A stretch of DNA of 64,000 nt from positions 1,922,001 to 1,986,000 of the forward strand of contig NZ_JAUSZR010000001.1 in NCBI RefSeq assembly GCF_030817835.1, read 5' to 3'. Made by a program: the position numbers and the translations under genes. This DNA comes from Pseudarthrobacter sp. W1I19. GTDB taxonomy: Bacteria; Actinomycetota; Actinomycetes; Actinomycetales; Micrococcaceae. Under the pieces are notes generated by a model, which was given only the letters and a program-made list of their open reading frames with translations, was not told the DNA's origin and ran no database searches. The stretch's first letter is position 1, and every line of letters begins with the position of its first letter. Shown here piece after piece: positions 1 to 64,000 of the stretch.

Positions 1-676
1 TGTCCACTCCAAGAACGGGCTCCTGACCACCGTCGGCTACAAACTGGGAGATGCCGCACCGCACTACGCCCTGGAAGGCTCCATCGCCGTCACCGGCTCG
101 CTGATCCAGTGGCTGCGCGACAACCTGGGCATGATCAGCAGCGCGCCCGAAGTCGAAACCCTCGCCGCATCCGTGAAGGACAACGGCGGCGTGTATATCG
201 TCCCGGCCTTCTCCGGACTCTTCGCGCCGTACTGGCGTCCGGATGCCCGCGGTGCAATCGTGGGCCTCACCCGGTTCGTCAACAAGAACCACATCGCCCG
301 CGCTGCGCTCGAAGCCACCGCCTTCCAGACCCGCGAGGTGCTTGACGCCGTCAACGCGGACTCCGGTGTTCCGCTCTCCGAATTGAAGGTCGACGGCGGC
401 ATGGTGGCCAACGATGCGCTCATGCAGTTCCAGGCGGACATCCTTGGCGTGCCGGTGATCCGGCCGAAGGTGGTCGAGACCACGGCCCTCGGAGCCGCCT
501 ACGCTGCCGGCCTTGCCGTGGACTTCTGGAAGGACCTCGGCGAGCTGTCAGCCAACTGGTCCGAGGACAAGCGCTGGGAGCCACAGATGGACCAGGCGGA
601 GCAGGACCGCCAGATGCGGCTCTGGAAGAAGGCAGTCACCAAGTCCATGGACTGGGTGGACGAGGACGTGCACTAG
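1..676 (+). CDS. glpK: Glycerol kinase, C-terminal part (5' end outside window)
   Basis: Frame 2 is open from the first base to the TAG at 674. It encodes the last 224 residues of an FGGY-family carbohydrate kinase, which phosphorylates glycerol with ATP to glycerol 3-phosphate in the cytoplasm. Visible signatures are GYKLGD and [32 protein letters not shown], and the C-terminal FGGY signature ([19 protein letters not shown]) followed by [17 protein letters not shown], all typical of GlpK rather than xylulokinase. The family is about 500 residues, so slightly over half is missing. It converges with the minus-strand gene ending at 705. Family call is secure. Confidence 0.95.
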
Positions 677-704
677 CCTCTTTGCGGTTTTGGCGCCCGT
701 CGCG

Positions 705-2998
705 TCAGTCCTCATCCGGTTCTATGGTGCCGGCGTTTCCGTCGACTGTTACCAGTTGGCCGGTGCGGAGCATGCGGGTGGCGTTGCCGGTGCCCACTAC
801 TGCGGGGATGCCGTACTCGCGGGCTACGAGGGAGGCGTGGGCGGCGAGGTTGCCTGTATCCGTGACCACCGCCGCCGCTGATGCGAACAGCGGGGTCCAC
901 GCCGGAGCCGTTGCCCTGGCTACGAGTACTTCGCCCTGCTGGAAGCTGGAAAAGTCGGCAGGACTGTCCACGATGCGGACCCGGCCTCGTGCCCTTCCCG
1001 GGCTTGCCGGGTGGCCGAGCAGCGCCCCCGGCGGCGCCTTGCGTGTACTGCGTGCAGCGTCGGCCAGGCGCTCAAAGGCATTGCCCAGGATGGGAAGAGT
1101 GCCGAGAATGAGCGGCGCATCGAGCTTGCGCTGCCGCAGCCAGTCGGCCCGGCGCCGGGACACTGCATCCTGTTGGGGTGGCGCGTCGGTCCGCACGTCC
1201 GCCCTGGTCAGGAAGTAGACGTCGTCCTGTCTGTCGATAACGCCCGCCAGCGTCAATTCTGCCCCGATCTGCGCGGCGCACCGGCGCAGCAGGGGCCAGC
1301 CGAGCGTGAAGTCGCGCGCCTGCTCCTCCCGCAGCAGGGCATAGTGCTGTGCGACGGCCAGGAGGGTGTCGAACCGGCCCAGGCGTCGGGTGCCCTGCAG
1401 GAGACGGCGGCAGGCGGCCTCCGCTGCCTGGCGCCGTTCCACGGCCGTTGCTGCGGCAGCCGGTGCCGCATTCCGGCCATCCGCCTCGACTCCATCGCCG
1501 CGGCTCTGCTGTTCTTCGCCCGCCGTCGGTTGGTACCAGTCCAGGCTGTAGACCGCATGCGGTAGCCGGGGCGGGGGCTTTGGCATCAGGCCGCCGAGCA
1601 GGACCTGGTAGCCCCCGGCGTCCGGTGTTTCCTGCTGCCGTTCCTTCAGCCCTGGCGCCAGGTGCTTGCGCCAGAAGCGTGCCAGCACCGCTTCCATCTT
1701 CCAGGCGGCGCCGCCTGCAGCGGAGAAGTACCAGAGGTATTCGCCCGCCGCGCGGGCTATCTGCTCAACCAGGGAGATGAGCTCCGGCAGGTTGGCTGTT
1801 CCCGCGCCGGTCAGCCGTGTCGCGGCGAGGCTGCGGTAGCGAGGGAGGAAAACGTTCCGCCATTCTTGCTCGAGTCCGCCAAGCACTGCCCGGTCGGCTC
1901 CGGCAGGATCCACCATGGGACGGAGCACAGAGTTGAAGATGTAGGGCAGCGGGCGCAGGGAGCCGCTGAACAGCATGTGGGGGAGTGTCGTCGGGCTCGG
2001 CGGCGCCACGAAGTACCACCCGTTGACTGCAGCGTGTCCCATCGGGATGCTGATGCCTGAAGAGCGGAAGACCGCCTCGTTGTAGCCCTTGTCAATAAGG
2101 GGGACCAGCCAGTCCATGAACAGCGGGGTTACGGGCTCGGGCAGCCATTCACCCATCCGGAAGTTCCGGAGCCAGACGCCTTTGCCCGGCGGCTTCCAGC
2201 TGACCGGTTCCGGAACAGCAGTCATGGGCCGCGCCTGAAGGATGTGTATCCGGCCGTTCCGGTCCAGGGCCCACTCAACGTCCTGGGGAGTACCAAAATG
2301 CCGGGCGACGTTCCGGACATCGGCCGCCACCGCCGTCGCGCTTTCCGCGGTGAGGACGCCGCCGGCTCCGCCCGTTCTACGGACCTGCCCACGCCGCACC
2401 ACCCAGTCCTCGCCGGCCTCTGTCCCGGCTACAAGGCTCTCCCCAGCCCTGGTACGGCCGCAATGACTGTTTCGTCCCGGGCGCCGGTCAGGGGATTGGC
2501 CGTGAACGCCACGCCCGCTGCTGCGGCATCCACCATCTGCTGGACCAGAACGGCCATCCCGCCGCTGCCCGGCATCCTCCCGGCGTCGAAATTTTCGTGG
2601 GCCTCCTGGTAGGCCCGTACCCGGCCGGCTTCGGCGGATTCGAAGCAGCGGGCCACTGCCAAAACCAGACCTGCCGCATCCACCCCCAGATAGTTCTCGT
2701 ACATCCCGGCATAGGAAGCGCCCGGAAGGTCCTCGGCAGCTGCGGAGGAGCGCACAGCGTATGGCCCCGGACCGGCGTTCCGCGCGGCCGCCTGCAGGCG
2801 CAACGCCCAGTCCTCCCGGCCGGAACCCTCCAGCATTGCTGCGCGGGTAACAACGAATCCCGGCGGGACGGAGAAACCCGCAGCGCGGAGCGCTGACAGT
2901 GCCGCCGCCTTGCCGCCCGCTTGCTCCCGGCGCAGGGCGGGGGACGCGCCGAGCGGAGGCAGCTCAAGGACTGCGTCGTCACCCGTATCGTCGCCCAT
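705..2998 (-). pseudogene. Rifampin phosphotransferase / PEP-synthase-like protein, split by a single-base frameshift
   Basis: Reading leftwards from ATG 2998, an ATP-grasp domain (GGKAAALSALRAAGFSVPPGF, YAVRSSAAAEDLPGASYAG) runs to VIAAVPGLG, then hits a stop in the wrong frame. The other frame continues at once with GESLVAGTEAGEDWVV, HILQARPM, a long middle domain and a C-terminal swivelling phosphohistidine domain (VTDTGNLAAHASLVAREYG, IPAVVG). The joint is a run of four C on the plus strand at 2441-2444; one more base restores a protein of about 760 residues. The order ATP-binding, middle, His domain, without the PEP-binding TIM barrel, matches rifampin phosphotransferases better than true PEP synthase. 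It is divergent from leuS. A real mutation and a homopolymer sequencing error cannot be told apart here. Confidence 0.8.
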
Positions 2999-3102
2999 GG
3001 AGTCACCTGCCGGATCAGGGGCCGCGCGGCCCGGCCCAAGTCTAGTTACGCCGGGAAGGCCCGGTACAGGCCGGGAGCTCAGCCGGGCCCGCACAGGTGC
3101 GC

Positions 3103-3108
3103 TAAAGT
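3103..3108 (+). promoter_or_regulatory. -10 element of the leuS leader transcript
   Basis: TAAAGT fits the actinobacterial TANNNT -10 box and ends six bases before ATG 3115, the spacing expected for a leaderless transcript starting at that ATG. No good -35 was seen. Confidence 0.5.
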
Positions 3109-3114
3109 AGTTCC

Positions 3115-3141
3115 ATGCGTGCGATCCTTCTGCTTAGTTAG
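3115..3141 (+). CDS. Leucine-rich leader peptide upstream of leuS
   Basis: A nine-codon reading frame encodes Met-Arg-Ala-Ile-Leu-Leu-Leu-Ser and ends in TAG. Three consecutive leucine codons (CTT CTG CTT), two of them the less used CTT in this GC-rich genome, would stall the ribosome when charged Leu-tRNA is short. It sits between a leaderless -10 box and a hairpin with a T run, and lies upstream of leucyl-tRNA synthetase. This is the arrangement of ribosome-mediated attenuation; role inferred from position and codons. Confidence 0.7.
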   Translation: MRAILLLS

Positions 3142-3177
3142 CCGCCCGGCGTCCGAAACAACGGATAACCGTGCGGC

Positions 3178-3203
3178 AGCCCCTCCCTGGCGAGGGGCTT
3201 TTG
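3178..3203 (+). terminator. Attenuator hairpin before leuS
   Basis: AGCCCCTC pairs with GAGGGGCT around a six-base loop and is followed by TTTT. It starts 36 bases after the leader-peptide stop. A ribosome stalled on the Leu codons could favour an alternative upstream pairing and let transcription run into leuS. Confidence 0.65.
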
Positions 3204-3250
3204 TGTGTCCGGGCGTGTTTCCGGGCCGGCAGCAGGAGGATCAGGCCGTT

Positions 3251-3271
3251 ATGGCAGCACAGATGCCGTAA
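3251..3271 (+). CDS. Possible six-residue upstream ORF with strong ribosome-binding site
   Basis: ATG 3251 follows AGGAGGA (3234-3240) by ten bases and encodes Met-Ala-Ala-Gln-Met-Pro before TAA, 20 bases ahead of the leuS GTG. Its ribosome-binding site is better than that of leuS, so it could act by translational coupling; it could also be chance. Confidence 0.35.
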
Positions 3272-3291
3272 CAGAACAGAAGAGGGCAGCA

Positions 3292-5820
3292 GTGGGCGTT
3301 CAGCCGGAGACAGAGACCGGAACAGCAGCAACAGTGCAGGCGGAGGTGCCCGAGGAGGGCACGTACAGCTTTGCCGCCATGGAGGCCAAATGGCCCCAGG
3401 TATGGGAAGACCTCAAGGTCTTCACCCCCCTGGATGATGGGTCCCGGGAGCGCCGCTACGTGCTGGACATGTTTCCGTACCCGTCCGGCGACCTGCACAT
3501 GGGCCACGCCGAAGCGTTCGCCATGGGCGACGTGGTGGCACGCTACCTGCGCCAGAAGGGGTACGACGTCCTGCACCCCATCGGTTGGGACTCCTTTGGC
3601 CTGCCCGCGGAAAACGCCGCCATCAAGCGCAACGCCCACCCCAGCGAGTGGACCTACGCCAACATCGACACCCAGGCAGCGTCCTTCAAGCGGTACGCCA
3701 TTTCCGCTGACTGGTCGCGCCGCCTGCACACCTCGGACCCCGAGTACTACCGCTGGACCCAGTGGCTGTTCAAGCGCTTCTATGAGCGCGGCCTGGCCTA
3801 CCGGAAGAACTCCCCGGTCAACTGGTGCCCCAAGGACCAGACTGTTCTGGCGAACGAGCAGGTAGTCAACGGCGCCTGCGAGCGCTGCGGCACCACCGTC
3901 ACCAAGAAGTCCCTCAACCAGTGGTACTTCAAGATCACCGAATACGCCGACCGGCTGCTGGACGACATGGAGCAGCTGCGCGGCCACTGGCCCGAGCGTG
4001 TCCTGGCGATGCAGAAGAACTGGATCGGCCGGTCCGAGGGTGCGCACGTCAACTTCGTGATCGAGGCCGACGGCGGCAAGCCCGCCAAAGAGGTCACCGT
4101 CTTCACCACACGCCCCGACACCCTGTACGGCGCAACGTTCTTTGTGGTGGCAGCGGACGCGCCGCTCGCCGTCGAGCTCGTCACGGAGGAGCACTCCGCT
4201 GCCCTGGACGAATACCGCGAGCAGGTCAAGGCACTCTCGGAAATCGAACGGCAGTCCACGGAGCGTGAAAAGACCGGCGTCTTCACCGGCCGGTACGCGA
4301 TCAACCCGCTGAACGGGGAAAAGTTGCCGGTCTGGGCCGCGGACTACGTCCTGGCCGATTACGGCACGGGCGCGATCATGGCCGTCCCCGCCCACGACCA
4401 GCGGGACCTGGATTTTGCCCGCACGTTCGACCTTCCCGTCCGGGCTGTCCTGGACACGGGTGAGGAAGACCCTGCAGTGTCCGGCACCGCTACTGCGGGG
4501 GAGGGGACGCTGATCAACTCCGGTGACCTGGATGGACTGCCCAAGGCCGAAGCCATCCCGGCAGCGATCGCCATCCTGGAACGCCAGGGCACCGGGGAGA
4601 AGTACGTGAACTTCCGCCTGCGTGACTGGCTGCTCAGCCGCCAGCGCTTCTGGGGCACTCCCATCCCGATCATCCACTGCCCGTCCTGTGGTGAGGTTCC
4701 CGTCCCTGACGAGCAGCTGCCCGTCACGCTGCCCTCCGACCTGCGCGGCGAGGACCTCTCGCCGAAGGGCACCTCACCCCTGGCTGCGGCCGAAGCCTGG
4801 GTCAACGTCGAATGCCCGTCCTGCCACGGGCCGGCCAAGCGGGACACGGACACCATGGACACCTTCGTGGACTCGTCCTGGTACTTCCTGCGGTTCGTCT
4901 CGCCGCAGTACACCGAAGGCCCGTTCGACCCCGAAAAGATCAACGACTGGATGCCGGTGGGCCAGTACGTGGGCGGCGTTGAGCACGCCATCCTGCACTT
5001 GCTGTACGCCCGGTTCTTCACCAAGGTCATCAATGACCTCGGAATGATCGAGGCCAACGAGCCCTTCAGCGCGCTCCTGAACCAGGGCCAGGTGCTCAAC
5101 GGCGGCAAGGCCATGAGCAAGTCGCTGGGCAATGGCGTGGACCTCGGCGAGCAGCTGGACAAGTACGGGGTTGACGCCGTCCGGCTGACCATGATCTTCG
5201 CCTCCCCGCCCGAGGACGACGTCGACTGGGCCGACGTTTCGCCCTCCGGCTCAGCGAAGTTCCTGGCCCGCGCCTGGCGCCTCGCCCAGGACGTATCCAG
5301 TGCGCCGGGCGTCGACGTCACCACCGGTGACCGCGCCCTGCGGTCAGTCACGCACCGGACCATCGCTGACGCGGCTGAACTGCTGGACGCCAACAAGTTC
5401 AACGTGGTGGTGGCCAAGCTGATGGAGCTGGTGAACGCCACCCGGAAGGCCATCGACTCCGGTGCCGGCGGTGCCGACCCGGCAGTCCGGGAAGCCGCAG
5501 AAGCTGTTGCCGTCATCCTGAGCCTCTTTGCTCCCTACACGGCCGAGGATATGTGGAACGTCCTGGGGCACCCGGCCTCGGTGGCCAACGCCGGCTGGCC
5601 GGCCCACGACGCTTCACTCCTTGTGCAGGACACCGTCACCGCCGTTGTGCAGGTCCAGGGCAAGGTGCGGGACCGGCTTGAGGTCTCCCCGGATGTTTCC
5701 GAGGACCAGTTGCGGGAACTGGCGCTGGCCTCGGACAACGTCCAGCGCGCCCTCGACGGCCGGGGCATCCGCACGGTCATCGTCCGCGCCCCTAAACTGG
5801 TCAACATCGTCCCGGCTTAG
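3292..5820 (+). CDS. leuS: Leucyl-tRNA synthetase
   Basis: Class I aminoacyl-tRNA synthetase charging tRNA-Leu with leucine in the cytoplasm. Starting at GTG 3292, preceded by GAGGG, the protein has 842 residues, normal for bacterial LeuRS; an upstream in-frame ATG at 3205 would cover the attenuator and is unlikely. The HIGH motif is HMGH at residues 69-72 inside [15 protein letters not shown]. The editing (CP1) domain shows [13 protein letters not shown] and [26 protein letters not shown] and [10 protein letters not shown] are also family blocks. The KMSKS loop reads AMSKS at 607-611, so the first lysine is replaced but the catalytically important second one is kept. Expression is probably controlled by the leader peptide and attenuator upstream. 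Confidence 0.97.
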
Positions 5821-5829
5821 GCTGGACCG

Positions 5830-5853
5830 GGCCGCCGGAAACCTCCGGCGGCC
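5830..5853 (+). terminator. GC-rich hairpin after leuS
   Basis: GGCCGCCGG and CCGGCGGCC form a perfect nine-pair stem with a six-base loop nine bases after the leuS stop. There is no T run, as is common for actinobacterial terminators, so termination may be partial; degV starts 23 bases later. Confidence 0.5.
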
Positions 5854-5875
5854 TGCTTGACCCCAGGAGGCCCCC

Positions 5876-6871
5876 TTGCCCCACCGCGACGCCGCCGCCT
5901 GGCCCTGGTTCCGGGCGCGCGTAGCCGCCATGCGCGCCAAGCAGGACGACGCCCGGCGGGGCAGCGCCGCAACCCGGCCGGACGCCGTCGTACGGACTGC
6001 CGTGGTGACCGATTCCGCGTCTGCTTTGCCCGCTGACTGGTCGGCGGATCTCACTGGTGACGGGCGCCTGACGATCATCCCCATGCCCGTGATGGTGGGC
6101 GAGGAGATCTACGGCGAGGGTGAGGACGATATTTCGGAGACCATCGCGCTGGCACTGGCCAGCGGCACCTCCGTAAAAACCTCCCGGCCCTCGCCCGGAC
6201 AGTTCGAACAGGCGTACCTGGGCGCGCAGCGCCGCGGCTATGAGGCAGTAGTCTCCGTGCATATTTCCGGAGGCCTGTCCGGGACGGCGGACGCGGCGCG
6301 CCTGGCGGCGGCCCGCGTGGGCATTCCCGTGGAAGTGGTCGATTCAGCAACAGTAGGCATGGCGCTCGGCATGGCAGTGCAGGCGAGTGTCCGCGCGGCG
6401 GCGGAAGGCGCAGAAGCCGGGACGGTGGCCGCTGCGGCGGCGGACCAGGCAGCCCGAACCAGGGTCTATTTCTACGTTCCCAGCCTGGAGCAGCTCCGCC
6501 GCGGCGGTCGGATTGGAGCGGCAGCTTCGCTCTGGGGCACCATGCTGGCCATCAAACCCATTCTGGCAGTCGAGGACGGCAGGATCGTACCGCTGGAAAA
6601 GGTCCGGTCCGCTGCCAAGGCGGTCGCGCGCCTCGAGGAAATTGTCGCTGCCGACGCCGCCGCACGGCCGGACGGGGTGCGGTTGGCCGTCCATCACTTC
6701 GGAAACCCGGCAGAGGCCCAGAGCCTCGCGGCACGGCTGGAAGCGGCGTTGCCGCAGTGCCCCCCTGCCCAGATCAGTTCCCTTCCCGCCGTACTCGCGG
6801 CTCATGCGGGCCTTGGTGTCCTGGCCGTGATTGTGGGCAGCGGCAGCAGCGTGGTTGAGGGTAGAGCTTAA
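5876..6871 (+). CDS. DegV family fatty-acid-binding protein
   Basis: TTG start preceded by CAGGAGG with good spacing; 331 residues. DegV/FakB proteins bind a fatty acid and present it to the kinase FakA for entry into phospholipid synthesis; that role is family knowledge. Visible blocks are RTAVVTDSASALPADW near residue 40, the PGQFEQAYLGA region, VVSVHISGGLSGTADAARLA, and the C-terminal FYVPSLEQLRRGGRIGAAAS with LAIKPILAVEDGRIVPLEKV. The first 35 residues are an Arg/Ala-rich extension. It sits between leuS and comEA, an order common in Micrococcaceae. Confidence 0.93.
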   Translation: MPHRDAAAWPWFRARVAAMRAKQDDARRGSAATRPDAVVRTAVVTDSASALPADWSADLTGDGRLTIIPMPVMVGEEIYGEGEDDISETIALALASGTSVKTSRPSPGQFEQAYLGAQRRGYEAVVSVHISGGLSGTADAARLAAARVGIPVEVVDSATVGMALGMAVQASVRAAAEGAEAGTVAAAAADQAARTRVYFYVPSLEQLRRGGRIGAAASLWGTMLAIKPILAVEDGRIVPLEKVRSAAKAVARLEEIVAADAAARPDGVRLAVHHFGNPAEAQSLAARLEAALPQCPPAQISSLPAVLAAHAGLGVLAVIVGSGSSVVEGRA

Positions 6872-6951
6872 GGCTCCGGATAGGGACACCCTTTCCACAT
6901 AGCAGGGCCTTGCCCTGTCGTGGGGTGCGGCGTGTCCCTAGCGTGGGGTGC

Positions 6952-7794
6952 ATGTCACGCCGGGATGCTGGAGCCGCAGGTCAGCAGGCGCGCCATGCCA
7001 GGAACCGGCTGGAGGCCACGCTGGGCGCCAGTGCCCGCGGGCTCCTCGTTGAGGAGGACGGGCCTGCCTTCGAATACCGGGGCACGCCTGGTCCCGATGC
7101 TGGCGCTGACACCGTCGGCGGTGGAAGTCATACCCAAGCCCGCGACGCCGGCCTGGCCATCCGGTGGCGCCTTGGCCTGCGGCTTGCCGTGCTCCTGGGC
7201 ATCCTTGCCGTGGCGGGGGGTGCCTGGTTCTGGTGGCAGGCGGCGTCCGGGCGGCCCGAGATCCTTCCCCTGAGTGGCGTCGGCCCGGAGACCACAGCCA
7301 AAACTGGTGAGGACGGCACATCCGCTGAGGATGGCGGGGGCGGGAGCCGGGCCGGTCCCTCGCCCGGAGCGCCCGCCGAGGCGCTGCCGGGAACGCAGGA
7401 AAGCGCGCCGGCCGGCACGGCAGTGGTGCATGTTGCCGGGGCCGTGGTGCGGCCGGGGGTGGTGCAGTTGCCGGCAGGGAGCCGTGTGCACGATGCCGTC
7501 GCGGCGGCAGGAGGAGGAAGTCCCGGCGCCGACCTGGACCGCCTGAACCTTGCTGCAATGGTGGAGGACGGACAAAAGATTCATGTCCCGCGGCAGGGCG
7601 AAGTGGTGGTGCCCGGCAGTGCCGGGGAAGCCGGAGCCCCGGACGCAGGAGACTCCGCGGACGGACGCGCGGTGCCGGGTTCAAAGGTGAACCTGAATAC
7701 GGCCGGAGTGGAGGAACTGGACGGTCTGCCGAAGGTCGGCCCCGTGCTGGCACAGCGCATCGTGGACTGGACGATTATCTTCAGAAGTAGCTGA
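6952..7794 (+). pseudogene. comEA: comEA, 5' fragment truncated by prophage insertion
   Basis: ComEA is the membrane-anchored DNA receptor of natural transformation. ATG 6952 gives an N-terminal cytoplasmic stretch, one membrane helix (LRLAVLLGILAVAGGAWFWW), a Gly/Ala-rich linker, an SLBB domain (VVHVAGAVVRPGVVQLPAGS to GQKIHVP) and the first helix-hairpin-helix motif VNLNTAGVEELDGLPKVGP. After AQRIVDW (7770) the sequence becomes unrelated and stops eight codons later. The missing second hairpin, starting VVWRKEHGPFKAVEELDAI, is found at 53,567. The break therefore removes half of the (HhH)2 DNA-binding module. A further in-frame start at 6910 is less likely. Confidence 0.92.
7762..7770 (+). 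other. attL-side crossover site of the prophage in comEA
   Basis: GTGGACTGG at the host-prophage border matches GTGGTCTGG at 53,567-53,575 except for the central base. Host comEA codons run up to this point and prophage sequence begins after it. A short imperfect core is what a large serine integrase leaves. Confidence 0.75.
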
Positions 7795-7965
7795 AACAGC
7801 AGCTACATAGGCACCACTACTTGCACCGCACCACGCCAGTAACGCCGTCGGCCGAGGGTACAGCGCAAATAAATACTATTTAAAGAAAATTCCGCGATTC
7901 TCCTGATTAATCTGGCGGCTTCGTTGTTGTACATAAGACCACTCGCAGAGAGAAAGGAGGTCAGC

Positions 7966-7998
7966 TTGATAGCCCGCATCCTCAAGCCCCCGACCTGA
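7966..7998 (+). CDS. Tiny ORF at the prophage left end
   Basis: TTG 7966 lies five bases after a very strong AAAGGAGGT and encodes ten residues (Met-Ile-Ala-Arg-Ile-Leu-Lys-Pro-Pro-Thr). The TTG-ATA start after AAGGAGG is repeated at 15,377 in front of a clear gene. The rest of 7771-8013 shows no gene; it contains an A+T-rich stretch at 7868-7890. It could be a leader peptide or a vestige of an early gene. Confidence 0.3.
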   Translation: MIARILKPPT

Positions 7999-8013
7999 GC
8001 CCAGCCCACTCAA

Positions 8014-8472
8014 GTGAGAGCGAAGAACCCCTCCATGAAAAACAGCCACTGTAAAGCAAACGCCTTAGCCGAAGAGTTCGAAAGCATCGCCCGCAAACGG
8101 GGCATAATCACGCTAAGTCTGTACCCGATACTCAGCCAGGTACTAGCGTCCCCTTGCGACTGCGGAGACGGATGTGCCGTCTCCAATTTGAAGAAGCTCA
8201 TCGCTGGATTCAATCAGCGAGTGAGGTTCGTTGACGGATTCACCATCACACCGGAACAGGGCCGCGAAGCCTTGGAACACTTCCTGTTCGATGGTGGCTC
8301 TGTAGTCAATCGCCGCAATTACATCATCGCGGTGATCTTTGAGATTGACCCGGACAGCCGACGGGGCTGGGACCAGGGAACATTTAAGCGTGAGAACCAG
8401 CGGCGGCTGCTTTTCGCTCTTGCCGAGCATCTACTGGACGACGAGACCGCGGACGATGAGGAGGCCGCGTAG
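8014..8472 (+). CDS. Hypothetical prophage protein
   Basis: First sizeable gene of the prophage left arm, up to 152 residues from GTG 8014; ATG 8035 gives 145 residues and is equally plausible because neither has a clear ribosome-binding site. It is predicted soluble, with a CDCGDGC cluster near residue 45-50 that could bind metal and a very acidic C-terminus (DDETADDEEAA). Family not recognised. It is followed by a strong terminator, so it forms a one-gene unit. Confidence 0.7.
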   Translation: MRAKNPSMKNSHCKANALAEEFESIARKRGIITLSLYPILSQVLASPCDCGDGCAVSNLKKLIAGFNQRVRFVDGFTITPEQGREALEHFLFDGGSVVNRRNYIIAVIFEIDPDSRRGWDQGTFKRENQRRLLFALAEHLLDDETADDEEAA

Positions 8473-8483
8473 TTAACAACCGA

Positions 8484-8526
8484 CGAAAGCGCCCCCTTTT
8501 CTAGAGAGGGGGCGCTTTCGTGTTTT
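8484..8526 (+). terminator. Strong rho-independent terminator
   Basis: CGAAAGCGCCCCC pairs with GGGGGCGCTTTCG, 13 uninterrupted pairs, followed by TGTTTT. It closes the transcription unit of the preceding gene. Confidence 0.9.
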
Positions 8527-8666
8527 AGCCAATAAATGAATCCATTTTTACCAAAACTTCGCCTTTTTACCCTGTTTAGTTTGACTCGGCTATTCGGGCT
8601 CTTAGCTTGAGACTTGATGTATCAATACCGGCGGAAACGGTCGGTATAAACACCAAGGAGGCAGAG

Positions 8667-8975
8667 ATGGCTGAAGAAATTGCGAGAGGCCCCAGACGGG
8701 TTTATCGCGGGGCAGATGTCCGGCGCGGCGCAGCAGTGGTTCTCCGCGAAATTCGGCGGGCAGAGATACAACGGGCTTGGGTAGCCGATTACCGCATCCA
8801 TGGAGGCAAGGCACTCGCGGCCGACGCCGGCGAGAACTACGTGGGCCTTCGCGCTGAGTTCAGCAACCACATCCAGGAAGACCCAGGTGCGGAAGCTGGC
8901 TTGGCCCTCTTCGAGGGCATGTACGTCGCCGGGGCTGCCGACATCATCGGTGACTACATGGATGGTGAGAAGTGA
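8667..8975 (+). CDS. Hypothetical prophage protein
   Basis: ATG 8667 has an AAGGAGG six bases upstream; 102 residues. N-terminal third is Arg-rich (RGPRRVYRGADVRRGAAVVL), the rest is helical and acidic with no membrane segment. Family not recognised. It starts a run of four overlapping genes (8667-9814) that must be cotranscribed and translationally coupled. Confidence 0.75.
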   Translation: MAEEIARGPRRVYRGADVRRGAAVVLREIRRAEIQRAWVADYRIHGGKALAADAGENYVGLRAEFSNHIQEDPGAEAGLALFEGMYVAGAADIIGDYMDGEK

Positions 8976-9157
8976 GCGCCGACCAACGCCAAGCGGCCGC
9001 CCGTGAACTCCGCAAGGTGAAGAAAATTATGAAGCGGCTGAGTCGACTTTACCCGGAGCTTTCCACCACCCTCAGCATCCAGGAGCGGCGATTTATCCGT
9101 TCCGTCGCCGCCGCCATCATGGTGGCCGAATCAGCAGGAGAGCGTGATGGGACGTGA
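8972..9157 (+). CDS. Small hypothetical prophage protein
   Basis: GTG 8972 overlaps the previous stop as GTGA. 61 residues, basic N-terminal half (ELRKVKKIMKRLSRLYPEL) and a hydrophobic Ala-rich C-terminus. No family recognised. Confidence 0.65.
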   Translation: MSADQRQAAARELRKVKKIMKRLSRLYPELSTTLSIQERRFIRSVAAAIMVAESAGERDGT

Positions 9158-9650
9158 CGCAGGAATATCTTTCCATGGCCTAGAGCGGAATCGGCATGGC
9201 ATCTTTTGTGACTGCCCCGCCTGCGAGGCTCAGAGAGAACTCAAGCGGATGGAGTTCAAGAAAATCGCTGTTAGAGCCGAGGCAGCCGAACTCCACAAGA
9301 GAAACGAAGCACAAGCCGCCTTTATCGCAGGGCTCGCGGGCCTGTGTTTGTTGGCTGGCATTTTCTACTGGGGAGCGCTTTGGATTTACAATACGCCGAC
9401 CTTGGCCTATTCGGCGCCTAACGAAACCGGGCTAGATCCTATCCTTTTCCTCCAGGCTTTGGGAATGGACCCCTGGGCAATCGCAGTGCCTTGCGGCGGT
9501 ACCCCTCTGCTACTCGCGGTTGCGGGTTACGTCGCTTCCGACCTCCGTTTCGAAAAGTGCTGGAAGGCGCGGGCACGGCGAAAGCTCCGTGTTCTCAGAA
9601 AAGACACCTTGGCTGATGCGAAGCAGCTGATGAAGGAGCGGCGGCGGTGA
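9144..9650 (+). CDS. Membrane protein with two predicted helices
   Basis: GTG 9144 (or ATG 9147) overlaps the preceding gene; 168 residues. The N-terminus has CDCPACEAQ, a small Cys cluster, followed by a charged helix. Two hydrophobic stretches, AAFIAGLAGLCLLAGIFYWG and AIAVPCGGTPLLLAVAGYVA, flank an external loop of about 35 residues. The C-terminus is strongly basic (RARRKLRVLRK, MKERRR). Function unknown; the coupled downstream gene is also a membrane protein, suggesting a two-part membrane complex. Confidence 0.75.
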   Translation: MMGRDAGISFHGLERNRHGIFCDCPACEAQRELKRMEFKKIAVRAEAAELHKRNEAQAAFIAGLAGLCLLAGIFYWGALWIYNTPTLAYSAPNETGLDPILFLQALGMDPWAIAVPCGGTPLLLAVAGYVASDLRFEKCWKARARRKLRVLRKDTLADAKQLMKERRR

Positions 9651-9814
9651 AGTACCTCAAGGAAATCCGCACGATGCTTCTGACCGCCGTGCTGGTGGTC
9701 GTGATGATGAACATCCTCATGGCAATCATTCAGCCCTGGCTCCCGGTAATTTTGGTCTGCCTCGTGGTGGTCACTGCTGGATGGTTCTTCTACAGCCGGG
9801 CCACCAAACTTTGA
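9647..9814 (+). CDS. Small two-helix membrane protein
   Basis: GTG 9647 overlaps the upstream stop (GTGA). 55 residues made almost entirely of two hydrophobic helices (TMLLTAVLVVVMMNILMAII and LPVILVCLVVVTAGWFFY) joined by QPW, with basic ends. Size and topology resemble small phage holins or membrane accessory proteins, but it is far from the amidase, so no function is claimed. Confidence 0.7.
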   Translation: MKYLKEIRTMLLTAVLVVVMMNILMAIIQPWLPVILVCLVVVTAGWFFYSRATKL

Positions 9815-9929
9815 CGAGCTGGTAGGGGGCTAGTTCTCGGCCATGTACCCCTACGGGTAGACGCTGATGAACGGCTTCAGCCAAAGTCTGTCGCCCTAAC
9901 CCCTTATAAGCCAATCAAATTGTGAACTA

Positions 9930-10075
9930 AAAGAGAGAGGCGAGGATTTGCCGAGAATCATTACCGGCCGAAGCCTTAGTCGTACTCGTATAGTCACCTC
10001 GCAACGTCTTTTGCCATAAAGGCCGCAAAGCAGACCTCACCTAACGTCCCTTACCTTTTTGGATACTCTCTCTTT
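9930..10075. repeat. Long-range inverted repeat in an A+T-rich intergenic region
   Basis: AAAGAGAGAG (9930-9939) and its exact complement CTCTCTCTTT (10,066-10,075) flank about 126 bases with no gene. The whole 9815-10,103 gap is non-coding, A+T-rich and directly precedes the TraD-like ATPase. Candidate transfer or replication origin, or a regulatory loop; inference only. Confidence 0.45.
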
Positions 10076-10091
10076 CAAAGCGCAATAAGTT

Positions 10092-10097
10092 CATAAT
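10092..10097 (+). promoter_or_regulatory. CATAAT -10 element of the ATPase gene
   Basis: CATAAT lies six bases before ATG 10,104, so the transcript is probably leaderless. No convincing -35 is present. The same hexamer precedes several other prophage module starts. Confidence 0.5.
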
Positions 10098-10103
10098 GCG
10101 CTT

Positions 10104-12278
10104 ATGGAAGTTATTTATCCAGTCCAAATTACTTTTACCGATATAGCCATTCCCTTTACCCAAGTCGCAGTCACAGGGCTTGGTTTAGTCGGAGGTATCG
10201 CCCTCATCATGAACGCCGCTCAAAGGCTGGCCGACCGCCAGCGAAGAACCTTCGAGATTTTCTTTCCCTCCACCATGGGCCATGACCAGGTGCTCGCCTT
10301 CATCCGTGCCCTGTCCGGACTTCCTAAACCTAAGTTCATGCAGCCCATCTACGCCGTGAGCTTCGAGCGCTACGCCGACCAGAACGGCGAGCGTTATTTC
10401 ATGCATACTCCTGGGCGCATTGCCGCCCGGCTTGATGAGCTCTTCTATGAGATTGTCGACGGCTCCATGGAGAAAGTGGAGCTGGAGGACGACCCGATCG
10501 CCACAACGAAGTGGCAGGCGGCCACGGAGCTGGCTATGCCGGGCATGAGCATTTTGAGGTCTCTCCGCATCATGGATGTGCAGGGAACATCCCACAGCAT
10601 GAACGCCCAATTCAAAAGCCTGAACCCTGGTGAAGCGACAGTGCTTCAGTGGTGCCTCTTCCCACAGCGTCCTAGAACCTCTGAGAGCGCCGATAAGGAC
10701 AAACTGGCCGACCATACCTTTTCAGCCATTGCGAGGCTTGGAGCGACCGGAGAATACGCGCAGGGCATGGTCAAAGACCTGTCGTCCGTCTTCAAGTCCG
10801 TGGAGGCTCCACAGGCCCGCTTCCAGCGCCGCCTCATGCCGAACGTGGGGGAGCGTATCAACCTACGGGCCAGTACGGCCGGCTTCCCCATCCTCATAAA
10901 CGCCAAAGAGTTCTCCGCCTTGATGGGCTGGCCGCTGAACGGCAGCGGAGCCCGGCGGGCCAAGCGCATCGCGCCTACCGTGATGCATGACAGTGACGGC
11001 ATCGTCATCGGCACGAGCAACACCCCGAAGATGCAGAACCGGCGCGTGGCCATACCGGAGGCCGCTTTGACTGTCCATACCTGGGTATGTGCGCCCTCCG
11101 GCCAAGGCAAATCAGTGCTGCTTCACAATATGGCAGCGCAGATTATGGATAGGAATATGGGGCTTGTCCTCCTAGATCCGAAAACCGATTTAGCCACTGC
11201 CGTCTTAAGTTCCGTTCCGCTTCATCGGGAGCGTGATGTCATATGGTTCAACCCGTTAGATACGGATAGACCCATCGGCCTGAATGTGCTTTCAGGCAGC
11301 GACCCGGAGCGCACCACTTCACATGTGGTCGGTATGTTCAAAGCCCTTAGCGGAGATACTTGGTCGGCACAATTGCAACGTGTTTTGAGAAATGCCGTTA
11401 TGACGGCTGCGCTAAATGGTTTGTCCCTCTATGACGTCAAGCAATTATTGGTAAATAAGGAATATCGCACCGCCCAAGTCCGCCGGCTGAACCGCAACAT
11501 CCACCCGGACATCATCCAAGAGTGGCGGTGGCTGGACGACAAAGCCGATATGACCGTGGACAGTGCCGTGAACCGCCTTGACGCCTTCCTGGGCTCCCGC
11601 ATGATCCGCAACATCGTCAGCCAGAAGGATGGTCTGGACTTCGATGAGATAGTCCGCAAGCGGAAGATACTCCTGGTTCCCTTGAGCGAAGCCCACATGG
11701 GCTCCACCAACGCCTCGGCCCTGGGACAGCTCATCTTCGACCTGGTCTGGGATGCGACCTTGCGTAGACCCCCGGAACACCGGGAGCCCAACGTCATGAT
11801 GGTCGATGAGTTCCAGATGTTCTGCGAAATGATGAACACGACGAAGGCCGACCCCTTCGCCCTGGCCCGCTCCTATGGCCTGGGGCTGATGGTCGCCAAC
11901 CAATACGCCGACCAGCTCCCGAAGGCCGTCCAGCAAACCCTGAGCAAGAACGCCCAGTCCCAAATCGTCTTCCGGCTCGCCAGCGACGACGCCAAGTCCA
12001 TGCAACAGACCTTCGCCCCGTTGACCCACGACGACCTAGCCAACCTCCCGCGGTACACCGTGGCCGCCAAGCTCATGAGCAGCAGCGGAAATGCTCCCGT
12101 AGTGACCTTGAAGACTCCACCACCACCGAAAGCTACTGGTGCGGCCCAGGAAGTGGTGCAGTACTCCAGAGAGAAATATGGCCGGCCAGTTATGGAAGTG
12201 GAAGCTGATTTGCTGACTAGACACAAGGCACCGGAACAGAAGACTCGGCCCCACATCGGAAGCATCCCAAATGAGTAA
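10104..12278 (+). CDS. TraD/TraG/HerA-like DNA-pumping ATPase
   Basis: 724 residues from ATG 10,104, with no ribosome-binding site and a -10 box close upstream. A membrane helix lies near residues 15-32 (FTQVAVTGLGLVGGIALIMN). Walker A is GQGKS around residue 333 and Walker B is MMVDEF around 565, followed by GLMVANQYADQLPKAVQQTL and SQIVFRLASDDA, the sensor region shared by VirD4/TraD coupling proteins and HerA helicases. Such proteins move DNA through a hexameric ring, classically in conjugation. It is followed by a replication-relaxation protein, a pairing known from plasmids and conjugative elements, yet here both lie in a siphovirus-like prophage. It may act in replication or DNA partition of the phage. 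Phage packaging is covered by a separate terminase. Confidence 0.85.
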   Translation: MEVIYPVQITFTDIAIPFTQVAVTGLGLVGGIALIMNAAQRLADRQRRTFEIFFPSTMGHDQVLAFIRALSGLPKPKFMQPIYAVSFERYADQNGERYFMHTPGRIAARLDELFYEIVDGSMEKVELEDDPIATTKWQAATELAMPGMSILRSLRIMDVQGTSHSMNAQFKSLNPGEATVLQWCLFPQRPRTSESADKDKLADHTFSAIARLGATGEYAQGMVKDLSSVFKSVEAPQARFQRRLMPNVGERINLRASTAGFPILINAKEFSALMGWPLNGSGARRAKRIAPTVMHDSDGIVIGTSNTPKMQNRRVAIPEAALTVHTWVCAPSGQGKSVLLHNMAAQIMDRNMGLVLLDPKTDLATAVLSSVPLHRERDVIWFNPLDTDRPIGLNVLSGSDPERTTSHVVGMFKALSGDTWSAQLQRVLRNAVMTAALNGLSLYDVKQLLVNKEYRTAQVRRLNRNIHPDIIQEWRWLDDKADMTVDSAVNRLDAFLGSRMIRNIVSQKDGLDFDEIVRKRKILLVPLSEAHMGSTNASALGQLIFDLVWDATLRRPPEHREPNVMMVDEFQMFCEMMNTTKADPFALARSYGLGLMVANQYADQLPKAVQQTLSKNAQSQIVFRLASDDAKSMQQTFAPLTHDDLANLPRYTVAAKLMSSSGNAPVVTLKTPPPPKATGAAQEVVQYSREKYGRPVMEVEADLLTRHKAPEQKTRPHIGSIPNE

Positions 12279-12407
12279 ATTCAGTGTTCACAGTCGAACT
12301 TGCAGGGCGTTGATTGTCCAGTTGAACCAGGTATTGATTCGGCTCACAGAATATCCCCCTACTTCCCCCGTAAACGCGCGGATGTCACGGCGGGCGGTAC
12401 TTTCTAA

Positions 12408-13091
12408 ATGAATAGTTTTTCTGCTCTATCTTCTACTCAACGGTCCGTCCTCCAGACCGTCACCCAATTCCGGCAGCTCACCACCTCCCAACTCCGGCGT
12501 ATCCACTATCGGTCTGGCACCCCTGACGGCCAACGTGTGCGCTCCTGTAGGCACTTGAAGCGTCTTACCCAACTTGGGCACCTGAAGCGTATGTGGGGGG
12601 CTTACAACGGCTCTGCGGAGTACGTCTACCAACTCGCCTCTACTAAAGCCCGGACTCCCGAGCCTCACACCTTGGACATAGCGGAAACCTTCGTCCGCCT
12701 CCTGGAGGCCGGCGCACGGGACATGACCTTCCGCACGGAGCCCTGGTGCCATACCCGCGTCGGCCACGTCTTACTAAAACCAGATTTCTATCTGGAGGTC
12801 GGGGGAGCCTGCTACTTCGGTGAGGCAGATCGAGGCGTGGAGTGGGAGGCCCAGCTGACCGCCAAGATGCGGCGCTACATCCAGGCAATTGATTCCGGAG
12901 CCTGGCCTGACGATAGGGCGTTCCCGTTGGTGCTGTGGCTGGTGCCGGATGAGGCCCGCCGGAAGTACATCGAAGACATCATTCACAAGCTGAATGAGAA
13001 AGAACTGTTCAGGGTGGTCCTGTTCAGTGAAGCGGCAGAAAGGATATGCCATGCAGTACTGCCAGAAGTGCGAGATGGAATACGAAGCTGA
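12408..13091 (+). CDS. Replication-relaxation family protein
   Basis: 227 residues from ATG 12,408. The N-terminal 80 residues are a winged helix (LQTVTQFRQLTTSQLRRIHY, then RVRSCRHLKRLTQLGHLKRM), and the rest resembles a PD-(D/E)XK-like core with KPDFYLEV and YFGEADRG supplying acidic residues. The layout matches the replication-relaxation family of Gram-positive plasmids and phages, proposed to nick or melt origin DNA. The 129-base gap before it carries no gene. It follows the TraD-like ATPase, and its end overlaps the next small Cys-rich gene by 41 bases. Confidence 0.75.
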   Translation: MNSFSALSSTQRSVLQTVTQFRQLTTSQLRRIHYRSGTPDGQRVRSCRHLKRLTQLGHLKRMWGAYNGSAEYVYQLASTKARTPEPHTLDIAETFVRLLEAGARDMTFRTEPWCHTRVGHVLLKPDFYLEVGGACYFGEADRGVEWEAQLTAKMRRYIQAIDSGAWPDDRAFPLVLWLVPDEARRKYIEDIIHKLNEKELFRVVLFSEAAERICHAVLPEVRDGIRS

Positions 13092-13269
13092 GGACGGTTG
13101 CCTGTGTGCCGTGTACCGGGTGCTGATGAAGCAGGGTCATTACAGATCGGTGCCGCCGCAATGGATCACGGACTGGTATGAGGACAAGCTCTACTGCGAT
13201 AGCTGCCGCACGAGTTACTGGGCGGGGACGGCCTGCGCCTGCTACTCCGGATCGGTGGTGCTGGCTTGA
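13051..13269 (+). CDS. Small Cys-rich putative zinc-binding protein
   Basis: ATG 13,051 lies inside the end of the previous gene and follows AGAAAGGA. 72 residues with CQKC near the N-terminus, then CLC, and later YCDSC and CAC, which could make one or two zinc ribbons. Function unknown; coupled translation with the replication-relaxation gene suggests a partner role. Confidence 0.65.
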   Translation: MQYCQKCEMEYEAEDGCLCAVYRVLMKQGHYRSVPPQWITDWYEDKLYCDSCRTSYWAGTACACYSGSVVLA

Positions 13270-13532
13270 GCAAGCAACTAGAAGAGCTGACTGAGCAGTT
13301 GGCCTACGTGCAACATCGAATCCGTTGGATTGAAGGGGAACTTCGAGGCGATGAAATACCTCTTGGAATACCGGAGAAGGTACTGAAGGACGACCTGCGC
13401 AATCTGCAGGATGAGGAGCGGCGACTAGTCACGCTAATAACTGCCGTCGAAGACTGCGAGCACAGCGAAGTAGAAGACACCGGCGGCCCGGACGGCTCGC
13501 AAATCTGTCTTGAGTGCGGCAAAGTGCGCTGA
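13266..13532 (+). CDS. Small coiled-coil protein with C-terminal zinc-ribbon-like tail
   Basis: TTG 13,266 overlaps the previous stop (TTGA). 88 residues: a long charged helix (QLEELTEQLAYVQHRIRWIE and on to LQDEERRLVTLI) then a tail with C, H, CLEC ligands (EDCEHSEVED and QICLECGKVR). No family recognised. Confidence 0.65.
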   Translation: MSKQLEELTEQLAYVQHRIRWIEGELRGDEIPLGIPEKVLKDDLRNLQDEERRLVTLITAVEDCEHSEVEDTGGPDGSQICLECGKVR

Positions 13533-13534
13533 CC

Positions 13535-13741
13535 ATGCCAGAGTTCGAATACATAGTTGGATTTACACCGCAAGGCAGCCGCAAGAAGCTTTACGTCAGG
13601 GGAATCGTGTATGTCCGCAGCAACAGCGAGCTCCTGGCCAGGGAGCGGGCTATCCAGAAAGTCAGCGAACGCTACGGCTTCAACCTGAAGGATGAGTACA
13701 CCTGCGTGGTGGTGCCGGTACCGGAATCCGAGGAAGCGTAA
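13535..13741 (+). CDS. Small hypothetical prophage protein
   Basis: ATG 13,535, two bases after the upstream stop. 68 residues with alternating beta-like pattern (EFEYIVGFTPQGSRKKLYVR, TCVVVPVPES). No family recognised. Confidence 0.6.
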   Translation: MPEFEYIVGFTPQGSRKKLYVRGIVYVRSNSELLARERAIQKVSERYGFNLKDEYTCVVVPVPESEEA

Positions 13742-13828
13742 TCGAATGGAACGCTAAGAAGACGGACTATTCAGACTGCTCTCGGCCCAGTAAGGTTTCC
13801 GCTACCTATCCCCAGCTAGGAGTATGCA

Positions 13829-14017
13829 ATGACAGCACGGATTTCAACCGTTTCCGCAGAATCAGCCAAGTACCTCTGCGAACAAGTGAACCGTATTATC
13901 CGCGGCTACGAGACCAGCCATGTCAGCATCCAGGTCGTCACCACCGTGGTGCCCGACAACCGCAGTCAGACTGGTTCCAAAATCATTTACGAGGCGTTTA
14001 TAGTTCATCCGGCATAG
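13829..14017 (+). CDS. Small hypothetical prophage protein
   Basis: ATG 13,829 is preceded by CTAGGAGT. 62 residues, one helix then a beta hairpin (SHVSIQVVTTVVPDN, KIIYEAFIVHPA). Last plus-strand gene before the divergent or convergent minus-strand pair at 14.0-15.0 kb. Confidence 0.6.
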   Translation: MTARISTVSAESAKYLCEQVNRIIRGYETSHVSIQVVTTVVPDNRSQTGSKIIYEAFIVHPA

Positions 14018-14021
14018 CCTG

Positions 14022-14474
14022 CTACTGCCGCTCTTCAATTATTCTTATCTCCGTCAGGCGCCCAGCTCCACTACGTTCCCAGGTCACCCCAGAGCTGTCG
14101 GTGAACATGGCATGAGGCTGCGCCTCTTTATTGCTCGAATAAAAGCTTTCCTCTTCGCCAGGCGGTAGAACGTCGCGCTGAGCTGGCGGCCTCGGACCCC
14201 TCGGTATATGTGAGGGTATCGCCCCAAAGAGAACCACGTTGTAAATCGGCAGTGGGCTGGCATTCCGGATAAAGAAACGTCTTCGCGACTCGCCGTTGCG
14301 AAGGGGCTGCTTATCCTCGTGGTGGCCCACTATCACAGCGCTGGCTTGTTCCCGGCGCTTGTCATCCACCTGACGGCGGAGGGTTATCGCCCCCACCCAG
14401 AGTGCTCCCACTGTTCCCACGGCGGCGGCGACGTTAGCGCCAGCGCTGATCCAGTCGGTTACTTCAGACATCAC
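14022..14474 (-). CDS. Membrane-anchored hypothetical protein (lysogenic cargo)
   Basis: Reads against its neighbours. Up to 150 residues from GTG 14,474 (ATG 14,471 alternative). One N-terminal membrane helix (GANVAAAVGTVGALWVGAIT) is followed by a basic heptad-like linker (RRQVDDKRREQ) and a beta-rich domain containing RRFFIRNASPLPIYNVVLFG and LPPGEEESFYSS, the pattern of Ig-like membrane proteins seen as single genes in bacterial genomes. The plan resembles that of the protein at 36,907. Reverse orientation and isolation suggest a moron expressed from the prophage. Confidence 0.7.
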   Translation of the reverse strand: MMSEVTDWISAGANVAAAVGTVGALWVGAITLRRQVDDKRREQASAVIVGHHEDKQPLRNGESRRRFFIRNASPLPIYNVVLFGAIPSHIPRGPRPPAQRDVLPPGEEESFYSSNKEAQPHAMFTDSSGVTWERSGAGRLTEIRIIEERQ

Positions 14475-14500
14475 TTCCGTTCATTTCTAGGTCACGAGGG

Positions 14501-14975
14501 TTAGGGAACCCGTGAACCGTGCCCATCATTACTCAGAAAAACGTTCCAACTTGTGCCGCCGGTTTTGATTGAGGAGCAGACAAACTGCATAGGGATCGTG
14601 TTTCCAGCAGGGGCGTCAGTGTAACCGCCGGTGGTGTCGAAGCTGCCGTCTGAAGCTTTGAAGGTGGACTTAGTCTTACCCGCCTGAACCGTGGCCGTTG
14701 GGTGCTTCTGAATCAGCCGCTTCTCGCAGACCGTGTTGGCTTCTTTCGCATCCGCGGCGCGCTGGTCGTCAATGACCTTCTGAGCGGCGTCCAATGCCGC
14801 CGACATAGCGGAGGCGCTAGCGACTGCGCTGGCCTTGGCATCGGCTTCCTGACCCGCCCTGATGGCTTGAGAGCCAACGGCAATGGCGATGATCGCCAGG
14901 AGCACCACGACCGCCGCACCAATGATGATGAGCAGTTTGTTGCGGTTGGCAGGGGCGGGCTGAGGAGTGGTCATT
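14501..14975 (-). CDS. Single-pass membrane or exported protein
   Basis: ATG 14,975 follows GAAGG on the minus strand; a longer frame to 15,040 is open but lacks a good site. 157 residues: Pro/Ala-rich N-terminus, one membrane helix (LLIIIGAAVVVLLAIIAIAV), an Ala-rich helical stalk, then a globular domain with two cysteines (ANTVCEKRL and MQFVCSSIK) that could form a disulfide outside the cell. Function unknown. Cotranscribed with the gene at 14,022 or nearly so. Confidence 0.7.
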
Positions 14976-15101
14976 AGTGTGCCTTCGAGTGCGGAGCGGA
15001 CCTGGTCGTAAGGGCCGGCTGTGTTCCCCCAGCACTGCACCTTCGGATGCAGAATACCTCACGGAGCCACTTTTCCCCCTACTTATGCACATGGGGACAA
15101 A

Positions 15102-15131
15102 TAAAAAGCTCCCGGATGGCGCCGGAGAGCT
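15102..15131 (-). terminator. Minus-strand hairpin with U-tract, no obvious upstream gene
   Basis: On the minus strand AGCTCTCCGG pairs with CCGGGAGCT (one bulge), followed by TTTTTATTT. It lies in the 14,976-15,376 gap, which otherwise holds no gene, and would stop transcription entering leftwards from the promoter region at 15.2 kb. Confidence 0.6.
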
Positions 15132-15219
15132 GAGTCGTTTTCGGATGCCTAATCGTGTATTAGGCCGCTTTGATTTCCCCGGATTGTAAGGACTGGTACT
15201 CCGACGCCATATTCGGCTA

Positions 15220-15247
15220 TTGCATTATACCGCTTAAGTCTCATAAT
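15220..15247 (+). promoter_or_regulatory. Predicted promoter TTGCAT-16-CATAAT
   Basis: TTGCAT (15,220-15,225) and CATAAT (15,242-15,247), spaced 16 bases, stand upstream of the replication gene pair starting at 15,377. The resulting leader of about 120 bases includes a perfect nine-pair hairpin (AGAGCGCGG 15,270-15,278 with CCGCGCTCT 15,287-15,295). Confidence 0.55.
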
Positions 15248-15376
15248 CATAAACATTAGCAATAAACGAAGAGCGCGGGAATGACGCCGCGCTCTCCAAC
15301 CTGACTAGGAACCATCTAGCCATTACTCTCAAGGTAGAGCGGATTAGCCTCCTGGTCAATGAAAAGGAGGTTTTGT

Positions 15377-15604
15377 TTGATAGTAAAACGCACTAAGAGT
15401 TCCGCCAATGTCCCCAAGGAATTACTGCTCAACGATCAGATCGGCTTGGGCGCCAAGGGCCTCTACGCTTACCTGATGCTGATGGAAGACCCGGAGTTTG
15501 TGACCATCGCCGGTATCTGTATCCAGCTCAAGGAAAACGAGAAGGAAGTCAGGACGATGCTCTGGCAACTCGAAGCCTTTGGCTACGTGGCGGACGTCCG
15601 GTGA
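15377..15604 (+). CDS. Winged-helix protein, replication-initiator-like, first of a pair
   Basis: TTG 15,377 stands six bases after AAAGGAGG; an ATG at 15,359 would place the ribosome-binding site inside the gene. 75 residues with the block VPKELLLNDQIGLGAKGLYA YLMLMEDPEF (split here for length), resembling the N-terminal winged helix of phage replication proteins related to DnaD and RepA. It is coupled to the next gene, whose start is a near repeat of the same fold (DKRLSLKALGLFYFLMTKPD), suggesting an ancient duplication. Confidence 0.7.
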   Translation: MIVKRTKSSANVPKELLLNDQIGLGAKGLYAYLMLMEDPEFVTIAGICIQLKENEKEVRTMLWQLEAFGYVADVR

Positions 15605-16281
15605 GCATCATCCGCAGCGTCAAGAGCGCCAAATACACCACCGTTTCGAACGTGGCGGCTAACGATAAGAGGCTGTCGCTCAAGGCCCTCGGGCTGTTCT
15701 ACTTCCTGATGACTAAGCCGGATAACTGGAACATCAGCGAGCGGGGAGTGGTGGCGCAACGCCCCGAAGGCCGCGACGCAGTCTCCTCCGCCTTGAAGGA
15801 GCTCGAGGCGGCCGGCTATCTGCGGCGGGGACAGGGCCGCAACGTCAATGGAAAGTTCGTTGCCGGAGACTGCGATTTGTTGGAAGAACCGTGGCCGGAA
15901 AACCCGAGCATGGATAACCCCCCACAAGTAATTACTAATAAAGTAATAACTAAAGAAGATGGTTCTACGAACCATGGACTTGCGCCCCTTCCCGACAAAC
16001 CTGATAACCGAGATCCACAGGTAAACGAAGTCGTCGAGCAATTCGAAGCCGCCTTTGAGCTACGCCTACCCCGCATGCTGTACCAACGCCGGGCGGCAAA
16101 GACGCTTATAAGCCGGCACCAGCTTGAGGGGACGCTCAAGCTCATCAAGGCAGCGGCTGCTGCACGGGGGCAGCGCTTCGCGCCGAACATCCTCAGCCTC
16201 GAAGACCTGCGCGACAAGACCAACAACCTGGTCGAGTTCTATAAGCGCGAGAACGAATCAAATAACGTACCGGAGATTTAA
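15601..16281 (+). CDS. Replication-initiator-like helix-turn-helix protein
   Basis: GTG 15,601 overlaps the previous stop. 226 residues. The first 80 residues form a winged helix (LSLKALGLFYFLMTKPDNW, RDAVSSALKELEAAGYLRRG), typical of phage replisome organizers. The middle 80-140 is a polar, Asn/Pro-rich linker. The C-terminal part (EVVEQFEAAFELRLPRMLYQ to DKTNNLVEFYKR) is helical and may contact helicase or DnaD-like partners. Most likely initiates phage DNA replication; the SSB-like gene lies 900 bases downstream. Confidence 0.7.
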   Translation: MSIIRSVKSAKYTTVSNVAANDKRLSLKALGLFYFLMTKPDNWNISERGVVAQRPEGRDAVSSALKELEAAGYLRRGQGRNVNGKFVAGDCDLLEEPWPENPSMDNPPQVITNKVITKEDGSTNHGLAPLPDKPDNRDPQVNEVVEQFEAAFELRLPRMLYQRRAAKTLISRHQLEGTLKLIKAAAAARGQRFAPNILSLEDLRDKTNNLVEFYKRENESNNVPEI

Positions 16282-16286
16282 GAACC

Positions 16287-16790
16287 ATGCCCAGCTTTAC
16301 CCGCATCACCCTCATGAACGGCGACACGTATGTGCTGACCAAGGAGGAGTCCGACAGTGTGGCCCGTGCCAAGAACAAAGGTATTGGCGTCATCGACATC
16401 GTCCGTCTGGCCCTGCGCCTCGTCCCTAACCAGATCATCGACTTCAGCCCTACCAGCCACGGCGACAACAATCTGCCCGCTCTGGAAGCTCCTGCCTACA
16501 AGCGCCCGACCGGCCACAAGCACTGCATCGACGAACACAACAAGGTGCGCTGCACCTGCGGCCGGCGAGTGTCCACCGTACTCGTGAACCGCCAGATGGA
16601 CCGCAAGGAGTGGACGCGCCTTTCCGGCTCGCCTGGCTACAACTTCGTTTACGAGGACGGCGGTATGGTCACCGTGGCTACGACTCGTTACGTATGTTCC
16701 CTGGAGCAGATACCCGAAGGCATGACCCATTGTACGGACGCGGAATATACGCGTTTTCGTCCTGTTACTGCCTGGCTTCAACGAGCATAA
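16287..16790 (+). CDS. Hypothetical prophage protein with CxCxxR motif
   Basis: ATG 16,287, six bases after the previous stop. 167 residues, mixed alpha/beta, with HKHCIDEHNKVRCTCGRRVS in the middle that could bind zinc (C, C, C plus His). No family recognised. Same transcription unit as the replication pair. Confidence 0.65.
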   Translation: MPSFTRITLMNGDTYVLTKEESDSVARAKNKGIGVIDIVRLALRLVPNQIIDFSPTSHGDNNLPALEAPAYKRPTGHKHCIDEHNKVRCTCGRRVSTVLVNRQMDRKEWTRLSGSPGYNFVYEDGGMVTVATTRYVCSLEQIPEGMTHCTDAEYTRFRPVTAWLQRA

Positions 16791-16811
16791 AGAAGCCAAA
16801 TAATTTGGCTA

Positions 16812-16840
16812 TTGACAAGCCGAATTAAAAAGCCGAATAT
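16812..16840 (+). promoter_or_regulatory. Predicted promoter TTGACA-17-GAATAT
   Basis: A perfect -35 TTGACA (16,812-16,817) and GAATAT (16,835-16,840) at 17-base spacing in a visibly A+T-rich gap, directly before the gene at 16,870. Confidence 0.6.
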
Positions 16841-16869
16841 GAGAAACATAAACAGGATGACAATAACAA

Positions 16870-17064
16870 ATGGCTCAGCCCACTAAAGTCCCCGTTCATT
16901 ACAGCTCCGCATATCGGCTGTACGGCAAGAAGTATTACCAGAACCGCGATACCGGCCTCATCGAAGCCGGTAAGGGCCACCGGTTCCTGCGAGCACTAGC
17001 CGCTTTTGCCCTGATATTCGTCATGGCGTTTGCCGTCATCACGGCCGCGCTCTTTACGAATTAA
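16870..17064 (+). CDS. Small single-helix membrane protein
   Basis: ATG 16,870; 64 residues with a Tyr/Lys-rich N-terminal half and one C-terminal membrane helix (FALIFVMAFAVITAALF). N-terminus predicted inside. Function unknown. Confidence 0.6.
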   Translation: MAQPTKVPVHYSSAYRLYGKKYYQNRDTGLIEAGKGHRFLRALAAFALIFVMAFAVITAALFTN

Positions 17065-17108
17065 TGATGGAGCACGTGGAGTGCCCCTGCGAGATCTGCA
17101 ATAGCTAA
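17064..17108 (+). CDS. 14-residue Cys-rich ORF
   Basis: ATG 17,064 overlaps the previous TAA (TAATG). The product ends ECPCEICNS, three cysteines in a CxCxxC spacing. The overlap argues for translation by re-initiation, but the size makes chance possible. Confidence 0.3.
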   Translation: MMEHVECPCEICNS

Positions 17109-17156
17109 ATAACCGCCGACCCCGCAATGACGCCGGGCGGCAAGGACCACCACTAA

Positions 17157-17696
17157 ATGAACAGCAATATCGACGCCTATAAGAAATACGTTGCCCCGAG
17201 CGCCCCTAGCCGCTACTTCAAGCTGGACGACGGCAAGACTGCCAAGATCCGCGTCTGCTCAGAGGCCTTCGTCTACACGGACGAATACAAGGGCAAGGTT
17301 TCCACGCGGTACGCCTGGGTGATATGGAACTTCACTGAGGAAATGGCACAGGTGTGGCAAGCGTCCGTCACGAGCTTCAAGGCTGTCCAAGCGTTAGCCG
17401 TAAACGAAGAGTGGGGCGATCCCACGCAGTACAACATCAACATCACGCGTGAAGGCACCGGTAAGGAGACCACCTACGCGATCACGCCAAGCCCGAATCG
17501 CAATCCCTTAACGGTGGAACAGTCCGACGCGGCGGCCAATCTGGATCTCTTTGAAGTGGTTGAGAACGCCATACCGCTGTCACAGCTGGTGGACGAAGGG
17601 ACTGAACTGCCGGTGCCGGCGAAGCGCACCGAGCGCGACAATATCCCCACCGACGACCAGGTCACCAAGATCAACATTGACGACATCCCGTTCTAA
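17157..17696 (+). CDS. Phage single-stranded DNA-binding protein (OB-fold, acidic tip)
   Basis: 179 residues from ATG 17,157. The N-terminal core (RYFKLDDGKTAKIRVCSE, then TRYAWVIWNF, VWQASVTSFKAVQAL, YNINITREGTGKETTYAI) follows the strand pattern of phage ssDNA-binding proteins that precede DNA replication genes. The C-terminus ends DDIPF, the acidic tip used by bacterial SSB to recruit partners, which supports the call strongly. It protects and organises ssDNA during replication and recombination. It belongs with the replication pair upstream. Confidence 0.8.
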   Translation: MNSNIDAYKKYVAPSAPSRYFKLDDGKTAKIRVCSEAFVYTDEYKGKVSTRYAWVIWNFTEEMAQVWQASVTSFKAVQALAVNEEWGDPTQYNINITREGTGKETTYAITPSPNRNPLTVEQSDAAANLDLFEVVENAIPLSQLVDEGTELPVPAKRTERDNIPTDDQVTKINIDDIPF

Positions 17697-17917
17697 TGAC
17701 GCCCATGGTCTCGCACTTCTCGAAGAAGGACTTCGATCTCATTGGCGACTACGCCAAGCTCAAGGGCTGGCGGTTCGGGCTGGCCGACAGCGTCATGAGG
17801 ATCGCGTACTTCTACGACAAAAACGAGAAGTGCATTCGCAAGACATTCAGCGAGATGGAGGCCGAGCTAAACCACGGAGGAGACGCCAAAGATGGGCAAC
17901 ACAGCAGACGGCGCTAA
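17696..17917 (+). CDS. Small hypothetical prophage protein
   Basis: ATG 17,696 overlaps the SSB-like stop (TAATG). 73 residues, helical with aromatic patches (FSKKDFDLIGDYAKLKGWRF). Coupled to the SSB-like gene, so perhaps a replication accessory. Confidence 0.6.
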   Translation: MTPMVSHFSKKDFDLIGDYAKLKGWRFGLADSVMRIAYFYDKNEKCIRKTFSEMEAELNHGGDAKDGQHSRRR

Positions 17918-18047
17918 ACGGGCCGCCGAGACCGCCAAGGAGCGCTACGGTGCCTCATGGCACTCAGAGAACGGTCGCAAAGGTGGCCAGTTAGGAAAAG
18001 GAATTAACAAGCGACGCCGCCCGCTCAAACCGGCGAGAAAGAAATAG
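17892..18047 (+). CDS. Small basic KGG-type protein (copy 1)
   Basis: ATG 17,892 lies within the end of the previous gene after a GGAGG. 51 residues, very basic C-terminus (KRRRPLKPARKK). Shares AKERYG and GRKGG with the next gene, so the two are paralogues. The KGG pattern recalls small glycine-rich stress proteins; nucleic-acid binding is possible. Confidence 0.6.
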   Translation: MGNTADGAKRAAETAKERYGASWHSENGRKGGQLGKGINKRRRPLKPARKK

Positions 18048-18051
18048 ACAG

Positions 18052-18288
18052 ATGGCAGGAACGATTATGGGCGGCCGCAAGGCAGCCGCTACGAACAAGG
18101 AGCGCTACGGTGACGGGCTCGACGGCCGGCCGAACTTTTACAGGGTGATCGGGAGCAAGGGCGGCAAAATCTCTCGGGGTGGCGGCTTCGCCATGAACCG
18201 GGACCTGGCCGTAGAAGCCGGCCGTAAAGGCGGCTCCGCCAGTCGGCGGAAGAAGGCTGAGAAACGCGCGGCGGGAGGTGCAGCGTGA
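18052..18288 (+). CDS. Small basic KGG-type protein (copy 2)
   Basis: ATG 18,052; 78 residues. NKERYG, IGSKGGKISRGGGF and GRKGGSASRRKK show the KGG repeats clearly. Paralogue of the gene at 17,892. Highly basic and glycine-rich, probably disordered or DNA/RNA-binding. Confidence 0.65.
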   Translation: MAGTIMGGRKAAATNKERYGDGLDGRPNFYRVIGSKGGKISRGGGFAMNRDLAVEAGRKGGSASRRKKAEKRAAGGAA

Positions 18289-18596
18289 GCGACATCAACG
18301 AGCGCGGCAAAGACGTCGCCAAGCTCTGGGATCATCCAGCAGTTAAACAACTTCCCCTCACCGCCAGGGCCTCGATCGAAGTGGCCCTACACTCCGAATT
18401 CGGCCGCGGCATGGACGCCGGCTTCAAGCAGGGACGCATTAGCGGTCTGCGTAAAGCACGGAACCTGCCACGATTCACCTTCAGGGCCTTGGGCAAACAC
18501 ATCATGGGCTACGTCAGCGTGGCTGCGATTGACGCTGAGTTGGGGAAGCTGGGAGTGGGTCTGCCGCTGCCGGAAGAGGGGGTGATAAATGGATAA
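18285..18596 (+). CDS. Hypothetical prophage protein
   Basis: GTG 18,285 overlaps the upstream stop. 103 residues, mainly helical (WDHPAVKQLPLTARASIEVA), no membrane segment. Overlaps the next gene by eight bases. Confidence 0.65.
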   Translation: MSDINERGKDVAKLWDHPAVKQLPLTARASIEVALHSEFGRGMDAGFKQGRISGLRKARNLPRFTFRALGKHIMGYVSVAAIDAELGKLGVGLPLPEEGVING

Positions 18597-18960
18597 GTTC
18601 GTCACCACCCTCGAAACAGCTAAGAAGCTCAAGGCGGCAGGATTCCCGCAAAACTCTGTCAGCGTATGGGAATGGACAGCGGGTATTCCGGCGGGTGAAC
18701 CCTACTTGGTGCAGCCTGAACTGATGCGCAGATATGGCTTATGGGGTAGCCAGGATGTGAAAGACTATGCCGCCGCCCCCACCGCCCAAGAGATAGCCGA
18801 CCAGTTGCGAGAACACCTGTATCTTGGCTTACATATGCAGGCTAGAGATAACGGCCTCGAAATGATGCTGGAACGAGCTGATGGCAACTTTTCAACTGAC
18901 CCCCTGCCAATGGCCGAAGCCTTCGCCCTGCTTTGGCTGAAATTGCAAAACGACTGCTAG
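18589..18960 (+). CDS. Hypothetical prophage protein, paralogue of 22,149 gene
   Basis: ATG 18,589; 123 residues. Three blocks are shared with the protein at 22,149-22,559: KKLKAAGFPQ near the start, AAPTAQEIAD in the middle, and ALLWLKLQ at the end, with unrelated sequence between. The two clearly derive from one ancestor. Function unknown. Converges with the DUF4062 gene, overlapping it by four bases. Confidence 0.7.
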   Translation: MDKFVTTLETAKKLKAAGFPQNSVSVWEWTAGIPAGEPYLVQPELMRRYGLWGSQDVKDYAAAPTAQEIADQLREHLYLGLHMQARDNGLEMMLERADGNFSTDPLPMAEAFALLWLKLQNDC

Positions 18961-20018
18961 CGGGCAGCGTCGTCGCCCTTACGGATTGCCCTCAGTTTCA
19001 TGAGCGTGTCCTGGCCCAGGCCGGTCAGTGCCCAATAGGTGCTCTTATCGGTCGTCGATCGCTTTTTCACGCCGTGCGTAATAATCCCCAGGGCGAACAA
19101 TTGCACCACGATGTCGTCGAAGCACTCTAGTAGAACTCGGGCTTCTACTGATTTGCCGTAGTCTTTCGGTAGCTCTACTTCGGGTGAATTGAATATAGTA
19201 CTGAGCGCAAAGTTATTTAGGACCTCAATGAGGCCTTCTCGGGTGGCCTCATTTATGAGGAGCGGGCCTACGTCATAAATGATTTCATTCCAGGTTACCT
19301 GCAATTGATAAGACTGTCGCGCTTTAGGTGCAGTGCGCCATGTCTTACCCGCCTCGACGGCAGCTTCGGTGAAATAGAACAAGCTAGCGTGCAGCGTATA
19401 TGGATCGGTGCCAGATGCTAGGTCTTCAGGAACTGCGGCTTGCGATGAAGCCTTGACCTCAAGTCGGAGCTCGCTCACGAGCGCACGGAGCTCAGCCATC
19501 TCGGCCTGGGTTTCTGGCGTCATCGCGTACTGACCACGGACCCAGCCTTCTGCGGGGTATTTCTTCATCGTCATTATGAGGCTGCGGGAGACGGCCGAGC
19601 CCAGTTCTGCGGGCGAACTATACATTTTCACGAGCCTGGATTTCACCTTGGCCGCGAAAGCATCAAGTTCCTTCTGGGCCGTCGGCTGACTCTTGTCGAG
19701 TGGTATCTGCCCAGGATTGGCATGTACAAATCCTAGGACTGGCTTTCCCGTGGAGACGGCGTAGTCATACTCTTTCTCGGTGTAGCTGATGCCGTCCGGC
19801 GCCACGCTCCCGTAGCGGCCGCCCACGATTACGACGTAGTAGTCGCTTTCGTCGATGACCTGCTGTATTAGCGTCCACTGGTCATCGTTCGCTGCGGGGA
19901 ACATCTCCATGCCGGCAGGAAGGCAGTCCATTTCCAGTAACGCCTGAATGACCTCCCGGCGTTCCTCGACGAGGTCCATGTAGGTTGAGCTGATGAAGAC
20001 TTGGTAGCGGCGATCCAT
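18957..20018 (-). CDS. DUF4062 domain protein, candidate anti-phage cargo
   Basis: 353 residues from ATG 20,018, on the strand opposite to its neighbours. The N-terminus YQVFISSTYMDLVEERREVI, followed by GMEMFPAANDDQW, VIDESDYYVVIVGGRYGS and YTEKEYDYAVSTGKPVLGFV, is the DUF4062 domain, a Rossmann-like relative of TIR that is often fused to NTPase or effector modules in bacterial immune proteins. Residues about 165-185 are a helical linker and the C-terminal 160 residues are an unrecognised domain. The promoter region is A+T-rich and apparently leaderless. Isolation and orientation fit a lysogenically expressed moron against competing phages; that role is inference. Confidence 0.8.
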   Translation of the reverse strand: MDRRYQVFISSTYMDLVEERREVIQALLEMDCLPAGMEMFPAANDDQWTLIQQVIDESDYYVVIVGGRYGSVAPDGISYTEKEYDYAVSTGKPVLGFVHANPGQIPLDKSQPTAQKELDAFAAKVKSRLVKMYSSPAELGSAVSRSLIMTMKKYPAEGWVRGQYAMTPETQAEMAELRALVSELRLEVKASSQAAVPEDLASGTDPYTLHASLFYFTEAAVEAGKTWRTAPKARQSYQLQVTWNEIIYDVGPLLINEATREGLIEVLNNFALSTIFNSPEVELPKDYGKSVEARVLLECFDDIVVQLFALGIITHGVKKRSTTDKSTYWALTGLGQDTLMKLRAIRKGDDAAR

Positions 20019-20322
20019 GGATCATGTTTAGCACATAGCTATGACATTGCTTGACCATCAACACTGCCGGGTGTCAAACAGTACTTTTCGGGAAAAATAC
20101 GCCCTGCTTAAAGACCGCGCTGAGAAACCATGTTACGCCACATTTTGTGTAACTTGTGTGATATTCGGGCGTGGCGTCGCACAATATATGGTGGGCGACG
20201 CCGATTGCGACACTGCGAAAGCGGTAGCTGTGGATAAAGGGGTTTACAAATGTATACCCATCATTCATATTAGGGATATGGCCAACGGCCGCACTTTCAA
20301 ACAAAAACAATTCATAGGTTGA

Positions 20323-20562
20323 TAAGGGGGAGGGGCTACGGCGCACGCTAGTTTGAATGGCGCCGCGGTGGGGCTTAGGACATAGCGGCAAACCCCCACT
20401 TCCCGATCCCCCTTACCAGCCTGTGAACCGTCTGATGGCTGATACAGGGTGGTGGGTATGCACCCTCCTACTTGTCGCCCTATACCAGCCATCAGACTAG
20501 TTTGCCGAGTGTAAGCAGTAGTAGGCGCTTACAACCTACTGCTGCTTAGGCTCTATAAGCCT
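20323..20562 (+). ncRNA. Candidate structured RNA or DNA element (four stacked hairpins)
   Basis: The 570-base gap 20,019-20,588 has no convincing gene. Within it TAAGGGGGA (20,323-20,331) pairs with TCCCCCTTA (20,407-20,415) around an inner GTGGGG/CCCCAC stem (20,368-20,373 with 20,394-20,399). Then GTCTGATGGCTG (20,430-20,441) pairs perfectly with CAGCCATCAGAC (20,486-20,497) around GGGTG/CACCC, followed by a 14-pair hairpin (20,512-20,525 with 20,535-20,548, one G-U pair) and AGGCT/AGCCT. It ends 26 bases before the hydrolase start. It could be an RNA, a leader or a replication or partition site. Confidence 0.5.
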
Positions 20563-20588
20563 GGAAACATAAACGGAGAACCTGCTCA

Positions 20589-21076
20589 ATGCAGAAGTTC
20601 AAGTCCGCTTTGCTCGTCGGACTAGCCATCGCCTCATTCGGCACGGCAGCCCGCGCGGAGGCCCCTGGCCCAAAACATTAGCTCCGGTCACAGAATCGAC
20701 TGCGTCCGAGCAGCTGGAGCAAACTCCAAGTCCCGTCCCGACCGTTGAGCCCACATCGGCTCCGATCCCCGCACCTGTACAGACTCCGACTCCCCTCCCA
20801 GCCGGCACTCACACCGACTGGATGACTGCAGCCGGGATAGACCCCGCCAACTTCGGCTATGTCGAATTTATCGTCCAGCACGAGAGCGGTTGGAACCCCA
20901 ACGCCGTGAACCCCAGCAGCGGAGCCTGTGGTCTCGGGCAGCAGCTGCCCTGCGGCAAGTGGGCCGGAGCCTGGAACGATCCCATCGCCGCCCTGGTCGC
21001 GATGAACAGCTACGTCAGCCGATATGGGGGATGGGCGGGAGCCCACGCCTACTGGCTGGCACACGGAAATTACTAA
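20589..21076 (+). CDS. Secreted cell-wall hydrolase (transglycosylase-like), needing a -1 frameshift
   Basis: ATG 20,589 opens a signal peptide (KFKSALLVGLAIASFG, cleavage near ARA-EA) that reaches TAG at 20,679. Just before the stop is CCCAAAA (20,669-20,675) in the slippery phase C CCA AAA. Slipping back one base continues as KTLAPVTES, a Pro/Thr-rich linker of about 45 residues, and a lysozyme-like domain with FIVQHESGWNPNAVNPSSG, ACGLGQQLPCGKW and GGWAGAHAYWLAHG; Glu in HESGW is the expected catalytic residue. Total 162 residues. The same heptamer, one codon and TAG occurs at the tail-chaperone frameshift. A fifth A in the run would give the same protein, so a sequence error remains possible. 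Confidence 0.75.
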
Positions 21077-21091
21077 ACAAGGAACAAAATA

Positions 21092-21259
21092 ATGAGCAAA
21101 GCATTGAGAAACTTCCCCAAGGAGCAGCAACTGGCCGTAGCGAGACGCAGAGCTGCCGGAGAAATCAAAAGTAATGGAGCTAACGCCGCACGCGATTATC
21201 TCCATAAGCACGCAGCCGGGAAACTTTCCGCCCCAGTCTTATCGGAGGGGACGTCATGA
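21092..21259 (+). CDS. Small basic hypothetical protein
   Basis: ATG 21,092 follows AAGGAAC. 55 residues, helical and basic (KEQQLAVARRRAAGEIKSNG), overlapping the next ATG as ATGA. Unknown. Confidence 0.55.
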   Translation: MSKALRNFPKEQQLAVARRRAAGEIKSNGANAARDYLHKHAAGKLSAPVLSEGTS

Positions 21260-21636
21260 AACGCTCCCTCCTGATCTCCGGCTTTATCGCCACGGTCGTC
21301 ACCGCCTTCGCCGCGGCTGGCATGTCATCCGGTGAGCTAGACCTACCCGGCCTGAACCAGCGCATCGACAACATCGACGCCCGCACCACCAACAACGAGC
21401 AGGACATCGTGAAGCTCCAGAAGTCCACGCAGACGGCCCCGGCCGAGCATATAGATGTGCCAGTGGTTCAGACAGCAGCTCCGACTGTGGCCCCTGTGCA
21501 AGCTACGGAAATTTCCGTAGCATCCCCTTCCCCAGCTACTCCGGCTCCTACGCCAGAGCCGACCCCTTGCGTTGCTCCAGTGATATCGAACGCACCAGGC
21601 ATCACCATCACCGTCATCGGTGGAGGCTGCCAGTGA
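21256..21636 (+). CDS. Exported or membrane-anchored Pro-rich protein
   Basis: ATG 21,256; 126 residues. N-terminal signal or anchor (RSLLISGFIATVVTAFAAAG), a short coiled coil (NQRIDNIDARTTNNEQDIVK), then a Pro/Ala/Thr-rich region and a Cys pair at the end. Layout similar to spanin-like or cell-surface phage proteins; follows the secreted hydrolase, so an envelope role is likely. Confidence 0.65.
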   Translation: MKRSLLISGFIATVVTAFAAAGMSSGELDLPGLNQRIDNIDARTTNNEQDIVKLQKSTQTAPAEHIDVPVVQTAAPTVAPVQATEISVASPSPATPAPTPEPTPCVAPVISNAPGITITVIGGGCQ

Positions 21637-21767
21637 GGATTCGATATCGAATGAACCGCTACAGGATCCCCTTATCCTGGTGGCGATACATCCTCTCTAG
21701 CAGCACGCGAGGAAACATCATCATTCGGTTCGGTCCCAGTTGGCATCTTTGGATATTCATCAAATAA
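21633..21767 (+). CDS. Small Arg/Trp-rich ORF
   Basis: GTG 21,633 overlaps the previous stop. 44 residues rich in Arg, Ile and Trp (RIRYRMNRYRIPLSWWRYIL). Possibly membrane-associating. Low certainty. Confidence 0.45.
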   Translation: MRIRYRMNRYRIPLSWWRYILSSSTRGNIIIRFGPSWHLWIFIK

Positions 21768-21781
21768 GCAGGAGCTCACAC

Positions 21782-21955
21782 ATGGGCAGCAAGCGTCGGA
21801 AATTCATCAAGATAGACCAGGTCGAGTCATATGCCACCGTTGGCCGGCTAGGCATCGGAGATCCCATCGTCCTGGTCTGCGGCGACATCGAAGTCACCGT
21901 CACCGTAAACAAGCTCGCGCGCTCTCGCCGATTGCCTGAAGAGGAGGCACGGTAG
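21782..21955 (+). CDS. Small hypothetical prophage protein
   Basis: ATG 21,782 after GCAGGAGC. 57 residues, basic N-terminus (GSKRRKFIKI) then beta-like (DPIVLVCGDIEVTVTVNKL). Unknown. Confidence 0.6.
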   Translation: MGSKRRKFIKIDQVESYATVGRLGIGDPIVLVCGDIEVTVTVNKLARSRRLPEEEAR

Positions 21956-22149
21956 TGAGAAAGCGCTCCGCCTATCTGCCAGGCAACAAGGTACTGCCGG
22001 AAACCAAAGGCGCCTTCACTGAGGCGGCCGAGCAATTGGGCATGACGTCGACGATGATGCGGCTCTTCGCGACAGCGCAGAGGTTCGGCCATATCAAGAC
22101 TTCGCACGGCAAGCTAAGCGAGGTGATTGAGCGGGAGATGAAGCGGTAA
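21955..22149 (+). CDS. Small helix-turn-helix-like protein
   Basis: GTG 21,955 overlaps the previous stop. 64 residues; FTEAAEQLGMTSTMMRLFAT looks like a helix-turn-helix followed by a basic helix. Could be a small regulator; not certain. Confidence 0.55.
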   Translation: MRKRSAYLPGNKVLPETKGAFTEAAEQLGMTSTMMRLFATAQRFGHIKTSHGKLSEVIEREMKR

Positions 22150-22559
22150 TGGAACACCTGGTACCCACCCTCGATACCTGTAAGAAGCTCAAGGCGGCCG
22201 GATTCCCGCAAGAAGTGGTGTACTCCTACGGCAGTCTGCTGAGTGAGGAAATTGGATTGCTCACCAAAGCTGCATATGAAACCTATGTAGGCGTCGACTC
22301 TGACGGCACGGTTGGATGCCAAGAGTGTGAAGGCGAGGACAAAGGGCGTGACCAGCTAGTCGCCGCTCCCACCGCCCAGGAGATAGCCGACCACCTGAAT
22401 GGCGGATCAGCTTTTCAGCTGTACTCACAAGGAGACGAAGAACTCGGCTATAACGGCATGCCAACCTATGCCACTGAATGCGGCGGTGAAGCAGCCATAG
22501 CCACCACCATGGCTGAAGCCCTCGCCCTGCTGTGGCTGAAACTGCAGGAGACGAAGTAG
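22149..22559 (+). CDS. Hypothetical prophage protein, paralogue of 18,589 gene
   Basis: ATG 22,149; 136 residues. Shares KKLKAAGFPQ, AAPTAQEIAD and ALLWLKLQ with the protein at 18,589, with a divergent centre containing CQECEGED. Unknown role. Confidence 0.7.
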   Translation: MEHLVPTLDTCKKLKAAGFPQEVVYSYGSLLSEEIGLLTKAAYETYVGVDSDGTVGCQECEGEDKGRDQLVAAPTAQEIADHLNGGSAFQLYSQGDEELGYNGMPTYATECGGEAAIATTMAEALALLWLKLQETK

Positions 22560-22735
22560 TGGGATTCGAGCCGAACTACGAGCCCATCCAACTCCTACCC
22601 GGCCAGGTGGTCTACAACGACCCGGACGGCTTACTCCAGGCACAAAAAGAGGAGCAGCCGAAGAAGACTGCTCCTCGTAAGCGGAAGCTGGATTCATTGT
22701 CAGATTGGCCAGGCTTCAAGGCGGTGAAACGATGA
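22559..22735 (+). CDS. Small basic hypothetical protein
   Basis: GTG 22,559 overlaps the previous stop. 58 residues with a Lys/Arg-rich second half (EEQPKKTAPRKRKLDSL). End of the plus-strand early cluster. Confidence 0.55.
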   Translation: MGFEPNYEPIQLLPGQVVYNDPDGLLQAQKEEQPKKTAPRKRKLDSLSDWPGFKAVKR

Positions 22736-22769
22736 CCCCGCTCGTGGAGTGGTGGTCAAAAAGGCCGAT

Positions 22770-22937
22770 TTAGCGCCGAGCTGCCCCCGTCACCACAGCA
22801 ATCAGCCCCACCGCAATCAGCACGCAAATCATAGACAGGACGAAGGCCCACACCGGAGTCTGAGAGCTGGCCGCCACGCCTGCTGAAGCAATCAGGCCCA
22901 CAATCAGGCCGACCAGGATTCCACGCCTACGATCCAT
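22770..22937 (-). CDS. Small two-helix membrane protein
   Basis: ATG 22,937 overlaps the stop of the upstream minus-strand gene. 55 residues: basic start (MDRRRG) and two membrane helices (ILVGLIVGLIASAGVAA and VWAFVLSMICVLIAVGLIAV). Possible superinfection-exclusion protein, by analogy of position only. Confidence 0.6.
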   Translation of the reverse strand: MDRRRGILVGLIVGLIASAGVAASSQTPVWAFVLSMICVLIAVGLIAVVTGAARR

Positions 22938-23299
22938 CACGCACACCTCATCGGGAAGCCCCACAAAGAGTTCAGGTAGATTCTCAGTCTATTCGGGCAG
23001 TAGCCGTTTGTAGCGATGTAGAACGCCGCCAAAGTGAGAATGAAGGCGGAGAACGGGCAGACCCAGCCAGCCGTTTGCAGGCAGATAGTCCCGGCCACCG
23101 CCGCCGCATAGCCGGAAGTCACAGCGCCCTGGTCTGTCCGGTCCAGGTCGACATATCCGCCGAGCCACCAGTAGTCGGGATCGAGCCCCCCGACGGAGAC
23201 CGTGGGAACCATTTGAGGAACGGCAGCCTGGGCGATAGCAGCAGAGCCGGCCGTCAGACCCAGGGCGAGTAACACCACCAAAAGTATTTTTTTCACCAT
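22937..23299 (-). CDS. Exported membrane protein
   Basis: ATG 23,299 starts VKKILLVVLLALGLTAGSAA, a signal peptide with likely cleavage after AQA. 120 residues in all; the mature part has three cysteines and a hydrophobic stretch (FSAFILTLAAFYIATNG). Coupled to the two-helix protein downstream. Expressed leftward behind lsr2, which suggests lysogenic expression. Confidence 0.65.
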   Translation of the reverse strand: MVKKILLVVLLALGLTAGSAAIAQAAVPQMVPTVSVGGLDPDYWWLGGYVDLDRTDQGAVTSGYAAAVAGTICLQTAGWVCPFSAFILTLAAFYIATNGYCPNRLRIYLNSLWGFPMRCA

Positions 23300-23337
23300 G
23301 AATTGAGCGTGGCACCGCGGGATATATGAGGGCAAAA

Positions 23338-23389
23338 AAAGAAATCAGGGCTGGAGCCTAAATAAGTTCCAACCCTGATTCTTTATTTT
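23338..23389. terminator. Long bidirectional terminator hairpin
   Basis: AAAGAAATCAGGG pairs with CCCTGATTCTTT with further pairing towards the loop. It is followed by TTATTTT on plus and by a run of T on minus. It separates lsr2 from the exported protein gene. Confidence 0.75.
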
Positions 23390-23409
23390 GAAGCTGGGGA
23401 GTTGCGGTC

Positions 23410-23470
23410 CTAGTCTGATATCAGCCGATACCAGCTAGACGTGCGCACCTTTTTCCTGGCTGGTATCGGC
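23410..23470. repeat. Structured element with palindromes, related to the 20.4 kb element
   Basis: GCCGATACCAGC (23,424-23,435) and GCTGGTATCGGC (23,459-23,470) are a perfect 12-base inverted repeat; between and beside them are the palindromes TGATATCA and GTGCGCAC. CTAGTCTGAT (23,410-23,419) also occurs, inverted, at 20,491-20,500 together with GGCTGGTAT. It ends two bases before the lsr2 stop. Operator, partition site or RNA fold. Confidence 0.5.
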
Positions 23471-23471
23471 C

Positions 23472-23798
23472 TTAGCTCGCGGCCTGGTACTTCTCGATAA
23501 TGTCTTGCTGGATACGGCCACGGGTGTTCACGCTGTAACCGTTTTCGATCGCCCAGAGCCGAACAGCCTTGGTATCAAGGCCGGACCCACTGGACTTGCG
23601 ACCAGCGGGCCGACCGCGGCCACCGGAAGTCTTACGAGCAGCTTGGGTAAAGCGCTGCAGGGCTTCGCGGAGCTCATTGGCATGTTCGTCGTTGAGGTCA
23701 ATCTCGTATTCTGCGTTGTCCAATGAGAAGCGGATCGTTTCGCTGGCTTCCGATCCGTCTATATCGTCCGAAAGAATCACTACTGTCTTTTGTGCCAT
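23472..23798 (-). CDS. lsr2: Lsr2-family xenogeneic silencer
   Basis: 108 residues from ATG 23,798, near the family's usual 110. N-terminal dimerisation domain (KTVVILSDDIDGSEASETIR, YEIDLN), a basic Gly/Arg linker (GGRGRPAGRKSSG) and the C-terminal DNA-binding domain with VRLWAIENGYSVNTRGRI, where RGR is the minor-groove clamp. Lsr2 bridges A+T-rich DNA and silences foreign genes. A copy within a prophage probably silences the prophage itself, as known for CgpS in Corynebacterium. It is transcribed leftward and is the best candidate here for maintaining lysogeny, since no CI-type repressor was seen. Confidence 0.9.
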   Translation of the reverse strand: MAQKTVVILSDDIDGSEASETIRFSLDNAEYEIDLNDEHANELREALQRFTQAARKTSGGRGRPAGRKSSGSGLDTKAVRLWAIENGYSVNTRGRIQQDIIEKYQAAS

Positions 23799-23837
23799 GC
23801 ATAAAAGACTATCACTTGGAGGGCAGCTTAATTACGA

Positions 23838-24524
23838 CTACTTCCTCTGACGAACCTCGGCGGAATCCAAATCGGTCAGCGCTCGAACTGCACCGTTGAC
23901 GATCCTTTTGGAGGGGTGGTCCTTTTTCAATTTCCCGTACTTATCTAGGTCGATGTTCCCAACATCTTCGGCGAGCTTGTTGATGATCTGGGTATCTAGG
24001 TTTGCCGCGGCAATCTTTGTTCTGGACTCGGCAGCTATAACCTGGCTCCCATGCCAACTGTTCTTTATCTCAATCAACTTGGGAATCAGTCGTCCAAAGC
24101 GGGCGAGGACATTGGCTGTGACGTAAGTGACCAGCAGAGTGATCTCAAGGGGACTGTGGAGGGATACGGATTCCACGGTGATTTTCGCTCCGCGTTTCAG
24201 TCCAAATGGAGTCCATTTACCCGCGCCGGCACGGATCGAGTAGGACCCGTGTCCGCGGACCGACGAAGTTATGACCTGTCGGCGTGCGACACCCCGTCCG
24301 CGTAAGCTCCCTGCGGCGCGTCGGGCGGGGTTGGCTGGTACAGGGCGCCCGTTCAGGATTGCGCGGGGGCTGACAAGCAGCTTCACCAGTGAATCTACGT
24401 CCTGTATCCGGGTCGCCAGCTGCACGGGTGTGTAGTCGCGCGATACAAACTTCAGACGCACTTCAATCTCGGTATCCGAAACAGCCGTGGGCGCTAAAGT
24501 AGTGCCGCCAGCAGACTCGCTCAT
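23838..24524 (-). CDS. Hypothetical protein upstream of lsr2
   Basis: ATG 24,524 follows GGGGAGAAC; the frame stays open to 24,569. 228 residues. First half is mixed, with an Arg-rich patch (RRAAGSLRGRGVARR); residues 120-160 contain a hydrophobic stretch (LEITLLVTYVTANVLARFG) that could be a membrane helix; the C-terminal third is helical and charged. Not recognised. Divergent from the terminase genes. Confidence 0.65.
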   Translation of the reverse strand: MSESAGGTTLAPTAVSDTEIEVRLKFVSRDYTPVQLATRIQDVDSLVKLLVSPRAILNGRPVPANPARRAAGSLRGRGVARRQVITSSVRGHGSYSIRAGAGKWTPFGLKRGAKITVESVSLHSPLEITLLVTYVTANVLARFGRLIPKLIEIKNSWHGSQVIAAESRTKIAAANLDTQIINKLAEDVGNIDLDKYGKLKKDHPSKRIVNGAVRALTDLDSAEVRQRK

Positions 24525-24614
24525 GTTCTCCCCGTCCCAATATCTACTTCCGACCACAGTAGTAGTCACGGCAGGGGAATACCGACATCTGAGATGGGGC
24601 GCGTCACGGTCCTA

Positions 24615-24643
24615 TTGCTCTTATTGCACACCGCTCTCATAAT
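24615..24643 (+). promoter_or_regulatory. Predicted late promoter TTGCTC-17-CATAAT
   Basis: TTGCTC (24,615-24,620), 17 bases, CATAAT (24,638-24,643), then nine bases to the terminase small-subunit ATG. Almost leaderless. Member of a recurrent promoter type in this prophage. Confidence 0.7.
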
Positions 24644-24652
24644 CAGGTCACA

Positions 24653-25096
24653 ATGGCCAGACCCACCAAATACACGAAATCCTTGGCGAAGAAGGCGCAA
24701 GCTTATCTAGATAGCTGTGTCGATACTCATGAGGTAGTGCGGTCAGGCAGCCGACTCGCGGTCCGCAAAATCGTCAAGGTTCCCACGGTGGAGGGCTTGG
24801 CCCTAGCTCTCAACATCAGTCGCGACACCGTATACGCCTGGGCCCAGGACAAGACCAGGCCTGAGTTTTCCGACACCTTAGAGAGACTGCAGGCAGTCCA
24901 GGCTGACCGTCTCATCCAAGGTGGTCTCGGCAGTGAATACAAGGACTCCATCGTCAAGCTCATCCTGTCCGCCAAGCATGCCTACATCCCCAAGACGGAA
25001 ACCAGGGAAGTCGACGACTGGGACGATCTAATGAATCGTGCTGAGGAAATAGACGATGCCGACCCTGACACCGAAACAAGCACAGACTCTAACTAG
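24653..25096 (+). CDS. Terminase small subunit
   Basis: 147 residues from ATG 24,653. ARPTKYTKSLAKKAQAYLDS and LALALNISRDTVYAWAQDK show the helix-turn-helix typical of small terminases that recognise phage DNA ends; a highly acidic tail (DDADPDTETSTDS) overlaps the large subunit gene by 41 bases. It starts the packaging module. Confidence 0.85.
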   Translation: MARPTKYTKSLAKKAQAYLDSCVDTHEVVRSGSRLAVRKIVKVPTVEGLALALNISRDTVYAWAQDKTRPEFSDTLERLQAVQADRLIQGGLGSEYKDSIVKLILSAKHAYIPKTETREVDDWDDLMNRAEEIDDADPDTETSTDSN

Positions 25097-26612
25097 GGCC
25101 ATCCGCAAAAGCCCGAAGTTCTTCCTCCGTGATTATCTGGGGGCAGATCCCTGGCCGATGCAGATCAGCATCATTCAGAGTGTCCGCGATAACCGCGTCA
25201 CGACCGTCCGCTCCTGCCACGGTATCGGCAAGTCTTGGATAGCCGCACGTACCGCCGCCTGGTTCCTTATGGCCTATCCGAATTCGGTAGTCGTAACCAC
25301 GGCGCCGACTGGCCGCCAGGTGAAAGAGATCCTCTGGCGCGAGTTCCGCGTGGCCGCCAAGAAAGCCAGATACAAGTTCCCCGGTAAGACGCTTACCACC
25401 CAGCACGAAATCAGCGACAAGTGGTACGCCATCGGGGTGTCAGCCAAAGACCCGGACAACTTCCAGGGCTTCCATGCTGACCACATCCTCGTCATCGTGG
25501 ATGAGGCGGCCGGCGTGAACGAACCTATCTTCGAAGCGGTGGACGCCCTGGTCACCAGTGCCAACGCCCGCGTACTCTACATCGGCAACCCGACCAGCGT
25601 CGGCGGCACGTTCTACGATTCCCATCGCAGCCACTTGGCGAGCAAGCTGCACGTCTCCTGTTGGATAACGCCCAACTTCACTGAGAACGGCATAGCGCGT
25701 TGTGAGGCCATCGACTGCAAGCAGCCGAACCATCCGGCGGAAGCGGTGGTGGAGGCCATCGAGAGCGGCCGAGAACAGTCCCCAGAGTGGAAGACTCCGC
25801 GTCCTCACCTGGTGTCAGTGCGCTGGGTGTACGAGCGCATCTTTAAGTGGGGCATCGGCACACCGCTGTGGGACAGCCGCGTCGAGGGGGAGTTCCCGAA
25901 GTCAGGCACGCGCGCCCTCATCGCTTTGAACCTGGTGGAGGCGGCCATGTCCGACGAGCGGCATGCTGAGGTGAAAGTCGGCCCTTCGCGCTTTGGTGTC
26001 GACTCCGCCGGCGGCGGCGATATGAGTGCCATCTACCACCGCCGTGGCCAGAAAGGCGAGAGCATCCGCGCCTGGCTGACGCCGGACACCACTGTCATCA
26101 ACGACGAGATTGAGAAGCTCAATCCAACTGACCACGAGACCCAGGTAAAGATTGAAGCCATGGGCCTGGGCATCCCGATTTACAACACAGCCGCGCGCAA
26201 GGTCCGAGAGAATCCCCACTGGCTGCACAAGATCATCGCCGTCAATACCTCCAATCCGCCGACCGTCAAAGACCCAGGGCCGGGGGAGTACGAGTTCGCC
26301 AACCTTCGCGCTGAGATGTGGTGGAGCGTGTCGCGCTTGTTTATCAACGGCGACATCGCCATCCCCGACGACGAGGAACTGAAGGTCGAGCTGTCGGCCG
26401 TGGAGTGGTATCTAAAGAACGGCAAGATTCACGTGGAAGACAAGAAGGAACTACGCAAGCGCATCGGCCGCTCACCTGACCGTGGTGACGCGTTAGTCAT
26501 TTCCTATGCCCCCGTCGAAGGCGGCAATAACGTGCTCGTCCTGGATAAACCGGAAACCAAACGCCTGGCTCCTGAGACATACACAAGTGGGTTGCTAGGA
26601 AAGCAGTTCTAG
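25056..26612 (+). CDS. Terminase large subunit
   Basis: 518 residues from ATG 25,056. Packaging motor ATPase and nuclease. Walker A is CHGIGKS (GIGKS at residues 56-60) and Walker B is ILVIVDE (D149, E150). The C-terminal RNase H-like nuclease begins RFGVDSAGGGDMSAIYHR, with a further acidic pair in PDRGDALVISYAP. Length is normal. It fills proheads through the portal encoded next. Confidence 0.93.
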   Translation: MPTLTPKQAQTLTRAIRKSPKFFLRDYLGADPWPMQISIIQSVRDNRVTTVRSCHGIGKSWIAARTAAWFLMAYPNSVVVTTAPTGRQVKEILWREFRVAAKKARYKFPGKTLTTQHEISDKWYAIGVSAKDPDNFQGFHADHILVIVDEAAGVNEPIFEAVDALVTSANARVLYIGNPTSVGGTFYDSHRSHLASKLHVSCWITPNFTENGIARCEAIDCKQPNHPAEAVVEAIESGREQSPEWKTPRPHLVSVRWVYERIFKWGIGTPLWDSRVEGEFPKSGTRALIALNLVEAAMSDERHAEVKVGPSRFGVDSAGGGDMSAIYHRRGQKGESIRAWLTPDTTVINDEIEKLNPTDHETQVKIEAMGLGIPIYNTAARKVRENPHWLHKIIAVNTSNPPTVKDPGPGEYEFANLRAEMWWSVSRLFINGDIAIPDDEELKVELSAVEWYLKNGKIHVEDKKELRKRIGRSPDRGDALVISYAPVEGGNNVLVLDKPETKRLAPETYTSGLLGKQF

Positions 26613-26621
26613 TCTCATAAT
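26592..26621 (+). promoter_or_regulatory. Predicted promoter TTGCTA-18-CATAAT before the portal gene
   Basis: TTGCTA (26,592-26,597) lies in the end of the terminase gene and CATAAT (26,616-26,621) ends seven bases before ATG 26,629, so the portal mRNA is probably leaderless and the in-frame ATG at 26,620 is not the start. Confidence 0.65.
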
Positions 26622-26628
26622 GCGAGCA

Positions 26629-28032
26629 ATGGATGAAGCCAACAAAAGCATAGAGGCAGCTGCCAAGAAAAGTACCGCGCAATATCGGGAGCTTGGCGAA
26701 TCCGGGACTTTAGTTTTTAGTGGCATTATCACCGGCGAGGAATACAGCCCGGATCTGATGGGGCATAAGGCCGCCGTCGTCTATGACCGCATGCGGCGCA
26801 GTGACGCCACGGTCCGCTCCAGTCTGCAGGCGGTGTTCCTCCCCATCATGCAGGCCGAATGGACCTTCGAAGCAGCCAGCGAGGATGCCGCCGACGTGGA
26901 GATGGCCGAGTTCTGCAATGAGAACTTCTTCACCATCCTGGACTGGCACGGCTTCCTGTCCGAAGCATTGACGTATCTACCGTTCGGGTACGCCGTCTTC
27001 GAGATGGTCCTCGAGCTGCGCCCGGTGAACGGCAAGGAGCGCATCGTCCTATCCAAGCTGGCCTTCCGCAAACAGAAGAGTATCTACCGCTGGAGTTCGG
27101 ACAAGTTCGGCGCCGGCATCACCCAGATGCTAGCCAATGGCGATTCGCCGGAGACGCCGTTGGAGAAGCTCGTCATCTTCACCAACCAGAAGGAAGGCGA
27201 AAACTACGAGGGCATCAGCGTGCTGCGCTCGTCCTATCAGAACTGGTTCATCAAGAGCGCGCTGTACCAAATAGATTCCGTCGCTCATGAGCGCCACGGC
27301 CTAGGTGTCATCGATATCGTGGAGCCTGCCCAGGCTGACGATACCGACCGCCAGATGCTTATCCGAGCAGCCCGCGCCTTGCGCGCCAACGAGCAGTCTT
27401 ACATCAACCACAAGGCTGGTTGGGATATCGGCTTTATGGATATGAAGTCACAGACCCTGCGCGACATGATGCCGAGCATCAACCATCACGATCGGCAAAT
27501 CAGTAAGAACGTCCTGGCTCAGTTCCTGGAGCTGGGCGCCAGTAGTGGCAGCGGCAGCCGTTCGCTCAGCGAAGACCTCACAAGCTTCTTTACCCTTGCC
27601 GAGAAGGCTACGGCTCAGACCATCATTGACACGCTCGCCCGTACGGCCATCAAGACGCTGGTCGACCTTAACTTCACCACCGACAAATATCCCAAGCTCA
27701 AGGCCAACGGCCTGGACGACGAAGCGCTGCCGGTGTTCTCGGAGGCCCTATCTAAGTTGTCCGCGGCCGGCGCAATCACGATGGACGACGACATTGAGAA
27801 CCGGTCACGGGCGGCCATTGGCGTGAAGCCGCTGCCCAAGGATCACGTCCGCGAAAAGCCAGCTGCCAAACCTAACCCTGAAAATCCGATGGACCCTGAT
27901 TCCAAGACGAATATCAAAGACGTGCCGGACGAGAAGGCGAAAAAGAAGGTTAGCGCCGAGGCGAAGATCCGCAAGGCACGCCAGTTGTATCAGGAGTTGG
28001 ACGAGGCACTCGATGAACAGCGAGCTGCTTGA
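26629..28032 (+). CDS. Portal protein (Mu gp29 / DUF935-like)
   Basis: 467 residues from ATG 26,629. ATVRSSLQAVFLPIMQAEWT, FGYAVFEMVLELRP, RKQKSIYRW and YQNWFIKSALYQIDSVAHER match Mu-like DUF935 portals. The portal is the dodecameric ring at the capsid vertex for DNA entry and exit. The last 70 residues are Lys/Glu/Pro-rich and probably disordered. Overlaps the head morphogenesis gene by 20 bases. Confidence 0.87.
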   Translation: MDEANKSIEAAAKKSTAQYRELGESGTLVFSGIITGEEYSPDLMGHKAAVVYDRMRRSDATVRSSLQAVFLPIMQAEWTFEAASEDAADVEMAEFCNENFFTILDWHGFLSEALTYLPFGYAVFEMVLELRPVNGKERIVLSKLAFRKQKSIYRWSSDKFGAGITQMLANGDSPETPLEKLVIFTNQKEGENYEGISVLRSSYQNWFIKSALYQIDSVAHERHGLGVIDIVEPAQADDTDRQMLIRAARALRANEQSYINHKAGWDIGFMDMKSQTLRDMMPSINHHDRQISKNVLAQFLELGASSGSGSRSLSEDLTSFFTLAEKATAQTIIDTLARTAIKTLVDLNFTTDKYPKLKANGLDDEALPVFSEALSKLSAAGAITMDDDIENRSRAAIGVKPLPKDHVREKPAAKPNPENPMDPDSKTNIKDVPDEKAKKKVSAEAKIRKARQLYQELDEALDEQRAA

Positions 28033-28804
28033 CGCCAGGGAAGAACTCGGCCGCGTCATCCGAGCATCGGAGGAATGGGAGAACACTTACCGGAAGAACC
28101 CTGCGATATTCGAACGCCTGCTTCGCGCTGAACGCCGTCTGGAGCGCCACACGCTGGTCTATTTGCGTGGGCTGGCAGAACGGGCGCCTGCTTTGGTTCG
28201 CTGGCAGTACGTGCCCTTACACATTGCGTCAGAAGACCCGCTGGTGGATGACAGCGACCGAGTGCGGGAAATCGAAGCGACGATATTCATCGCCTTGGTA
28301 CTGCAGGACATCGGCGACCTGTACGCCGTCGGCATGGATGCGGCCTTCGAAATCTATGAGACGCCAGTCAGCATTGACCGCCTAACGGAGCTGCGCCTCG
28401 ACGCCGCCCGCGATCACGTCGGCCGGCTGATCAAGGACATCACCGACACCAATCTCAGGCTCATCCGGAAGTCAATAGAGACCAGCATCGCCATGGGGGA
28501 GTCCGTCAGCGATAGCGTGAACCGGGTGCAGCGCATCATCCGCAATCACGTGCGCGCCGAGATGATCGCCAGGACGGAAACAGTGAATGCGTATCAGAGC
28601 GGCCTGATGGTCTTCGGATATGAGACCGGGGCTGAGTCGAAGACGTGGCTAGCGAAGCAAGCCGGCGCCTGCCGCATCTGCGCTCCGCTGCATGGTGTCA
28701 CCGTACCCCTCGACCAGGCATTTCAAACTCTAATTGGACCGAAGCTGCGGCCCACAGCGCATCCGCGATGCCGCTGCGATATGCGGCTGAATTATCCGAA
28801 ATAG
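28013..28804 (+). CDS. Head morphogenesis protein (SPP1 gp7 / Mu gpF-like)
   Basis: 263 residues. Long helical region followed by the family's C-terminal signature: EMIARTETVNAYQSGLM, CRICAPLHGVTVPLDQAF and TAHPRCRCDMRLNYP, with two CxxC/CxC pairs and His residues. A minor capsid protein tied to the portal. Starts within the portal gene. Confidence 0.87.
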   Translation: MNSELLDAREELGRVIRASEEWENTYRKNPAIFERLLRAERRLERHTLVYLRGLAERAPALVRWQYVPLHIASEDPLVDDSDRVREIEATIFIALVLQDIGDLYAVGMDAAFEIYETPVSIDRLTELRLDAARDHVGRLIKDITDTNLRLIRKSIETSIAMGESVSDSVNRVQRIIRNHVRAEMIARTETVNAYQSGLMVFGYETGAESKTWLAKQAGACRICAPLHGVTVPLDQAFQTLIGPKLRPTAHPRCRCDMRLNYPK

Positions 28805-28878
28805 TTGACAGGTTATTTAAGTAGCCCCAATACTAAAAATAAGAACGCCGGTGAAGCGACGTCCTCTATAACCATAAT
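28805..28878 (+). promoter_or_regulatory. Promoter region before the protease-scaffold gene
   Basis: Perfect TTGACA (28,805-28,810) with AATACT 18 bases on (28,829-28,834), and a second -10-like CATAAT at 28,873-28,878 that would start transcription near 28,885, nine bases before TTG 28,894. The 89-base gap is notably A+T-rich. Confidence 0.55.
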
Positions 28879-28893
28879 AGGGATAACACTTCA

Positions 28894-30069
28894 TTGTCAC
28901 AACACGCTCACCTTTACCGGGCGATAGCAATCAAAGCCGATTCCAGCGGCAATTTACCGACTGAGATTCAATTACTCACTCCTGGCAACTGGAAAACTCC
29001 CTGGCATGGTGACTTCGAAATCACCCAGGCCGACATCTCGCAGTTTGCAGCCAACTTTGCCGCTGGCATCTCCCGCGTCAACAAGACCTCTCCGCTGCCC
29101 ATCAACTACGACCACTCTTCGGGCGCGGCAGCTGGCTGGATACACGGTCTCGAAGACCGCGGCGCCGATGGTTTGTGGGGGACCGGCATCGAGTGGACCC
29201 CGAGCGGCGCCCAGAAGGTTCGTGACCACGAGTACGCCTTCTTTTCACCTGAGTTCAATACCCGAGACCTGATGTACGAAGACCCAGAAGAGGCGGGCAC
29301 TCGCGTTCCAAACGTGCTGAGCGCCGCCGCATTAACCAATAGCCCCTTATTCAAAAAGCTAAAGCCGGTGATGGCGAGCGAGGGGGGAAGTAAAGGAGAA
29401 GACCGTATGAAGTTAGAAGACGTACGTAAGAAGGCATTGGCCGATCTCGACGACGCCGAGAAGAAATTTCTCGCAGAACACAAAGACGAACTGACGGTGG
29501 AGGAGCGCAAGTCCTTCGACGTTCAGACGGACGCCGATAAGGCTGCCGAGCAGGAAGCTGCCGATAAGGCTGCTGCCGACAAAGAGGCCGAAGAAAAAGC
29601 TGCCGCTGAGAAGGTTGAGGCCAGCGCCAAGACCGTCACTATCAACGCTAGCGACCTGGCCAAGCTTAAGGCCGACGCTGCTCGTGGTGTAGAGGCTGCC
29701 GAGAAGCTTGCCCGGACTGAGGCCAGCTCATTCGTGAGCGAACACATCGCCCGCGGCGCTATCAAGAGCGGCCAGAAAGATGAGGCCGTCGAGATCCTCT
29801 TGGCTTCCTCACCGAAGCAGCGCGAGAACCTCGAGAAGTTCTTGAAGGGCCTGCCCGAGAACAAGCTCATCACCGCCGGCGAGATGGGTGGTGGCGGAGA
29901 CGGGGGCACCGACAGCCAGACCGCTGCGGACGAGCTGGACAAGCTCACGAGCGACTACGCCGCCGAGAAGAAGATCAGCTACGCCCAGGCACTGCAGCAC
30001 GTTGCGAGCGCCAAGCCAGAGCTTTACGCGGCTGCCAACAAAGTAACCGGTAAAGGAGATCAAGAATAA
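28894..30069 (+). CDS. Prohead protease with fused scaffold (Mu gpI-like)
   Basis: 391 residues from TTG 28,894. The first 165 residues match Mu-like I proteins: LLTPGNWKTPWHGDFEITQ, SPLPINYDHSSGAAAGWIHG (probable catalytic His and Ser region), and YAFFSPEFNT, VLSAAALTNSPLF. Residues 170-300 are Ala/Glu/Lys coiled coil (AADKAAADKEAEEKAAAEK), typical of scaffolding proteins, and the end resembles Mu-type scaffold tails. Protease and scaffold are thus one chain, with an internal start able to give scaffold alone. Confidence 0.85.
   Translation: MSQHAHLYRAIAIKADSSGNLPTEIQLLTPGNWKTPWHGDFEITQADISQFAANFAAGISRVNKTSPLPINYDHSSGAAAGWIHGLEDRGADGLWGTGIEWTPSGAQKVRDHEYAFFSPEFNTRDLMYEDPEEAGTRVPNVLSAAALTNSPLFKKLKPVMASEGGSKGEDRMKLEDVRKKALADLDDAEKKFLAEHKDELTVEERKSFDVQTDADKAAEQEAADKAAADKEAEEKAAAEKVEASAKTVTINASDLAKLKADAARGVEAAEKLARTEASSFVSEHIARGAIKSGQKDEAVEILLASSPKQRENLEKFLKGLPENKLITAGEMGGGGDGGTDSQTAADELDKLTSDYAAEKKISYAQALQHVASAKPELYAAANKVTGKGDQE
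29407..30069 (+). CDS. Internal in-frame start: probable separate scaffolding protein
   Basis: ATG 29,407 lies in frame within the protease gene and is preceded by AAAGGAGAA with eight-base spacing, better than the ribosome-binding site of the full gene. It would give a 220-residue coiled-coil scaffold without the protease, as in lambda C/Nu3 and Mu I/Z. Confidence 0.6.
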   Translation: MKLEDVRKKALADLDDAEKKFLAEHKDELTVEERKSFDVQTDADKAAEQEAADKAAADKEAEEKAAAEKVEASAKTVTINASDLAKLKADAARGVEAAEKLARTEASSFVSEHIARGAIKSGQKDEAVEILLASSPKQRENLEKFLKGLPENKLITAGEMGGGGDGGTDSQTAADELDKLTSDYAAEKKISYAQALQHVASAKPELYAAANKVTGKGDQE

Positions 30070-30443
30070 TGGCTAAGTTCATCGAGGGGAATCACTTCAG
30101 CGCACCTGCTGCCGCTGACCTGTCCGCCCTGCAATACAAGGTCGTCAAGCTCAACTCGAGCGGCAACGTCGTCGCGGCCACCGCGGCTACCGATGTCCTC
30201 CTGGGCGTGCTCGACAACACCCCAGTCAGTGGTGAGCTGGCAAGCGTCTGGCTCCGCACATCGAACGGCACCTTCAAGGTGAAGCTCGGTGGAACGGTGG
30301 CTGTCGGCGACGCCGTCACCAGCAACGGCAGCTCGGTCGGTATCGCCACCACCACGGCTGGCAATCAGATTCTTGGCTACGCGGTTCAGGCCGGCGTTAG
30401 CGGCGACATCATAGAAGTAATGCCTTCAACGGCGAAGTACTAG
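30069..30443 (+). CDS. Capsid decoration protein (DUF2190-like)
   Basis: ATG 30,069 overlaps the scaffold stop. 124 residues, beta-rich: LQYKVVKLNSSGNVVAATAA, VLLGVLDNTPVSGELASV, VKLGGTVAVGDAVTSNGSSV. The composition and place between scaffold and major capsid match head decoration proteins. Confidence 0.75.
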   Translation: MAKFIEGNHFSAPAAADLSALQYKVVKLNSSGNVVAATAATDVLLGVLDNTPVSGELASVWLRTSNGTFKVKLGGTVAVGDAVTSNGSSVGIATTTAGNQILGYAVQAGVSGDIIEVMPSTAKY

Positions 30444-30455
30444 GAGAAAGGTTAA

Positions 30456-31391
30456 ATGCCTCAATTAAAAGATCTACGACGTAATCCGGTACTCACCAAC
30501 GTATCGAAAGCTTGGAAGAACGATCAGCTCAGTTTCATCGCTGACCGCGTATTCCCAACCCTGCCGGTCGACGAAGACAGTGGCTACTACTACGTCTACG
30601 ACAAGACCAACCTGAAGAACGTGGATTCCCGCATTGCTCCCAATAGCAAAGCGCTGACTCCCGAGATTGAATACAACCTGACGAAGACCGCCTTTGGTCC
30701 TCTAGAGAAGCGCAAGCTGAAGGTGTTCGTCGATGAAGACGAACTCAAGCGCAGCAAGCCCCCGTTGGATGCCCGTGTCGACGCCACCGAGATCCTGACC
30801 GAATCGTTCATGATCAACAAGGAAGCCAACGCCGCCGCCCTGCTGAACAACACCAGCATCATCACCCAGAACACGACCCTGTCGGGCACGAGCCAGTGGA
30901 GCGACTTCGGTAACTCCAACCCGTTCAGCGACATCGTCGCCGGTATCACCGCCATCAAGCAGAACGGCTTGAAGCTGCCGAACACCCTTGTCATGAGCTG
31001 GGAAGTCTGGGCCGTCATTCAGAACCATCCCGATTTCCTGGAGCGCATCAAGTACACCCAGACTGGCGTACTGACCACCCAGGCGTTGGCTGGCCTGCTT
31101 GGCATTCCGAACATCGTCATTGGCATGGCTGCTGTGAACAGCGGCAAAGAAGGTCAGAGCGACTCCTTGGCACCCATCTGGGGCAAGAACGTCTGGCTCA
31201 TGAATATCAACGCGACTCCAGGCATCAAACAGCTGAGCGCGGGTTACACCCTGCAGCTGACCGATGGCCGCGGCGTTGATAACTACGTCTCGAACGACCC
31301 ATCCGGCGAGTTCGTCCGCATCAGCGACTTCTACCTGCAGTACATAATGGCGTCGGAGCTGGTCTACGGCATCTACGCTGCAGTGGCTTAA
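30456..31391 (+). CDS. Major capsid protein
   Basis: 311 residues from ATG 30,456 after AGGAGAAAGG. Position after scaffold and decoration gene, size, and the blocks WKNDQLSFIADRVFPTLPV, ILTESFMINKEANAAALLNN, LVMSWEVWAVIQNHPDFLER and IGMAAVNSGKEG support an HK97-fold capsid related to Mu gpT-like proteins. Forms the icosahedral shell. Confidence 0.88.
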   Translation: MPQLKDLRRNPVLTNVSKAWKNDQLSFIADRVFPTLPVDEDSGYYYVYDKTNLKNVDSRIAPNSKALTPEIEYNLTKTAFGPLEKRKLKVFVDEDELKRSKPPLDARVDATEILTESFMINKEANAAALLNNTSIITQNTTLSGTSQWSDFGNSNPFSDIVAGITAIKQNGLKLPNTLVMSWEVWAVIQNHPDFLERIKYTQTGVLTTQALAGLLGIPNIVIGMAAVNSGKEGQSDSLAPIWGKNVWLMNINATPGIKQLSAGYTLQLTDGRGVDNYVSNDPSGEFVRISDFYLQYIMASELVYGIYAAVA

Positions 31392-31403
31392 GGAGAAAAC
31401 CTC

Positions 31404-31781
31404 ATGGGACTCCTAGGCAAACGATATGGACGGATAGCGGGTGAGCCAGGCGTAGTCAGCGTGGCCACCAGCTTCGAAACCGGTGAGCAGGCGGCGGTGA
31501 AGGTGTTCTTCCCCTTCCCGGTCCGCATCACCAAGATCCGCGGCATCGTCACTAAGGCGATTGCCGCGACGGACACCGGGACAATCACCGGCGCCAATGC
31601 TACGGGTGCCTCGACTGGCGGCGTATTGACCGCGGCTATCAGCGCGGCGCTGAACACCGAGTACTCGGCCACCCCGACCACCAACAACACGGTAGCCGCT
31701 GACTCGTACTACAAGCTCACCGCCGCCAAAACCACGGCCGGCGGCAAGATGAACGTAACTCTTGAATATGTGAGGGCCTAA
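31404..31781 (+). CDS. Small structural protein
   Basis: ATG 31,404 after AGGAGAAAA. 125 residues, Thr/Ala-rich beta pattern (AVKVFFPFPVRITKIRGIVT, DTGTITGANATGASTGG). Probably a head-surface or fibre protein; family not recognised. Confidence 0.7.
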   Translation: MGLLGKRYGRIAGEPGVVSVATSFETGEQAAVKVFFPFPVRITKIRGIVTKAIAATDTGTITGANATGASTGGVLTAAISAALNTEYSATPTTNNTVAADSYYKLTAAKTTAGGKMNVTLEYVRA

Positions 31782-31783
31782 GA

Positions 31784-32083
31784 ATGCGAATCGAAGTAAC
31801 CAAACACAATAACGTCAGGCACAACGAAGTCCTGTACGTGGCCGGCTCAGTGTTCGAGGCTGATGATGAGTCGGCCAAAGCGCTGGTCGAAGCTGGCGCT
31901 GCAGTAGTGGTCGCCGAAGAAGAAGTAGAGGAAGTCGCTGAAGCTACAGAGGAGCCCGCTGAGGCATCCGAAGAAGCGGAAGAGACTGAGACTGCACCCG
32001 AAGCGGAAAAGCCTGCTGAAGCGGCTAAGGAGGCGCCGAAAAAGCCGGCCGCTCCTAAAAAGAAGTCAGCGCGAAAAGCGTAA
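31784..32083 (+). CDS. Small head protein with acidic-to-basic tail
   Basis: 99 residues. First 45 form a compact domain (RIEVTKHNNVRHNEVLYVAG), then Glu/Ala/Pro-rich residues and a Lys-rich end (KKPAAPKKKSARKA). Ends the capsid operon, just before a terminator. Confidence 0.7.
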   Translation: MRIEVTKHNNVRHNEVLYVAGSVFEADDESAKALVEAGAAVVVAEEEVEEVAEATEEPAEASEEAEETETAPEAEKPAEAAKEAPKKPAAPKKKSARKA

Positions 32084-32111
32084 TCCGACACGCTTCAACT
32101 GAGGTTCAATA

Positions 32112-32144
32112 ATAGAAGCCGCCCAGATGGGCGGCTTCTATATT
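32112..32144. terminator. Bidirectional terminator after the capsid operon
   Basis: TAGAAGCCGCCC and GGGCGGCTTCTA make a perfect 12-pair stem with an AGAT loop, A/T-rich on both sides (AAT before, TATT after). Shared by the capsid operon and the convergent TIR gene. Confidence 0.85.
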
Positions 32145-32150
32145 ACTGGA

Positions 32151-33263
32151 CTAGGCGATTCCCATAGCTGCTCGAATTCTCAGGCAAACAGGGCTTAGGG
32201 CGGCGCTCAGGTTTCCGTCTGTCCGCCGGCCTGCGTAGTCCAGCGCAGTCACGCCGTTCAAGTCGCTAGGGAGGTGGATTTGATCCTCACGAGACTTGAC
32301 CATGAATGTCTTTGCCCGCCCTAAAAGTCCTGTGAAGAGTCCTAGCTCAAAGATTAGGTTGTCTCTGGCGACGGGCGCTGTGCTGTCACGCATGGTGAGG
32401 ATATCGTCAGCGGTAAGTACGATGACAGCGCAATCAAAGGACACCGCGCTCTCCACGAGTGTCTCTATGGTCGTCATAGACGGTTGGAACAGGTTCTGGT
32501 TCCAAACGGTGCATTCGGCAACGTAGTCGAGGTTAGCCTGGATTTGCTCCGCCACGGGCAACCCCTCGGCAGAAGAACCGATAAATATCCTGGGCCTGGG
32601 GTTCGCAAGTGGTTCAACCGGTTCCCTTGGCTCCGTCGCACCAGACGATATCGCCAAGACTGCCGCCTGAAGCTCGTTGAGTCTGCCTGAAAGGGATCTC
32701 ACCTCACCGAGGATTTCGGACAGGACTGCCTCTGTCGGCTTGTCGGTGCGCGTGCCGATCAGTTTGAGCTTTCCCTCGGACTTGAAGTTCAGCGAGGGTA
32801 GGGCCGTAGCTAGCTCCTCCTCCAGCTTTGGAGACCAAATGCCCAGCAGCCGATCTAGCTTGGTCTGATTGAGCGGATCATCGGAAAGCTCGTTGAGCAG
32901 AGTGACCAACGAGCGAATTCCTGGACTATCTAGTGCGACAGCGCGATTTGAGGGGAATGACCGGCCCAGTTCATTAGGAGAGAAATCTATACATACCGGC
33001 ATGATCAGCGGCCCGGCTTCTTGCAAAGCGTAATACTCATCCCGAAATGATTCGGAGAGCATGTTTTGGCGCGTCAGACACAGCAAGACAGCCGATGCAT
33101 CCTGAAGATTTTGTTGGATCTCGTGAGCCACGAGATGGCCGGGGCGCGCATCCGTGGACGCTAGCCAAGGCTCTATCGACTGGAGTACTTGCGGTATCCA
33201 GTTGCGGAGTGCCTGAGCTGCATGTTGGCTGACCTCGCCTGACCAGCTGATGAAGACCTTCAT
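32151..33263 (-). CDS. Double TIR-type protein: N-terminal TIR plus C-terminal predicted nucleotide-binding TIR-like domain
   Basis: 370 residues from ATG 33,263, reversed within the structural genes. Residues 1-140 are a TIR domain: KVFISWSGEVSQHAAQALRN, GHLVAHEIQQNLQDASAVLL, CLTRQNMLSESF. Residues 140-225 link with two helices. From about 225, RIFIGSSAEGLPVAEQIQAN, CTVWNQNLFQPSMTTIETL, SFDCAVIVLTADD and RDNLIFELGLFTGLLGR match the TIR-like family PF10137, used as effector in Cap12-type CBASS proteins, with Glu in FELGLF as likely NADase residue. The first TIR lacks a clear FEAGAL-type Glu and may be a sensor. TATTCT lies seven bases before ATG, so a leaderless lysogenic transcript is likely. 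Defence role inferred. Confidence 0.85.
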   Translation of the reverse strand: MKVFISWSGEVSQHAAQALRNWIPQVLQSIEPWLASTDARPGHLVAHEIQQNLQDASAVLLCLTRQNMLSESFRDEYYALQEAGPLIMPVCIDFSPNELGRSFPSNRAVALDSPGIRSLVTLLNELSDDPLNQTKLDRLLGIWSPKLEEELATALPSLNFKSEGKLKLIGTRTDKPTEAVLSEILGEVRSLSGRLNELQAAVLAISSGATEPREPVEPLANPRPRIFIGSSAEGLPVAEQIQANLDYVAECTVWNQNLFQPSMTTIETLVESAVSFDCAVIVLTADDILTMRDSTAPVARDNLIFELGLFTGLLGRAKTFMVKSREDQIHLPSDLNGVTALDYAGRRTDGNLSAALSPVCLRIRAAMGIA

Positions 33264-33328
33264 AAGGACGAGAATACAGCGATTCACTTGCCCTTAGTGT
33301 TCCGTCCTCGGCGGATTCCTATTCGCTA

Positions 33329-33357
33329 TTGCTAAGGAATGAGCAGTGGCCCATAGT
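33329..33357 (+). promoter_or_regulatory. Predicted promoter TTGCTA-17-CATAGT for the tail-side genes
   Basis: TTGCTA (33,329-33,334) and CATAGT (33,352-33,357) with 17-base spacing restart transcription after the inverted TIR gene. Confidence 0.65.
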
Positions 33358-33386
33358 AAAAGCAGAATTTACAAGGCAATAAATCA

Positions 33387-33800
33387 ATGGCCAGCGCCCT
33401 ATATCCGCCCTTCAAACAAAGTCTGCTTTCGCAAAACCCGTCCGTCGATTTGGACACCGACACAATCAAAGTCGCACTGGTCAACGTTTCAACGGATTAC
33501 ACCTACTCCGCTGCCCACCAGTACAAGTCGAGCGTGACCAGCTACTCCGGTACGACGGACCAGACGCTCACCAGCCCAACCGTAGCCTTGGGCGTCTTCG
33601 ATGCGGCGGATTCCACGTTCACCTCAGTAGCCATATCCGGTGCCAAGACGGTTCAGGCCTTGGTCGTCTACAAAGACACCGGCTCCGCTGCCACCTCGCC
33701 CCTGATTGCCTACATTGACGGCTTTACGGCGATTACTCCTAACGGCGGCAACATCACGGTGACTTGGGACAACGGCGCAGCTAAAATCTTCGCGCTGTAA
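33387..33800 (+). CDS. Phage structural protein
   Basis: ATG 33,387; 137 residues, Thr/Ser/Ala-rich beta pattern (DTDTIKVALVNVSTDYTYSA, QALVVYKDTGSAATSPLIAY, NITVTWDNGAAKIFAL). Such proteins accompany head-fibre or surface proteins in actinophages. Role inferred. Confidence 0.75.
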   Translation: MASALYPPFKQSLLSQNPSVDLDTDTIKVALVNVSTDYTYSAAHQYKSSVTSYSGTTDQTLTSPTVALGVFDAADSTFTSVAISGAKTVQALVVYKDTGSAATSPLIAYIDGFTAITPNGGNITVTWDNGAAKIFAL

Positions 33801-33803
33801 GTC

Positions 33804-34394
33804 ATGTCATTTCTCACTGGCACAAATACTGAACTCATCTACGCCAACACCGCCGCTGGTACAGCTAAGGCTTCGTTCACATCGGAAGTCGCTATCAACG
33901 ATGTCGCCGGTATGGGCGCACAAGCCTCGCTGCCGCCGTTCTTCTTCTCATCCAGCCCAACTACCACGGGGAAGGGGTTCGCAATCGTGGCCCGTGGCAT
34001 CCTAAGCTCCACCGCCACCCCAACTTACACGTTCACTCTCCGTCTGGGTGCGGCCGGTTCAACTACTGCCGCCATCATCCTCGGAAGTGCTGCTCTAACC
34101 ACCGGTTCCGGCGTGACCAACCAAGTTTGGGAGTTCACCGGTGAGTTCTTCATCCAAGCTCCTGCTGGGGCAGCCGGTGCCAACACGACCGGCCGTGGTA
34201 CGGGAATGCTAAAGAGTCCTGGCATCGCCAGCCCATTCATGGCAGCCCTCTTTGGTGGAGCAGCCTCTCCTGGAACCGTGGCGACCATCGACACCTCGAT
34301 AACCAACTACTTCAACTTCAACGTCACCTGTAGCGCCTCAAGTGCTTCCAATAGCATCCAGTTGCAGCAGCTCGAAATCTTCGGACTCAACTAA
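33804..34394 (+). CDS. Phage structural protein
   Basis: ATG 33,804; 196 residues. Beta-rich jelly-roll-like pattern (GFAIVARGILSSTATPTYTF, WEFTGEFFIQAPAGAAGAN, YFNFNVTCSASSASNSIQLQ). Similar in style to virion surface proteins. Not recognised by name. Confidence 0.7.
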   Translation: MSFLTGTNTELIYANTAAGTAKASFTSEVAINDVAGMGAQASLPPFFFSSSPTTTGKGFAIVARGILSSTATPTYTFTLRLGAAGSTTAAIILGSAALTTGSGVTNQVWEFTGEFFIQAPAGAAGANTTGRGTGMLKSPGIASPFMAALFGGAASPGTVATIDTSITNYFNFNVTCSASSASNSIQLQQLEIFGLN

Positions 34395-34413
34395 GCCAGG
34401 GAGGTAAGCTCTC

Positions 34414-36273
34414 ATGGCATTCGTTCAGTCAGCAAAATACGCAACTCCGGGCGGGGGAGGATCTACTGGTAATGCCGTACTGGGAGCTTCACCAACACCG
34501 GGGAACTACCTAGTTGCCAGCTACATCTTCTGGAATTCGCTGACCCCGACCACTCCGACCGGCTTCACGGTTCTTGACCAATACAACACCACCAACGGTG
34601 GAGCGGTTGGCATCAAAACCTACTACCGAGTCGTGCAAGCAGGCGATTCCGCCACCATCGCGGCCACCATGTCTGCTTCCGACGATTGGAGCTTCGTAGT
34701 TGCTGAGTTCTCCGGTATCGGTGGAGTAGAGAGCTACGTCAACCACACTCAAGCCCTCGGAACGGCGACAACGCTGGCCTCTTCGGCCGTCACGCCGACT
34801 CACCTAAATGACCAATTCCTCGCCATCTTCGGCCAACAAGCCGGAACGGTAAATGGCGCAACTGATTCTCTGCCGGCGGGATGGACAATCGACCAGACGG
34901 CTCGTTCAGACTTCAACTCCGGCATCATCGGACACAAAGATAGCCTGACATCGGATACCACCACGGCCATCAGCGTAATTGATACGACCACCGCCCAGGG
35001 TGGCACCCGCGATAAGGGCAGCACGATAATCGTCCTTTACCCGACAGTAATGACCGGAGCTTACATCCCTGCTCGTATCCCTAACCGCAAAGTCGGTCCA
35101 ATGGCACTCCGGCGCAAGTGGCGACAGCCGAGTTGGCAGAGCTACGCCATGTCTGACTCTGCGCAGAGTATTAGCCCGACAGGGATACCTTCAACTGCCG
35201 CCATCGGTTCTCCGGCAGTCTCGCCAGGTGCTGTTGACATTTCGGCTGCCGCCATTGGTGCATCCGCTAGCTTCGGCACCCCCACAGTTTCACCCGGTCC
35301 AGTAGCTATCACTGTCACCGGCATAGCTTCTACAGCGCTGATGGGAAGTCCTGCGGTATCTCCAGGACCTGTCAATATTTCAGCCTCGGGAAATGGTTCG
35401 GCCCTCTCACTAGGTAGCCCGACACTTTCGCCCGGCGCAGTCTCGGTACCTCCGACCGGAGTAGCTTCCACAGCGGCTGTTGGTGCGCCTACTTTGAGTC
35501 CTGGAAGTGTTGCAATCTCCACGACCGGTGTCGCTAGCGGTTCAGCGGTCGGGACGCCGGTACTCACGCCAGGTGCTAGTGACGTTTCGCCGACGGGTGT
35601 GGCATCAACAGTGACGATTGGTTCACCAACGCTTTCACCTGGGGCCGCCAGCGCCAGCCCAGCGGGGGTGGGTTCAACGGCTTCAATCGGAAGTCCCAGC
35701 CTTAGTTCGGCGGCCACCCTGCAGCCAACATCCATTGATTCCACTGCCGCGCTTGGTTCGCCCACTCTTACCAGTAGCGCGAGCCTGATTCCGAGCGGCA
35801 TTGCATCCACATTGTCACTCGGTTCCCCCACGGTTGCATTGGTGGACAGTTTGGTCGTCACCCCCAGCGGAATAGTCTCGACAGCGGCGATCGGTTCACC
35901 GACTTTGGTGCCTGGCCCGGCCGCTGTAACTCCTGCGGGTATCGCCAGCACTGCCACCATCGGCAGTGCAAGTCTTGAACCTGGCGGAGTGACCATTGCT
36001 GCGACTGGCATATTGTCCACTGCCTCGATCGGTACACCTACATTGATAGCGGGCGATGTAAACCTGGCTTTGACCGGTATTGAGAGTTCTCTGGGCATCG
36101 GTTCAGCGATACTTACTTTGGCTGGAGGATTCCAGGCTGAGGCAGACATAACAATCTTGCCCGTCGAGGACTACGGCGCTGTGACGGCAGTCAACGAAGC
36201 GGCCACGAGCTTGGGGATGGGAGATGATCCCACTGTCACCCGCCTCGGCGGCGATGACGTGACGGTCCTTTAG
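34414..36273 (+). CDS. Virion surface protein with 14 tandem 22-24-residue repeats
   Basis: ATG 34,414 after GGGAGGT; 619 residues. The first 210 form a beta domain ending in RDKGSTIIVLYPT. From about residue 248 to 570 there are about 14 repeats with consensus PTGIASTAxIGSPTLSPGxxx, degenerating in the last two. The end (about 50 residues) is acidic. Repeats of this kind occur in phage tail or head fibres and vary in number. At DNA level they differ strongly, so the array is old. Ends overlapping the convergent gene by four bases. Confidence 0.75.
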   Translation: MAFVQSAKYATPGGGGSTGNAVLGASPTPGNYLVASYIFWNSLTPTTPTGFTVLDQYNTTNGGAVGIKTYYRVVQAGDSATIAATMSASDDWSFVVAEFSGIGGVESYVNHTQALGTATTLASSAVTPTHLNDQFLAIFGQQAGTVNGATDSLPAGWTIDQTARSDFNSGIIGHKDSLTSDTTTAISVIDTTTAQGGTRDKGSTIIVLYPTVMTGAYIPARIPNRKVGPMALRRKWRQPSWQSYAMSDSAQSISPTGIPSTAAIGSPAVSPGAVDISAAAIGASASFGTPTVSPGPVAITVTGIASTALMGSPAVSPGPVNISASGNGSALSLGSPTLSPGAVSVPPTGVASTAAVGAPTLSPGSVAISTTGVASGSAVGTPVLTPGASDVSPTGVASTVTIGSPTLSPGAASASPAGVGSTASIGSPSLSSAATLQPTSIDSTAALGSPTLTSSASLIPSGIASTLSLGSPTVALVDSLVVTPSGIVSTAAIGSPTLVPGPAAVTPAGIASTATIGSASLEPGGVTIAATGILSTASIGTPTLIAGDVNLALTGIESSLGIGSAILTLAGGFQAEADITILPVEDYGAVTAVNEAATSLGMGDDPTVTRLGGDDVTVL

Positions 36274-36809
36274 GACCGCCGCTTTTCCTCCCGGCTTTGT
36301 GGTGGATCGGCCTGGAGCGCAGCAGCGAGCTCCTCTGGAGAGTTTGCCGGCAAGAGCGCCTTACCGGCCCGTCGTTCGCACCCGGGAGTATTTGGAGCCA
36401 CCACCAAAAAAACCTCGAGGTCGCCTTGCTTTGGCCGGTAGGAACCCATGTACTGCCTATCGTCTACGAACCAATTGAGGTTTATCCGATAGGGCGGTGT
36501 CTTCTTGTGAAGCTTGAACCAGGCGTCCAGCACCGTTTCGGCAGTCGTTCGCGCGGATCGTGACGCCTCTTTTAACTCTCTCGCCGCATTTCGCTCAGCA
36601 TGTTGGCGGTCTAGCTCCCGATGGATCATTCCTATCGCTCTGGAATTGTTATCGATCACCTCGTTGTGTTCCTCCCGGTCGGGGTTACTCCAGTGGAGTT
36701 TGTCCCGCTCCCGCCGCCGCTCCCTCATAATCTGCTCGCTACTATGCTTCATCTCGTGTAGCTCCGCGATAGTTCTGCCCCGTAAGTAGTCGTCGCTATA
36801 GAGATCCAT
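36270..36809 (-). CDS. Hypothetical reversed cargo protein
   Basis: ATG 36,809 gives 179 residues (an upstream GTG would add four). First half is a charged helix or coiled coil (HEMKHSSEQIMRERRRERDK), the second half mixed with KTPPYRINLNWFVDDRQYMG and EVFLVVAPNTPGCERRAGKA. Not recognised. Lies reversed between structural genes beside the membrane protein at 36,907, with which it shares a divergent promoter region. Confidence 0.65.
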   Translation of the reverse strand: MDLYSDDYLRGRTIAELHEMKHSSEQIMRERRRERDKLHWSNPDREEHNEVIDNNSRAIGMIHRELDRQHAERNAARELKEASRSARTTAETVLDAWFKLHKKTPPYRINLNWFVDDRQYMGSYRPKQGDLEVFLVVAPNTPGCERRAGKALLPANSPEELAAALQADPPQSREEKRRS

Positions 36810-36906
36810 GCTCGAGTTCACCTTCTGCTCTAGCAGCTTCCCCAGCCCGCCGCGGTGTAGAGCAATCGTACGGAGAACAGGTGGACGGCTCTAGTACTCT
36901 TGGCCA

Positions 36907-37635
36907 GTGGATGATTTTTGGGGATGGATCAACGCCCAGTTCGGCAACATACTCGGTGTCTTAGGCTTAGTCACGGGCTTCTGGTTCTACTGGCTCTCGC
37001 GCAAGCCGAAGCGCTTCGGTTGGCAGACGATCAGCAAGACCAAGATCATGGCCCACCAGAGCGAAGTGCTGCCGCTGCAGGTGATGTATGCGGGGAGAGA
37101 AGTTACTAGTCCCAACATTCTCGTTGTGCGTATTGGAAATACAGGCAAGGCCGTAATCCATGCGGCTGACTTCGACGGTCCGGTCAAGATTACGTTCGGA
37201 ATAAGTACCCTCCTATCCTTCACATTCAGCTCATCGGATGAGGGAATCAGCGTGGCTGTCGAGCAGGATCTCAACTCCCTTGCCTGCAAGCTATCGATGC
37301 TGAACCCAGGCGAGTGGGTGGAATTTCAATTTGTGACGGACGGCCCACTGGAGGTCCCGGAGGTTCATGCCCGGGTCGCAGGCCAAAATGGTCCGACCCC
37401 GAATATGTCTGATTTGCGGAGAAGGACGTGGCAGCCCGTAGTTTACTCAGGACTAGCCTTGGCATTCACTGGGATACTCCTGACCATCGTAATGGGTAGG
37501 TTTTTTGAAGTGGGCTGGGGCTGGATTTCACTAAGCGGCATTGGGCTTGGCTTATTGGTATGGGCGGCCAGTCGCGTCGATGTAAGTTCCGGCTGGGCTA
37601 AGACACCTAAAGCTGGAAAACGCATAAACTCTTAG
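36907..37635 (+). CDS. Three-helix membrane protein, probable cargo
   Basis: GTG 36,907 with TACTCT six bases upstream, so probably leaderless. 242 residues: one N-terminal helix (FGNILGVLGLVTGFWFYWL), a beta-rich domain (PNILVVRIGNTGKAVIHAAD to PGEWVEFQFVTDGPLEVPEV) and two C-terminal helices (PVVYSGLALAFTGILLTIVM, WISLSGIGLGLLVWAASR). Layout matches the protein at 14,022 in its first half. Not a known tail gene; likely a moron, perhaps acting on membranes or superinfection. Confidence 0.7.
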   Translation: MDDFWGWINAQFGNILGVLGLVTGFWFYWLSRKPKRFGWQTISKTKIMAHQSEVLPLQVMYAGREVTSPNILVVRIGNTGKAVIHAADFDGPVKITFGISTLLSFTFSSSDEGISVAVEQDLNSLACKLSMLNPGEWVEFQFVTDGPLEVPEVHARVAGQNGPTPNMSDLRRRTWQPVVYSGLALAFTGILLTIVMGRFFEVGWGWISLSGIGLGLLVWAASRVDVSSGWAKTPKAGKRINS

Positions 37636-37669
37636 TAATACGTTCCGTTCGGTGCTTTAATAAAAACAT

Positions 37670-38632
37670 ATGAGTACTACCCTACAAGCTGATTCATTTG
37701 CACCGGCCAACATAAAAGAGCGGGCCGTTCTTGATGCAGATGTAGCTGTAGCGGCAACTTCTCTCACTCTCAAGTCCAATCAAGGACTGGCGGTAGGGGA
37801 TTTCCTGTATCTAGGCGCTCTTAACCAGGAAGGCTGCGAGAAAGGTGTCATCCAGTCACTCAGCGGGGCCACCGGTGTAACCCTGATCGCAGGCGTGGGA
37901 TTCGCCCACAAGCGATTTGAGCCGGTTACAGCCGTTCTAGGCGACCAAGTGCATTTCTATCGGGCGGCCAACGTGGACGGCACTGTGCCGGCCGACAGTG
38001 CTTTTGCGGGCATCCTGACACCGGCTGACATCGACCCGGACCAGCCGTCGACATATCGGGTGGATTCCACGGGTGGTTCCGGCTATTGGTACAAGGTCAC
38101 CTATTACAGCTCGACGGCGGCCGCTGATGCCACTGACCTGGCAGCGGCCACGGCTGTCCGCGGCGCCGACTACGCCCACTACGCATCCTTGAATGAAATC
38201 CGTGGCCGTGCCGGATTCGGCAAGAACCTCAATCTGCTCGACTCCACAATCGATTCCTGCAGGCGCGCAGCTGAATCGGAGATAAACGGAGCATTGGCTG
38301 GCAAGTACACCATCCCGTTTGACAAGCCTGTTCCCGAATTGATTCGTCATATCGCCACTGACCTAGCCGCTGGCTTCCTGCTGCTCGATCAGTACGGCAC
38401 GCTCAGCGATGGCTCGACCAAGGACGGCGCTGCTCGAGTGAAGGATGCCAGGGCGCAGCTCCTGCAGATCCAGACCGGCGCCACTTCCGTCGTGACGGTG
38501 GACGGCAGCTCCCTGGCACAGGCAACTACTTCGGCCTCCAGCAATCTCTATGACGAGACCACGGACAGCGGTATCACGGGCGGTGACGACGAGCGCATCT
38601 TCCGCATGAGTGACTTAGGGAGCCGCTTCTAA
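37670..38632 (+). CDS. Head-tail connector protein (gp36/DUF1320-like C-terminus)
   Basis: ATG 37,670; 320 residues. First 150 are beta-rich (VAVAATSLTLKSNQGLAVGD). From about 165, YASLNEIRGRAGFGKNLNLL and IDSCRRAAESEINGALAGKY, VPELIRHIATDLAAGFLLLD match the DUF1320/gp36 family of head-to-tail connectors. Followed without gap by a Mu gpG-like gene, as in Mu-like head-tail modules. Confidence 0.8.
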   Translation: MSTTLQADSFAPANIKERAVLDADVAVAATSLTLKSNQGLAVGDFLYLGALNQEGCEKGVIQSLSGATGVTLIAGVGFAHKRFEPVTAVLGDQVHFYRAANVDGTVPADSAFAGILTPADIDPDQPSTYRVDSTGGSGYWYKVTYYSSTAAADATDLAAATAVRGADYAHYASLNEIRGRAGFGKNLNLLDSTIDSCRRAAESEINGALAGKYTIPFDKPVPELIRHIATDLAAGFLLLDQYGTLSDGSTKDGAARVKDARAQLLQIQTGATSVVTVDGSSLAQATTSASSNLYDETTDSGITGGDDERIFRMSDLGSRF

Positions 38633-39092
38633 ATGGGCCTCAACATGAAAATCGAAATCACCGGCGACAAAGCGACGATGGATCGCCTGGCTGCAATGGG
38701 CGACAGTTTGGAGCGCATGCCGGATGCCATGCGGGAGACCGGCACCTACCTAAGGGAGTTCTTTTCTGGTGAGGTATTCGCCTCCCACGGTGGAGCAATC
38801 GGTATGGCCTGGCCCCGGCTCAGTCCTCGCACTGAAGCCGAGAAGGCTCGTGAATTTCCCGGCCGGCCGATGCTCGTTCGTACCGGGCTGATGCAGCGCT
38901 CGTTCCGCTCATCGTTCACGGACAGCTCGGTCCGCGTCCGCAACACTGCGCCCTACTTCAAGTACCACCAGTCCGATCTGCCGCGGACCAAGTTGCCGCC
39001 GCCGGGCAATGATGGAGCTGGATGAGGCCCGGCAGCGGGTCATCGCCAACATCGTCCGCAGGGCTGTCCAACGTAAGCTGGCGGCGCTGTAG
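38633..39092 (+). pseudogene. Mu gpG-like virion morphogenesis protein, interrupted by +1 frameshift
   Basis: ATG 38,633. The 0 frame encodes 130 residues: KIEITGDKATMDRLAAMGDS, WPRLSPRTEAEKAREFPGRP, LVRTGLMQRSFRSSFTDSSV, FKYHQSDLPRTKLPPPG, then stops at 39,023. The expected family ending (AMMELDEARQRVIANIVRRA and QRKLAAL) is encoded one base forward, to 39,092. An extra C in the CCGCCGCCGG run near 38,999-39,003 explains it. Either mutation, sequence error, or a programmed +1 shift. If the short form is real, the tail tip of the protein is lost. Confidence 0.75.
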
Positions 39093-39578
39093 ATGTACGA
39101 GACAGCTACCCAGCGCATCGTTCGCTTCCTCAAGGACCTGTACCCGAATGAGCCGTTCAAAGCGGTCTACGACGGCGACCCCATCCTCATCGCTAAGTCC
39201 AATCTGCCGGCGCTTGCCGTGCAATTCCTAGGTAACCGAAACTCCAGCGGCCCGACCGGGACTGATCGGGTGGAGAGCGAAACCATAGTCATCAAAGTCA
39301 TCCTCGACGAGGAGGACGACTGGGGTGCCAGTGAAGAACAGGAGCTGACGCAGGCGCGCATCCGGAACCTCGTGGAAGCCCGTGACGTTAGTGGCAACTA
39401 CCTGCCCCAGAGCATCAAGGGCGCGCTGCGTAGCAAGCTCAGCTTGGAAGGGGCAGCCCTCGATGCCGACATGCAATTTGAGCTGGGCTCATTAGCGCGG
39501 CCGAATGACACCATTACTGCTGAAGGCCACCTGACAATTACCGTCAGTTATTTGGTCGGCATTCCTAATCGCTCTTGA
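39093..39578 (+). CDS. Tail terminator-like protein
   Basis: ATG 39,093 immediately after the previous stop. 161 residues: YETATQRIVRFLKDLYPNEP, LPALAVQFLGNRNSS, ETIVIKVILDEEDDWGASEE, LTITVSYLVGI. Position between connector and tail tube, and the alpha/beta pattern, suit a tail-completion protein. Confidence 0.7.
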   Translation: MYETATQRIVRFLKDLYPNEPFKAVYDGDPILIAKSNLPALAVQFLGNRNSSGPTGTDRVESETIVIKVILDEEDDWGASEEQELTQARIRNLVEARDVSGNYLPQSIKGALRSKLSLEGAALDADMQFELGSLARPNDTITAEGHLTITVSYLVGIPNRS

Positions 39579-39609
39579 CCTTATTCAGGAAGCGCTAAAT
39601 ACTGAGATT

Positions 39610-39765
39610 ATGAAGACGTTGTACAAGTATAAAAATCAATCGAAGGAGGTTTTGATACTTGTAGGATTTGGCGTTCTCAAGCCGGGCGAATTCATCACAT
39701 CGTCCGTACAAATTGAGAATCCCAACCTCAAAGAATTAACAAAGGACATCACCAGTGGCTCTTAG
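39610..39765 (+). CDS. Small hypothetical protein before the tail tube gene
   Basis: ATG 39,610; 51 residues, beta-like (VLILVGFGVLKPGEFITSSV). Upstream TTGACC with AATACT 17 bases on suggests its own promoter. It overlaps the tail tube start by 11 bases in another frame. Confidence 0.55.
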   Translation: MKTLYKYKNQSKEVLILVGFGVLKPGEFITSSVQIENPNLKELTKDITSGS

Positions 39766-40936
39766 CGATCAAGGATATGCGGCTTTTAAGAAACAGACGG
39801 CTGCAGCCACCGCGGTAGTTCCCGATACCTTCGTACCCCTGTACGACGAGACCCTGACAACGAACCTCAACCTGGATGACGACACTCCCATCGTCGGTTC
39901 CAAGTTCGCCCGCCTCCAGTCCCTCCAGGGCCAGCGGGACCATGGCGGCGATCTGACGGTCATGGCCGAGCCGAACACCACAGCTCAGCTTCTCGACATG
40001 CTGCTGACCCGTGGTTCAGTTACCGGTTCCAACCCGTACACCTGGCCCTTCACACTGGGCTTCACAGACCCAAACTCATACACCCTCGATATTTCCAACG
40101 GCGTCACGGTCTCCCGCTACTGGGGTGTCCAGGCTTCGAAGATTTCGCCGGTATTCGCGAAGAACGAGATGCAGCACAAGGTTTCCGTCAGCGCCCTCGG
40201 TTCGTTCCTCGGCCGCGAAATCGCCAGCATCTCCACTATTACGCTCACCCTCAAAACCGACTACGACCCCACGCCAACAGCGGGTCTGGTTGTCGGCGAC
40301 CTGGTAGCCATTTGGAAGGCCTCAGACGGCACTCTGACGTCGTTCACTATCTCCAGCCTTACTGCCACCACCGTCGTACTGAACTCCACCGCCGCGGCCT
40401 TTGCAGCTGGTGACATGCTCGTTCTGCGGCCGGCTACTGCATCGCTACCTGCCCTATATGCCACCCCGTTCTCCTGGGCTCGTACTCAGTTCTGCTTCGG
40501 GGCTACTGCTGCGGCAGCCCTATCTGCCACTCATACGGCACTAGAGCAGGGCTCGACCTGGACCGTTCTGCATGACTTCAAAGACGACAAGGGTGAGAAG
40601 CGCTCCGGCGGCTTGGACCCAGTTGCACTGCTGCGCAAGCGCGGCGACCTGGACATCAAACTCACCAAGATATTCAGCGGCCCGGATGAAGCGAAGAACT
40701 TTACCGGAATCAAAAAGGTTGCTCTCGTCATCCGCTGTTACGCAGCGGCCTCCAATGGCACCACCTACGAGCTACGCATCACCATGAACAACCTGAAGCT
40801 CATCAAGGGCGGTGATAAGCCCAAGCTCAAGGTAGGGGAGTGGGAGTACTACGAGCTGGAGTACCACCCCGATTACGACACGTCGGATGCTTCGGCCTGG
40901 GACTTGAAGGTCATTAACGCGATTGCTGCTACTTAG
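39755..40936 (+). CDS. Major tail tube protein
   Basis: GTG 39,755; 393 residues, long for a tube protein. LNLDDDTPIVGSKFARLQSL, DLTVMAEPNTTAQLLDMLLT, PYTWPFTLGFTDPNSYTLDI and VSVSALGSFLGREIAS fit the strand pattern of siphovirus tube proteins, with an inserted Ig-like domain around residues 165-235. Directly precedes the tail assembly chaperones, as in all siphoviruses. Confidence 0.83.
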   Translation: MALSDQGYAAFKKQTAAATAVVPDTFVPLYDETLTTNLNLDDDTPIVGSKFARLQSLQGQRDHGGDLTVMAEPNTTAQLLDMLLTRGSVTGSNPYTWPFTLGFTDPNSYTLDISNGVTVSRYWGVQASKISPVFAKNEMQHKVSVSALGSFLGREIASISTITLTLKTDYDPTPTAGLVVGDLVAIWKASDGTLTSFTISSLTATTVVLNSTAAAFAAGDMLVLRPATASLPALYATPFSWARTQFCFGATAAAALSATHTALEQGSTWTVLHDFKDDKGEKRSGGLDPVALLRKRGDLDIKLTKIFSGPDEAKNFTGIKKVALVIRCYAAASNGTTYELRITMNNLKLIKGGDKPKLKVGEWEYYELEYHPDYDTSDASAWDLKVINAIAAT

Positions 40937-40957
40937 AACTAATTAGGAACCATCCCC

Positions 40958-41299
40958 ATGAGCAAGCCAGAGTTCGTCCTTCGGGAAACTATTGAGTTTA
41001 CGACCCCATATACCAAGAAGCCCGTAGTCATGCGCGGGTACTTCAGTGGCGCCCAGTTAGAAGAGATCGAAGAAGCTCTGACCGTTGATGCCGACCGTGA
41101 CGGCGAGACGCTCAGCTTCAAGCTGACCGCCATGAAGGCCGCCGGCGCCAAGGCCATGGAGCTGGCGCTTATCAGCGTGGACGAGAAGACAGAGGGCTTG
41201 CTGGAGCTCGTCCGCAATCTGCCTGGCCCGGATTACCGCTACATCGTCCAAAGGGTCAAGGGAGTCCGCGACTCAAGCGATATCGTCCCAAAAGACTAG
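40958..41299 (+). CDS. Tail assembly chaperone, short form (lambda G-like)
   Basis: ATG 40,958; 113 residues. Starts KPEFVLRETIEFTTPYTKKP and is otherwise helical, as expected of the first chaperone ORF between tube and tape measure genes. Ends PKD at a stop two codons past a slippery heptamer. Confidence 0.83.
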   Translation: MSKPEFVLRETIEFTTPYTKKPVVMRGYFSGAQLEEIEEALTVDADRDGETLSFKLTAMKAAGAKAMELALISVDEKTEGLLELVRNLPGPDYRYIVQRVKGVRDSSDIVPKD

Positions 41300-41496
41300 C
41301 CCAGCTTGGGGCCGAATACGTCAGATTCATTGAGGCCCGTGCAAAAGGTGAAGCGGCTGAACGGAGCCCGATATTCTCCGTTCTCGATATCTGCGAAGCC
41401 TACGGCTGGACAATTCAGGAATATGCCGCACAGCCCCCGTGGTTTTTGCAGCTTATTGCGATTAAGATGGGCATAGATAAGAGCAATAGAAATTAG
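40958..41496 (+). CDS. Tail assembly chaperone, frameshifted long form (lambda GT-like)
   Basis: CCCAAAA at 41,287-41,293 is in slippery phase (gtC CCA AAA). A -1 slip reads on as RLAQLGAEYVRFIEARAKGE, then SPIFSVLDICEAYGWTIQEY and WFLQLIAIKMGI to TAG at 41,494, giving 179 residues. The downstream part has no start codon of its own in good context, and the stop overlaps the tape measure GTG. Programmed -1 shifting here is conserved in tailed phages and sets the ratio of the two chaperones. Confidence 0.88.
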
Positions 41497-43604
41497 TGGC
41501 ATCCAATCCCGAAGTCAAAATTGTAATCAGTGCCCAAGACAATGCCAGCCGGGCGATTTCCGGTGTTTCTAACTCCATCCAAGCCTTAGCGGGCTCCGTC
41601 ATCGCCCAGCAGGCCATCTCTACTCTCACAAGTCAGTTCGACGCCGCTGTCGAAGCGTCAAACCGTATGCGCAACTCCCTGGTAGGCGTTACGAGCGTAG
41701 CCAACGCTTTTGGCCAGGATTCGGAGAAGACGCGTGAGGCCGCCAAGTCACTGGCCAGCGACGGCTTAGAGTCCGTTAGCGAGGCTGCCACTCAGCTGAA
41801 GAACCTGCTATCCAGCGGCTTTAGCCTGGACCAGGCCATCCAGATCATCGACCGCTTCAAGGACACCGCGGCGTTCGGCCGGCAGAGCGCCCTTGGCTTT
41901 GGTGAGGCGGTGTCCGGCGCCACTGAAGGTATCAAGAACGGCAACTCAATTCTGTCGGATAACGCCGGCCTGACAAAGAACCTGTCAGTCATGTTGGAAG
42001 AGGCGGGCTTCAGCGCCCAGGACTTATCCCGCGCATCCTCTAACGCCACCATCCGGCAGGCGTTGTTCAACGGCATCATGCGGGAGAGCGCACCACAGCT
42101 CGGTGACGCGACCAGACTGTCGAATGAATACTCCGGCGCACAGTCCCGTCTTTCCACGGCCGTCTTCAACACGCAGGCGCGCTTGGGCGACCTCCTGAAG
42201 CTCGGCCTCGGACCATTGACTTCCGGGACAGCGAACTTCATCGGCACGCATCAACAGGCCATCGTCTCGTTCGCCGGAGCAGCTGGTGCCGCCATCGCTT
42301 TCGGCGCCACCCTGCTGGGGCTCGCATCTGTCGTGCGGTTCGTGACGCTGGTAATGGGCGGGCCGCTGGCATTGGTGCTGACGGCGATTTCCGCCATAGC
42401 TGGCGTAATTACTTTTGGTGCGTTCGCGAAGCTCCAAGATCAGATGCTCGGCACGGGGCAACAGTTCGATGCCAGCGCAGGCCAGATCAAGAACTCAGCC
42501 GGCGGCCTCGATAGCGCCGGCAAGAAGGCGCAGGACTTGGCCGAAAAGCTCAAAGACATCGATGAGAACGTGGTGAAGGCAAATCGCGATTTCGCCCAGT
42601 CCCTAGCGGACATCCTGAAGAACCATGACAACACCATCAGCGACCTGAACAAGCAAGCGACGGAGGAGAAGAACGCATTCGCCAGAGCGCAAGAGGACAA
42701 AGCGGACAGCTTCAAGCAGTCGCAAGACGAAATGGCCCGCCGCCATGAAGAGCAGGTGCGCCAAATCGAGCGGGACCTGGCTGAGGAAAACGTCAAAGGG
42801 CGCTTTGCCGACCAGCGGCGCATTCAGGACCTTCAGTTGCGTCTTGCCCAAGAAAATGAAGACTACGACCACAGCACGTCCGAGAAGAAAACGCAGTACG
42901 AGAAAGACACCGCCAACGCCGCTGAACAGCACGCCAAGAAGCTGACGGAGCTGCAGACGAAACTCGATACGGAAAAGTCGTTCCTCCAGCGCCACTCAGC
43001 GGATCTGCAAGGTATCCGGGCTGCGGATGCCCTTGACGAGATTCAGAAGTTGAAACAAAGCCACGCTGACCAGTTGCGGTCGTTCGAAGACCAGCGGCAA
43101 AAGGTCGTTCAGAGCTCCCAGCAAGCCGCGAACGGTATTGCCAACGCCTACAGCGGCATTCCTTCGCAGGTCAACGCAAGTGCCTTCTCCGGACTCGGAG
43201 ACCGCTTAGGCAAAGACATGGGTAGGGCATTGAAGGATGCCTTCCTGCACTCAGCAGCCGACTTCTTCAACAACATCGGAAACGCGGTTGGCCACTGGGT
43301 GCTCGACAACAGCGGGCTAGACAAGCTGCCGCAGGGCTGGGCGCGGCCGCTCATGCACAGTCTCGGAGTCCCTGGCTTTGCCGGTGGTGTTGAGAACTTC
43401 CAAGGTGGCCTGGCCTACGTCCACCAAGGTGAGGTACTCGTCAACATGGCCCGGGGCACTTCGGTGATTCCGGCCCGGCAGGTGCAGGCCGCGGTTGGCC
43501 AAGGCGGCGGAGGACACACCTTCAACATCACCAACAACAACTACAACCAGGTGGACGTCAGCGGGGTGACGGACGAGATTATGTGGGGCCTGCGAGTTGC
43601 TTAG
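41496..43604 (+). CDS. Tape measure protein
   Basis: GTG 41,496; 702 residues, predicting a tail of about 100 nm by the usual 1.5 angstrom per residue rule. VKIVISAQDNASRAISGVSN is a typical start; residues 250-310 are hydrophobic (FAGAAGAAIAFGATLLGLAS, GGPLALVLTAISAIAGVITF), residues 340-560 form a long charged coiled coil, and the end has FAGGVENFQGGLAYVHQGEV and VIPARQVQAAVGQ. Overlaps Dit by eight bases. Confidence 0.92.
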   Translation: MASNPEVKIVISAQDNASRAISGVSNSIQALAGSVIAQQAISTLTSQFDAAVEASNRMRNSLVGVTSVANAFGQDSEKTREAAKSLASDGLESVSEAATQLKNLLSSGFSLDQAIQIIDRFKDTAAFGRQSALGFGEAVSGATEGIKNGNSILSDNAGLTKNLSVMLEEAGFSAQDLSRASSNATIRQALFNGIMRESAPQLGDATRLSNEYSGAQSRLSTAVFNTQARLGDLLKLGLGPLTSGTANFIGTHQQAIVSFAGAAGAAIAFGATLLGLASVVRFVTLVMGGPLALVLTAISAIAGVITFGAFAKLQDQMLGTGQQFDASAGQIKNSAGGLDSAGKKAQDLAEKLKDIDENVVKANRDFAQSLADILKNHDNTISDLNKQATEEKNAFARAQEDKADSFKQSQDEMARRHEEQVRQIERDLAEENVKGRFADQRRIQDLQLRLAQENEDYDHSTSEKKTQYEKDTANAAEQHAKKLTELQTKLDTEKSFLQRHSADLQGIRAADALDEIQKLKQSHADQLRSFEDQRQKVVQSSQQAANGIANAYSGIPSQVNASAFSGLGDRLGKDMGRALKDAFLHSAADFFNNIGNAVGHWVLDNSGLDKLPQGWARPLMHSLGVPGFAGGVENFQGGLAYVHQGEVLVNMARGTSVIPARQVQAAVGQGGGGHTFNITNNNYNQVDVSGVTDEIMWGLRVA

Positions 43605-44460
43605 TACTTTCAACATCGACACGCTCCAGATTCATGGCGGCAGCCAAAGCAGCTACATCCTCACCGATGTCACGGGCCTGGACGCACCGGACATCCGGCT
43701 GAGCTCCTACGAGAATCCGGGTGAGGACGGGTTGACCGTCAGCACTCAACGCTACGGTGGCCGCCTGCTCACCCTTCCTGGCGTTGTTCAGGGTTCCGAC
43801 GTTGCCACGTATCTAGCGGCCCGTCGGGCTTTGTCCTACGCCTGTCGAGTGCGGCACGACAGCTTCGGACTAGTGAGCGGCATACCGCTGACGTTCACGA
43901 CCTTAGACGGCGCCAGCTACAGCGTGACGGGATATATCAAGCCACCGTTGCGCATGAGTGGACCGCATCCGACATGGGCGCCTTTCCAAATCAGCTTCCT
44001 CTGCCCAGACCCTGCCATCTATGGCACGACTTTACTGACTACCGGACAGGTCAGTGTGGCTACCGGCGGCGGTTTCACATTCCCGGCTACATTCCCAATC
44101 ACGTTCACCACTGGCACCGGCGGTTCCGGAACGCTCAACAACACGGGCACGATGGACACTTGGCCGCTCATCTATCTGCGCGGCGCAATGCAGAACCCTC
44201 GTATCTACTCCGTGCAGCGGGGGGCCGCCCTGAAGCTCAACTACACGACGACCAATGCCAGCGACCTCATCGTCATCAACATGCGCAACAAGACCATCAT
44301 GCTCAACGGTTCGGTGAATCTGCTGCAGTACCGGGACTCGGCTGACCGCGCCTGGTTCTCCCTCCCACCGGACGTGAACACTATCCTGTTCGGGACGACG
44401 TCGTCGGGTGATACCGGCACGATGGAGGCGACGGCGTACCCGGCGTACCAGAGCATATGA
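43597..44460 (+). CDS. Distal tail protein (Dit-like)
   Basis: TTG 43,597; 287 residues. SYILTDVTGLDAPDIRLSSY, RYGGRLLTLPGVVQGSDVAT, SYACRVRHDSF and MSGPHPTWAPFQISFLCPDP match the N-terminal ring domain of siphovirus distal tail proteins, followed by a galectin-like C-terminal domain. It forms the hub between tail tube and baseplate. Confidence 0.85.
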   Translation: MLSTFNIDTLQIHGGSQSSYILTDVTGLDAPDIRLSSYENPGEDGLTVSTQRYGGRLLTLPGVVQGSDVATYLAARRALSYACRVRHDSFGLVSGIPLTFTTLDGASYSVTGYIKPPLRMSGPHPTWAPFQISFLCPDPAIYGTTLLTTGQVSVATGGGFTFPATFPITFTTGTGGSGTLNNTGTMDTWPLIYLRGAMQNPRIYSVQRGAALKLNYTTTNASDLIVINMRNKTIMLNGSVNLLQYRDSADRAWFSLPPDVNTILFGTTSSGDTGTMEATAYPAYQSI

Positions 44461-45512
44461 GGCCGTCAGACTGGTCTATCGAGCTGTGGACGAATGGCAT
44501 CCAAACGGCCGACTTGGGCGGCCGGGCCAAGGGGCGCCGCATCAAGGAATCGCGCAATGAGTCGGACGACATCAGCTGGGCTCTCGACCTCAATGAGCTG
44601 AAGCGCTACTGCCGCAGCATCGGCACCACGCCAGGCAATCTCATCCAAGATGGCATCACCGAAGTCAGAGTGAAGAAGTACGAGAACTACATGGCGGGCG
44701 GCACCATCGTCCATACCCAGAAGGTGCGTAATGCCCAGTCAGAAGTACTCAGCATCCGGGCCCGCGGCTTTTTCGATCTCCTAGCTGACCGATACACGTC
44801 GGGCCTCCGCACTTTTACGGATGTGGAGCGGACCACAATCCCTTGGACCCTGATCGATGAGTCGCAGTCTCAAGGCGCCCTGTGGAACTTCGGCATTACC
44901 CAAGGGCTGGTTGCGCCTTCCCTGGGCGTCTATAGCCGGCAGTATCAGAACACGCGGCTCAAGGACGCGATTCAAGACCTGACGAAGCTGCAGACCGCCT
45001 TCGATGTGAAATTGATGGCCGACAAGACGTTTAACGTCTACGCCCAATTGGGCTCGCTGCGACCCGACATCGTCTTTGAGTACCCGGGCAACTGCAAAGA
45101 GCTCACCACTGATAGCGACGCCACCAACCTGGCGAACATGCTGTACCTGCTGGGTAGCGGCATCGGGCAGCAGTCACTACTTCAGCTGGATCTCCCTGAT
45201 GCGAATTCCCAGATCGATTACAAGGTGCGTGAGAAGCCGCTGGTCCTCTCGGACATCCTGGATAGCGGAACTCTCAATGACTACGGCCTGTCGTATCTGG
45301 CCGCCTGGGCTCGAGCCTTTGAGATACCGAAGGTCAAGTACGACGGACGAAGAGGACCGGCGGTCTCGGATTACATTGTCGGCGATTACGTCAGCGTGCG
45401 CGAGACCGACGACCCGGACACCCAGCTCAGCGGCCTGTTCCGGGTTGAATCGCGGGAGATAGTCATTGACGATAACGACAACGAAGACGTAACCGTGGAG
45501 TTTGGTCGATGA
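44457..45512 (+). CDS. Baseplate/tail protein, ReqiPepy6 gp37-like
   Basis: ATG 44,457; 351 residues. LDLNELKRYCRSIGTTPGNL, RGFFDLLADRYTSG, LKDAIQDLTKLQTAFDVKLM and VSDYIVGDYVSVRETDDPDT correspond to the Gp37-like siphovirus family, a Tal-like hub protein. Overlaps both neighbours. Confidence 0.8.
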   Translation: MRPSDWSIELWTNGIQTADLGGRAKGRRIKESRNESDDISWALDLNELKRYCRSIGTTPGNLIQDGITEVRVKKYENYMAGGTIVHTQKVRNAQSEVLSIRARGFFDLLADRYTSGLRTFTDVERTTIPWTLIDESQSQGALWNFGITQGLVAPSLGVYSRQYQNTRLKDAIQDLTKLQTAFDVKLMADKTFNVYAQLGSLRPDIVFEYPGNCKELTTDSDATNLANMLYLLGSGIGQQSLLQLDLPDANSQIDYKVREKPLVLSDILDSGTLNDYGLSYLAAWARAFEIPKVKYDGRRGPAVSDYIVGDYVSVRETDDPDTQLSGLFRVESREIVIDDNDNEDVTVEFGR

Positions 45513-45970
45513 TAAACCGCACAACGCAGACTCATGAGACTGAACTTATCCGACGCCTCCCGGCGGCGGAGCGCAGCATCCGAGACCTCAAGAATAAGCA
45601 GCTTATCGGGGCCGATAGTTTGCCTGTCGTCAAATCCACTGACATCAGCATCACGACGGTCTACACGGCCGGAATGGCCGGGGGAGTCGTGTTCAATATC
45701 TACGCCGACGTAAAGCGCCTCTATTTGTCGGAAGTGCGGGTAACTTTCTTCCTCGATAACGACAACAACGATGCCTACGCCTGGCCGTACGGAGCTAGCA
45801 TCACGCCAAGTATGTTCCAAGCCAGTCAATTCTATGACTGGAACCGCAGTGATGAACTCGGAGCGGGCAATAAGAGCTACGTCTTCTTCATGAAGAACAC
45901 CGACACAGTCTCGCACACGGTCTATATGCACTCGCAGCTAATCTACCCATCACAAGAATTGATAGTCTAG
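45509..45970 (+). CDS. Tail-tip structural protein
   Basis: ATG 45,509; 153 residues. Short N-terminal helix (RLPAAERSIRDLKNKQLIG) and a beta sandwich (AGMAGGVVFNIYADVKRLYL, HTVYMHSQLIYPS). Probably a baseplate or receptor-binding component. Not recognised by name. Confidence 0.7.
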   Translation: MINRTTQTHETELIRRLPAAERSIRDLKNKQLIGADSLPVVKSTDISITTVYTAGMAGGVVFNIYADVKRLYLSEVRVTFFLDNDNNDAYAWPYGASITPSMFQASQFYDWNRSDELGAGNKSYVFFMKNTDTVSHTVYMHSQLIYPSQELIV

Positions 45971-45977
45971 GAGGTAT

Positions 45978-46196
45978 ATGAATATAAAACGCACAATTGT
46001 AGATACTAAGAACGGACCAGCCTTGGTCCAGCAAATCCCTGGTATTAGCATTCAAATAATCGGAGCTGTGTCCGAGGCTGAAGTAGACCCTACCGATGCG
46101 GACTGGAAAGATATGCATAAAAAGTTAAAGACAGGAAAGCTTGATTTTGCTACAGTCAAAAAAGAACATGGCATAACCGAGGTACAAAGCAATTAG
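45978..46196 (+). CDS. Small hypothetical structural protein
   Basis: ATG 45,978 after TAGGAGG; 72 residues, beta start (NIKRTIVDTKNGPALVQQIP) and a charged helix. Unknown. Confidence 0.6.
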   Translation: MNIKRTIVDTKNGPALVQQIPGISIQIIGAVSEAEVDPTDADWKDMHKKLKTGKLDFATVKKEHGITEVQSN

Positions 46197-46254
46197 CACT
46201 TACGCGGTCGGCGGCGGAAAGATTGACCAAGAAGGCTTTCTAAAGGCGATTCTT

Positions 46255-47256
46255 TTGGTGTTCCGGCCAGGCCAGTCGCAGGGGCTGAACCTCACGCAGC
46301 GGGCGGCCGGCGCCAACATGAGCGTCGACGTAAACCTCAACGGCTCCTATGCTGGTGGGCTCTTGGCTACCAGTGCCAACGTCCCCTACTTCGGCTGGAT
46401 TGACGCGGTCACTAACTGCACCGTTTCCGCCTCGAGCCCGTCGAATCCCCGCATCGATACCGTGGTGGCGTGGGTGGATATCTCGGCTCTGAGTTCCGGC
46501 GTCACAAATAACGTTGGCGCCTTCAAGTTCACGGCTGTTGCCGGCACGGCGGCCGCCAGCCCTGTAGCCCCCAATTCTGCCGCCATCCAGACTGCCATTG
46601 GCGCCGGCAATCCTTACCTGACTCTCGGCAACTTGGCCATCGCCACCTCGGCAGCTTCGGTAGTCAATGCCAACATCACAGATACGCGCGTACCGTCAGC
46701 CCTGGCCGTGCCTCGTTTGTACGGCGGCTCAAGCAATACACTCGGCCATCTTGTGCCAAACCAGGCAGACGGCACCGTGGTGACAACGACGGACACGGGG
46801 AGCGTGAGCACGGCGATGCTGGCCGACAGTGGTGTAACGGCTGCGAAGCTGGCCACTAGTGCAATCACACTCGGATATGCACAGATAACTACCAACTTCA
46901 CGACGGCGAGTACCAGTGCTGTCCAAGCGACAGGGTTGACCGTCACAGTAGCGGTTCCTGCCGGGGGTCGCAAGGTGAAAATTACCGTCTTTTCCGATAC
47001 AACCTACTGCACCACAGCCGGCGGCTTGGTCACTATGTCAGTTTGGGACGGTGTCGTAGGGTCCGGTACTTTACTTTCGAGAACGGTGACTTACGCTCCA
47101 ACTAGCAATACAGGAGCCCCAGCCACTGCAATGGCCGTTGTCACTCCTTCGGCTGGCTCAAAAACTTACAACGTGGGACTGTCAACGTCCACGGGGACAG
47201 GCGGCATTGAAGCGCTTGCTACAGCTCCAGCTTTCATTCTGGTGGAAGCGATTTAG
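46255..47256 (+). CDS. Tail fibre or baseplate upper protein-like
   Basis: 333 residues from GTG 46,255, but the frame is open from 46,177 and the upstream codons read like protein (STYAVGGGKIDQEGFLKAIL), so the true start may be a non-standard codon upstream or the gene may be joined to the previous one. VFRPGQSQGLNLTQRAAGAN, VPYFGWIDAVTNCTVSASSP, NPRIDTVVAWVD and ITDTRVPSAL are typical of phage baseplate fibres. Last third is a Thr/Ala-rich beta domain, probably receptor-binding. Confidence 0.72.
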   Translation: MVFRPGQSQGLNLTQRAAGANMSVDVNLNGSYAGGLLATSANVPYFGWIDAVTNCTVSASSPSNPRIDTVVAWVDISALSSGVTNNVGAFKFTAVAGTAAASPVAPNSAAIQTAIGAGNPYLTLGNLAIATSAASVVNANITDTRVPSALAVPRLYGGSSNTLGHLVPNQADGTVVTTTDTGSVSTAMLADSGVTAAKLATSAITLGYAQITTNFTTASTSAVQATGLTVTVAVPAGGRKVKITVFSDTTYCTTAGGLVTMSVWDGVVGSGTLLSRTVTYAPTSNTGAPATAMAVVTPSAGSKTYNVGLSTSTGTGGIEALATAPAFILVEAI

Positions 47257-47265
47257 GCAACCTCG

Positions 47266-47658
47266 ATGGACAGTCCTTCTTCCCTCGCCCTTATCGGAAT
47301 AGTCGGAACGGTCGTCGCTGGCCTGTTCAAGCTGGTCACGGACACCATCAAGGCCAACACTATAGCCGTGAAAGAAATGGCTGACTCCAGCCGGAAGATC
47401 GCGGAGGCTACCGAAAAGGGCAACCGGGAAGCTAAAGAGCGCAACGGCCACCTGGGTGAGCAAAACGTCCAGATAACCCAGTTGATTGTCGGCCAGACGG
47501 ACGTGCTCAGCGACATCAAGGAAAGCAGCCAAACTACTGCCGACACCACCGCCCGTGTGGAGAAGGTACTCCGAGATTCCGCTAAAACCCTCACCCAAAC
47601 GGAGACCGACAAGAGCGAGGCAGCCGAGACGGTAAAAGACACCTTGGCGCAGAAATAG
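47266..47658 (+). CDS. Membrane-anchored coiled-coil protein, holin-accessory-like
   Basis: ATG 47,266; 130 residues. One N-terminal membrane helix (SLALIGIVGTVVAGLFKLVT) then a long coiled coil. Located just before the lysis genes, resembling haemolysin XhlA-like or spanin-like accessories, although XhlA has a C-terminal helix. Function uncertain. Confidence 0.6.
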   Translation: MDSPSSLALIGIVGTVVAGLFKLVTDTIKANTIAVKEMADSSRKIAEATEKGNREAKERNGHLGEQNVQITQLIVGQTDVLSDIKESSQTTADTTARVEKVLRDSAKTLTQTETDKSEAAETVKDTLAQK

Positions 47659-47662
47659 CCAC

Positions 47663-47690
47663 TTGTAATTACTAGCCCAAGCTACATACT
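47663..47690 (+). promoter_or_regulatory. Predicted promoter TTGTAA-16-CATACT for the lysis genes
   Basis: TTGTAA (47,663-47,668) and CATACT (47,685-47,690) in a short A+T-rich gap before the genes at 47,716 and 47,918. Confidence 0.5.
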
Positions 47691-47715
47691 GAAATTACAT
47701 AAGAGGATTCAACCA

Positions 47716-47901
47716 ATGTTTGGGCGCCGCCGCAAGAAAGATCAAGAAGCCCTCATAAATGAAATACTTCGTGTGCAGCGGCTCCAGGGCGACGCCCATT
47801 CCGCCATCATGAACCAACAGGCCGCGATGATTACCCGGGTCGATAAGGGCTTTGAGGAAATCCACAAGCGCATCTCGTTCAATACCCGTTTGAAACCATA
47901 A
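47716..47901 (+). CDS. Small hypothetical protein before the endolysin
   Basis: ATG 47,716 after AAGAGGA; 61 residues, basic start (FGRRRKKDQEALINEILRVQ) and helical. No membrane segment. Unknown. Confidence 0.6.
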   Translation: MFGRRRKKDQEALINEILRVQRLQGDAHSAIMNQQAAMITRVDKGFEEIHKRISFNTRLKP

Positions 47902-47917
47902 ATAGGAGACCCCATGC

Positions 47918-48904
47918 GTGAAGAATTATCTCGCCGAAGCTATCGACCTGACAGGGGATAGCTACCTCAACCCCGTTCCAGCCGTATACGACAACGGCCA
48001 GCACCCCCGCAACATCAACCAGATAACTTCGATCTCAATCCATCACGACGCCAGCTTCCGAGAGCATGACTACGATTCAGTGGCCCGCTATCACTCCGAA
48101 GCCGCCGGCCATTACAGCCGGCTAGGACCGGGCCTCCAGTACCACTACAAGATTGACAATGTGGGCCAGATATTTCAGATCCGCCCGCTGACGACGTGGC
48201 TGTACTCTGTCGGTTCCTTTGAGAACGTGACGACCATGGCCATATGCCTAGACGGCAACTTTGAGTTCCAGCAGCCCACCCGTGAGCAGTTGGAGGCGCT
48301 GTACCAACTCATCGAGAACCTGTGCACGCAGCATCCGGAGTTTCCCGCCACCTGGCCGGACGTCCGTTCGCACAATGACTTCAGCGCGACAGCCTGCTCT
48401 GGCGCCAACTTGCGTGACCGTATCCTCCCCATCCAAGACCAGGTTTCTGCTCAGGCTCAGCTTCTAAACGTAGGCGAGTACGACTGGCCCACCTACCAGC
48501 CGGGCTACCAAGTTCCCACGCCGCCGCCTCCCGCAGTTGCCGTACCGGTAAAGACTCCAGATCCCATTGTTCCCGCCTCAACCGTTCCTACGCCTCCTGT
48601 CGTCCCCGCTACGCCGCCTCCGATTGTCGAGCCGGACAAACAGACACCTTGCGCATCAGAGGCACCTTCACCGGCTCCTACGCAGCCCACAACTCCCAAT
48701 TGGATGCAGCAGCTGCGTGACTTCTTCGGCACCACCCAAGGAAGGACGGTTCTGGGCGTCCTCGCCACTGGCATCGCACCAGCCCTCATGTACCTTCAAC
48801 ACTTCCAGACTGACAACGCCCTATTGGCTGCTGCCGTCCTCGCCGCCGTGACTTTGCTGAATACCGTCAAAGACGCGCTCAACCCTAACGTCCCGAATAA
48901 ATAA
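47918..48904 (+). CDS. N-acetylmuramoyl-L-alanine amidase endolysin with C-terminal membrane helices
   Basis: GTG 47,918; 328 residues. The Amidase_2/PGRP domain (residues 1-175) cuts the bond between muramic acid and the stem peptide. Zinc ligands are likely H42 or H43 in ISIHHDASF, H152 in VRSHNDFS and C160 in ATACSG. A Pro/Thr/Val linker (residues 195-265) leads to a C-terminal segment with two hydrophobic helices (TVLGVLATGIAPALMYL and NALLAAAVLAAVTLLNTV), so the enzyme may be membrane-tethered or carry a built-in holin-like module. ATG 47,914 in another frame shares the ribosome-binding site and would give a 15-residue peptide. Confidence 0.88.
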   Translation: MKNYLAEAIDLTGDSYLNPVPAVYDNGQHPRNINQITSISIHHDASFREHDYDSVARYHSEAAGHYSRLGPGLQYHYKIDNVGQIFQIRPLTTWLYSVGSFENVTTMAICLDGNFEFQQPTREQLEALYQLIENLCTQHPEFPATWPDVRSHNDFSATACSGANLRDRILPIQDQVSAQAQLLNVGEYDWPTYQPGYQVPTPPPPAVAVPVKTPDPIVPASTVPTPPVVPATPPPIVEPDKQTPCASEAPSPAPTQPTTPNWMQQLRDFFGTTQGRTVLGVLATGIAPALMYLQHFQTDNALLAAAVLAAVTLLNTVKDALNPNVPNK

Positions 48905-48914
48905 GGAGGCTCCC

Positions 48915-49079
48915 ATGGCCCTATCGCAGGAAGACATCAACCGCGTAAACGAAGAAATCAAAGCCAACGGTCTGTATAAGGCCTTCAAGCTGGTGTTTGA
49001 TATTCTCAGCCGTCCGCTAATCGCACTTCTCAATAGCCCCAAAGTAAAGGCGCTAGTCGACAAGTTGTTTTCGCGCTAA
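48915..49079 (+). CDS. Small hypothetical protein after the endolysin
   Basis: ATG 48,915 after AAGGAGG; 54 residues, amphipathic (LYKAFKLVFDILSRPLIALL). Followed by a terminator, so it closes the lysis unit. Possible holin-like partner, unproven. Confidence 0.65.
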   Translation: MALSQEDINRVNEEIKANGLYKAFKLVFDILSRPLIALLNSPKVKALVDKLFSR

Positions 49080-49114
49080 AGTCGAAAGTGGAGTTCAGTG
49101 TAAGTGCAGGTACT

Positions 49115-49143
49115 AGCCCTGGCAGAAATGCCGGGGCTTTTTT
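49115..49143 (+). terminator. Rho-independent terminator of the late operon
   Basis: AGCCCTGGC pairs with GCCGGGGCT (one G-U) and is followed by six T. Confidence 0.85.
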
Positions 49144-49220
49144 GTTGCCCTTTTAACAAAAGCGGATTCGGTTCATAGTAAGGGCGTCCCACCCGCACAT
49201 TGAAAGCTAGGAGCTGATAA

Positions 49221-49382
49221 ATGGACCCTACTGAAACCCTCAGGCAACTCCGCCAATGTATTGCCAACGAACCGGATAATACCGAGCGGATCATCGAGCT
49301 TTTCGAAGCGCTCGATACGTGGATCACCCGCGGCGGATTCCTGCCGGCCCAATGGTCTGCCACCGCCCGCGGCGGCTGGTAA
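49221..49382 (+). CDS. Small hypothetical protein
   Basis: ATG 49,221 after CTAGGAGC; 53 residues, acidic helical (TLRQLRQCIANEPDNTERII) with a Trp/Gly-rich end. Preceded by TTTAAC and CATAGT 16 bases apart. Unknown. Confidence 0.6.
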   Translation: MDPTETLRQLRQCIANEPDNTERIIELFEALDTWITRGGFLPAQWSATARGGW

Positions 49383-49464
49383 TTCCCCTCCCAAACAAAC
49401 GGGGGAATTGAAACCCCCATCTCAAGCGGCGCTTCCGTGCGCCCAAAAACAGATAGGTACTGTC

Positions 49465-50445
49465 ATGGCCCACGAAGTAGAAAACATGATGTCCGTACGG
49501 GAAACCCCTTGGCACGGGCTCGGCAACGTCCTTCCCGCCTACCCGAAGTCCAAGCAAGAGCTGCTGGAAGCGGCCGGCCTGGACTGGGAAGTGGGGGAGT
49601 TGCCCGTTGAAGTTCCCCTGCCTAACGGTCAGCGCCTCATGGCCCTTGACAAGAAGGGCATCGTCCGGCTCTCGGATAACACGCTGCTGTCCATCATGGG
49701 CGGCACGTACACCCCGATTCAGCCGGCGCAATTGGTGGACTTCGCGTTCACCCTGCTCGACGTGACGCAAAACGAGTTCGAACAAGCCGAAGGTGAACCG
49801 CCCATCCTGTTTGAAACAGCGATGAGCCTCTCCGGCGGACGGGTAAATACCCTGATGGCGAAAGTGCCGAAGAGCATCCAAATCGGCGGCAACGACCCCA
49901 TCAACCTTTACCTGGGTTTCGTGAATTCTCACGACGGGAGCCTGCGCTTCGGTGTCCATGCGACCCCCATCCGGGAAGTCTGCATGAATACCCTGAACCT
50001 CGGTCTCAAAGCCGCGGTCCAGTCCTGGAGCGTCAAGCACACTGCTTCGGCACTCAACTCCATCGATGAGGCCCGGCGGACGCTGAACCTCACCTGGAAG
50101 TACGCCGACGAGTTCGAGTCCGAGATGAACGACCTGCTCGACCAGGACTTCACCAAGCGCCAGTTTGAGGACATGGTCCGCAAACTCTTCCCGAAGACCG
50201 CCAAGGAAACTGCCCCGTTCTCACGGGACCAGTACGCCATGATCGGCCTGCTGGAATCGTCACCGACTATCGATGACGGCCTTCGCTACACCAAGTACGG
50301 CGCACTCAACGCTGTAACGGAGTTCCACGATTGGAACACCCGCTACAACGAGGGCGACGTTTCCATGGAGGAAAAGCGGACTCTCAATGTCCTGTTCGGA
50401 CGGGCCAAGCAGGCCGCCGACAAGACCTTTGGATATCTTGCCTAA
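49465..50445 (+). CDS. DUF932 phage/plasmid-like protein
   Basis: ATG 49,465; 326 residues. MMSVRETPWHGLGNVL, MGGTYTPIQPAQLVDFAFTL, NLYLGFVNSHDGSLRFGVHA, IREVCMNTLNLGLKAAVQSW, FGRAKQAADKTFGYLA are the blocks of the DUF932 family (TIGR03299), common in phages and plasmids and thought to act in DNA metabolism. It lies beyond the lysis genes, in a short post-late cluster. Confidence 0.87.
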   Translation: MAHEVENMMSVRETPWHGLGNVLPAYPKSKQELLEAAGLDWEVGELPVEVPLPNGQRLMALDKKGIVRLSDNTLLSIMGGTYTPIQPAQLVDFAFTLLDVTQNEFEQAEGEPPILFETAMSLSGGRVNTLMAKVPKSIQIGGNDPINLYLGFVNSHDGSLRFGVHATPIREVCMNTLNLGLKAAVQSWSVKHTASALNSIDEARRTLNLTWKYADEFESEMNDLLDQDFTKRQFEDMVRKLFPKTAKETAPFSRDQYAMIGLLESSPTIDDGLRYTKYGALNAVTEFHDWNTRYNEGDVSMEEKRTLNVLFGRAKQAADKTFGYLA

Positions 50446-50504
50446 AACCTTCATCTACCTTGCCCGTCATGGCCTAACTTTTTGATTGAAAGGGGTGAGC
50501 ATCG

Positions 50505-50636
50505 ATGGCCGATGACTCAGAAGTACTGGAATGGGTTTCCCCTCGCAGACAGCGGGAAATCGACAACCAGGCAGCGTTTATGCGCTACCTCCTGGAACGT
50601 GAAGACGTTCCCGCAGAAGGGGGTGAGAAACGATGA
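50505..50636 (+). CDS. Small hypothetical protein
   Basis: ATG 50,505 after AAGGGGTGAG; 43 residues (WVSPRRQREIDNQAAFMRYL). Overlaps the next gene as ATGA. Confidence 0.55.
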   Translation: MADDSEVLEWVSPRRQREIDNQAAFMRYLLEREDVPAEGGEKR

Positions 50637-50797
50637 ACGATTACGTTCCTCGGCCCCACGAAGCCTACGACTCACACTGGGTCATCAAGCGCGACCTCTC
50701 GAACATAATCGAGAAGTTGCGGCAGAAAGAGCCCACCACTGAGAATCGGGAATCCCTCGCAATTTACGAGGAGATTCTGCAAAGGTTCTCCACCTAA
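50633..50797 (+). CDS. Small hypothetical protein
   Basis: ATG 50,633 overlaps the upstream stop; 54 residues, helical (VIKRDLSNIIEKLRQKEPTT). Followed by a terminator. Confidence 0.55.
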   Translation: MNDYVPRPHEAYDSHWVIKRDLSNIIEKLRQKEPTTENRESLAIYEEILQRFST

Positions 50798-50806
50798 CAA
50801 CGCCCG

Positions 50807-50828
50807 CCCCCAGCGATATGGGGGTTTT
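50807..50828 (+). terminator. Short terminator
   Basis: CCCCC pairs with GGGGG around eight bases, followed by TTTT. Confidence 0.6.
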
Positions 50829-50865
50829 AACTTGTGTTAAATTGAAATCATAAGAGATTTCATCT

Positions 50866-51288
50866 ATGCCAAAGTCGCCGGCCGAATTAGAAGAAGCTGT
50901 GATGCTGAAGATTGCGGCTCACCTGCAAGAGAATTGGCCTAATGCCGTAGCTCACGTCGATTACGGTTCCGGCCTGAAGATGACCATGCGACAGGCTAAG
51001 CGACAGAAAGCGCTAAACCCGCGCCGTGGACACCCAGACCTCGTTATCTACGAAGTTCGCGGCAGCTTCATCGGTCTAGCTGTCGAATTGAAGCGGGATG
51101 GCGTGAATATCTATAAGCGGGATAAGACGACTCCGACCACCGAACACATCGCTGAGCAGCGGGACTACTTGAGGCTGCTATCTGCCCGTGGTTGGTACAC
51201 GGCCTTCGCGGTCGGCGCTCCTGACTGCCTGCAACTCATCGACGACTATTTGTCGGGCAAACTTCAACCAGAAAACGACCAAGACTAG
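50866..51288 (+). CDS. VRR-NUC domain nuclease
   Basis: ATG 50,866; 140 residues. NPRRGHPDLVIYE and GLAVELKRDG give the D...ExK core of the VRR-NUC nuclease family found in many phages near replication and terminase genes. Acts on branched or damaged DNA by analogy. Preceded by TTTAAC-17-CATAAG. Confidence 0.85.
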   Translation: MPKSPAELEEAVMLKIAAHLQENWPNAVAHVDYGSGLKMTMRQAKRQKALNPRRGHPDLVIYEVRGSFIGLAVELKRDGVNIYKRDKTTPTTEHIAEQRDYLRLLSARGWYTAFAVGAPDCLQLIDDYLSGKLQPENDQD

Positions 51289-51382
51289 CCCGACTTTCTA
51301 ATCTAGTTTCCCCCTAATCAGCATTCTTTCCTAACCAGAAAACGAACTGACGGCAAGGGCCTCTCCGGGGCCTCATTAGAGC

Positions 51383-51982
51383 ATGGATAATACACTCTAC
51401 GAGGCCACAGTTGCCTACACCGCCGATAGCAATTTGCCCTTTCATCACCTGCCATGGGACAAGGTTCGCCTTGACCCCGCCAAAGGTCGACGTATTGCCG
51501 ATGCTTTTGATGAAGCGCCGCGGGAACTGACGCACTTTGCCAAAGTCTCCTACGCGGCATTCCGAAAGGGCATTAGAAGGCAATACGACTACCTGACGCG
51601 GATACTCAGCTACGACGTGGAAGTGGTCGATTACGATCCCTACAAGGAATCTGCCGAACTGTTTGCCGACTTGGCACAGTACAAGCTCAGGGTCTTTTCC
51701 ACCGAAGCGTCTGACAATCCGCACCCACTGTTGAGCAACAAAGATCACGACGCTTTCAGGGCCGTCCACGACGCCTTCGGACACGGTGCAATCCAGGCTT
51801 CATTCGGTCCCAATGGCGAAGAAGCGGCCTGGCTGAAGCACTCTCAAATGTTCTCACCTCTAGCAAGGCCAGCACTGACCACAGAAACCCGCGGCCACAC
51901 CTGCGTCTTTTTCTTCAAGAACGGCGGGCGGTACTTCTCCCGGAATCGAGCCATACTCTTACCCCGCGAGTTTTGGCCATGA
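51383..51982 (+). CDS. Conserved-type phage protein, His-rich possible metalloprotein
   Basis: ATG 51,383; 199 residues. The middle NPHPLLSNKDHDAFRAVHDA, FGHGAIQASFGPNGEEAAWL and MFSPLARPALTTETRGHTCV carry regularly placed His, Asp and Glu that could bind metal. No membrane segment. I have seen this type of protein in actinophages but cannot name it. It is the last confident plus-strand gene of the prophage. Confidence 0.7.
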   Translation: MDNTLYEATVAYTADSNLPFHHLPWDKVRLDPAKGRRIADAFDEAPRELTHFAKVSYAAFRKGIRRQYDYLTRILSYDVEVVDYDPYKESAELFADLAQYKLRVFSTEASDNPHPLLSNKDHDAFRAVHDAFGHGAIQASFGPNGEEAAWLKHSQMFSPLARPALTTETRGHTCVFFFKNGGRYFSRNRAILLPREFWP

Positions 51983-52167
51983 CGCCAGACTCGCCCAGGA
52001 GGGGGCGAGGGCTCTCCGACGCTCCTGCTCTCTCACCGGCCCGACTCGCCAAGATCGCCCGGCTCCTCAATCTGTCCGCAGAACCATCTCGTAGTAGTCA
52101 GGGTCAAACCGCTTCGGAGCTGAAAAATCGCGTTTGCAATCAATCAGTACGCAGGATAATTACGTAA
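51979..52167 (+). CDS. Possible small ORF between the last phage gene and the integrase
   Basis: ATG 51,979 overlaps the previous stop (ATGA). 62 residues, Arg/Ser/Leu-rich with a helix (ALSPARLAKIARLLNLSAE). It overlaps the convergent integrase gene by 28 bases. Coding status uncertain. Confidence 0.4.
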   Translation: MTPDSPRRGRGLSDAPALSPARLAKIARLLNLSAEPSRSSQGQTASELKNRVCNQSVRRIIT

Positions 52168-53531
52168 TAGTAGGGGTCGAATTTTTTGGGAGCCGTCACG
52201 GGTTTCGGATACACCTTTACCGCCTGAACCACCTCAAACAGAATTCCCCGCTTCTGAGGCAGCGTGAGTCCCGCCCACTTCTGCCTCACCCCAGCGCCGA
52301 CCGGAGCTTTCATAGTCTGGCGGCGCTTTTCTTGTGCCCGCTCACCCTTGAGGCCATTCAGCACGGCTTCCTTGCGTGCCTGGGCCGTGAAGAACACGGC
52401 GTCGGAGATTCGGCCGGCCGTCCATTCGTCAATCAGGGCGGACAGAGACTGCTCCGCGTCCGCAATCTCTCTGTCGAGCGCGTTGTCGTCTGATGCACGT
52501 CCGACAGGTTCAAGGCTTTGCCGTTCCAGATACTTCAGCAATTCTTCCTCGATGTACTCATCCAGCGCCCTGGCCTTGCGTCTGGTCCGGCCGCACCCTC
52601 GATCGTTGGGGCAGCGGTACTCCGGTACTCCCTTGGCAACAGCCCCGCTCATCCTCGTTCCGCAAGGACATGCCAGCAGCCCGCTAAGGAGGTACTTCCG
52701 ATCTACCCGGCCACCGTTGGCTTGACGGCTTTTGTCTGTCAGCAGGCTCGTTAGCTGCTCTCAGGTATCCACCGAGACTATGGGCTCCCAGATAGCTTTC
52801 ACCGGCGAACCATCTTCACCGATGAGGACCGACCCTTTGTAGGAGCGCAGTCCGGCGATGCGGGGATTGAGCAGGATCGAGCGCAGCACCGTCCGGTTCC
52901 ACTTCGTACTCTTGCCCGGCGTCGGGTACTGGCCGTCGATTGACTTGCAGATACCTATCAGCGTCTCGCCGAGAAGAATCCGCTTGGCCGCGTCTTGGAT
53001 AACCGCCGCTTCCTCCGGCACCACCGTTACGTTGTCCCGCTCGTATCCATAGGGCCGGGCACCACCACCGGCTACTTTGCCTTGCTGAGCACGTTGCAGT
53101 TGAGCCCTGGCGACGCGGCGGGCTGTATCGGCGGAGCTCTTATTCGCCACGTTCACTAGGAGCCGAGCCAGGAAGCGGCCGTCCGCGGTGGACAGGTCTA
53201 TCTCCCCGGACACGGTCGCGAAGACCAGTCTACGTTTGCTTTCATACAGGTCGATGAGCCGTTCCAGCTGCTTGGGCTGACGGGCGATTCGATCCACGTC
53301 GTAGCAGGCGACGCCATGAATGGTTCCGGCTTCCAGGTCAGTCAGCAGCTCTTCCCAGGCCGGCCGATCCACCGACCTTTTATAGGCGCTGAGGTTTTCA
53401 TCGGCGTAGACTTTGGCCACTTCCCAGCCCAGGCGCTTGCACAGGGCGGTGGAGTCGTGGCGCTGGCGTTCGATCCCCAGGCCTGTGCCTTCATCGTCCA
53501 AGCTGATCCGCAGGTACACGCCGACCTTCAT
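52140..53531 (-). pseudogene. Large serine integrase interrupted by an in-frame TGA
   Basis: From ATG 53,531 the N-terminal catalytic domain reads MKVGVYLRISLDDEGTG (Ser10 nucleophile), GVACYDVDRIARQPKQLERL and DLSTADGRFLARLLVNVANK; the recombinase DNA-binding domain follows to EPIVSVDT. There TGA (plus-strand 52,761-52,763) replaces the expected TGG for Trp257, and the same frame continues EQLTSLLTDKSRQANGG, the zinc ribbon (LLACPCGTRM, PNDRGCGRTRRK) and a coiled-coil end. Intact it would have 463 residues. A single G to A change explains it. Lies 35 bases from attR, as expected for the integrase that made the insertion. Confidence 0.9.
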
Positions 53532-53566
53532 ATCCCAAGGCTACGGCTAGGGCACCTAAACAGATA

Positions 53567-53575
53567 GTGGTCTGG
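53567..53575 (+). other. attR-side crossover site of the prophage
   Basis: GTGGTCTGG begins the returning comEA reading frame and matches attL GTGGACTGG at 7762-7770 in eight of nine bases. Confidence 0.75.
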
Positions 53576-53677
53576 CGCAAGGAACACGGGCCCTTCAAAG
53601 CAGTGGAGGAACTTGATGCCATTGACGGCGTCGGCCCAAAGATGCTTGAGGCCCTGCTCCCGCTGTTGACCATATGA
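53567..53677 (+). pseudogene. comEA: comEA, 3' fragment
   Basis: In-frame codons VVWRKEHGPFKAVEELDAID followed by GVGPKMLEALLPLLTI and TGA form the second helix-hairpin-helix of ComEA, missing from the fragment at 6952. It has no start codon and is separated from its 5' part by about 45.8 kb. Confidence 0.93.
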
Positions 53678-53689
53678 GGCGAAGGGAAG

Positions 53690-54844
53690 ATGCGGTGGCG
53701 ATGTCGAGGACCTGGCGCTGTTATGCGTAGCCGGACACCGGGGACGCGGTCCAGCCCGTGGAGCCGGTACGTAGAGTCAGCCGTCCGGGGGTATGCGACG
53801 CCACCGGATGGTGTTGGGCGCCTGGGATCGGGGGAGGCCGCGCATGGGGCCCGCGGGGCTACGGGACAGGAGCCCGCGGCGGCGGGCAGGCTGGGCTTCC
53901 GGACCTTGCCTCGGGGCCGTGGCCCCAGCGGATTCATACGGAAGCACTGGACTGCGCAGTCCGCCCGCTTTGCCGCCGGCAACAAGAAGGCGCGGGACGC
54001 AGATTCTGTGGAGGAAGCACCGCGACGGCGGACCGACATACGGCTGGCACTGCCTGCGGCCTTCGTCTGGGGTGCATCGATTGCAGGGCTCTGGCTGCCT
54101 CCCATTGCACTGGCGGCCCTGTGCTGCATATTGCTGGTGCTTGCGGCCATGCTGCTGCACAGGACCCGGCGGAACAGGACCTGGCGGATCCGCAGGATGA
54201 GGTCAGTAACTGGAGGCCCGCGGAAACCTGCGCGGCGGAGTTTCCTTACCACCACAGCGGTTGCGCTCCTGCTGGCAGCCACTGCGGCAGCGCACTCGGC
54301 GGTTGCGTCCAGCCAGCGTCATGAAGGCCCGCTGGCGGCTGCGGTCGCGTCAGGCAGGTCCGTGGTGGCGGTAGTGGAAGTGGCAGGAACGCCCCGGGCC
54401 TTGAACCCGCCGAACCAGGCTGGTACGCCCTCGCGCTGGTCGATCGCTGTATGGACCCGGGACGTCAGTACAGGAGGCGTCCTGCTGCGCACCCGGGCCC
54501 AACTCTTGATAACAGGCGGCGGCGCCTGGGGAACTGTGGTGCCCGGACAACTGGTCCGCGCAACGGGGAAGCTCCGGTCTCCGGACCCCGGGCGGGAGGA
54601 AGCAGGCATCCTGACGGCGTCCTCGGGGCCGGGAAAACCCACCGATTCGCCGTTCCTGCAGGAATCAGCGAAGGAACTGAGGGAACGCTTTGTCTCAGCA
54701 GCCTCGTTCCTCGCCCCGGATCCGAGGGGCCTGCTTCCCGGAATGGTCACCGGGGACACCAGCGCGCTGGATGAGGGCCTGGAGAGTGCAATGAAAACTG
54801 TAGGTATGACCCATTTGACCGCTGTCAGCGGCCAGACCGCATGA
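53690..54844 (+). pseudogene. comEC: comEC, 5' fragment truncated by a second insertion
   Basis: ComEC is the membrane channel for incoming DNA in transformation. ATG 53,690 opens 384 residues: a long Arg/Gly-rich start, two membrane helices (WGASIAGLWLPPIALAALCC, TTTAVALLLAATAAAHSAVA), the DUF4131-like extracellular domain, and the start of the competence domain, GLLPGMVTGDTSALDEGLES and MTHLTAVSG. The family then continues ANC..., but here it becomes QTA and stops. Full ComEC proteins have 700-800 residues and many more helices, so the channel is lost. The 3' part is not in the window. Confidence 0.92.
54827..54838 (+). other. Left border of a second mobile element, inside comEC
   Basis: Host comEC codons end at about 54,832 (Val-Ser-Gly). 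From there to 64,000 nothing is comEC. The 54,845-55,056 stretch shows no gene I can support. The other border lies beyond the window. Confidence 0.75.
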
Positions 54845-55056
54845 GCTCCGTGGCACAAAAGTTGACATAGGAGGTGGGTACCAAAATCCCTGGAATGACG
54901 CGGGTTCTGGCCCTTGTCCGGACGTCTTTGCGGCACGGAACGACCCATCTCATTAGTAACGTTGGTGCCTTCATGTCACGCCGTGCCGGGCGAGGGAAGG
55001 AGTCCGGCGACGTCCATGCTGCATGGGATTTAGGACCGCGCCAGGGTGATTCTCGT

Positions 55057-55329
55057 TTAAGTCAGCCCGTCGACCGTGTAGGGCTTCTTGAAGAAGGTCG
55101 CGGCGTCCTCACAGGCCAGCGCACGGTAGAACTCGCCTGCCTTCCGGCTCGCTAGAGAGATATAGGCAGCGCCTTGCTCCCGCGCCCACGACTCGGCTTC
55201 ATCCATCAAAGCCTGCCCTACACCCTCTCGTCGCACTTGCTCGGCCACCATTACTTCTTCAATCCAGCCAACCGGTCCGTTTGCAAGAAATGTGGCTCGA
55301 CAATGGGCGAGAAGGTAGCCAGCGACGGA
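55057..55329 (-). pseudogene. GNAT acetyltransferase remnant
   Basis: On the minus strand, codons from 55,329 read QRDGSVAGYLLAHCRATFLA, WIEEVMVAEQVRREGVGQAL, then AREQGAAYISLASRKAGEFY and a normal end. This is the C-terminal two thirds of a GNAT fold with the acetyl-CoA loop RREGVG. The N-terminus ends at a stop just upstream and continues poorly in another frame, so the gene is truncated or frameshifted; the ATG at 55,251 alone would lack the core. Confidence 0.65.
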
Positions 55330-55466
55330 CCCGTCACGCTGTTAGACCAACTCGGATCACTCTGTTTTCATTCCTGATAGAGCCTATTATTGCCGGCTGA
55401 AGCCGCATATAGCGCTTCCAAAAGGCCGAGGGCGGTTTGTGCGCAGGTGCCGATCGGGGTTTTAGA

Positions 55467-57260
55467 TCAGTAGAAGTCGGCTGCAGTGGGAGGCGCAGCG
55501 CGGCGCAGCGGTTCGTCCCCGGGATAGGGCAGAACGAGGATCTGGCAAAAGAAAGCAGCCCTCAGGTCGGCATTGCGGTAGTGGCTGATGACGGCTTTGT
55601 GAGGATCAACTCCGATTTTAGGGTGCCGCCTCACTGCGGCTACGGCCCCTTTGAGGTAGCTTTCAGCCCTCTTGATCCTCGTATGTTCAGCACTCGTAAT
55701 CCTCGTATAATTCGCACCGTCGGTTTCGCGGAGTGCCAACCATGCTTCAGCGCTGCCGTAGTTGATGTTTGTCTTTCGGATACGTTCAACGACGGAGCTG
55801 ACGTACTCTGCAACGACGGCGTCGTCGCCTCCTTGGTGCTGGACGCCTTCGAGGAGGAGACGTTTCGCGTGAGAACCGTACGGGTGGACTTCGGCCGAAT
55901 CGTCGATTTTGAACAGGGCGACACTTGTCTCCGCAGCTTCTTCGATCGCCGCTCGTGTGAAGCCTGACGTCGAGTAGAAGACATGATTTCTGAGCTGGGG
56001 CCGTGTCCCGCGCAGTTGGCGTATTTGTGGTGAACCGACAGGATTCGCCTGCATTTTCACCTGGGCCACGGCCTCAGGATGTTCGACGTCGATGCCGCGG
56101 TCCGACACGCCGCCGGTGAGTCGGGCACCGAAGAACCCGAGCGGTCCTGACATGTGCCAGAGGGCCACATCTTCGGCGCTGTGCCAGTCGCCGAGGAGCC
56201 GGGCCGGCCAACCGGACTCCGGGGATGGAATTTGCTCTGATGCTCCGAGCTGGGGCGGAAGCGGTGCCAAGGAGCTGTTAGGCAGCCGCAGTATTGATTC
56301 GCCGAAGCCCTCAGTGTCGAACCGCTCGGATGCAAGTTCGTCTGTATAAGCGACAAGGTCCCGGCCGTCGGGGAAACTGAAATAAGTCTCCACCGCATAT
56401 TCCGCCTTTTCCCCGCTCACCCTCAAAGTCCACTTTGGACCCTGCAAGACATCGGCTTGCTGCCCCAGGCCAGTCACGATCCAGGAGTCAAACGTCCTGG
56501 CAGCGAATCTTGCTTTACGCGGGAGAGCCCCCTTGCGCCGCTTGGGGAAGCCAGAGGTGACGACTGCAGGGGCGAATATTTCGACATGCTCTCCGGAACG
56601 AATGGCCGCGAGGATCTGCCATGCGTCAGATCTGTCAACTGGCACGTTATGGGGGCTCTTCAGATATTCAGCCCACGCCCACATTGTGCGCGGATCTATT
56701 TCGAGGAGATGAGCGGCGTCCTCGCGCGACTTGGCCACCCTAGCCTCCTGCACCTTGACGTCGTTTAATAAGCGCTCGTGCACCTTGACGAGGTCTGCAT
56801 GGAAGCGGGATAGCAGCTCGCGTCGCACATCGGCCGTTTCTTCGCCGACTTCACCTAAGGGATCCTGGTTCGGTGCCGCCTGTATGGACGGTTGCTGTGG
56901 CGTCTCATCGGTATCCGTAGCCGGCTGTACCCATGCAGACTCAAGAAGTTGCTCCAATTCGTGATCCCAGTCATCGACTCCTTCGGCATGCCTACGGCGC
57001 TTCCGGGCGCGGAGTTCTTCGATCGCGGGGTCCACTTGAGGTTCGGATGCTGTTGCCGGAGCGTCCGTTGCCGAGGGTTCAGCGTGAAAGGGCCTGATCT
57101 TTGGGACGACCAGCTTGGTAGCGTGCCATAGCCCGATGGCCAGGAATTTGACCGCAACCCAGAACATCAGGCGGGGTAGAACGAAGACAAGGTACTTGAC
57201 GACTCCGACGGCGCGCTCACGGGCGTAGTGGCGGGGCCGTCGCCGGATTCCGTCTGTCAT
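55467..57260 (-). CDS. Membrane-anchored Mrr-type restriction endonuclease
   Basis: ATG 57,260 gives 597 residues (the frame is open to 57,302). Residues 12-45 are hydrophobic (VVKYLVFVLPRLMFWVAVKF) and likely anchor the protein, followed by a Glu/Arg linker, a helical region with KVHERLLNDVKVQEARVAKS, and a C-terminal Mrr-like PD-(D/E)XK nuclease: GARLTGGVSDRGIDVEHP and AVAQVKMQANPVGSPQIRQL, with Asp, Asp and Gln-Val-Lys in place. Mrr enzymes cut modified foreign DNA. A membrane-tethered one would meet DNA at entry. First complete gene of the second island. Confidence 0.8.
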   Translation of the reverse strand: MTDGIRRRPRHYARERAVGVVKYLVFVLPRLMFWVAVKFLAIGLWHATKLVVPKIRPFHAEPSATDAPATASEPQVDPAIEELRARKRRRHAEGVDDWDHELEQLLESAWVQPATDTDETPQQPSIQAAPNQDPLGEVGEETADVRRELLSRFHADLVKVHERLLNDVKVQEARVAKSREDAAHLLEIDPRTMWAWAEYLKSPHNVPVDRSDAWQILAAIRSGEHVEIFAPAVVTSGFPKRRKGALPRKARFAARTFDSWIVTGLGQQADVLQGPKWTLRVSGEKAEYAVETYFSFPDGRDLVAYTDELASERFDTEGFGESILRLPNSSLAPLPPQLGASEQIPSPESGWPARLLGDWHSAEDVALWHMSGPLGFFGARLTGGVSDRGIDVEHPEAVAQVKMQANPVGSPQIRQLRGTRPQLRNHVFYSTSGFTRAAIEEAAETSVALFKIDDSAEVHPYGSHAKRLLLEGVQHQGGDDAVVAEYVSSVVERIRKTNINYGSAEAWLALRETDGANYTRITSAEHTRIKRAESYLKGAVAAVRRHPKIGVDPHKAVISHYRNADLRAAFFCQILVLPYPGDEPLRRAAPPTAADFY

Positions 57261-57365
57261 TTTCCCCCACCTATGTTGGACCAGTCCCAGTGTCCACCTC
57301 ACCGCACTACGGAGTCATGAGTATCCAGTACTCGAAAATCCTGCGGCTTCTCTTCGCTTGCAGTG

Positions 57366-57449
57366 CTACGCGTTACTTGCCGAGGATTGTGCAAAGTACT
57401 CGGCTGCGGCCCCGACATTCTCTTCTTTCAGGATGGCTTGTAGTTCCAT
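57366..57449 (-). CDS. Possible 27-residue ORF
   Basis: ATG 57,449 encodes ELQAILKEENVGAAAEYFAQ and seven more residues. Lies between two minus-strand genes; the protein-like composition is the only support. Confidence 0.25.
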   Translation of the reverse strand: MELQAILKEENVGAAAEYFAQSSASNA

Positions 57450-57514
57450 GAAGTCCCCTATGGCTTCAATGCGCGGACTATGACCCTGACTGACCCTGGG
57501 ACGTCGCTGGGTAG

Positions 57515-58339
57515 TCAGTCTGAATGGCGAACCCCAATCTCGGAGTGGTGTTTCGTGACCCACTTTGCCATCCGCTCGCTCCGTTTTTCGATGAACGCCA
57601 GCACGTTCTCCCTGTATTCGATGTACTCGTGGGTTGTGGCCGGTGTTCCGGAACGCTTGAACTTGTTTGGCTTCAGGAAGTACTCGATTTCCTGGTAGTC
57701 GGAGCCGGGCTCTATGAGGTCTTGAAAGTGGAAGAAGTCCACGAACTCCTTGAACCCTTGCTCCCGCTGCCCGAAGAGTTCGAAAAAGTCCTTGTAGGCG
57801 GTGGTGACATCGGCGAGGGGGCTGTCTGGTTCTCCTGTGTAGTGACGCCGAATGCATTCGAGGGTGAGGTCCATGCGGTCAGCGATGAGCAGGCGCGCCC
57901 CTCGTGCCCTGTTCATGGTCCAGTAGTCCCTAGCTCGGACCGGCCAGATCATCGCACTGCCGATGGTGTAAGGCGGGTTGAGGTAACGAGCCCGCTGCTC
58001 ATCATCCAGGCCCGTTATGGCGTCGGCCAGGGCCCTGGACCTCGGCCTCTTCTTCTTCTCCCATTTGGTGTAGGAGCTGGTGATAGCGTCGCTGCCGTAG
58101 CAATACCTGTCTGTATTGGCGTCCGTGAAGATGAGGTACTCGCGCTGTCTGGTTGTCACCTTCGGGGCGAAAACATCTCCGGACGGCAGTTCCTTGCTCC
58201 ACAGCAGTTCGTGGTCCCACCGGAGCAACTGACTGCCACCATCCGGGTCGGGTTTGGTCCTTGGTGTGTCCGTCTTGTAGTCGAACGAAGTGTCGAAGAC
58301 GCGTGGCAGATGCTTCTGCGGGTATTTCGGATACCTCAA
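57515..58339 (-). CDS. Hypothetical protein resembling DUF6994
   Basis: ATG 58,339; 274 residues. VFDTSFDYKTDTPRTKPDPD at the N-terminus, SKELPSGDVFAPK, IGSAMIWPVRARDYWTMNRA, GARLLIADRMDLTLECIRRH and FVDFFHFQDLIEPGS recall the DUF6994 family of bacterial single-copy proteins of unknown function. Soluble. Minus-strand, downstream of nothing obvious. Confidence 0.7.
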   Translation of the reverse strand: MRYPKYPQKHLPRVFDTSFDYKTDTPRTKPDPDGGSQLLRWDHELLWSKELPSGDVFAPKVTTRQREYLIFTDANTDRYCYGSDAITSSYTKWEKKKRPRSRALADAITGLDDEQRARYLNPPYTIGSAMIWPVRARDYWTMNRARGARLLIADRMDLTLECIRRHYTGEPDSPLADVTTAYKDFFELFGQREQGFKEFVDFFHFQDLIEPGSDYQEIEYFLKPNKFKRSGTPATTHEYIEYRENVLAFIEKRSERMAKWVTKHHSEIGVRHSD

Positions 58340-58534
58340 GATTCCCCCAAAAACCAGAGTGATGAGACGCGTTCATCGTACGGGAGACAGGATCTCACCG
58401 CACTGGTTTGCAAGGCTTTTAGATTTGGCTGACGACGCCAGGAGCACGGCCCCATCGCCCGCGCCCGAGGAGCGGTCCCGACCCATCCCGTAGCATTGCT
58501 GCCAGTTGACCAGCAAGGGGGAGGAAGCAGCGTT

Positions 58535-58744
58535 ATGCAGTACGTCGTCCTACAGGTGATCCTCAAAGAGAAACTGTGGGGAACAGGTTCAGGCAACCTG
58601 ACCTCCCTGGAGAAGGCCATCAACGATCAGGCCGCGAAGGGCTACCGACTCCACACCATCACCACCGCGAGCAGCGGGAGCAAGGGAATGATTGGCGGCG
58701 GTGACCGCATCCAGGCAACGATGGTGTTCGAGCGCCTCGGATAA
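58535..58744 (+). CDS. DUF4177 family small protein
   Basis: ATG 58,535 after GGGGGAGGA; 69 residues. YVVLQVILKEKLWGTG, LEKAINDQAAKGYRLHTITT and RIQATMVFERL form the DUF4177 pattern. Function unknown. Confidence 0.8.
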   Translation: MQYVVLQVILKEKLWGTGSGNLTSLEKAINDQAAKGYRLHTITTASSGSKGMIGGGDRIQATMVFERLG

Positions 58745-58791
58745 TTGCAGATGCGAAACGATCTCGCGATGGCTGGATAGCCGGCTCCCGC

Positions 58792-59235
58792 ATGCGACAG
58801 TTCGCTGACCGGGATGCCCGCAGTGCCCGCCCACGATGGACTGGCACCATCGCCTGGATCCTGCTCGTCCTCGCCTCGATGGTCCTGATTGGCTACGGGA
58901 TCGCGCGCGCCAACTGGCATATCTGGTTGCCAAGTCCGGCCGAGCAGGAAGAGGTCTGGATCGGTAGTCGCTACATCCTGGCCGGCTGCGCACTCTCCCT
59001 CGCGGCCGGTGCCTGGTCGCACCTCCGCGGCAATCCCGTATGGGTGACGGTGTGCGTGGCACTGCCGGGGATCCTCGTGGGCTGGGCGGCTTGGGTGAAC
59101 CCCTACAATCTGATGCGTCACCTGGCCGCCCTAGTGGCATTCCCGCTCGCTCTGGGCGGGGTCGTCGGGGTCATCCGGGTTCGCGGCCACCGGCAAGGAC
59201 TAGTCAGTATCGGCCGGGAGCCGCACATAGGATGA
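58792..59235 (+). CDS. Four-helix membrane protein
   Basis: ATG 58,792; 147 residues with four membrane helices (IAWILLVLASMVLIGYGIA, YILAGCALSLAAGAW, VWVTVCVALPGILVGWAAW, LAALVAFPLALGGVVGVIRV). Not recognised. Starts just upstream of the HTH gene. Confidence 0.7.
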   Translation: MRQFADRDARSARPRWTGTIAWILLVLASMVLIGYGIARANWHIWLPSPAEQEEVWIGSRYILAGCALSLAAGAWSHLRGNPVWVTVCVALPGILVGWAAWVNPYNLMRHLAALVAFPLALGGVVGVIRVRGHRQGLVSIGREPHIG

Positions 59236-59239
59236 ACCG

Positions 59240-59491
59240 GTGACAGACGAACCCACAAAGCGCCGCTTCCTGACAGTCGAGCAGGCAGCCGAAGAGCTCA
59301 ACGTGAAGTCGAGCCTCATCCGGGGCCTGATCAGCAGTGGAGAGGTGCGCGCAATTCAGGTCGGCGGGAGGGGGCTGTGGCGCATCGGCCTCCAGGATCT
59401 GGAAGACTACATCGCCGAAGCGTACCGGCGCACAGCCTCACACATTGCCGCTGGGGATCTCCCGGACGACGGGGAACAGGACAGCCAGTAG
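59240..59491 (+). CDS. Excisionase-family helix-turn-helix protein
   Basis: GTG 59,240; 83 residues. FLTVEQAAEELNVKSSLIRG, LISSGEVRAIQVGGRGLWRI and LQDLEDYIAEAYRRT is the MerR-like HTH_17 fold (BldC/excisionase type). It could direct excision of the second island or be a housekeeping actinobacterial regulator. Confidence 0.85.
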   Translation: MTDEPTKRRFLTVEQAAEELNVKSSLIRGLISSGEVRAIQVGGRGLWRIGLQDLEDYIAEAYRRTASHIAAGDLPDDGEQDSQ

Positions 59492-59495
59492 CCGT

Positions 59496-59945
59496 TTACT
59501 GGTGCGGCCTGATGATCAGGGTAGCGACCTGGGGTTCGTTCAGGTCCGGGCTGGTGACGTTCAGGAGGTAGTCGTATTCGCCGTCTGTTCCTTTGGAATT
59601 GCAGGCGGTTGTGGGGCCGATGGCGTTTGACTGCCGCTGGCAGATCTGGCTCGTTTTCATCTCAAAGCCAACCTTGGAGACAACCTCTGATACCTCTGCG
59701 GCGGTGAGCTCTTTGCCCGTGTTCCATCGCCGGTAGAAGCTGGGGCACGGGTTGGTACTGATGCAAAGGAACCGCTCCGGCCGGACAGTCTCGGCCTCCA
59801 CCTGCCAGTTCAAGGGAATCGCGAAACGCTCTACACGCGAGAGCATGTTGGCAGTGACTCTGTCCTCGGCGGACCGGACCAGAAAATGCCCGGTGACTCC
59901 AAGAACCAGGATCACAGCCAGGACCAGCCCGGTTCTGAGCTTCAC
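59496..59945 (-). CDS. Exported or membrane-anchored hypothetical protein
   Basis: GTG 59,945; 149 residues. N-terminal helix (KLRTGLVLAVILVLGVTGHF) and a soluble domain with four cysteines (FLCISTNPCPS, QICQRQS, TACNSKG) that may form disulfides. Not recognised. Confidence 0.7.
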   Translation of the reverse strand: MKLRTGLVLAVILVLGVTGHFLVRSAEDRVTANMLSRVERFAIPLNWQVEAETVRPERFLCISTNPCPSFYRRWNTGKELTAAEVSEVVSKVGFEMKTSQICQRQSNAIGPTTACNSKGTDGEYDYLLNVTSPDLNEPQVATLIIRPHQ

Positions 59946-60032
59946 TGGATCCTCCCAATCCGTCCATGTCCCGCCAGCCTAGCCCTGGAGTATCTTCTCA
60001 GGGCCACTCCCGAAGAACTCAGGATCTTCGAG

Positions 60033-60734
60033 TCAGAATGGCTTGTGAGACAACTTGGTTACACGCGAGTCAGCACTTCCTGGTCGGCTGTTCGCACCTC
60101 GTCTGGCCCTGCCCTGCCGCCATCCCGGGATTATCTCGTCAAGCTTGGTCTTTTTTGCCGGATCCAGCTTGCCAGCGCGGTCGTTGATGCGCTGGACGTG
60201 CAGCCACACGCCCAGTACCCGTTCTGACTGGTCGTTTGTTTTGTTATGCCGGGGCCAATCGTTGTCAGCGGCCCGGTACGAGGCGACCTCAGCCAGCCGC
60301 TGCGTCCAGCGCGCTTCGTCGTCAGCCTGTTTTGCCGATGGTTTCCGCCAGTCAGGGATCACGTCCAGGGCGTCAGCGTAGGCAGGGGAGAGGGTGCCCT
60401 GCGCTGCGTCCTTACGGCGTCGATGCAGCCAGACCGCCAGTGCCTTTTCGCGGGCCGAGTGGCTGAAGATTGGCAACCTGCCTCCGGTGTTGTAGAAAGC
60501 GATGACGTCTTCCAAATTCCGCTGGCCAGCTGCTGTCAGACGCGGGAGTGCGGCGGGAAGCGCCGCCTGATGCTCAGCCCTGATGCGGGGATCCAGCTTG
60601 GCGGCAATGGCCAGGTGGTATCTGACCGTGGTTTCAGCGACGCCGGCGACCGCGGCGATTTTCGGCGTGGGAATGCCTTGCCGGTACATCAGCACCCACT
60701 CAGTATCGGGCGCGGTGCGCTTCGTCTGGGTCAT
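60033..60734 (-). CDS. Helicase-associated-repeat protein with N-terminal HTH
   Basis: ATG 60,734; 233 residues. IPTPKIAAVAGVAETTVRYH is a helix-turn-helix. Then come three helicase-associated repeats: NLEDVIAFYNTGGRLPIFSH..., ADEARWTQRLAEVASYRAA with DNDWPRHNKTNDQSERVLGV, and WLHVQRINDRAGKLDPAKKT. This HA domain normally ends helicases; here the helicase is absent. DNA-binding likely. Confidence 0.75.
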   Translation of the reverse strand: MTQTKRTAPDTEWVLMYRQGIPTPKIAAVAGVAETTVRYHLAIAAKLDPRIRAEHQAALPAALPRLTAAGQRNLEDVIAFYNTGGRLPIFSHSAREKALAVWLHRRRKDAAQGTLSPAYADALDVIPDWRKPSAKQADDEARWTQRLAEVASYRAADNDWPRHNKTNDQSERVLGVWLHVQRINDRAGKLDPAKKTKLDEIIPGWRQGRARRGANSRPGSADSRVTKLSHKPF

Positions 60735-60777
60735 TTGCTTGCCAGTGTCATCACCGCAGGGGGTCGTCCTTGGACCG

Positions 60778-60918
60778 TCAAGCCTGCTTCAGCTCAGCGA
60801 TCCGCAGCCGGAGGAACACGATGATGAGGACCAGGGCGTATGCCGCCAGTCCGGCCAGCGCGATCGTCAAGATCGCGTACAGCACACCAATAACACCGAA
60901 GGCTGGACTTGAATTCAC
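60778..60918 (-). CDS. 46-residue single-helix membrane protein
   Basis: GTG 60,918 follows GGGGGAA. The product has one long membrane helix (LYAILTIALAGLAAYALVLI) and ends RLRIAELKQA. It lies 43 bases upstream of the helicase-associated gene on the same strand. Confidence 0.6.
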   Translation of the reverse strand: MNSSPAFGVIGVLYAILTIALAGLAAYALVLIIVFLRLRIAELKQA

Positions 60919-61042
60919 TGGTTCCCCCAATTGTCGTAAGCCCTAGGCTATGCGAACCAGTCCTTGTTTTGTTGGACTCGCGTAGTGCCCTGGAAGGGCC
61001 GGGAATTGGCAGAAGTCATCGCATGCTCAAAGCTATATGCTT

Positions 61043-62413
61043 CTACCTGATCCCATGCGGTCCGTGTGGGCTCCAGCCGTCGAGAAACGGCACAAGGTCT
61101 TCATCGCGATAGTCTGCCAGGACGGGAACCTCGATGGGGCGGAGCAGGGGATCCTTGGCGTCGATGTAGTCGCGGGCCCATGCCAGCCAGGCAATCCCGC
61201 GATTGACCAGCTCTACATCCCGTTCTGAGGACACTCTCGCCTCCAGTGCAGCCACGTACTTGCGCAGCATGCCGGCTTCTGCCCAAGCGTCCGCCTGAAT
61301 CTTCAGCTGCTGGGCCTTGTGGTGGTCCTGGATCCGTATACGAGCGCGCGCCATGGCTGCTTCCCATCGCCGCTGCTTTTCTTCCTCCTTGAGGCGTGCT
61401 TGCTCGCGCTTCCACTCGTTTTCCAGATGCTGAATTTCGATCTCGCGAAGGATGGCCGGCAGGGCGCTGTCGAGTTGCTGTCGCTTGCCGTCGCGAAACC
61501 GTTCTCGGCGACCGTTGGTTGAGTATTTTTGTGTCAACTCCAGTTGGAGCCTCGCCGTGGATACGAAATCGGGGTTGATGACCAGCGTCCAGGACTGGTT
61601 GCGGGAGTTGTATTTGGGGATGTATGGCCTTGCGGATCCGCCGTTCGGGGGGAGCTCCCGCATTACCAATGGCACGGTGGTTGAGCCGACCGTGATGGCG
61701 ACGTCGCCATCGAGAGTTGTGGTGCCGCGGGAGTTGGTGCGTTTGTGGCTCGACGGCAGCGTGACCTCGTAGCCGCGAGCAGTACCTTCCGTGGCCAGCG
61801 CGTGCAGCAGTTTGGCTGCACGCGCGACGTGCTCCTTCGACACCCCCTTCGTGCCGTCGCGGAACGCTTTGGCGACCGGGTGATATTTGCCCACCGAGTC
61901 CGGAATCGGGACCGGACGCTCGTCGACATCATCGGGGAAATGACGCGCCCACCGTGCCTCGTACTTTGGGCTCTGCCACGACCCGGCGCTCGTTATCTCG
62001 AGCTTGTAGCCTTTCGGGCGCAGAGCTGACTTCATGACGTCACGGATCAGGGCATCGTTGGCTGCGCGGTGCGAATATCCGCCCTCCACCTCAAGGACGC
62101 CGTCAGCGGCAGTGAGCTTCTGTATAAATTTGCCCGCTTCAGATTCGTGGGTGTGGTTGTTGCTATCGGAGTCATCGATACCCTCGAGGAGTTCCACACC
62201 CAGCTGGGTAATTTTGGCGGTCCAGGTCGGCCCCTTGCCGGTAATGGTGATGTATCGATCGTCCGCCAAGGCTCGGGCCGATATCCGATGTGAGTAGCCT
62301 TCGAAGATGCCACCCGGAGAGCCGTCATTGACCCATTTCAAGACTTGGGACTGTAAAACGCTGAGCGGCTTAGGGTGCTGTGGCAAGGGAATGTCCAATC
62401 GGAGTCGGTCCAT
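61043..62413 (-). CDS. Large hypothetical protein with basic coiled coil
   Basis: ATG 62,413 gives 456 residues (TTG 62,458 possible). An N-terminal winged-helix-like part (LSVLQSQVLKWVNDGSPGGI, ITITGKGPTWTAKITQLGVE), a middle domain with GYSHRAANDALIRDVMKSAL and a DUF-like region (VAITVGSTTVPLVMRELPPN), then a coiled coil (KREQARLKEEEKQRRWEAAM) and a C-terminal acidic domain. Family not recognised. Reads with the next gene, 8 to 50 bases away, as a probable pair. Confidence 0.7.
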   Translation of the reverse strand: MDRLRLDIPLPQHPKPLSVLQSQVLKWVNDGSPGGIFEGYSHRISARALADDRYITITGKGPTWTAKITQLGVELLEGIDDSDSNNHTHESEAGKFIQKLTAADGVLEVEGGYSHRAANDALIRDVMKSALRPKGYKLEITSAGSWQSPKYEARWARHFPDDVDERPVPIPDSVGKYHPVAKAFRDGTKGVSKEHVARAAKLLHALATEGTARGYEVTLPSSHKRTNSRGTTTLDGDVAITVGSTTVPLVMRELPPNGGSARPYIPKYNSRNQSWTLVINPDFVSTARLQLELTQKYSTNGRRERFRDGKRQQLDSALPAILREIEIQHLENEWKREQARLKEEEKQRRWEAAMARARIRIQDHHKAQQLKIQADAWAEAGMLRKYVAALEARVSSERDVELVNRGIAWLAWARDYIDAKDPLLRPIEVPVLADYRDEDLVPFLDGWSPHGPHGIR

Positions 62414-62466
62414 GGCTTCATAACAACGTCCAGAACCAATGATCGACTCAGTCGTCAATGAATGCG

Positions 62467-63201
62467 TTATTTGGTAGAGCGTGAGAATTGCCTGCTCAGC
62501 CGTTGGATCCTTTTGAGCTGTCGCAATGATGCGTAGAACCCTAACCAGTCACGGATCCGGGGTTTGGTCACACCAAGTTCGGAGACGGGATGGTAGTAAT
62601 CGCGGTCATTCGGACCGAACGGCTCGGGCTTCCCTTCGCGGTAGGTGATGTAGTCGCAGGGCCGTCGGCCAGGTGCTAAGTGGCGCACGAAGAAGATCGC
62701 CGAGCCGTCGTACTCGTCCCCCTCTGGCGCGATGTCTTCTATCCATTTCCATGGGATATGACCAATTTGGGCCACGTTCGGGGCGGGACGATCTGTTCTC
62801 GTGAGAGTGCGGTGCCCTCGGTCGTCGTAGTAGCTCTCTATTCCGGACAGGATGACTTCCACTCCGTTGTGAACGATCTCGATTAGTTCCGAGCTTGAAA
62901 ACATCCCGCCGCGCCAGGTCACCTTGTTGCTGCCGTCATACCCGCGTTCGTACAGCGCCGCGTTCATTACGATGATTTTGCTGTTCAAACCTTCAGTGCG
63001 GATCGGCTTCAGGACGTCCCACGCCTTGCTCTCCAGTTCACGGACTCGTTCACGTTGCTGGCGGAAGGACAACTGACGGCCTATGTGAAATATGGCTAGT
63101 GTGACGCCGAGCGAAGCCACAGAGATGGAGAGAGAGACGAAATCTACCCAGGAATAGTCACCAGTCACTGTGTAAGTGTACGGAGCGTAGTTCGCAGGCA
63201 T
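62467..63201 (-). CDS. Membrane-anchored hypothetical protein
   Basis: ATG 63,201 (TTG 63,270 possible) gives 244 residues. One helix near the N-terminus (WVDFVSLSISVASLGVTLAI) followed by a charged stalk (GRQLSFRQQRERVRELESKA) and a soluble domain with VIVMNAALYERG-like and WIEDIAPEGDEYDGSAIFFV features. Not recognised. Divergent from the Mrr-like gene at 63,333. Confidence 0.65.
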   Translation of the reverse strand: MPANYAPYTYTVTGDYSWVDFVSLSISVASLGVTLAIFHIGRQLSFRQQRERVRELESKAWDVLKPIRTEGLNSKIIVMNAALYERGYDGSNKVTWRGGMFSSSELIEIVHNGVEVILSGIESYYDDRGHRTLTRTDRPAPNVAQIGHIPWKWIEDIAPEGDEYDGSAIFFVRHLAPGRRPCDYITYREGKPEPFGPNDRDYYHPVSELGVTKPRIRDWLGFYASLRQLKRIQRLSRQFSRSTK

Positions 63202-63332
63202 CAGGCCTAGGACGACCAAATGGAAGGCTAAACGCTTGCGTGTGGTCGTTTCGCAAACGCGTGGCCCCAAGCCGAACCGGGAATCCAGCGCGCCGATCGG
63301 CGGATCTCCGATCTGGTTCGTAGGCTTAGATC

Positions 63333-64000
63333 GTGCCTACTTACGACTGGCCGCTGATTCAGCAGCGAAGTGGTGACTCCATCGAGTCGCTTATTGCAAC
63401 GCTCCTTCGTCGTGAATACAACGACGTGCGGCAGACTAAGCCTTCACAAGGTGATGGCGGGATTGACATTCTCCGCCTAACAGCTGATGGGCTCGAGGTT
63501 TGGCAGGTCAAAGGCTTCACCACAGCGATGACAGACAAGCGGTTCCGCCATGTCAAAGAGTCTTGGAAACGTTTCGTGGACGTTCATGTCACACCGGGTG
63601 AACAGCGAATTGTCCGCTACCATCTGGTCACGCCGTGGACACCTACCGAGGAGCGCGTCGCTCAGCTCGAAGAGCTCACTATGGAAGCGGGGTTCCTTTG
63701 CCAGTGGGACAGTGATGCCTTCATCGCGGGTCTGGCAGACCGCTATCCCGAGACCATGAATCGGTTCACTTACGGCGAAGCGGTGTTGGAACAGTTCGTT
63801 AGCCAGAAGGCCATGCTCGCGTCCTCGCCGGTCGAAAGAGGCGAGTCGGTGAAGATGCTCGATGCCATAGAGGCCCGGCAGGATGCCGTTGATGCCCTCC
63901 GCGACACAATCCACGACAACTACCGGATCGAGCACGGTACCCGAACAGTAGCCAACAGCCAGGAAATCCCCTTGCCGTTCGATGATGACCCCGCGGTTTT
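63333..64000 (+). CDS. Mrr-like nuclease, 5' part (runs off the window)
   Basis: GTG 63,333; 222 residues before the edge. SGDSIESLIATLLRREYNDV, PSQGDGGIDILRLTADG and LEVWQVKGFTTAMTDKRFRH carry the D-x(n)-QxK core of Mrr-like PD-(D/E)XK enzymes at about residues 45-70. The following region (VTPWTPTEERVAQLEELT, WDSDAFIAGLADRYPETMNR) is a recognisable accessory part but not one I can name. Second restriction-like nuclease in this island. Confidence 0.8.
   Translation, partial: MPTYDWPLIQQRSGDSIESLIATLLRREYNDVRQTKPSQGDGGIDILRLTADGLEVWQVKGFTTAMTDKRFRHVKESWKRFVDVHVTPGEQRIVRYHLVTPWTPTEERVAQLEELTMEAGFLCQWDSDAFIAGLADRYPETMNRFTYGEAVLEQFVSQKAMLASSPVERGESVKMLDAIEARQDAVDALRDTIHDNYRIEHGTRTVANSQEIPLPFDDDPAV

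What the first reader, a model, noticed from the sequence alone, without database searches (positions are those of the whole stretch)
6952..54844. Two adjacent DNA-uptake genes, comEA and comEC, are each broken by a different mobile element
comEA is split at 7770/53,567 by a 45.8-kb prophage and comEC, 12 bases downstream of comEA, is cut at about 54,832 by a second island that continues past the window. Phages are known to target competence genes (A118 in Listeria comK, TP901-1 in comGC, Tn1207.3/phi1207.3 in pneumococcal celB/comEC), but both uptake genes in one operon hit at once would be striking. It would end transformation and could stop the cell from curing its own elements by recombination.
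Basis: partly seen in the sequence, partly recalled or inferred. Interest (0 to 1): 0.9.

Follow-up and report, generated by a model that had tools for sequence, protein, structure and literature searches.

The report
Competence genes as mobile-element landing sites
In this soil bacterium a virus sits inside one DNA-uptake gene and a row of three mobile islands sits inside the gene next to it, and several related species carry mobile DNA at the same spot of that second gene, so the spot looks like a recurrent landing site for mobile DNA.

Summary
comEA is split at 7770/53,576 by a 45.8-kb prophage with a large serine recombinase (LSR) gene at its right end. comEC is split after 54,831; its 3' half lies 117.7 kb on in the same single contig, and no further ComEC-domain match was found in the genome. 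The comEC insert is three tandem islands (18.9, 84.2, 14.6 kb). Joined flanks give an open comEC frame with no base lost.

The double hit is probably coincidence; comEC is the larger finding. Of 202 genomes of the genus with a ComEC match, 13 (this one included) are split at the same codons, HLTAVSG^AN, and 2 about 20 bp upstream. Seven more keep a full ComEC domain plus a displaced 3' copy, in 6 starting at the crossover. Joints have LSR anatomy, and some inserts encode an LSR beside the joint. Other genera and one genome of another order use the site too. comEA is uninterrupted in the 12 other VSG-split genomes.

Enrichment of competence genes among LSR targets is published. Apparently new: this comEC site in Actinomycetota, arrays of 227 kb, and integrase-less islands beside an apparently restored comEC. 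Loss of transformation is inferred.

The parts
6910..7770 (+). comEA 5' fragment (ORF continues into prophage to 7794)
   Evidence: left joint CTGG 7767-7770
7771..53575 (.). 45.8-kb prophage inserted in comEA
   Evidence: terminase, portal, head protease, major head protein, minor tail protein by Pfam/PHROGs; joints
25056..26612 (+). prophage terminase large subunit
   Evidence: phrog_2, 1.2e-38
26629..28032 (+). prophage portal protein
   Evidence: Portal_Mu 1.9e-45; phrog_113 3.2e-69
28894..30069 (+). prophage head maturation protease
   Evidence: Mu-like_Pro 4.6e-21; phrog_328 1.3e-21
30456..31391 (+). prophage major head protein
   Evidence: phrog_1005 2.1e-70
52140..53531 (-). large serine recombinase of the comEA prophage, interrupted by one in-frame stop (N-terminal part 52761-53531, C-terminal part 52140-52652)
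   Evidence: Resolvase 3.4e-23 and Recombinase 4.8e-8 in the N-terminal part, no Pfam match in the C-terminal part; frame seen
53576..53677 (+). comEA 3' fragment (HhH tail)
53690..54831 (+). comEC 5' fragment, ending at HLTAVSG with crossover dinucleotide GG (54830-54831); ORF runs on to 54844
   Evidence: PF03772 positions 1-31
54832..64000 (.). first part of island I (contig 1976832-1995770, 18.9 kb) of the three-island array in comEC
   Evidence: joints at contig GG 1976830-31, 1995769-70, 2079970-71, 2094562-63
54832..55087 (+). conserved left end of the islands (about 250 bp, repeated at the start of islands II and III)
   Evidence: 93% and 80% identity, alignment
55467..57260 (-). island I Mrr-like nuclease (candidate defence gene)
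   Evidence: Mrr_cat 7.3e-8; PADLOC PDC-S02 2e-6
59240..59491 (+). island I excisionase-like HTH_17 protein with a homologue in the island of G521
   Evidence: HTH_17 6e-10; shared cluster

Best explanation
The codons for the conserved ComEC motif HLTAVSG^AN are an attB for large serine recombinases. An element circle with arms of the ACCCACC...AAC...GG and ...GGTGGGT type recombines at the GG dinucleotide, cutting comEC after VSG without losing a base. More elements then pile up at the same site, giving tandem arrays; here three islands, none with a recognised integrase, total 117.7 kb. Independently, a prophage with another serine recombinase inserted in the HhH codons of the neighbouring comEA. 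Shown: both insertions, codon-exact recurrence, arm motifs, LSR genes beside the joint in some relatives. Inferred: that the LSR makes the joints, that the cell cannot be transformed, and that the second of the two hits was neutral because competence was already lost.
For: Both comEC halves in one contig, joined frame open. Left joint right after HLTAVSG in 12 of 12 other VSG-split genomes of the genus. Right joint read in 9 of those 12: ACCCACC arm in 5 of 9 (G477, G497, G457, G437, G440), a one- or two-base variant in 3 (G428, G349, G522). LSR directly after the joint in G440, G399 and G365 (Pfam domains) and, in another genus, G186; an interrupted LSR after the joint in G120. LSR inside the arrays of G428 and G457 and on the insert side of the comEC 5' half in G349 (its 3' half is on another contig). 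LSR next to comEC in G516 and G417 at a site about 20 bp upstream. In 8 of 18 named loci found with the G440 LSR a comEC 3' half starting at residue 376-379 lies beside the LSR (5) or within 3.4 kb (3). In G651, from another order, an LSR follows the same codons.
Against: The islands in this genome have no recognised LSR, and their left arm lies 48 bp rather than about 25 bp from the crossover, so their own mobilisation is unexplained. Of the 9 right joints read, G365 shows no ACCCACC-type arm (it has another LSR group); in G522 no left arm is visible. Right joints of G404, G435 and G399 were not read. In six of the twelve (G349, G404, G497, G522, G399, G435) the two halves are on different contigs; G522 and G435 also hold extra partial ComEC matches, and G437 is 7% contaminated and has a stop in its 3' half. 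Of 30 LSR-homologue loci fetched in the family only 4 lie at a comEC half, so the wider LSR family uses other sites too. No excision or circle was observed.
Confidence: 0.85

Rival explanations
1. Assembly artefact: unrelated stretches were joined at 54,832 or 7770/53,576.
For: None found; raw reads were not available.
Against: One contig of 4.81 Mb; the comEC halves join in frame without loss; the same codon-exact left joint recurs in 12 other genomes of the genus and in other genera.
Confidence: 0.02
2. Regulated gene interruption, as recalled for phage A118 in Listeria comK: the elements excise when competence is needed.
For: Insertion is precise; the halves of both genes remain open when joined.
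Against: The comEA prophage integrase carries an in-frame stop; no integrase was recognised in the three islands; 118 kb of tandem islands would have to leave together.
Confidence: 0.05
3. Coordinated strategy: the elements were selected to disable both uptake genes so that the cell cannot cure them by transformation.
For: Published models and examples of mobile elements in competence genes (PMC4774983, PMC12637031, passages seen); recurrence at comEC.
Against: A conserved coding motif is also simply a reliable attB. comEA is not interrupted in the 12 other VSG-split genomes. No functional data.
Confidence: 0.25
4. Tn7/Tn6022-like transposition, as in comM.
For: Repeated motifs at both ends.
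Against: The joints share only GG, no longer target duplication; LSRs sit at the joint of several relatives. A search for Tni/Tns genes was not run.
Confidence: 0.03

Closest known systems
Large serine recombinase elements with competence-gene targets (Durrant et al. 2022, PMC10083194; passages seen)
   Same: LSR elements disrupting conserved coding sites; [quoted passage not shown]
   Different: comEC has 0 occurrences in its main text; its supplement could not be read and may list it. Arrays and displaced 3' copies do not appear in the passages seen
Elements in streptococcal celB/comEC (Tn1207.3/phi1207.3 recalled; 'transposons disrupt comEC' in pneumococcus, PMC12637031, passage seen)
   Same: A mobile element breaks the ComEC pore gene
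   Different: Different phylum; here many elements share one codon-exact site. Whether the streptococcal site is the same codon was not tested
AbaR and other islands in comM (PMC11472951, passages seen)
   Same: Competence gene as hotspot for diverse islands, some with defence genes
   Different: Tn7-like elements in part; comM loss lowers rather than abolishes transformation
Islands that restore their target gene (tRNA, icd, prfC; recalled)
   Same: A gene 3' part beyond the insertion point is present twice, flanking the island
   Different: The completing segment is about 1 kb, in four loci runs on into holA codons with different end points, and no full LSR of the G440 family is left in the island

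Membership tests
LSR-mobilised integrative element (comEC inserts as a group) | Large serine recombinase gene (Resolvase + Recombinase domains) in the element | tested here: met
   Met for G440, G399, G365. Not met for the three islands of this genome, which are filed as probable derivatives only
LSR-mobilised integrative element (comEC inserts as a group) | Crossover within a 2-bp core, no loss and no longer duplication of the target | tested here: met
   Joints in this genome share only GG; not measured base by base in the other genomes
LSR-mobilised integrative element (comEC inserts as a group) | attP of about 50 bp with inverted arms around the core (definition recalled) | tested here: inconclusive
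   Arms about 25 bp either side in G440 and, on the sides read, several others; in this genome the left arm is at 48 bp
LSR-mobilised integrative element (comEC inserts as a group) | Excision and integration activity | not testable with these tools
   needs bench work
Prophage (comEA element) | Terminase, portal, head and tail genes | tested here: met
Prophage (comEA element) | Intact integrase | tested here: not met
   in-frame stop; probably unable to excise alone
Active-lysogeny switch (A118-comK type, recalled) | Functional integrase able to restore the gene | tested here: not met
Gene-restoring island | Element-borne 3' part completing the target gene | tested here: inconclusive
   Displaced 3' copies in 7 loci, but in 4 loci the completing segment includes holA codons, so chromosomal origin is likely

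The most novel reading that the evidence does not exclude
The ComEC HLTAVSGAN codons are a shared landing pad for at least two divergent LSR groups across Micrococcales and beyond. Islands accumulate there into arrays of 227 kb or more. Lineages that keep an island but need DNA uptake regain comEC by receiving a comEC 3'-holA' chromosomal segment that overwrites the integrase end of the island: a repair that also locks the island in place.
Probability: 0.4. Interest if true: 0.75.

Novelty: new variant of a known kind. Interest (0 to 1): 0.62.

Why it matters
If right, about one in nine species representatives of this genus (22 of 202: 13 split at VSG, 2 split just upstream, 7 with displaced 3' copies) bears a footprint of mobile DNA in the DNA-uptake pore gene. 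That makes the conflict between transformation and mobile elements testable in Actinomycetota, with broken and apparently restored genes in related species. It also points to a set of serine integrases with one defined, conserved candidate attB.

Tried and rejected
Tyrosine integrase origin: PF00589 has three matches in the genome, none in the array. Shared recombinase: all-against-all BLAST of the called genes of nine fetched loci plus this array gave no shared recombinase cluster (my own simple gene caller). My motif scan for recombinases missed the LSR of G365 and flagged a capsid gene, so it counts for nothing. G442 has its ComEC domain cut by a short stretch that looks like a sequencing adapter (recalled), G303 a frame break; neither counted. 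G418 has a partial match 15-266 and was not pursued. G516 and G417 looked VSG-split by coordinates; sequence showed a break about 20 bp upstream next to an LSR. Of 20 handles re-searched, fragments in G598, G572, G536, G537, G573, G542, G808, G835, G653 and G002 were not pursued. Coordinates of the 380 class-level matches were only partly listed, so no class-wide rate is given. For the 'restored' loci the alternative that an intact strain captured the right flank of an island strain gives the same gene order and is not excluded; G454 shows an identity jump near VSG, G483 and G521 do not.

Full report
Observation. The window is contig position 1,922,001-1,986,000 of a one-contig, 4,812,144-bp genome. 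comEA is open from 6910 and leaves its family after 7770; its last codons lie at 53,576-53,677. The joints share CTGG and the joined frame gives a normal HhH tail. comEC begins 12 bases later and leaves its family after HLTAVSG at 54,831. The Pfam ComEC domain matches positions 1-31 there (E 6.6e-4) and 29-267 at 2,094,559 (E 2.7e-32), with no other match at E 0.001 or better in the genome. Flanks at 1,976,831 and 2,094,564 join to a 715-aa open frame through VSG|ANCSLVLG. Both genes are interrupted in this assembly; a second comEA was not looked for.

What the inserts are. The comEA insert (7771-53,575) is a prophage: terminase, portal, head protease, major head protein and minor tail protein match Pfam or PHROGs. 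Its integrase, next to the right joint, is a large serine recombinase with an in-frame stop. The comEC insert is 117,732 bp. A conserved 250-bp left end recurs at 1,995,771 and 2,079,972, and right ends share ACCCACC, AAC and TTCACTGG; the joints are GG at 1,976,830-31, 1,995,769-70, 2,079,970-71 and 2,094,562-63. So it is three islands in tandem of 18.9, 84.2 and 14.6 kb. Ten genes of islands I and III (8 and 2) were scanned: an Mrr-like nuclease, an Abi_C/AbiJ-like protein and a DUF488 protein matching PADLOC candidate PDC-M19A suggest defence; a Phd-like match is below cut-off and the Avs2 and LmuA matches are weak; two have only DUF matches (DUF6994, DUF6308) and two have no match in either library. 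Ten genes of island II are metabolic, transport and regulatory, including two Beta-lactamase-family hydrolases and a kinase. No tyrosine integrase and no match to two LSR queries lies in the array.

A recurrent site. PF03772 was sought in 206 genomes of the genus, one per species; 202 have a match and their coordinates were read. Thirteen, this one included, are split at domain position about 31. In 12 of the 12 others the left joint falls right after HLTAVSG. Right joints were read in nine of the 12, not in G404, G435 and G399: the ACCCACC arm is exact in five, varies by one or two bases in three, and is absent in G365. In six of the 12 the halves are on separate contigs. G522 and G435 hold further partial ComEC matches, and G437 has a stop in its 3' half. 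Two more genomes, G516 and G417, break about 20 bp upstream, next to an LSR spanning nearly the whole query. Insert sizes on one contig are 8.4 kb (G365), 31 kb (G477), 99 kb (G440), 118 kb (this genome), 194 kb (G457) and 227 kb (G428); in G437 the halves lie near the two ends of a 4.70-Mb contig, about 298 kb apart if that contig is circular. G428 has internal arm-GG junctions at local 183,106, 201,747 and 214,930, so at least four units (a fourth pattern hit at 203,624 looks unrelated). The same pattern found no internal junction in G457, G440 or G477.

Mechanism. In G440 and G399 an LSR of 517 and 516 aa starts within about 35 bp of the joint, behind a GTGGGT arm; Pfam finds Resolvase and Recombinase domains. 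In 390 genomes of the family, 44 have a homologue at E 1e-20 or better, mostly distant; of the 30 loci fetched, four lie at a comEC half: G323, G120 (LSR interrupted), G365 and G186. With the G440 LSR the species-level genome collection gave 18 loci; in 8 of 18 a comEC 3' half starting at residue 376-379 is adjacent (5) or within 3.4 kb (3): Cryobacterium (2), Microbacterium (2), Curtobacterium, Leucobacter, Ca. Lumbricidophila and an unnamed Microbacteriaceae bacterium. There the LSR faces the comEC 3' side, the reverse of G440. The other ten show no comEC match within the fetched flanks; six of these are on contigs with the lengths of G349, G404, G428, G457, G437 and G497, where the LSR would lie deep in the array. 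A second LSR group (G365, G186; 66% alike) uses the same codons, and G651, from another order, is split there with an LSR 38% identical to that of G365. The G365 insert also has a capsid gene. Phage records hold only homologues of the G440 LSR under 60% identity, the best about 35%.

Loci with comEC apparently restored. Seven loci read in full (G521, G483, G470, G275, G456, G454, G465) have a full ComEC domain, an island, and a second comEC 3' copy just before a 338-aa gene (316 aa as called in G454) that I take for holA (name recalled). In six of seven the copy starts at the crossover behind an ACCCACC arm (ACTCACC in G521); in G483 it starts about 35 bp later without such an arm and is 100% identical over 746 bp. 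G447 and G468 look similar but were read only in part. In G454 the completing 3' half is 88-97% identical to G468 per 100-bp bin for 800 bp, the 5' side 35-74%, with the change near VSG, and a 28-residue LSR tail follows; its 5' half is frame-shifted, so that gene is not intact. In G521, G447, G470 and G454 the completing segment runs on into holA codons and ends at different places. A tblastn with the G440 LSR finds no full LSR in these seven, only tails in G454 and, weakly, G521; G521 has a small resolvase-like gene (by eye). This suggests that a chromosomal segment replaced the integrase end of the island; capture of island DNA by an intact strain is not excluded.

Both genes at once. comEA is continuous across the HhH site in the 12 other VSG-split genomes; in G437 the alignment breaks there by a frame change, without an insertion. 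Among 30 fetched loci with homologues of the comEA-side LSR, only this one is in comEA. The double hit is so far unique and most simply a common hit (comEC) plus a rare one (comEA).

Relation to the literature. LSR target genes are reported as strongly enriched in DNA competence genes (PMC10083194, passages). Conflict between transformation and mobile elements, and elements in comM, comYC and comEC, are published (PMC4774983, PMC12637031, PMC11472951, passages). Deletion of comEC abolishes transformation in Micrococcus luteus (PMC4322843, passages), and comEC is named among its most frequently recombining genes (PMC7890812, passages). Six searches (one search listed 15 of 21) showed in titles and abstract starts no paper on comEC as an LSR site in Actinomycetota; most listed papers were not opened and the Durrant supplement was not readable. 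Names for G349, G428, G457, G437, G404 and G497 (Pseudarthrobacter or Arthrobacter strains) rest on equal contig lengths. Only P. siccitolerans was looked up in the taxonomy; other order and family placements of named genera are recalled.

Noticed in passing
10104-12278 +: A VirD4/TraG-like coupling ATPase (T4SS-DNA_transf 1.4e-9; phrog_5156 1.3e-50, function unknown) inside the comEA prophage, beside head and tail genes.
   Followed up: partly
54832-54880 and left ends of islands II and III: Left ends of this island type carry about 22 extra bp between the crossover GG and a second GG, moving the GGTGGGT arm to 48 bp; copies in G365 and G349 show the same. Could be a relic half-site; unexplained.
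   Followed up: partly
L079 1645-10076: 8.4-kb element in comEC of G365 with LSR, capsid gene and a long tape-measure-like gene (no Pfam match): a mini-prophage or satellite.
   Followed up: partly
L107, L245-L248, L258: LSR oriented towards the 3' side of comEC, opposite to G440, although the crossover GG is not palindromic.
   Followed up: no
L207, L213: A second insertion point about 20 bp upstream in the same comEC motif, beside LSRs about 50% identical to that of G365.
   Followed up: partly
L260: In Arthrobacter sp. Hiyo8 an LSR start abuts what looks by eye like a reversed copy of the left-end sequence of this island type.
   Followed up: no
G365 C22 136-189 kb (L013, L016): G365 has two copies of this island type's ends about 110 kb or more from its comEC, so these islands may also use another target.
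   Followed up: no
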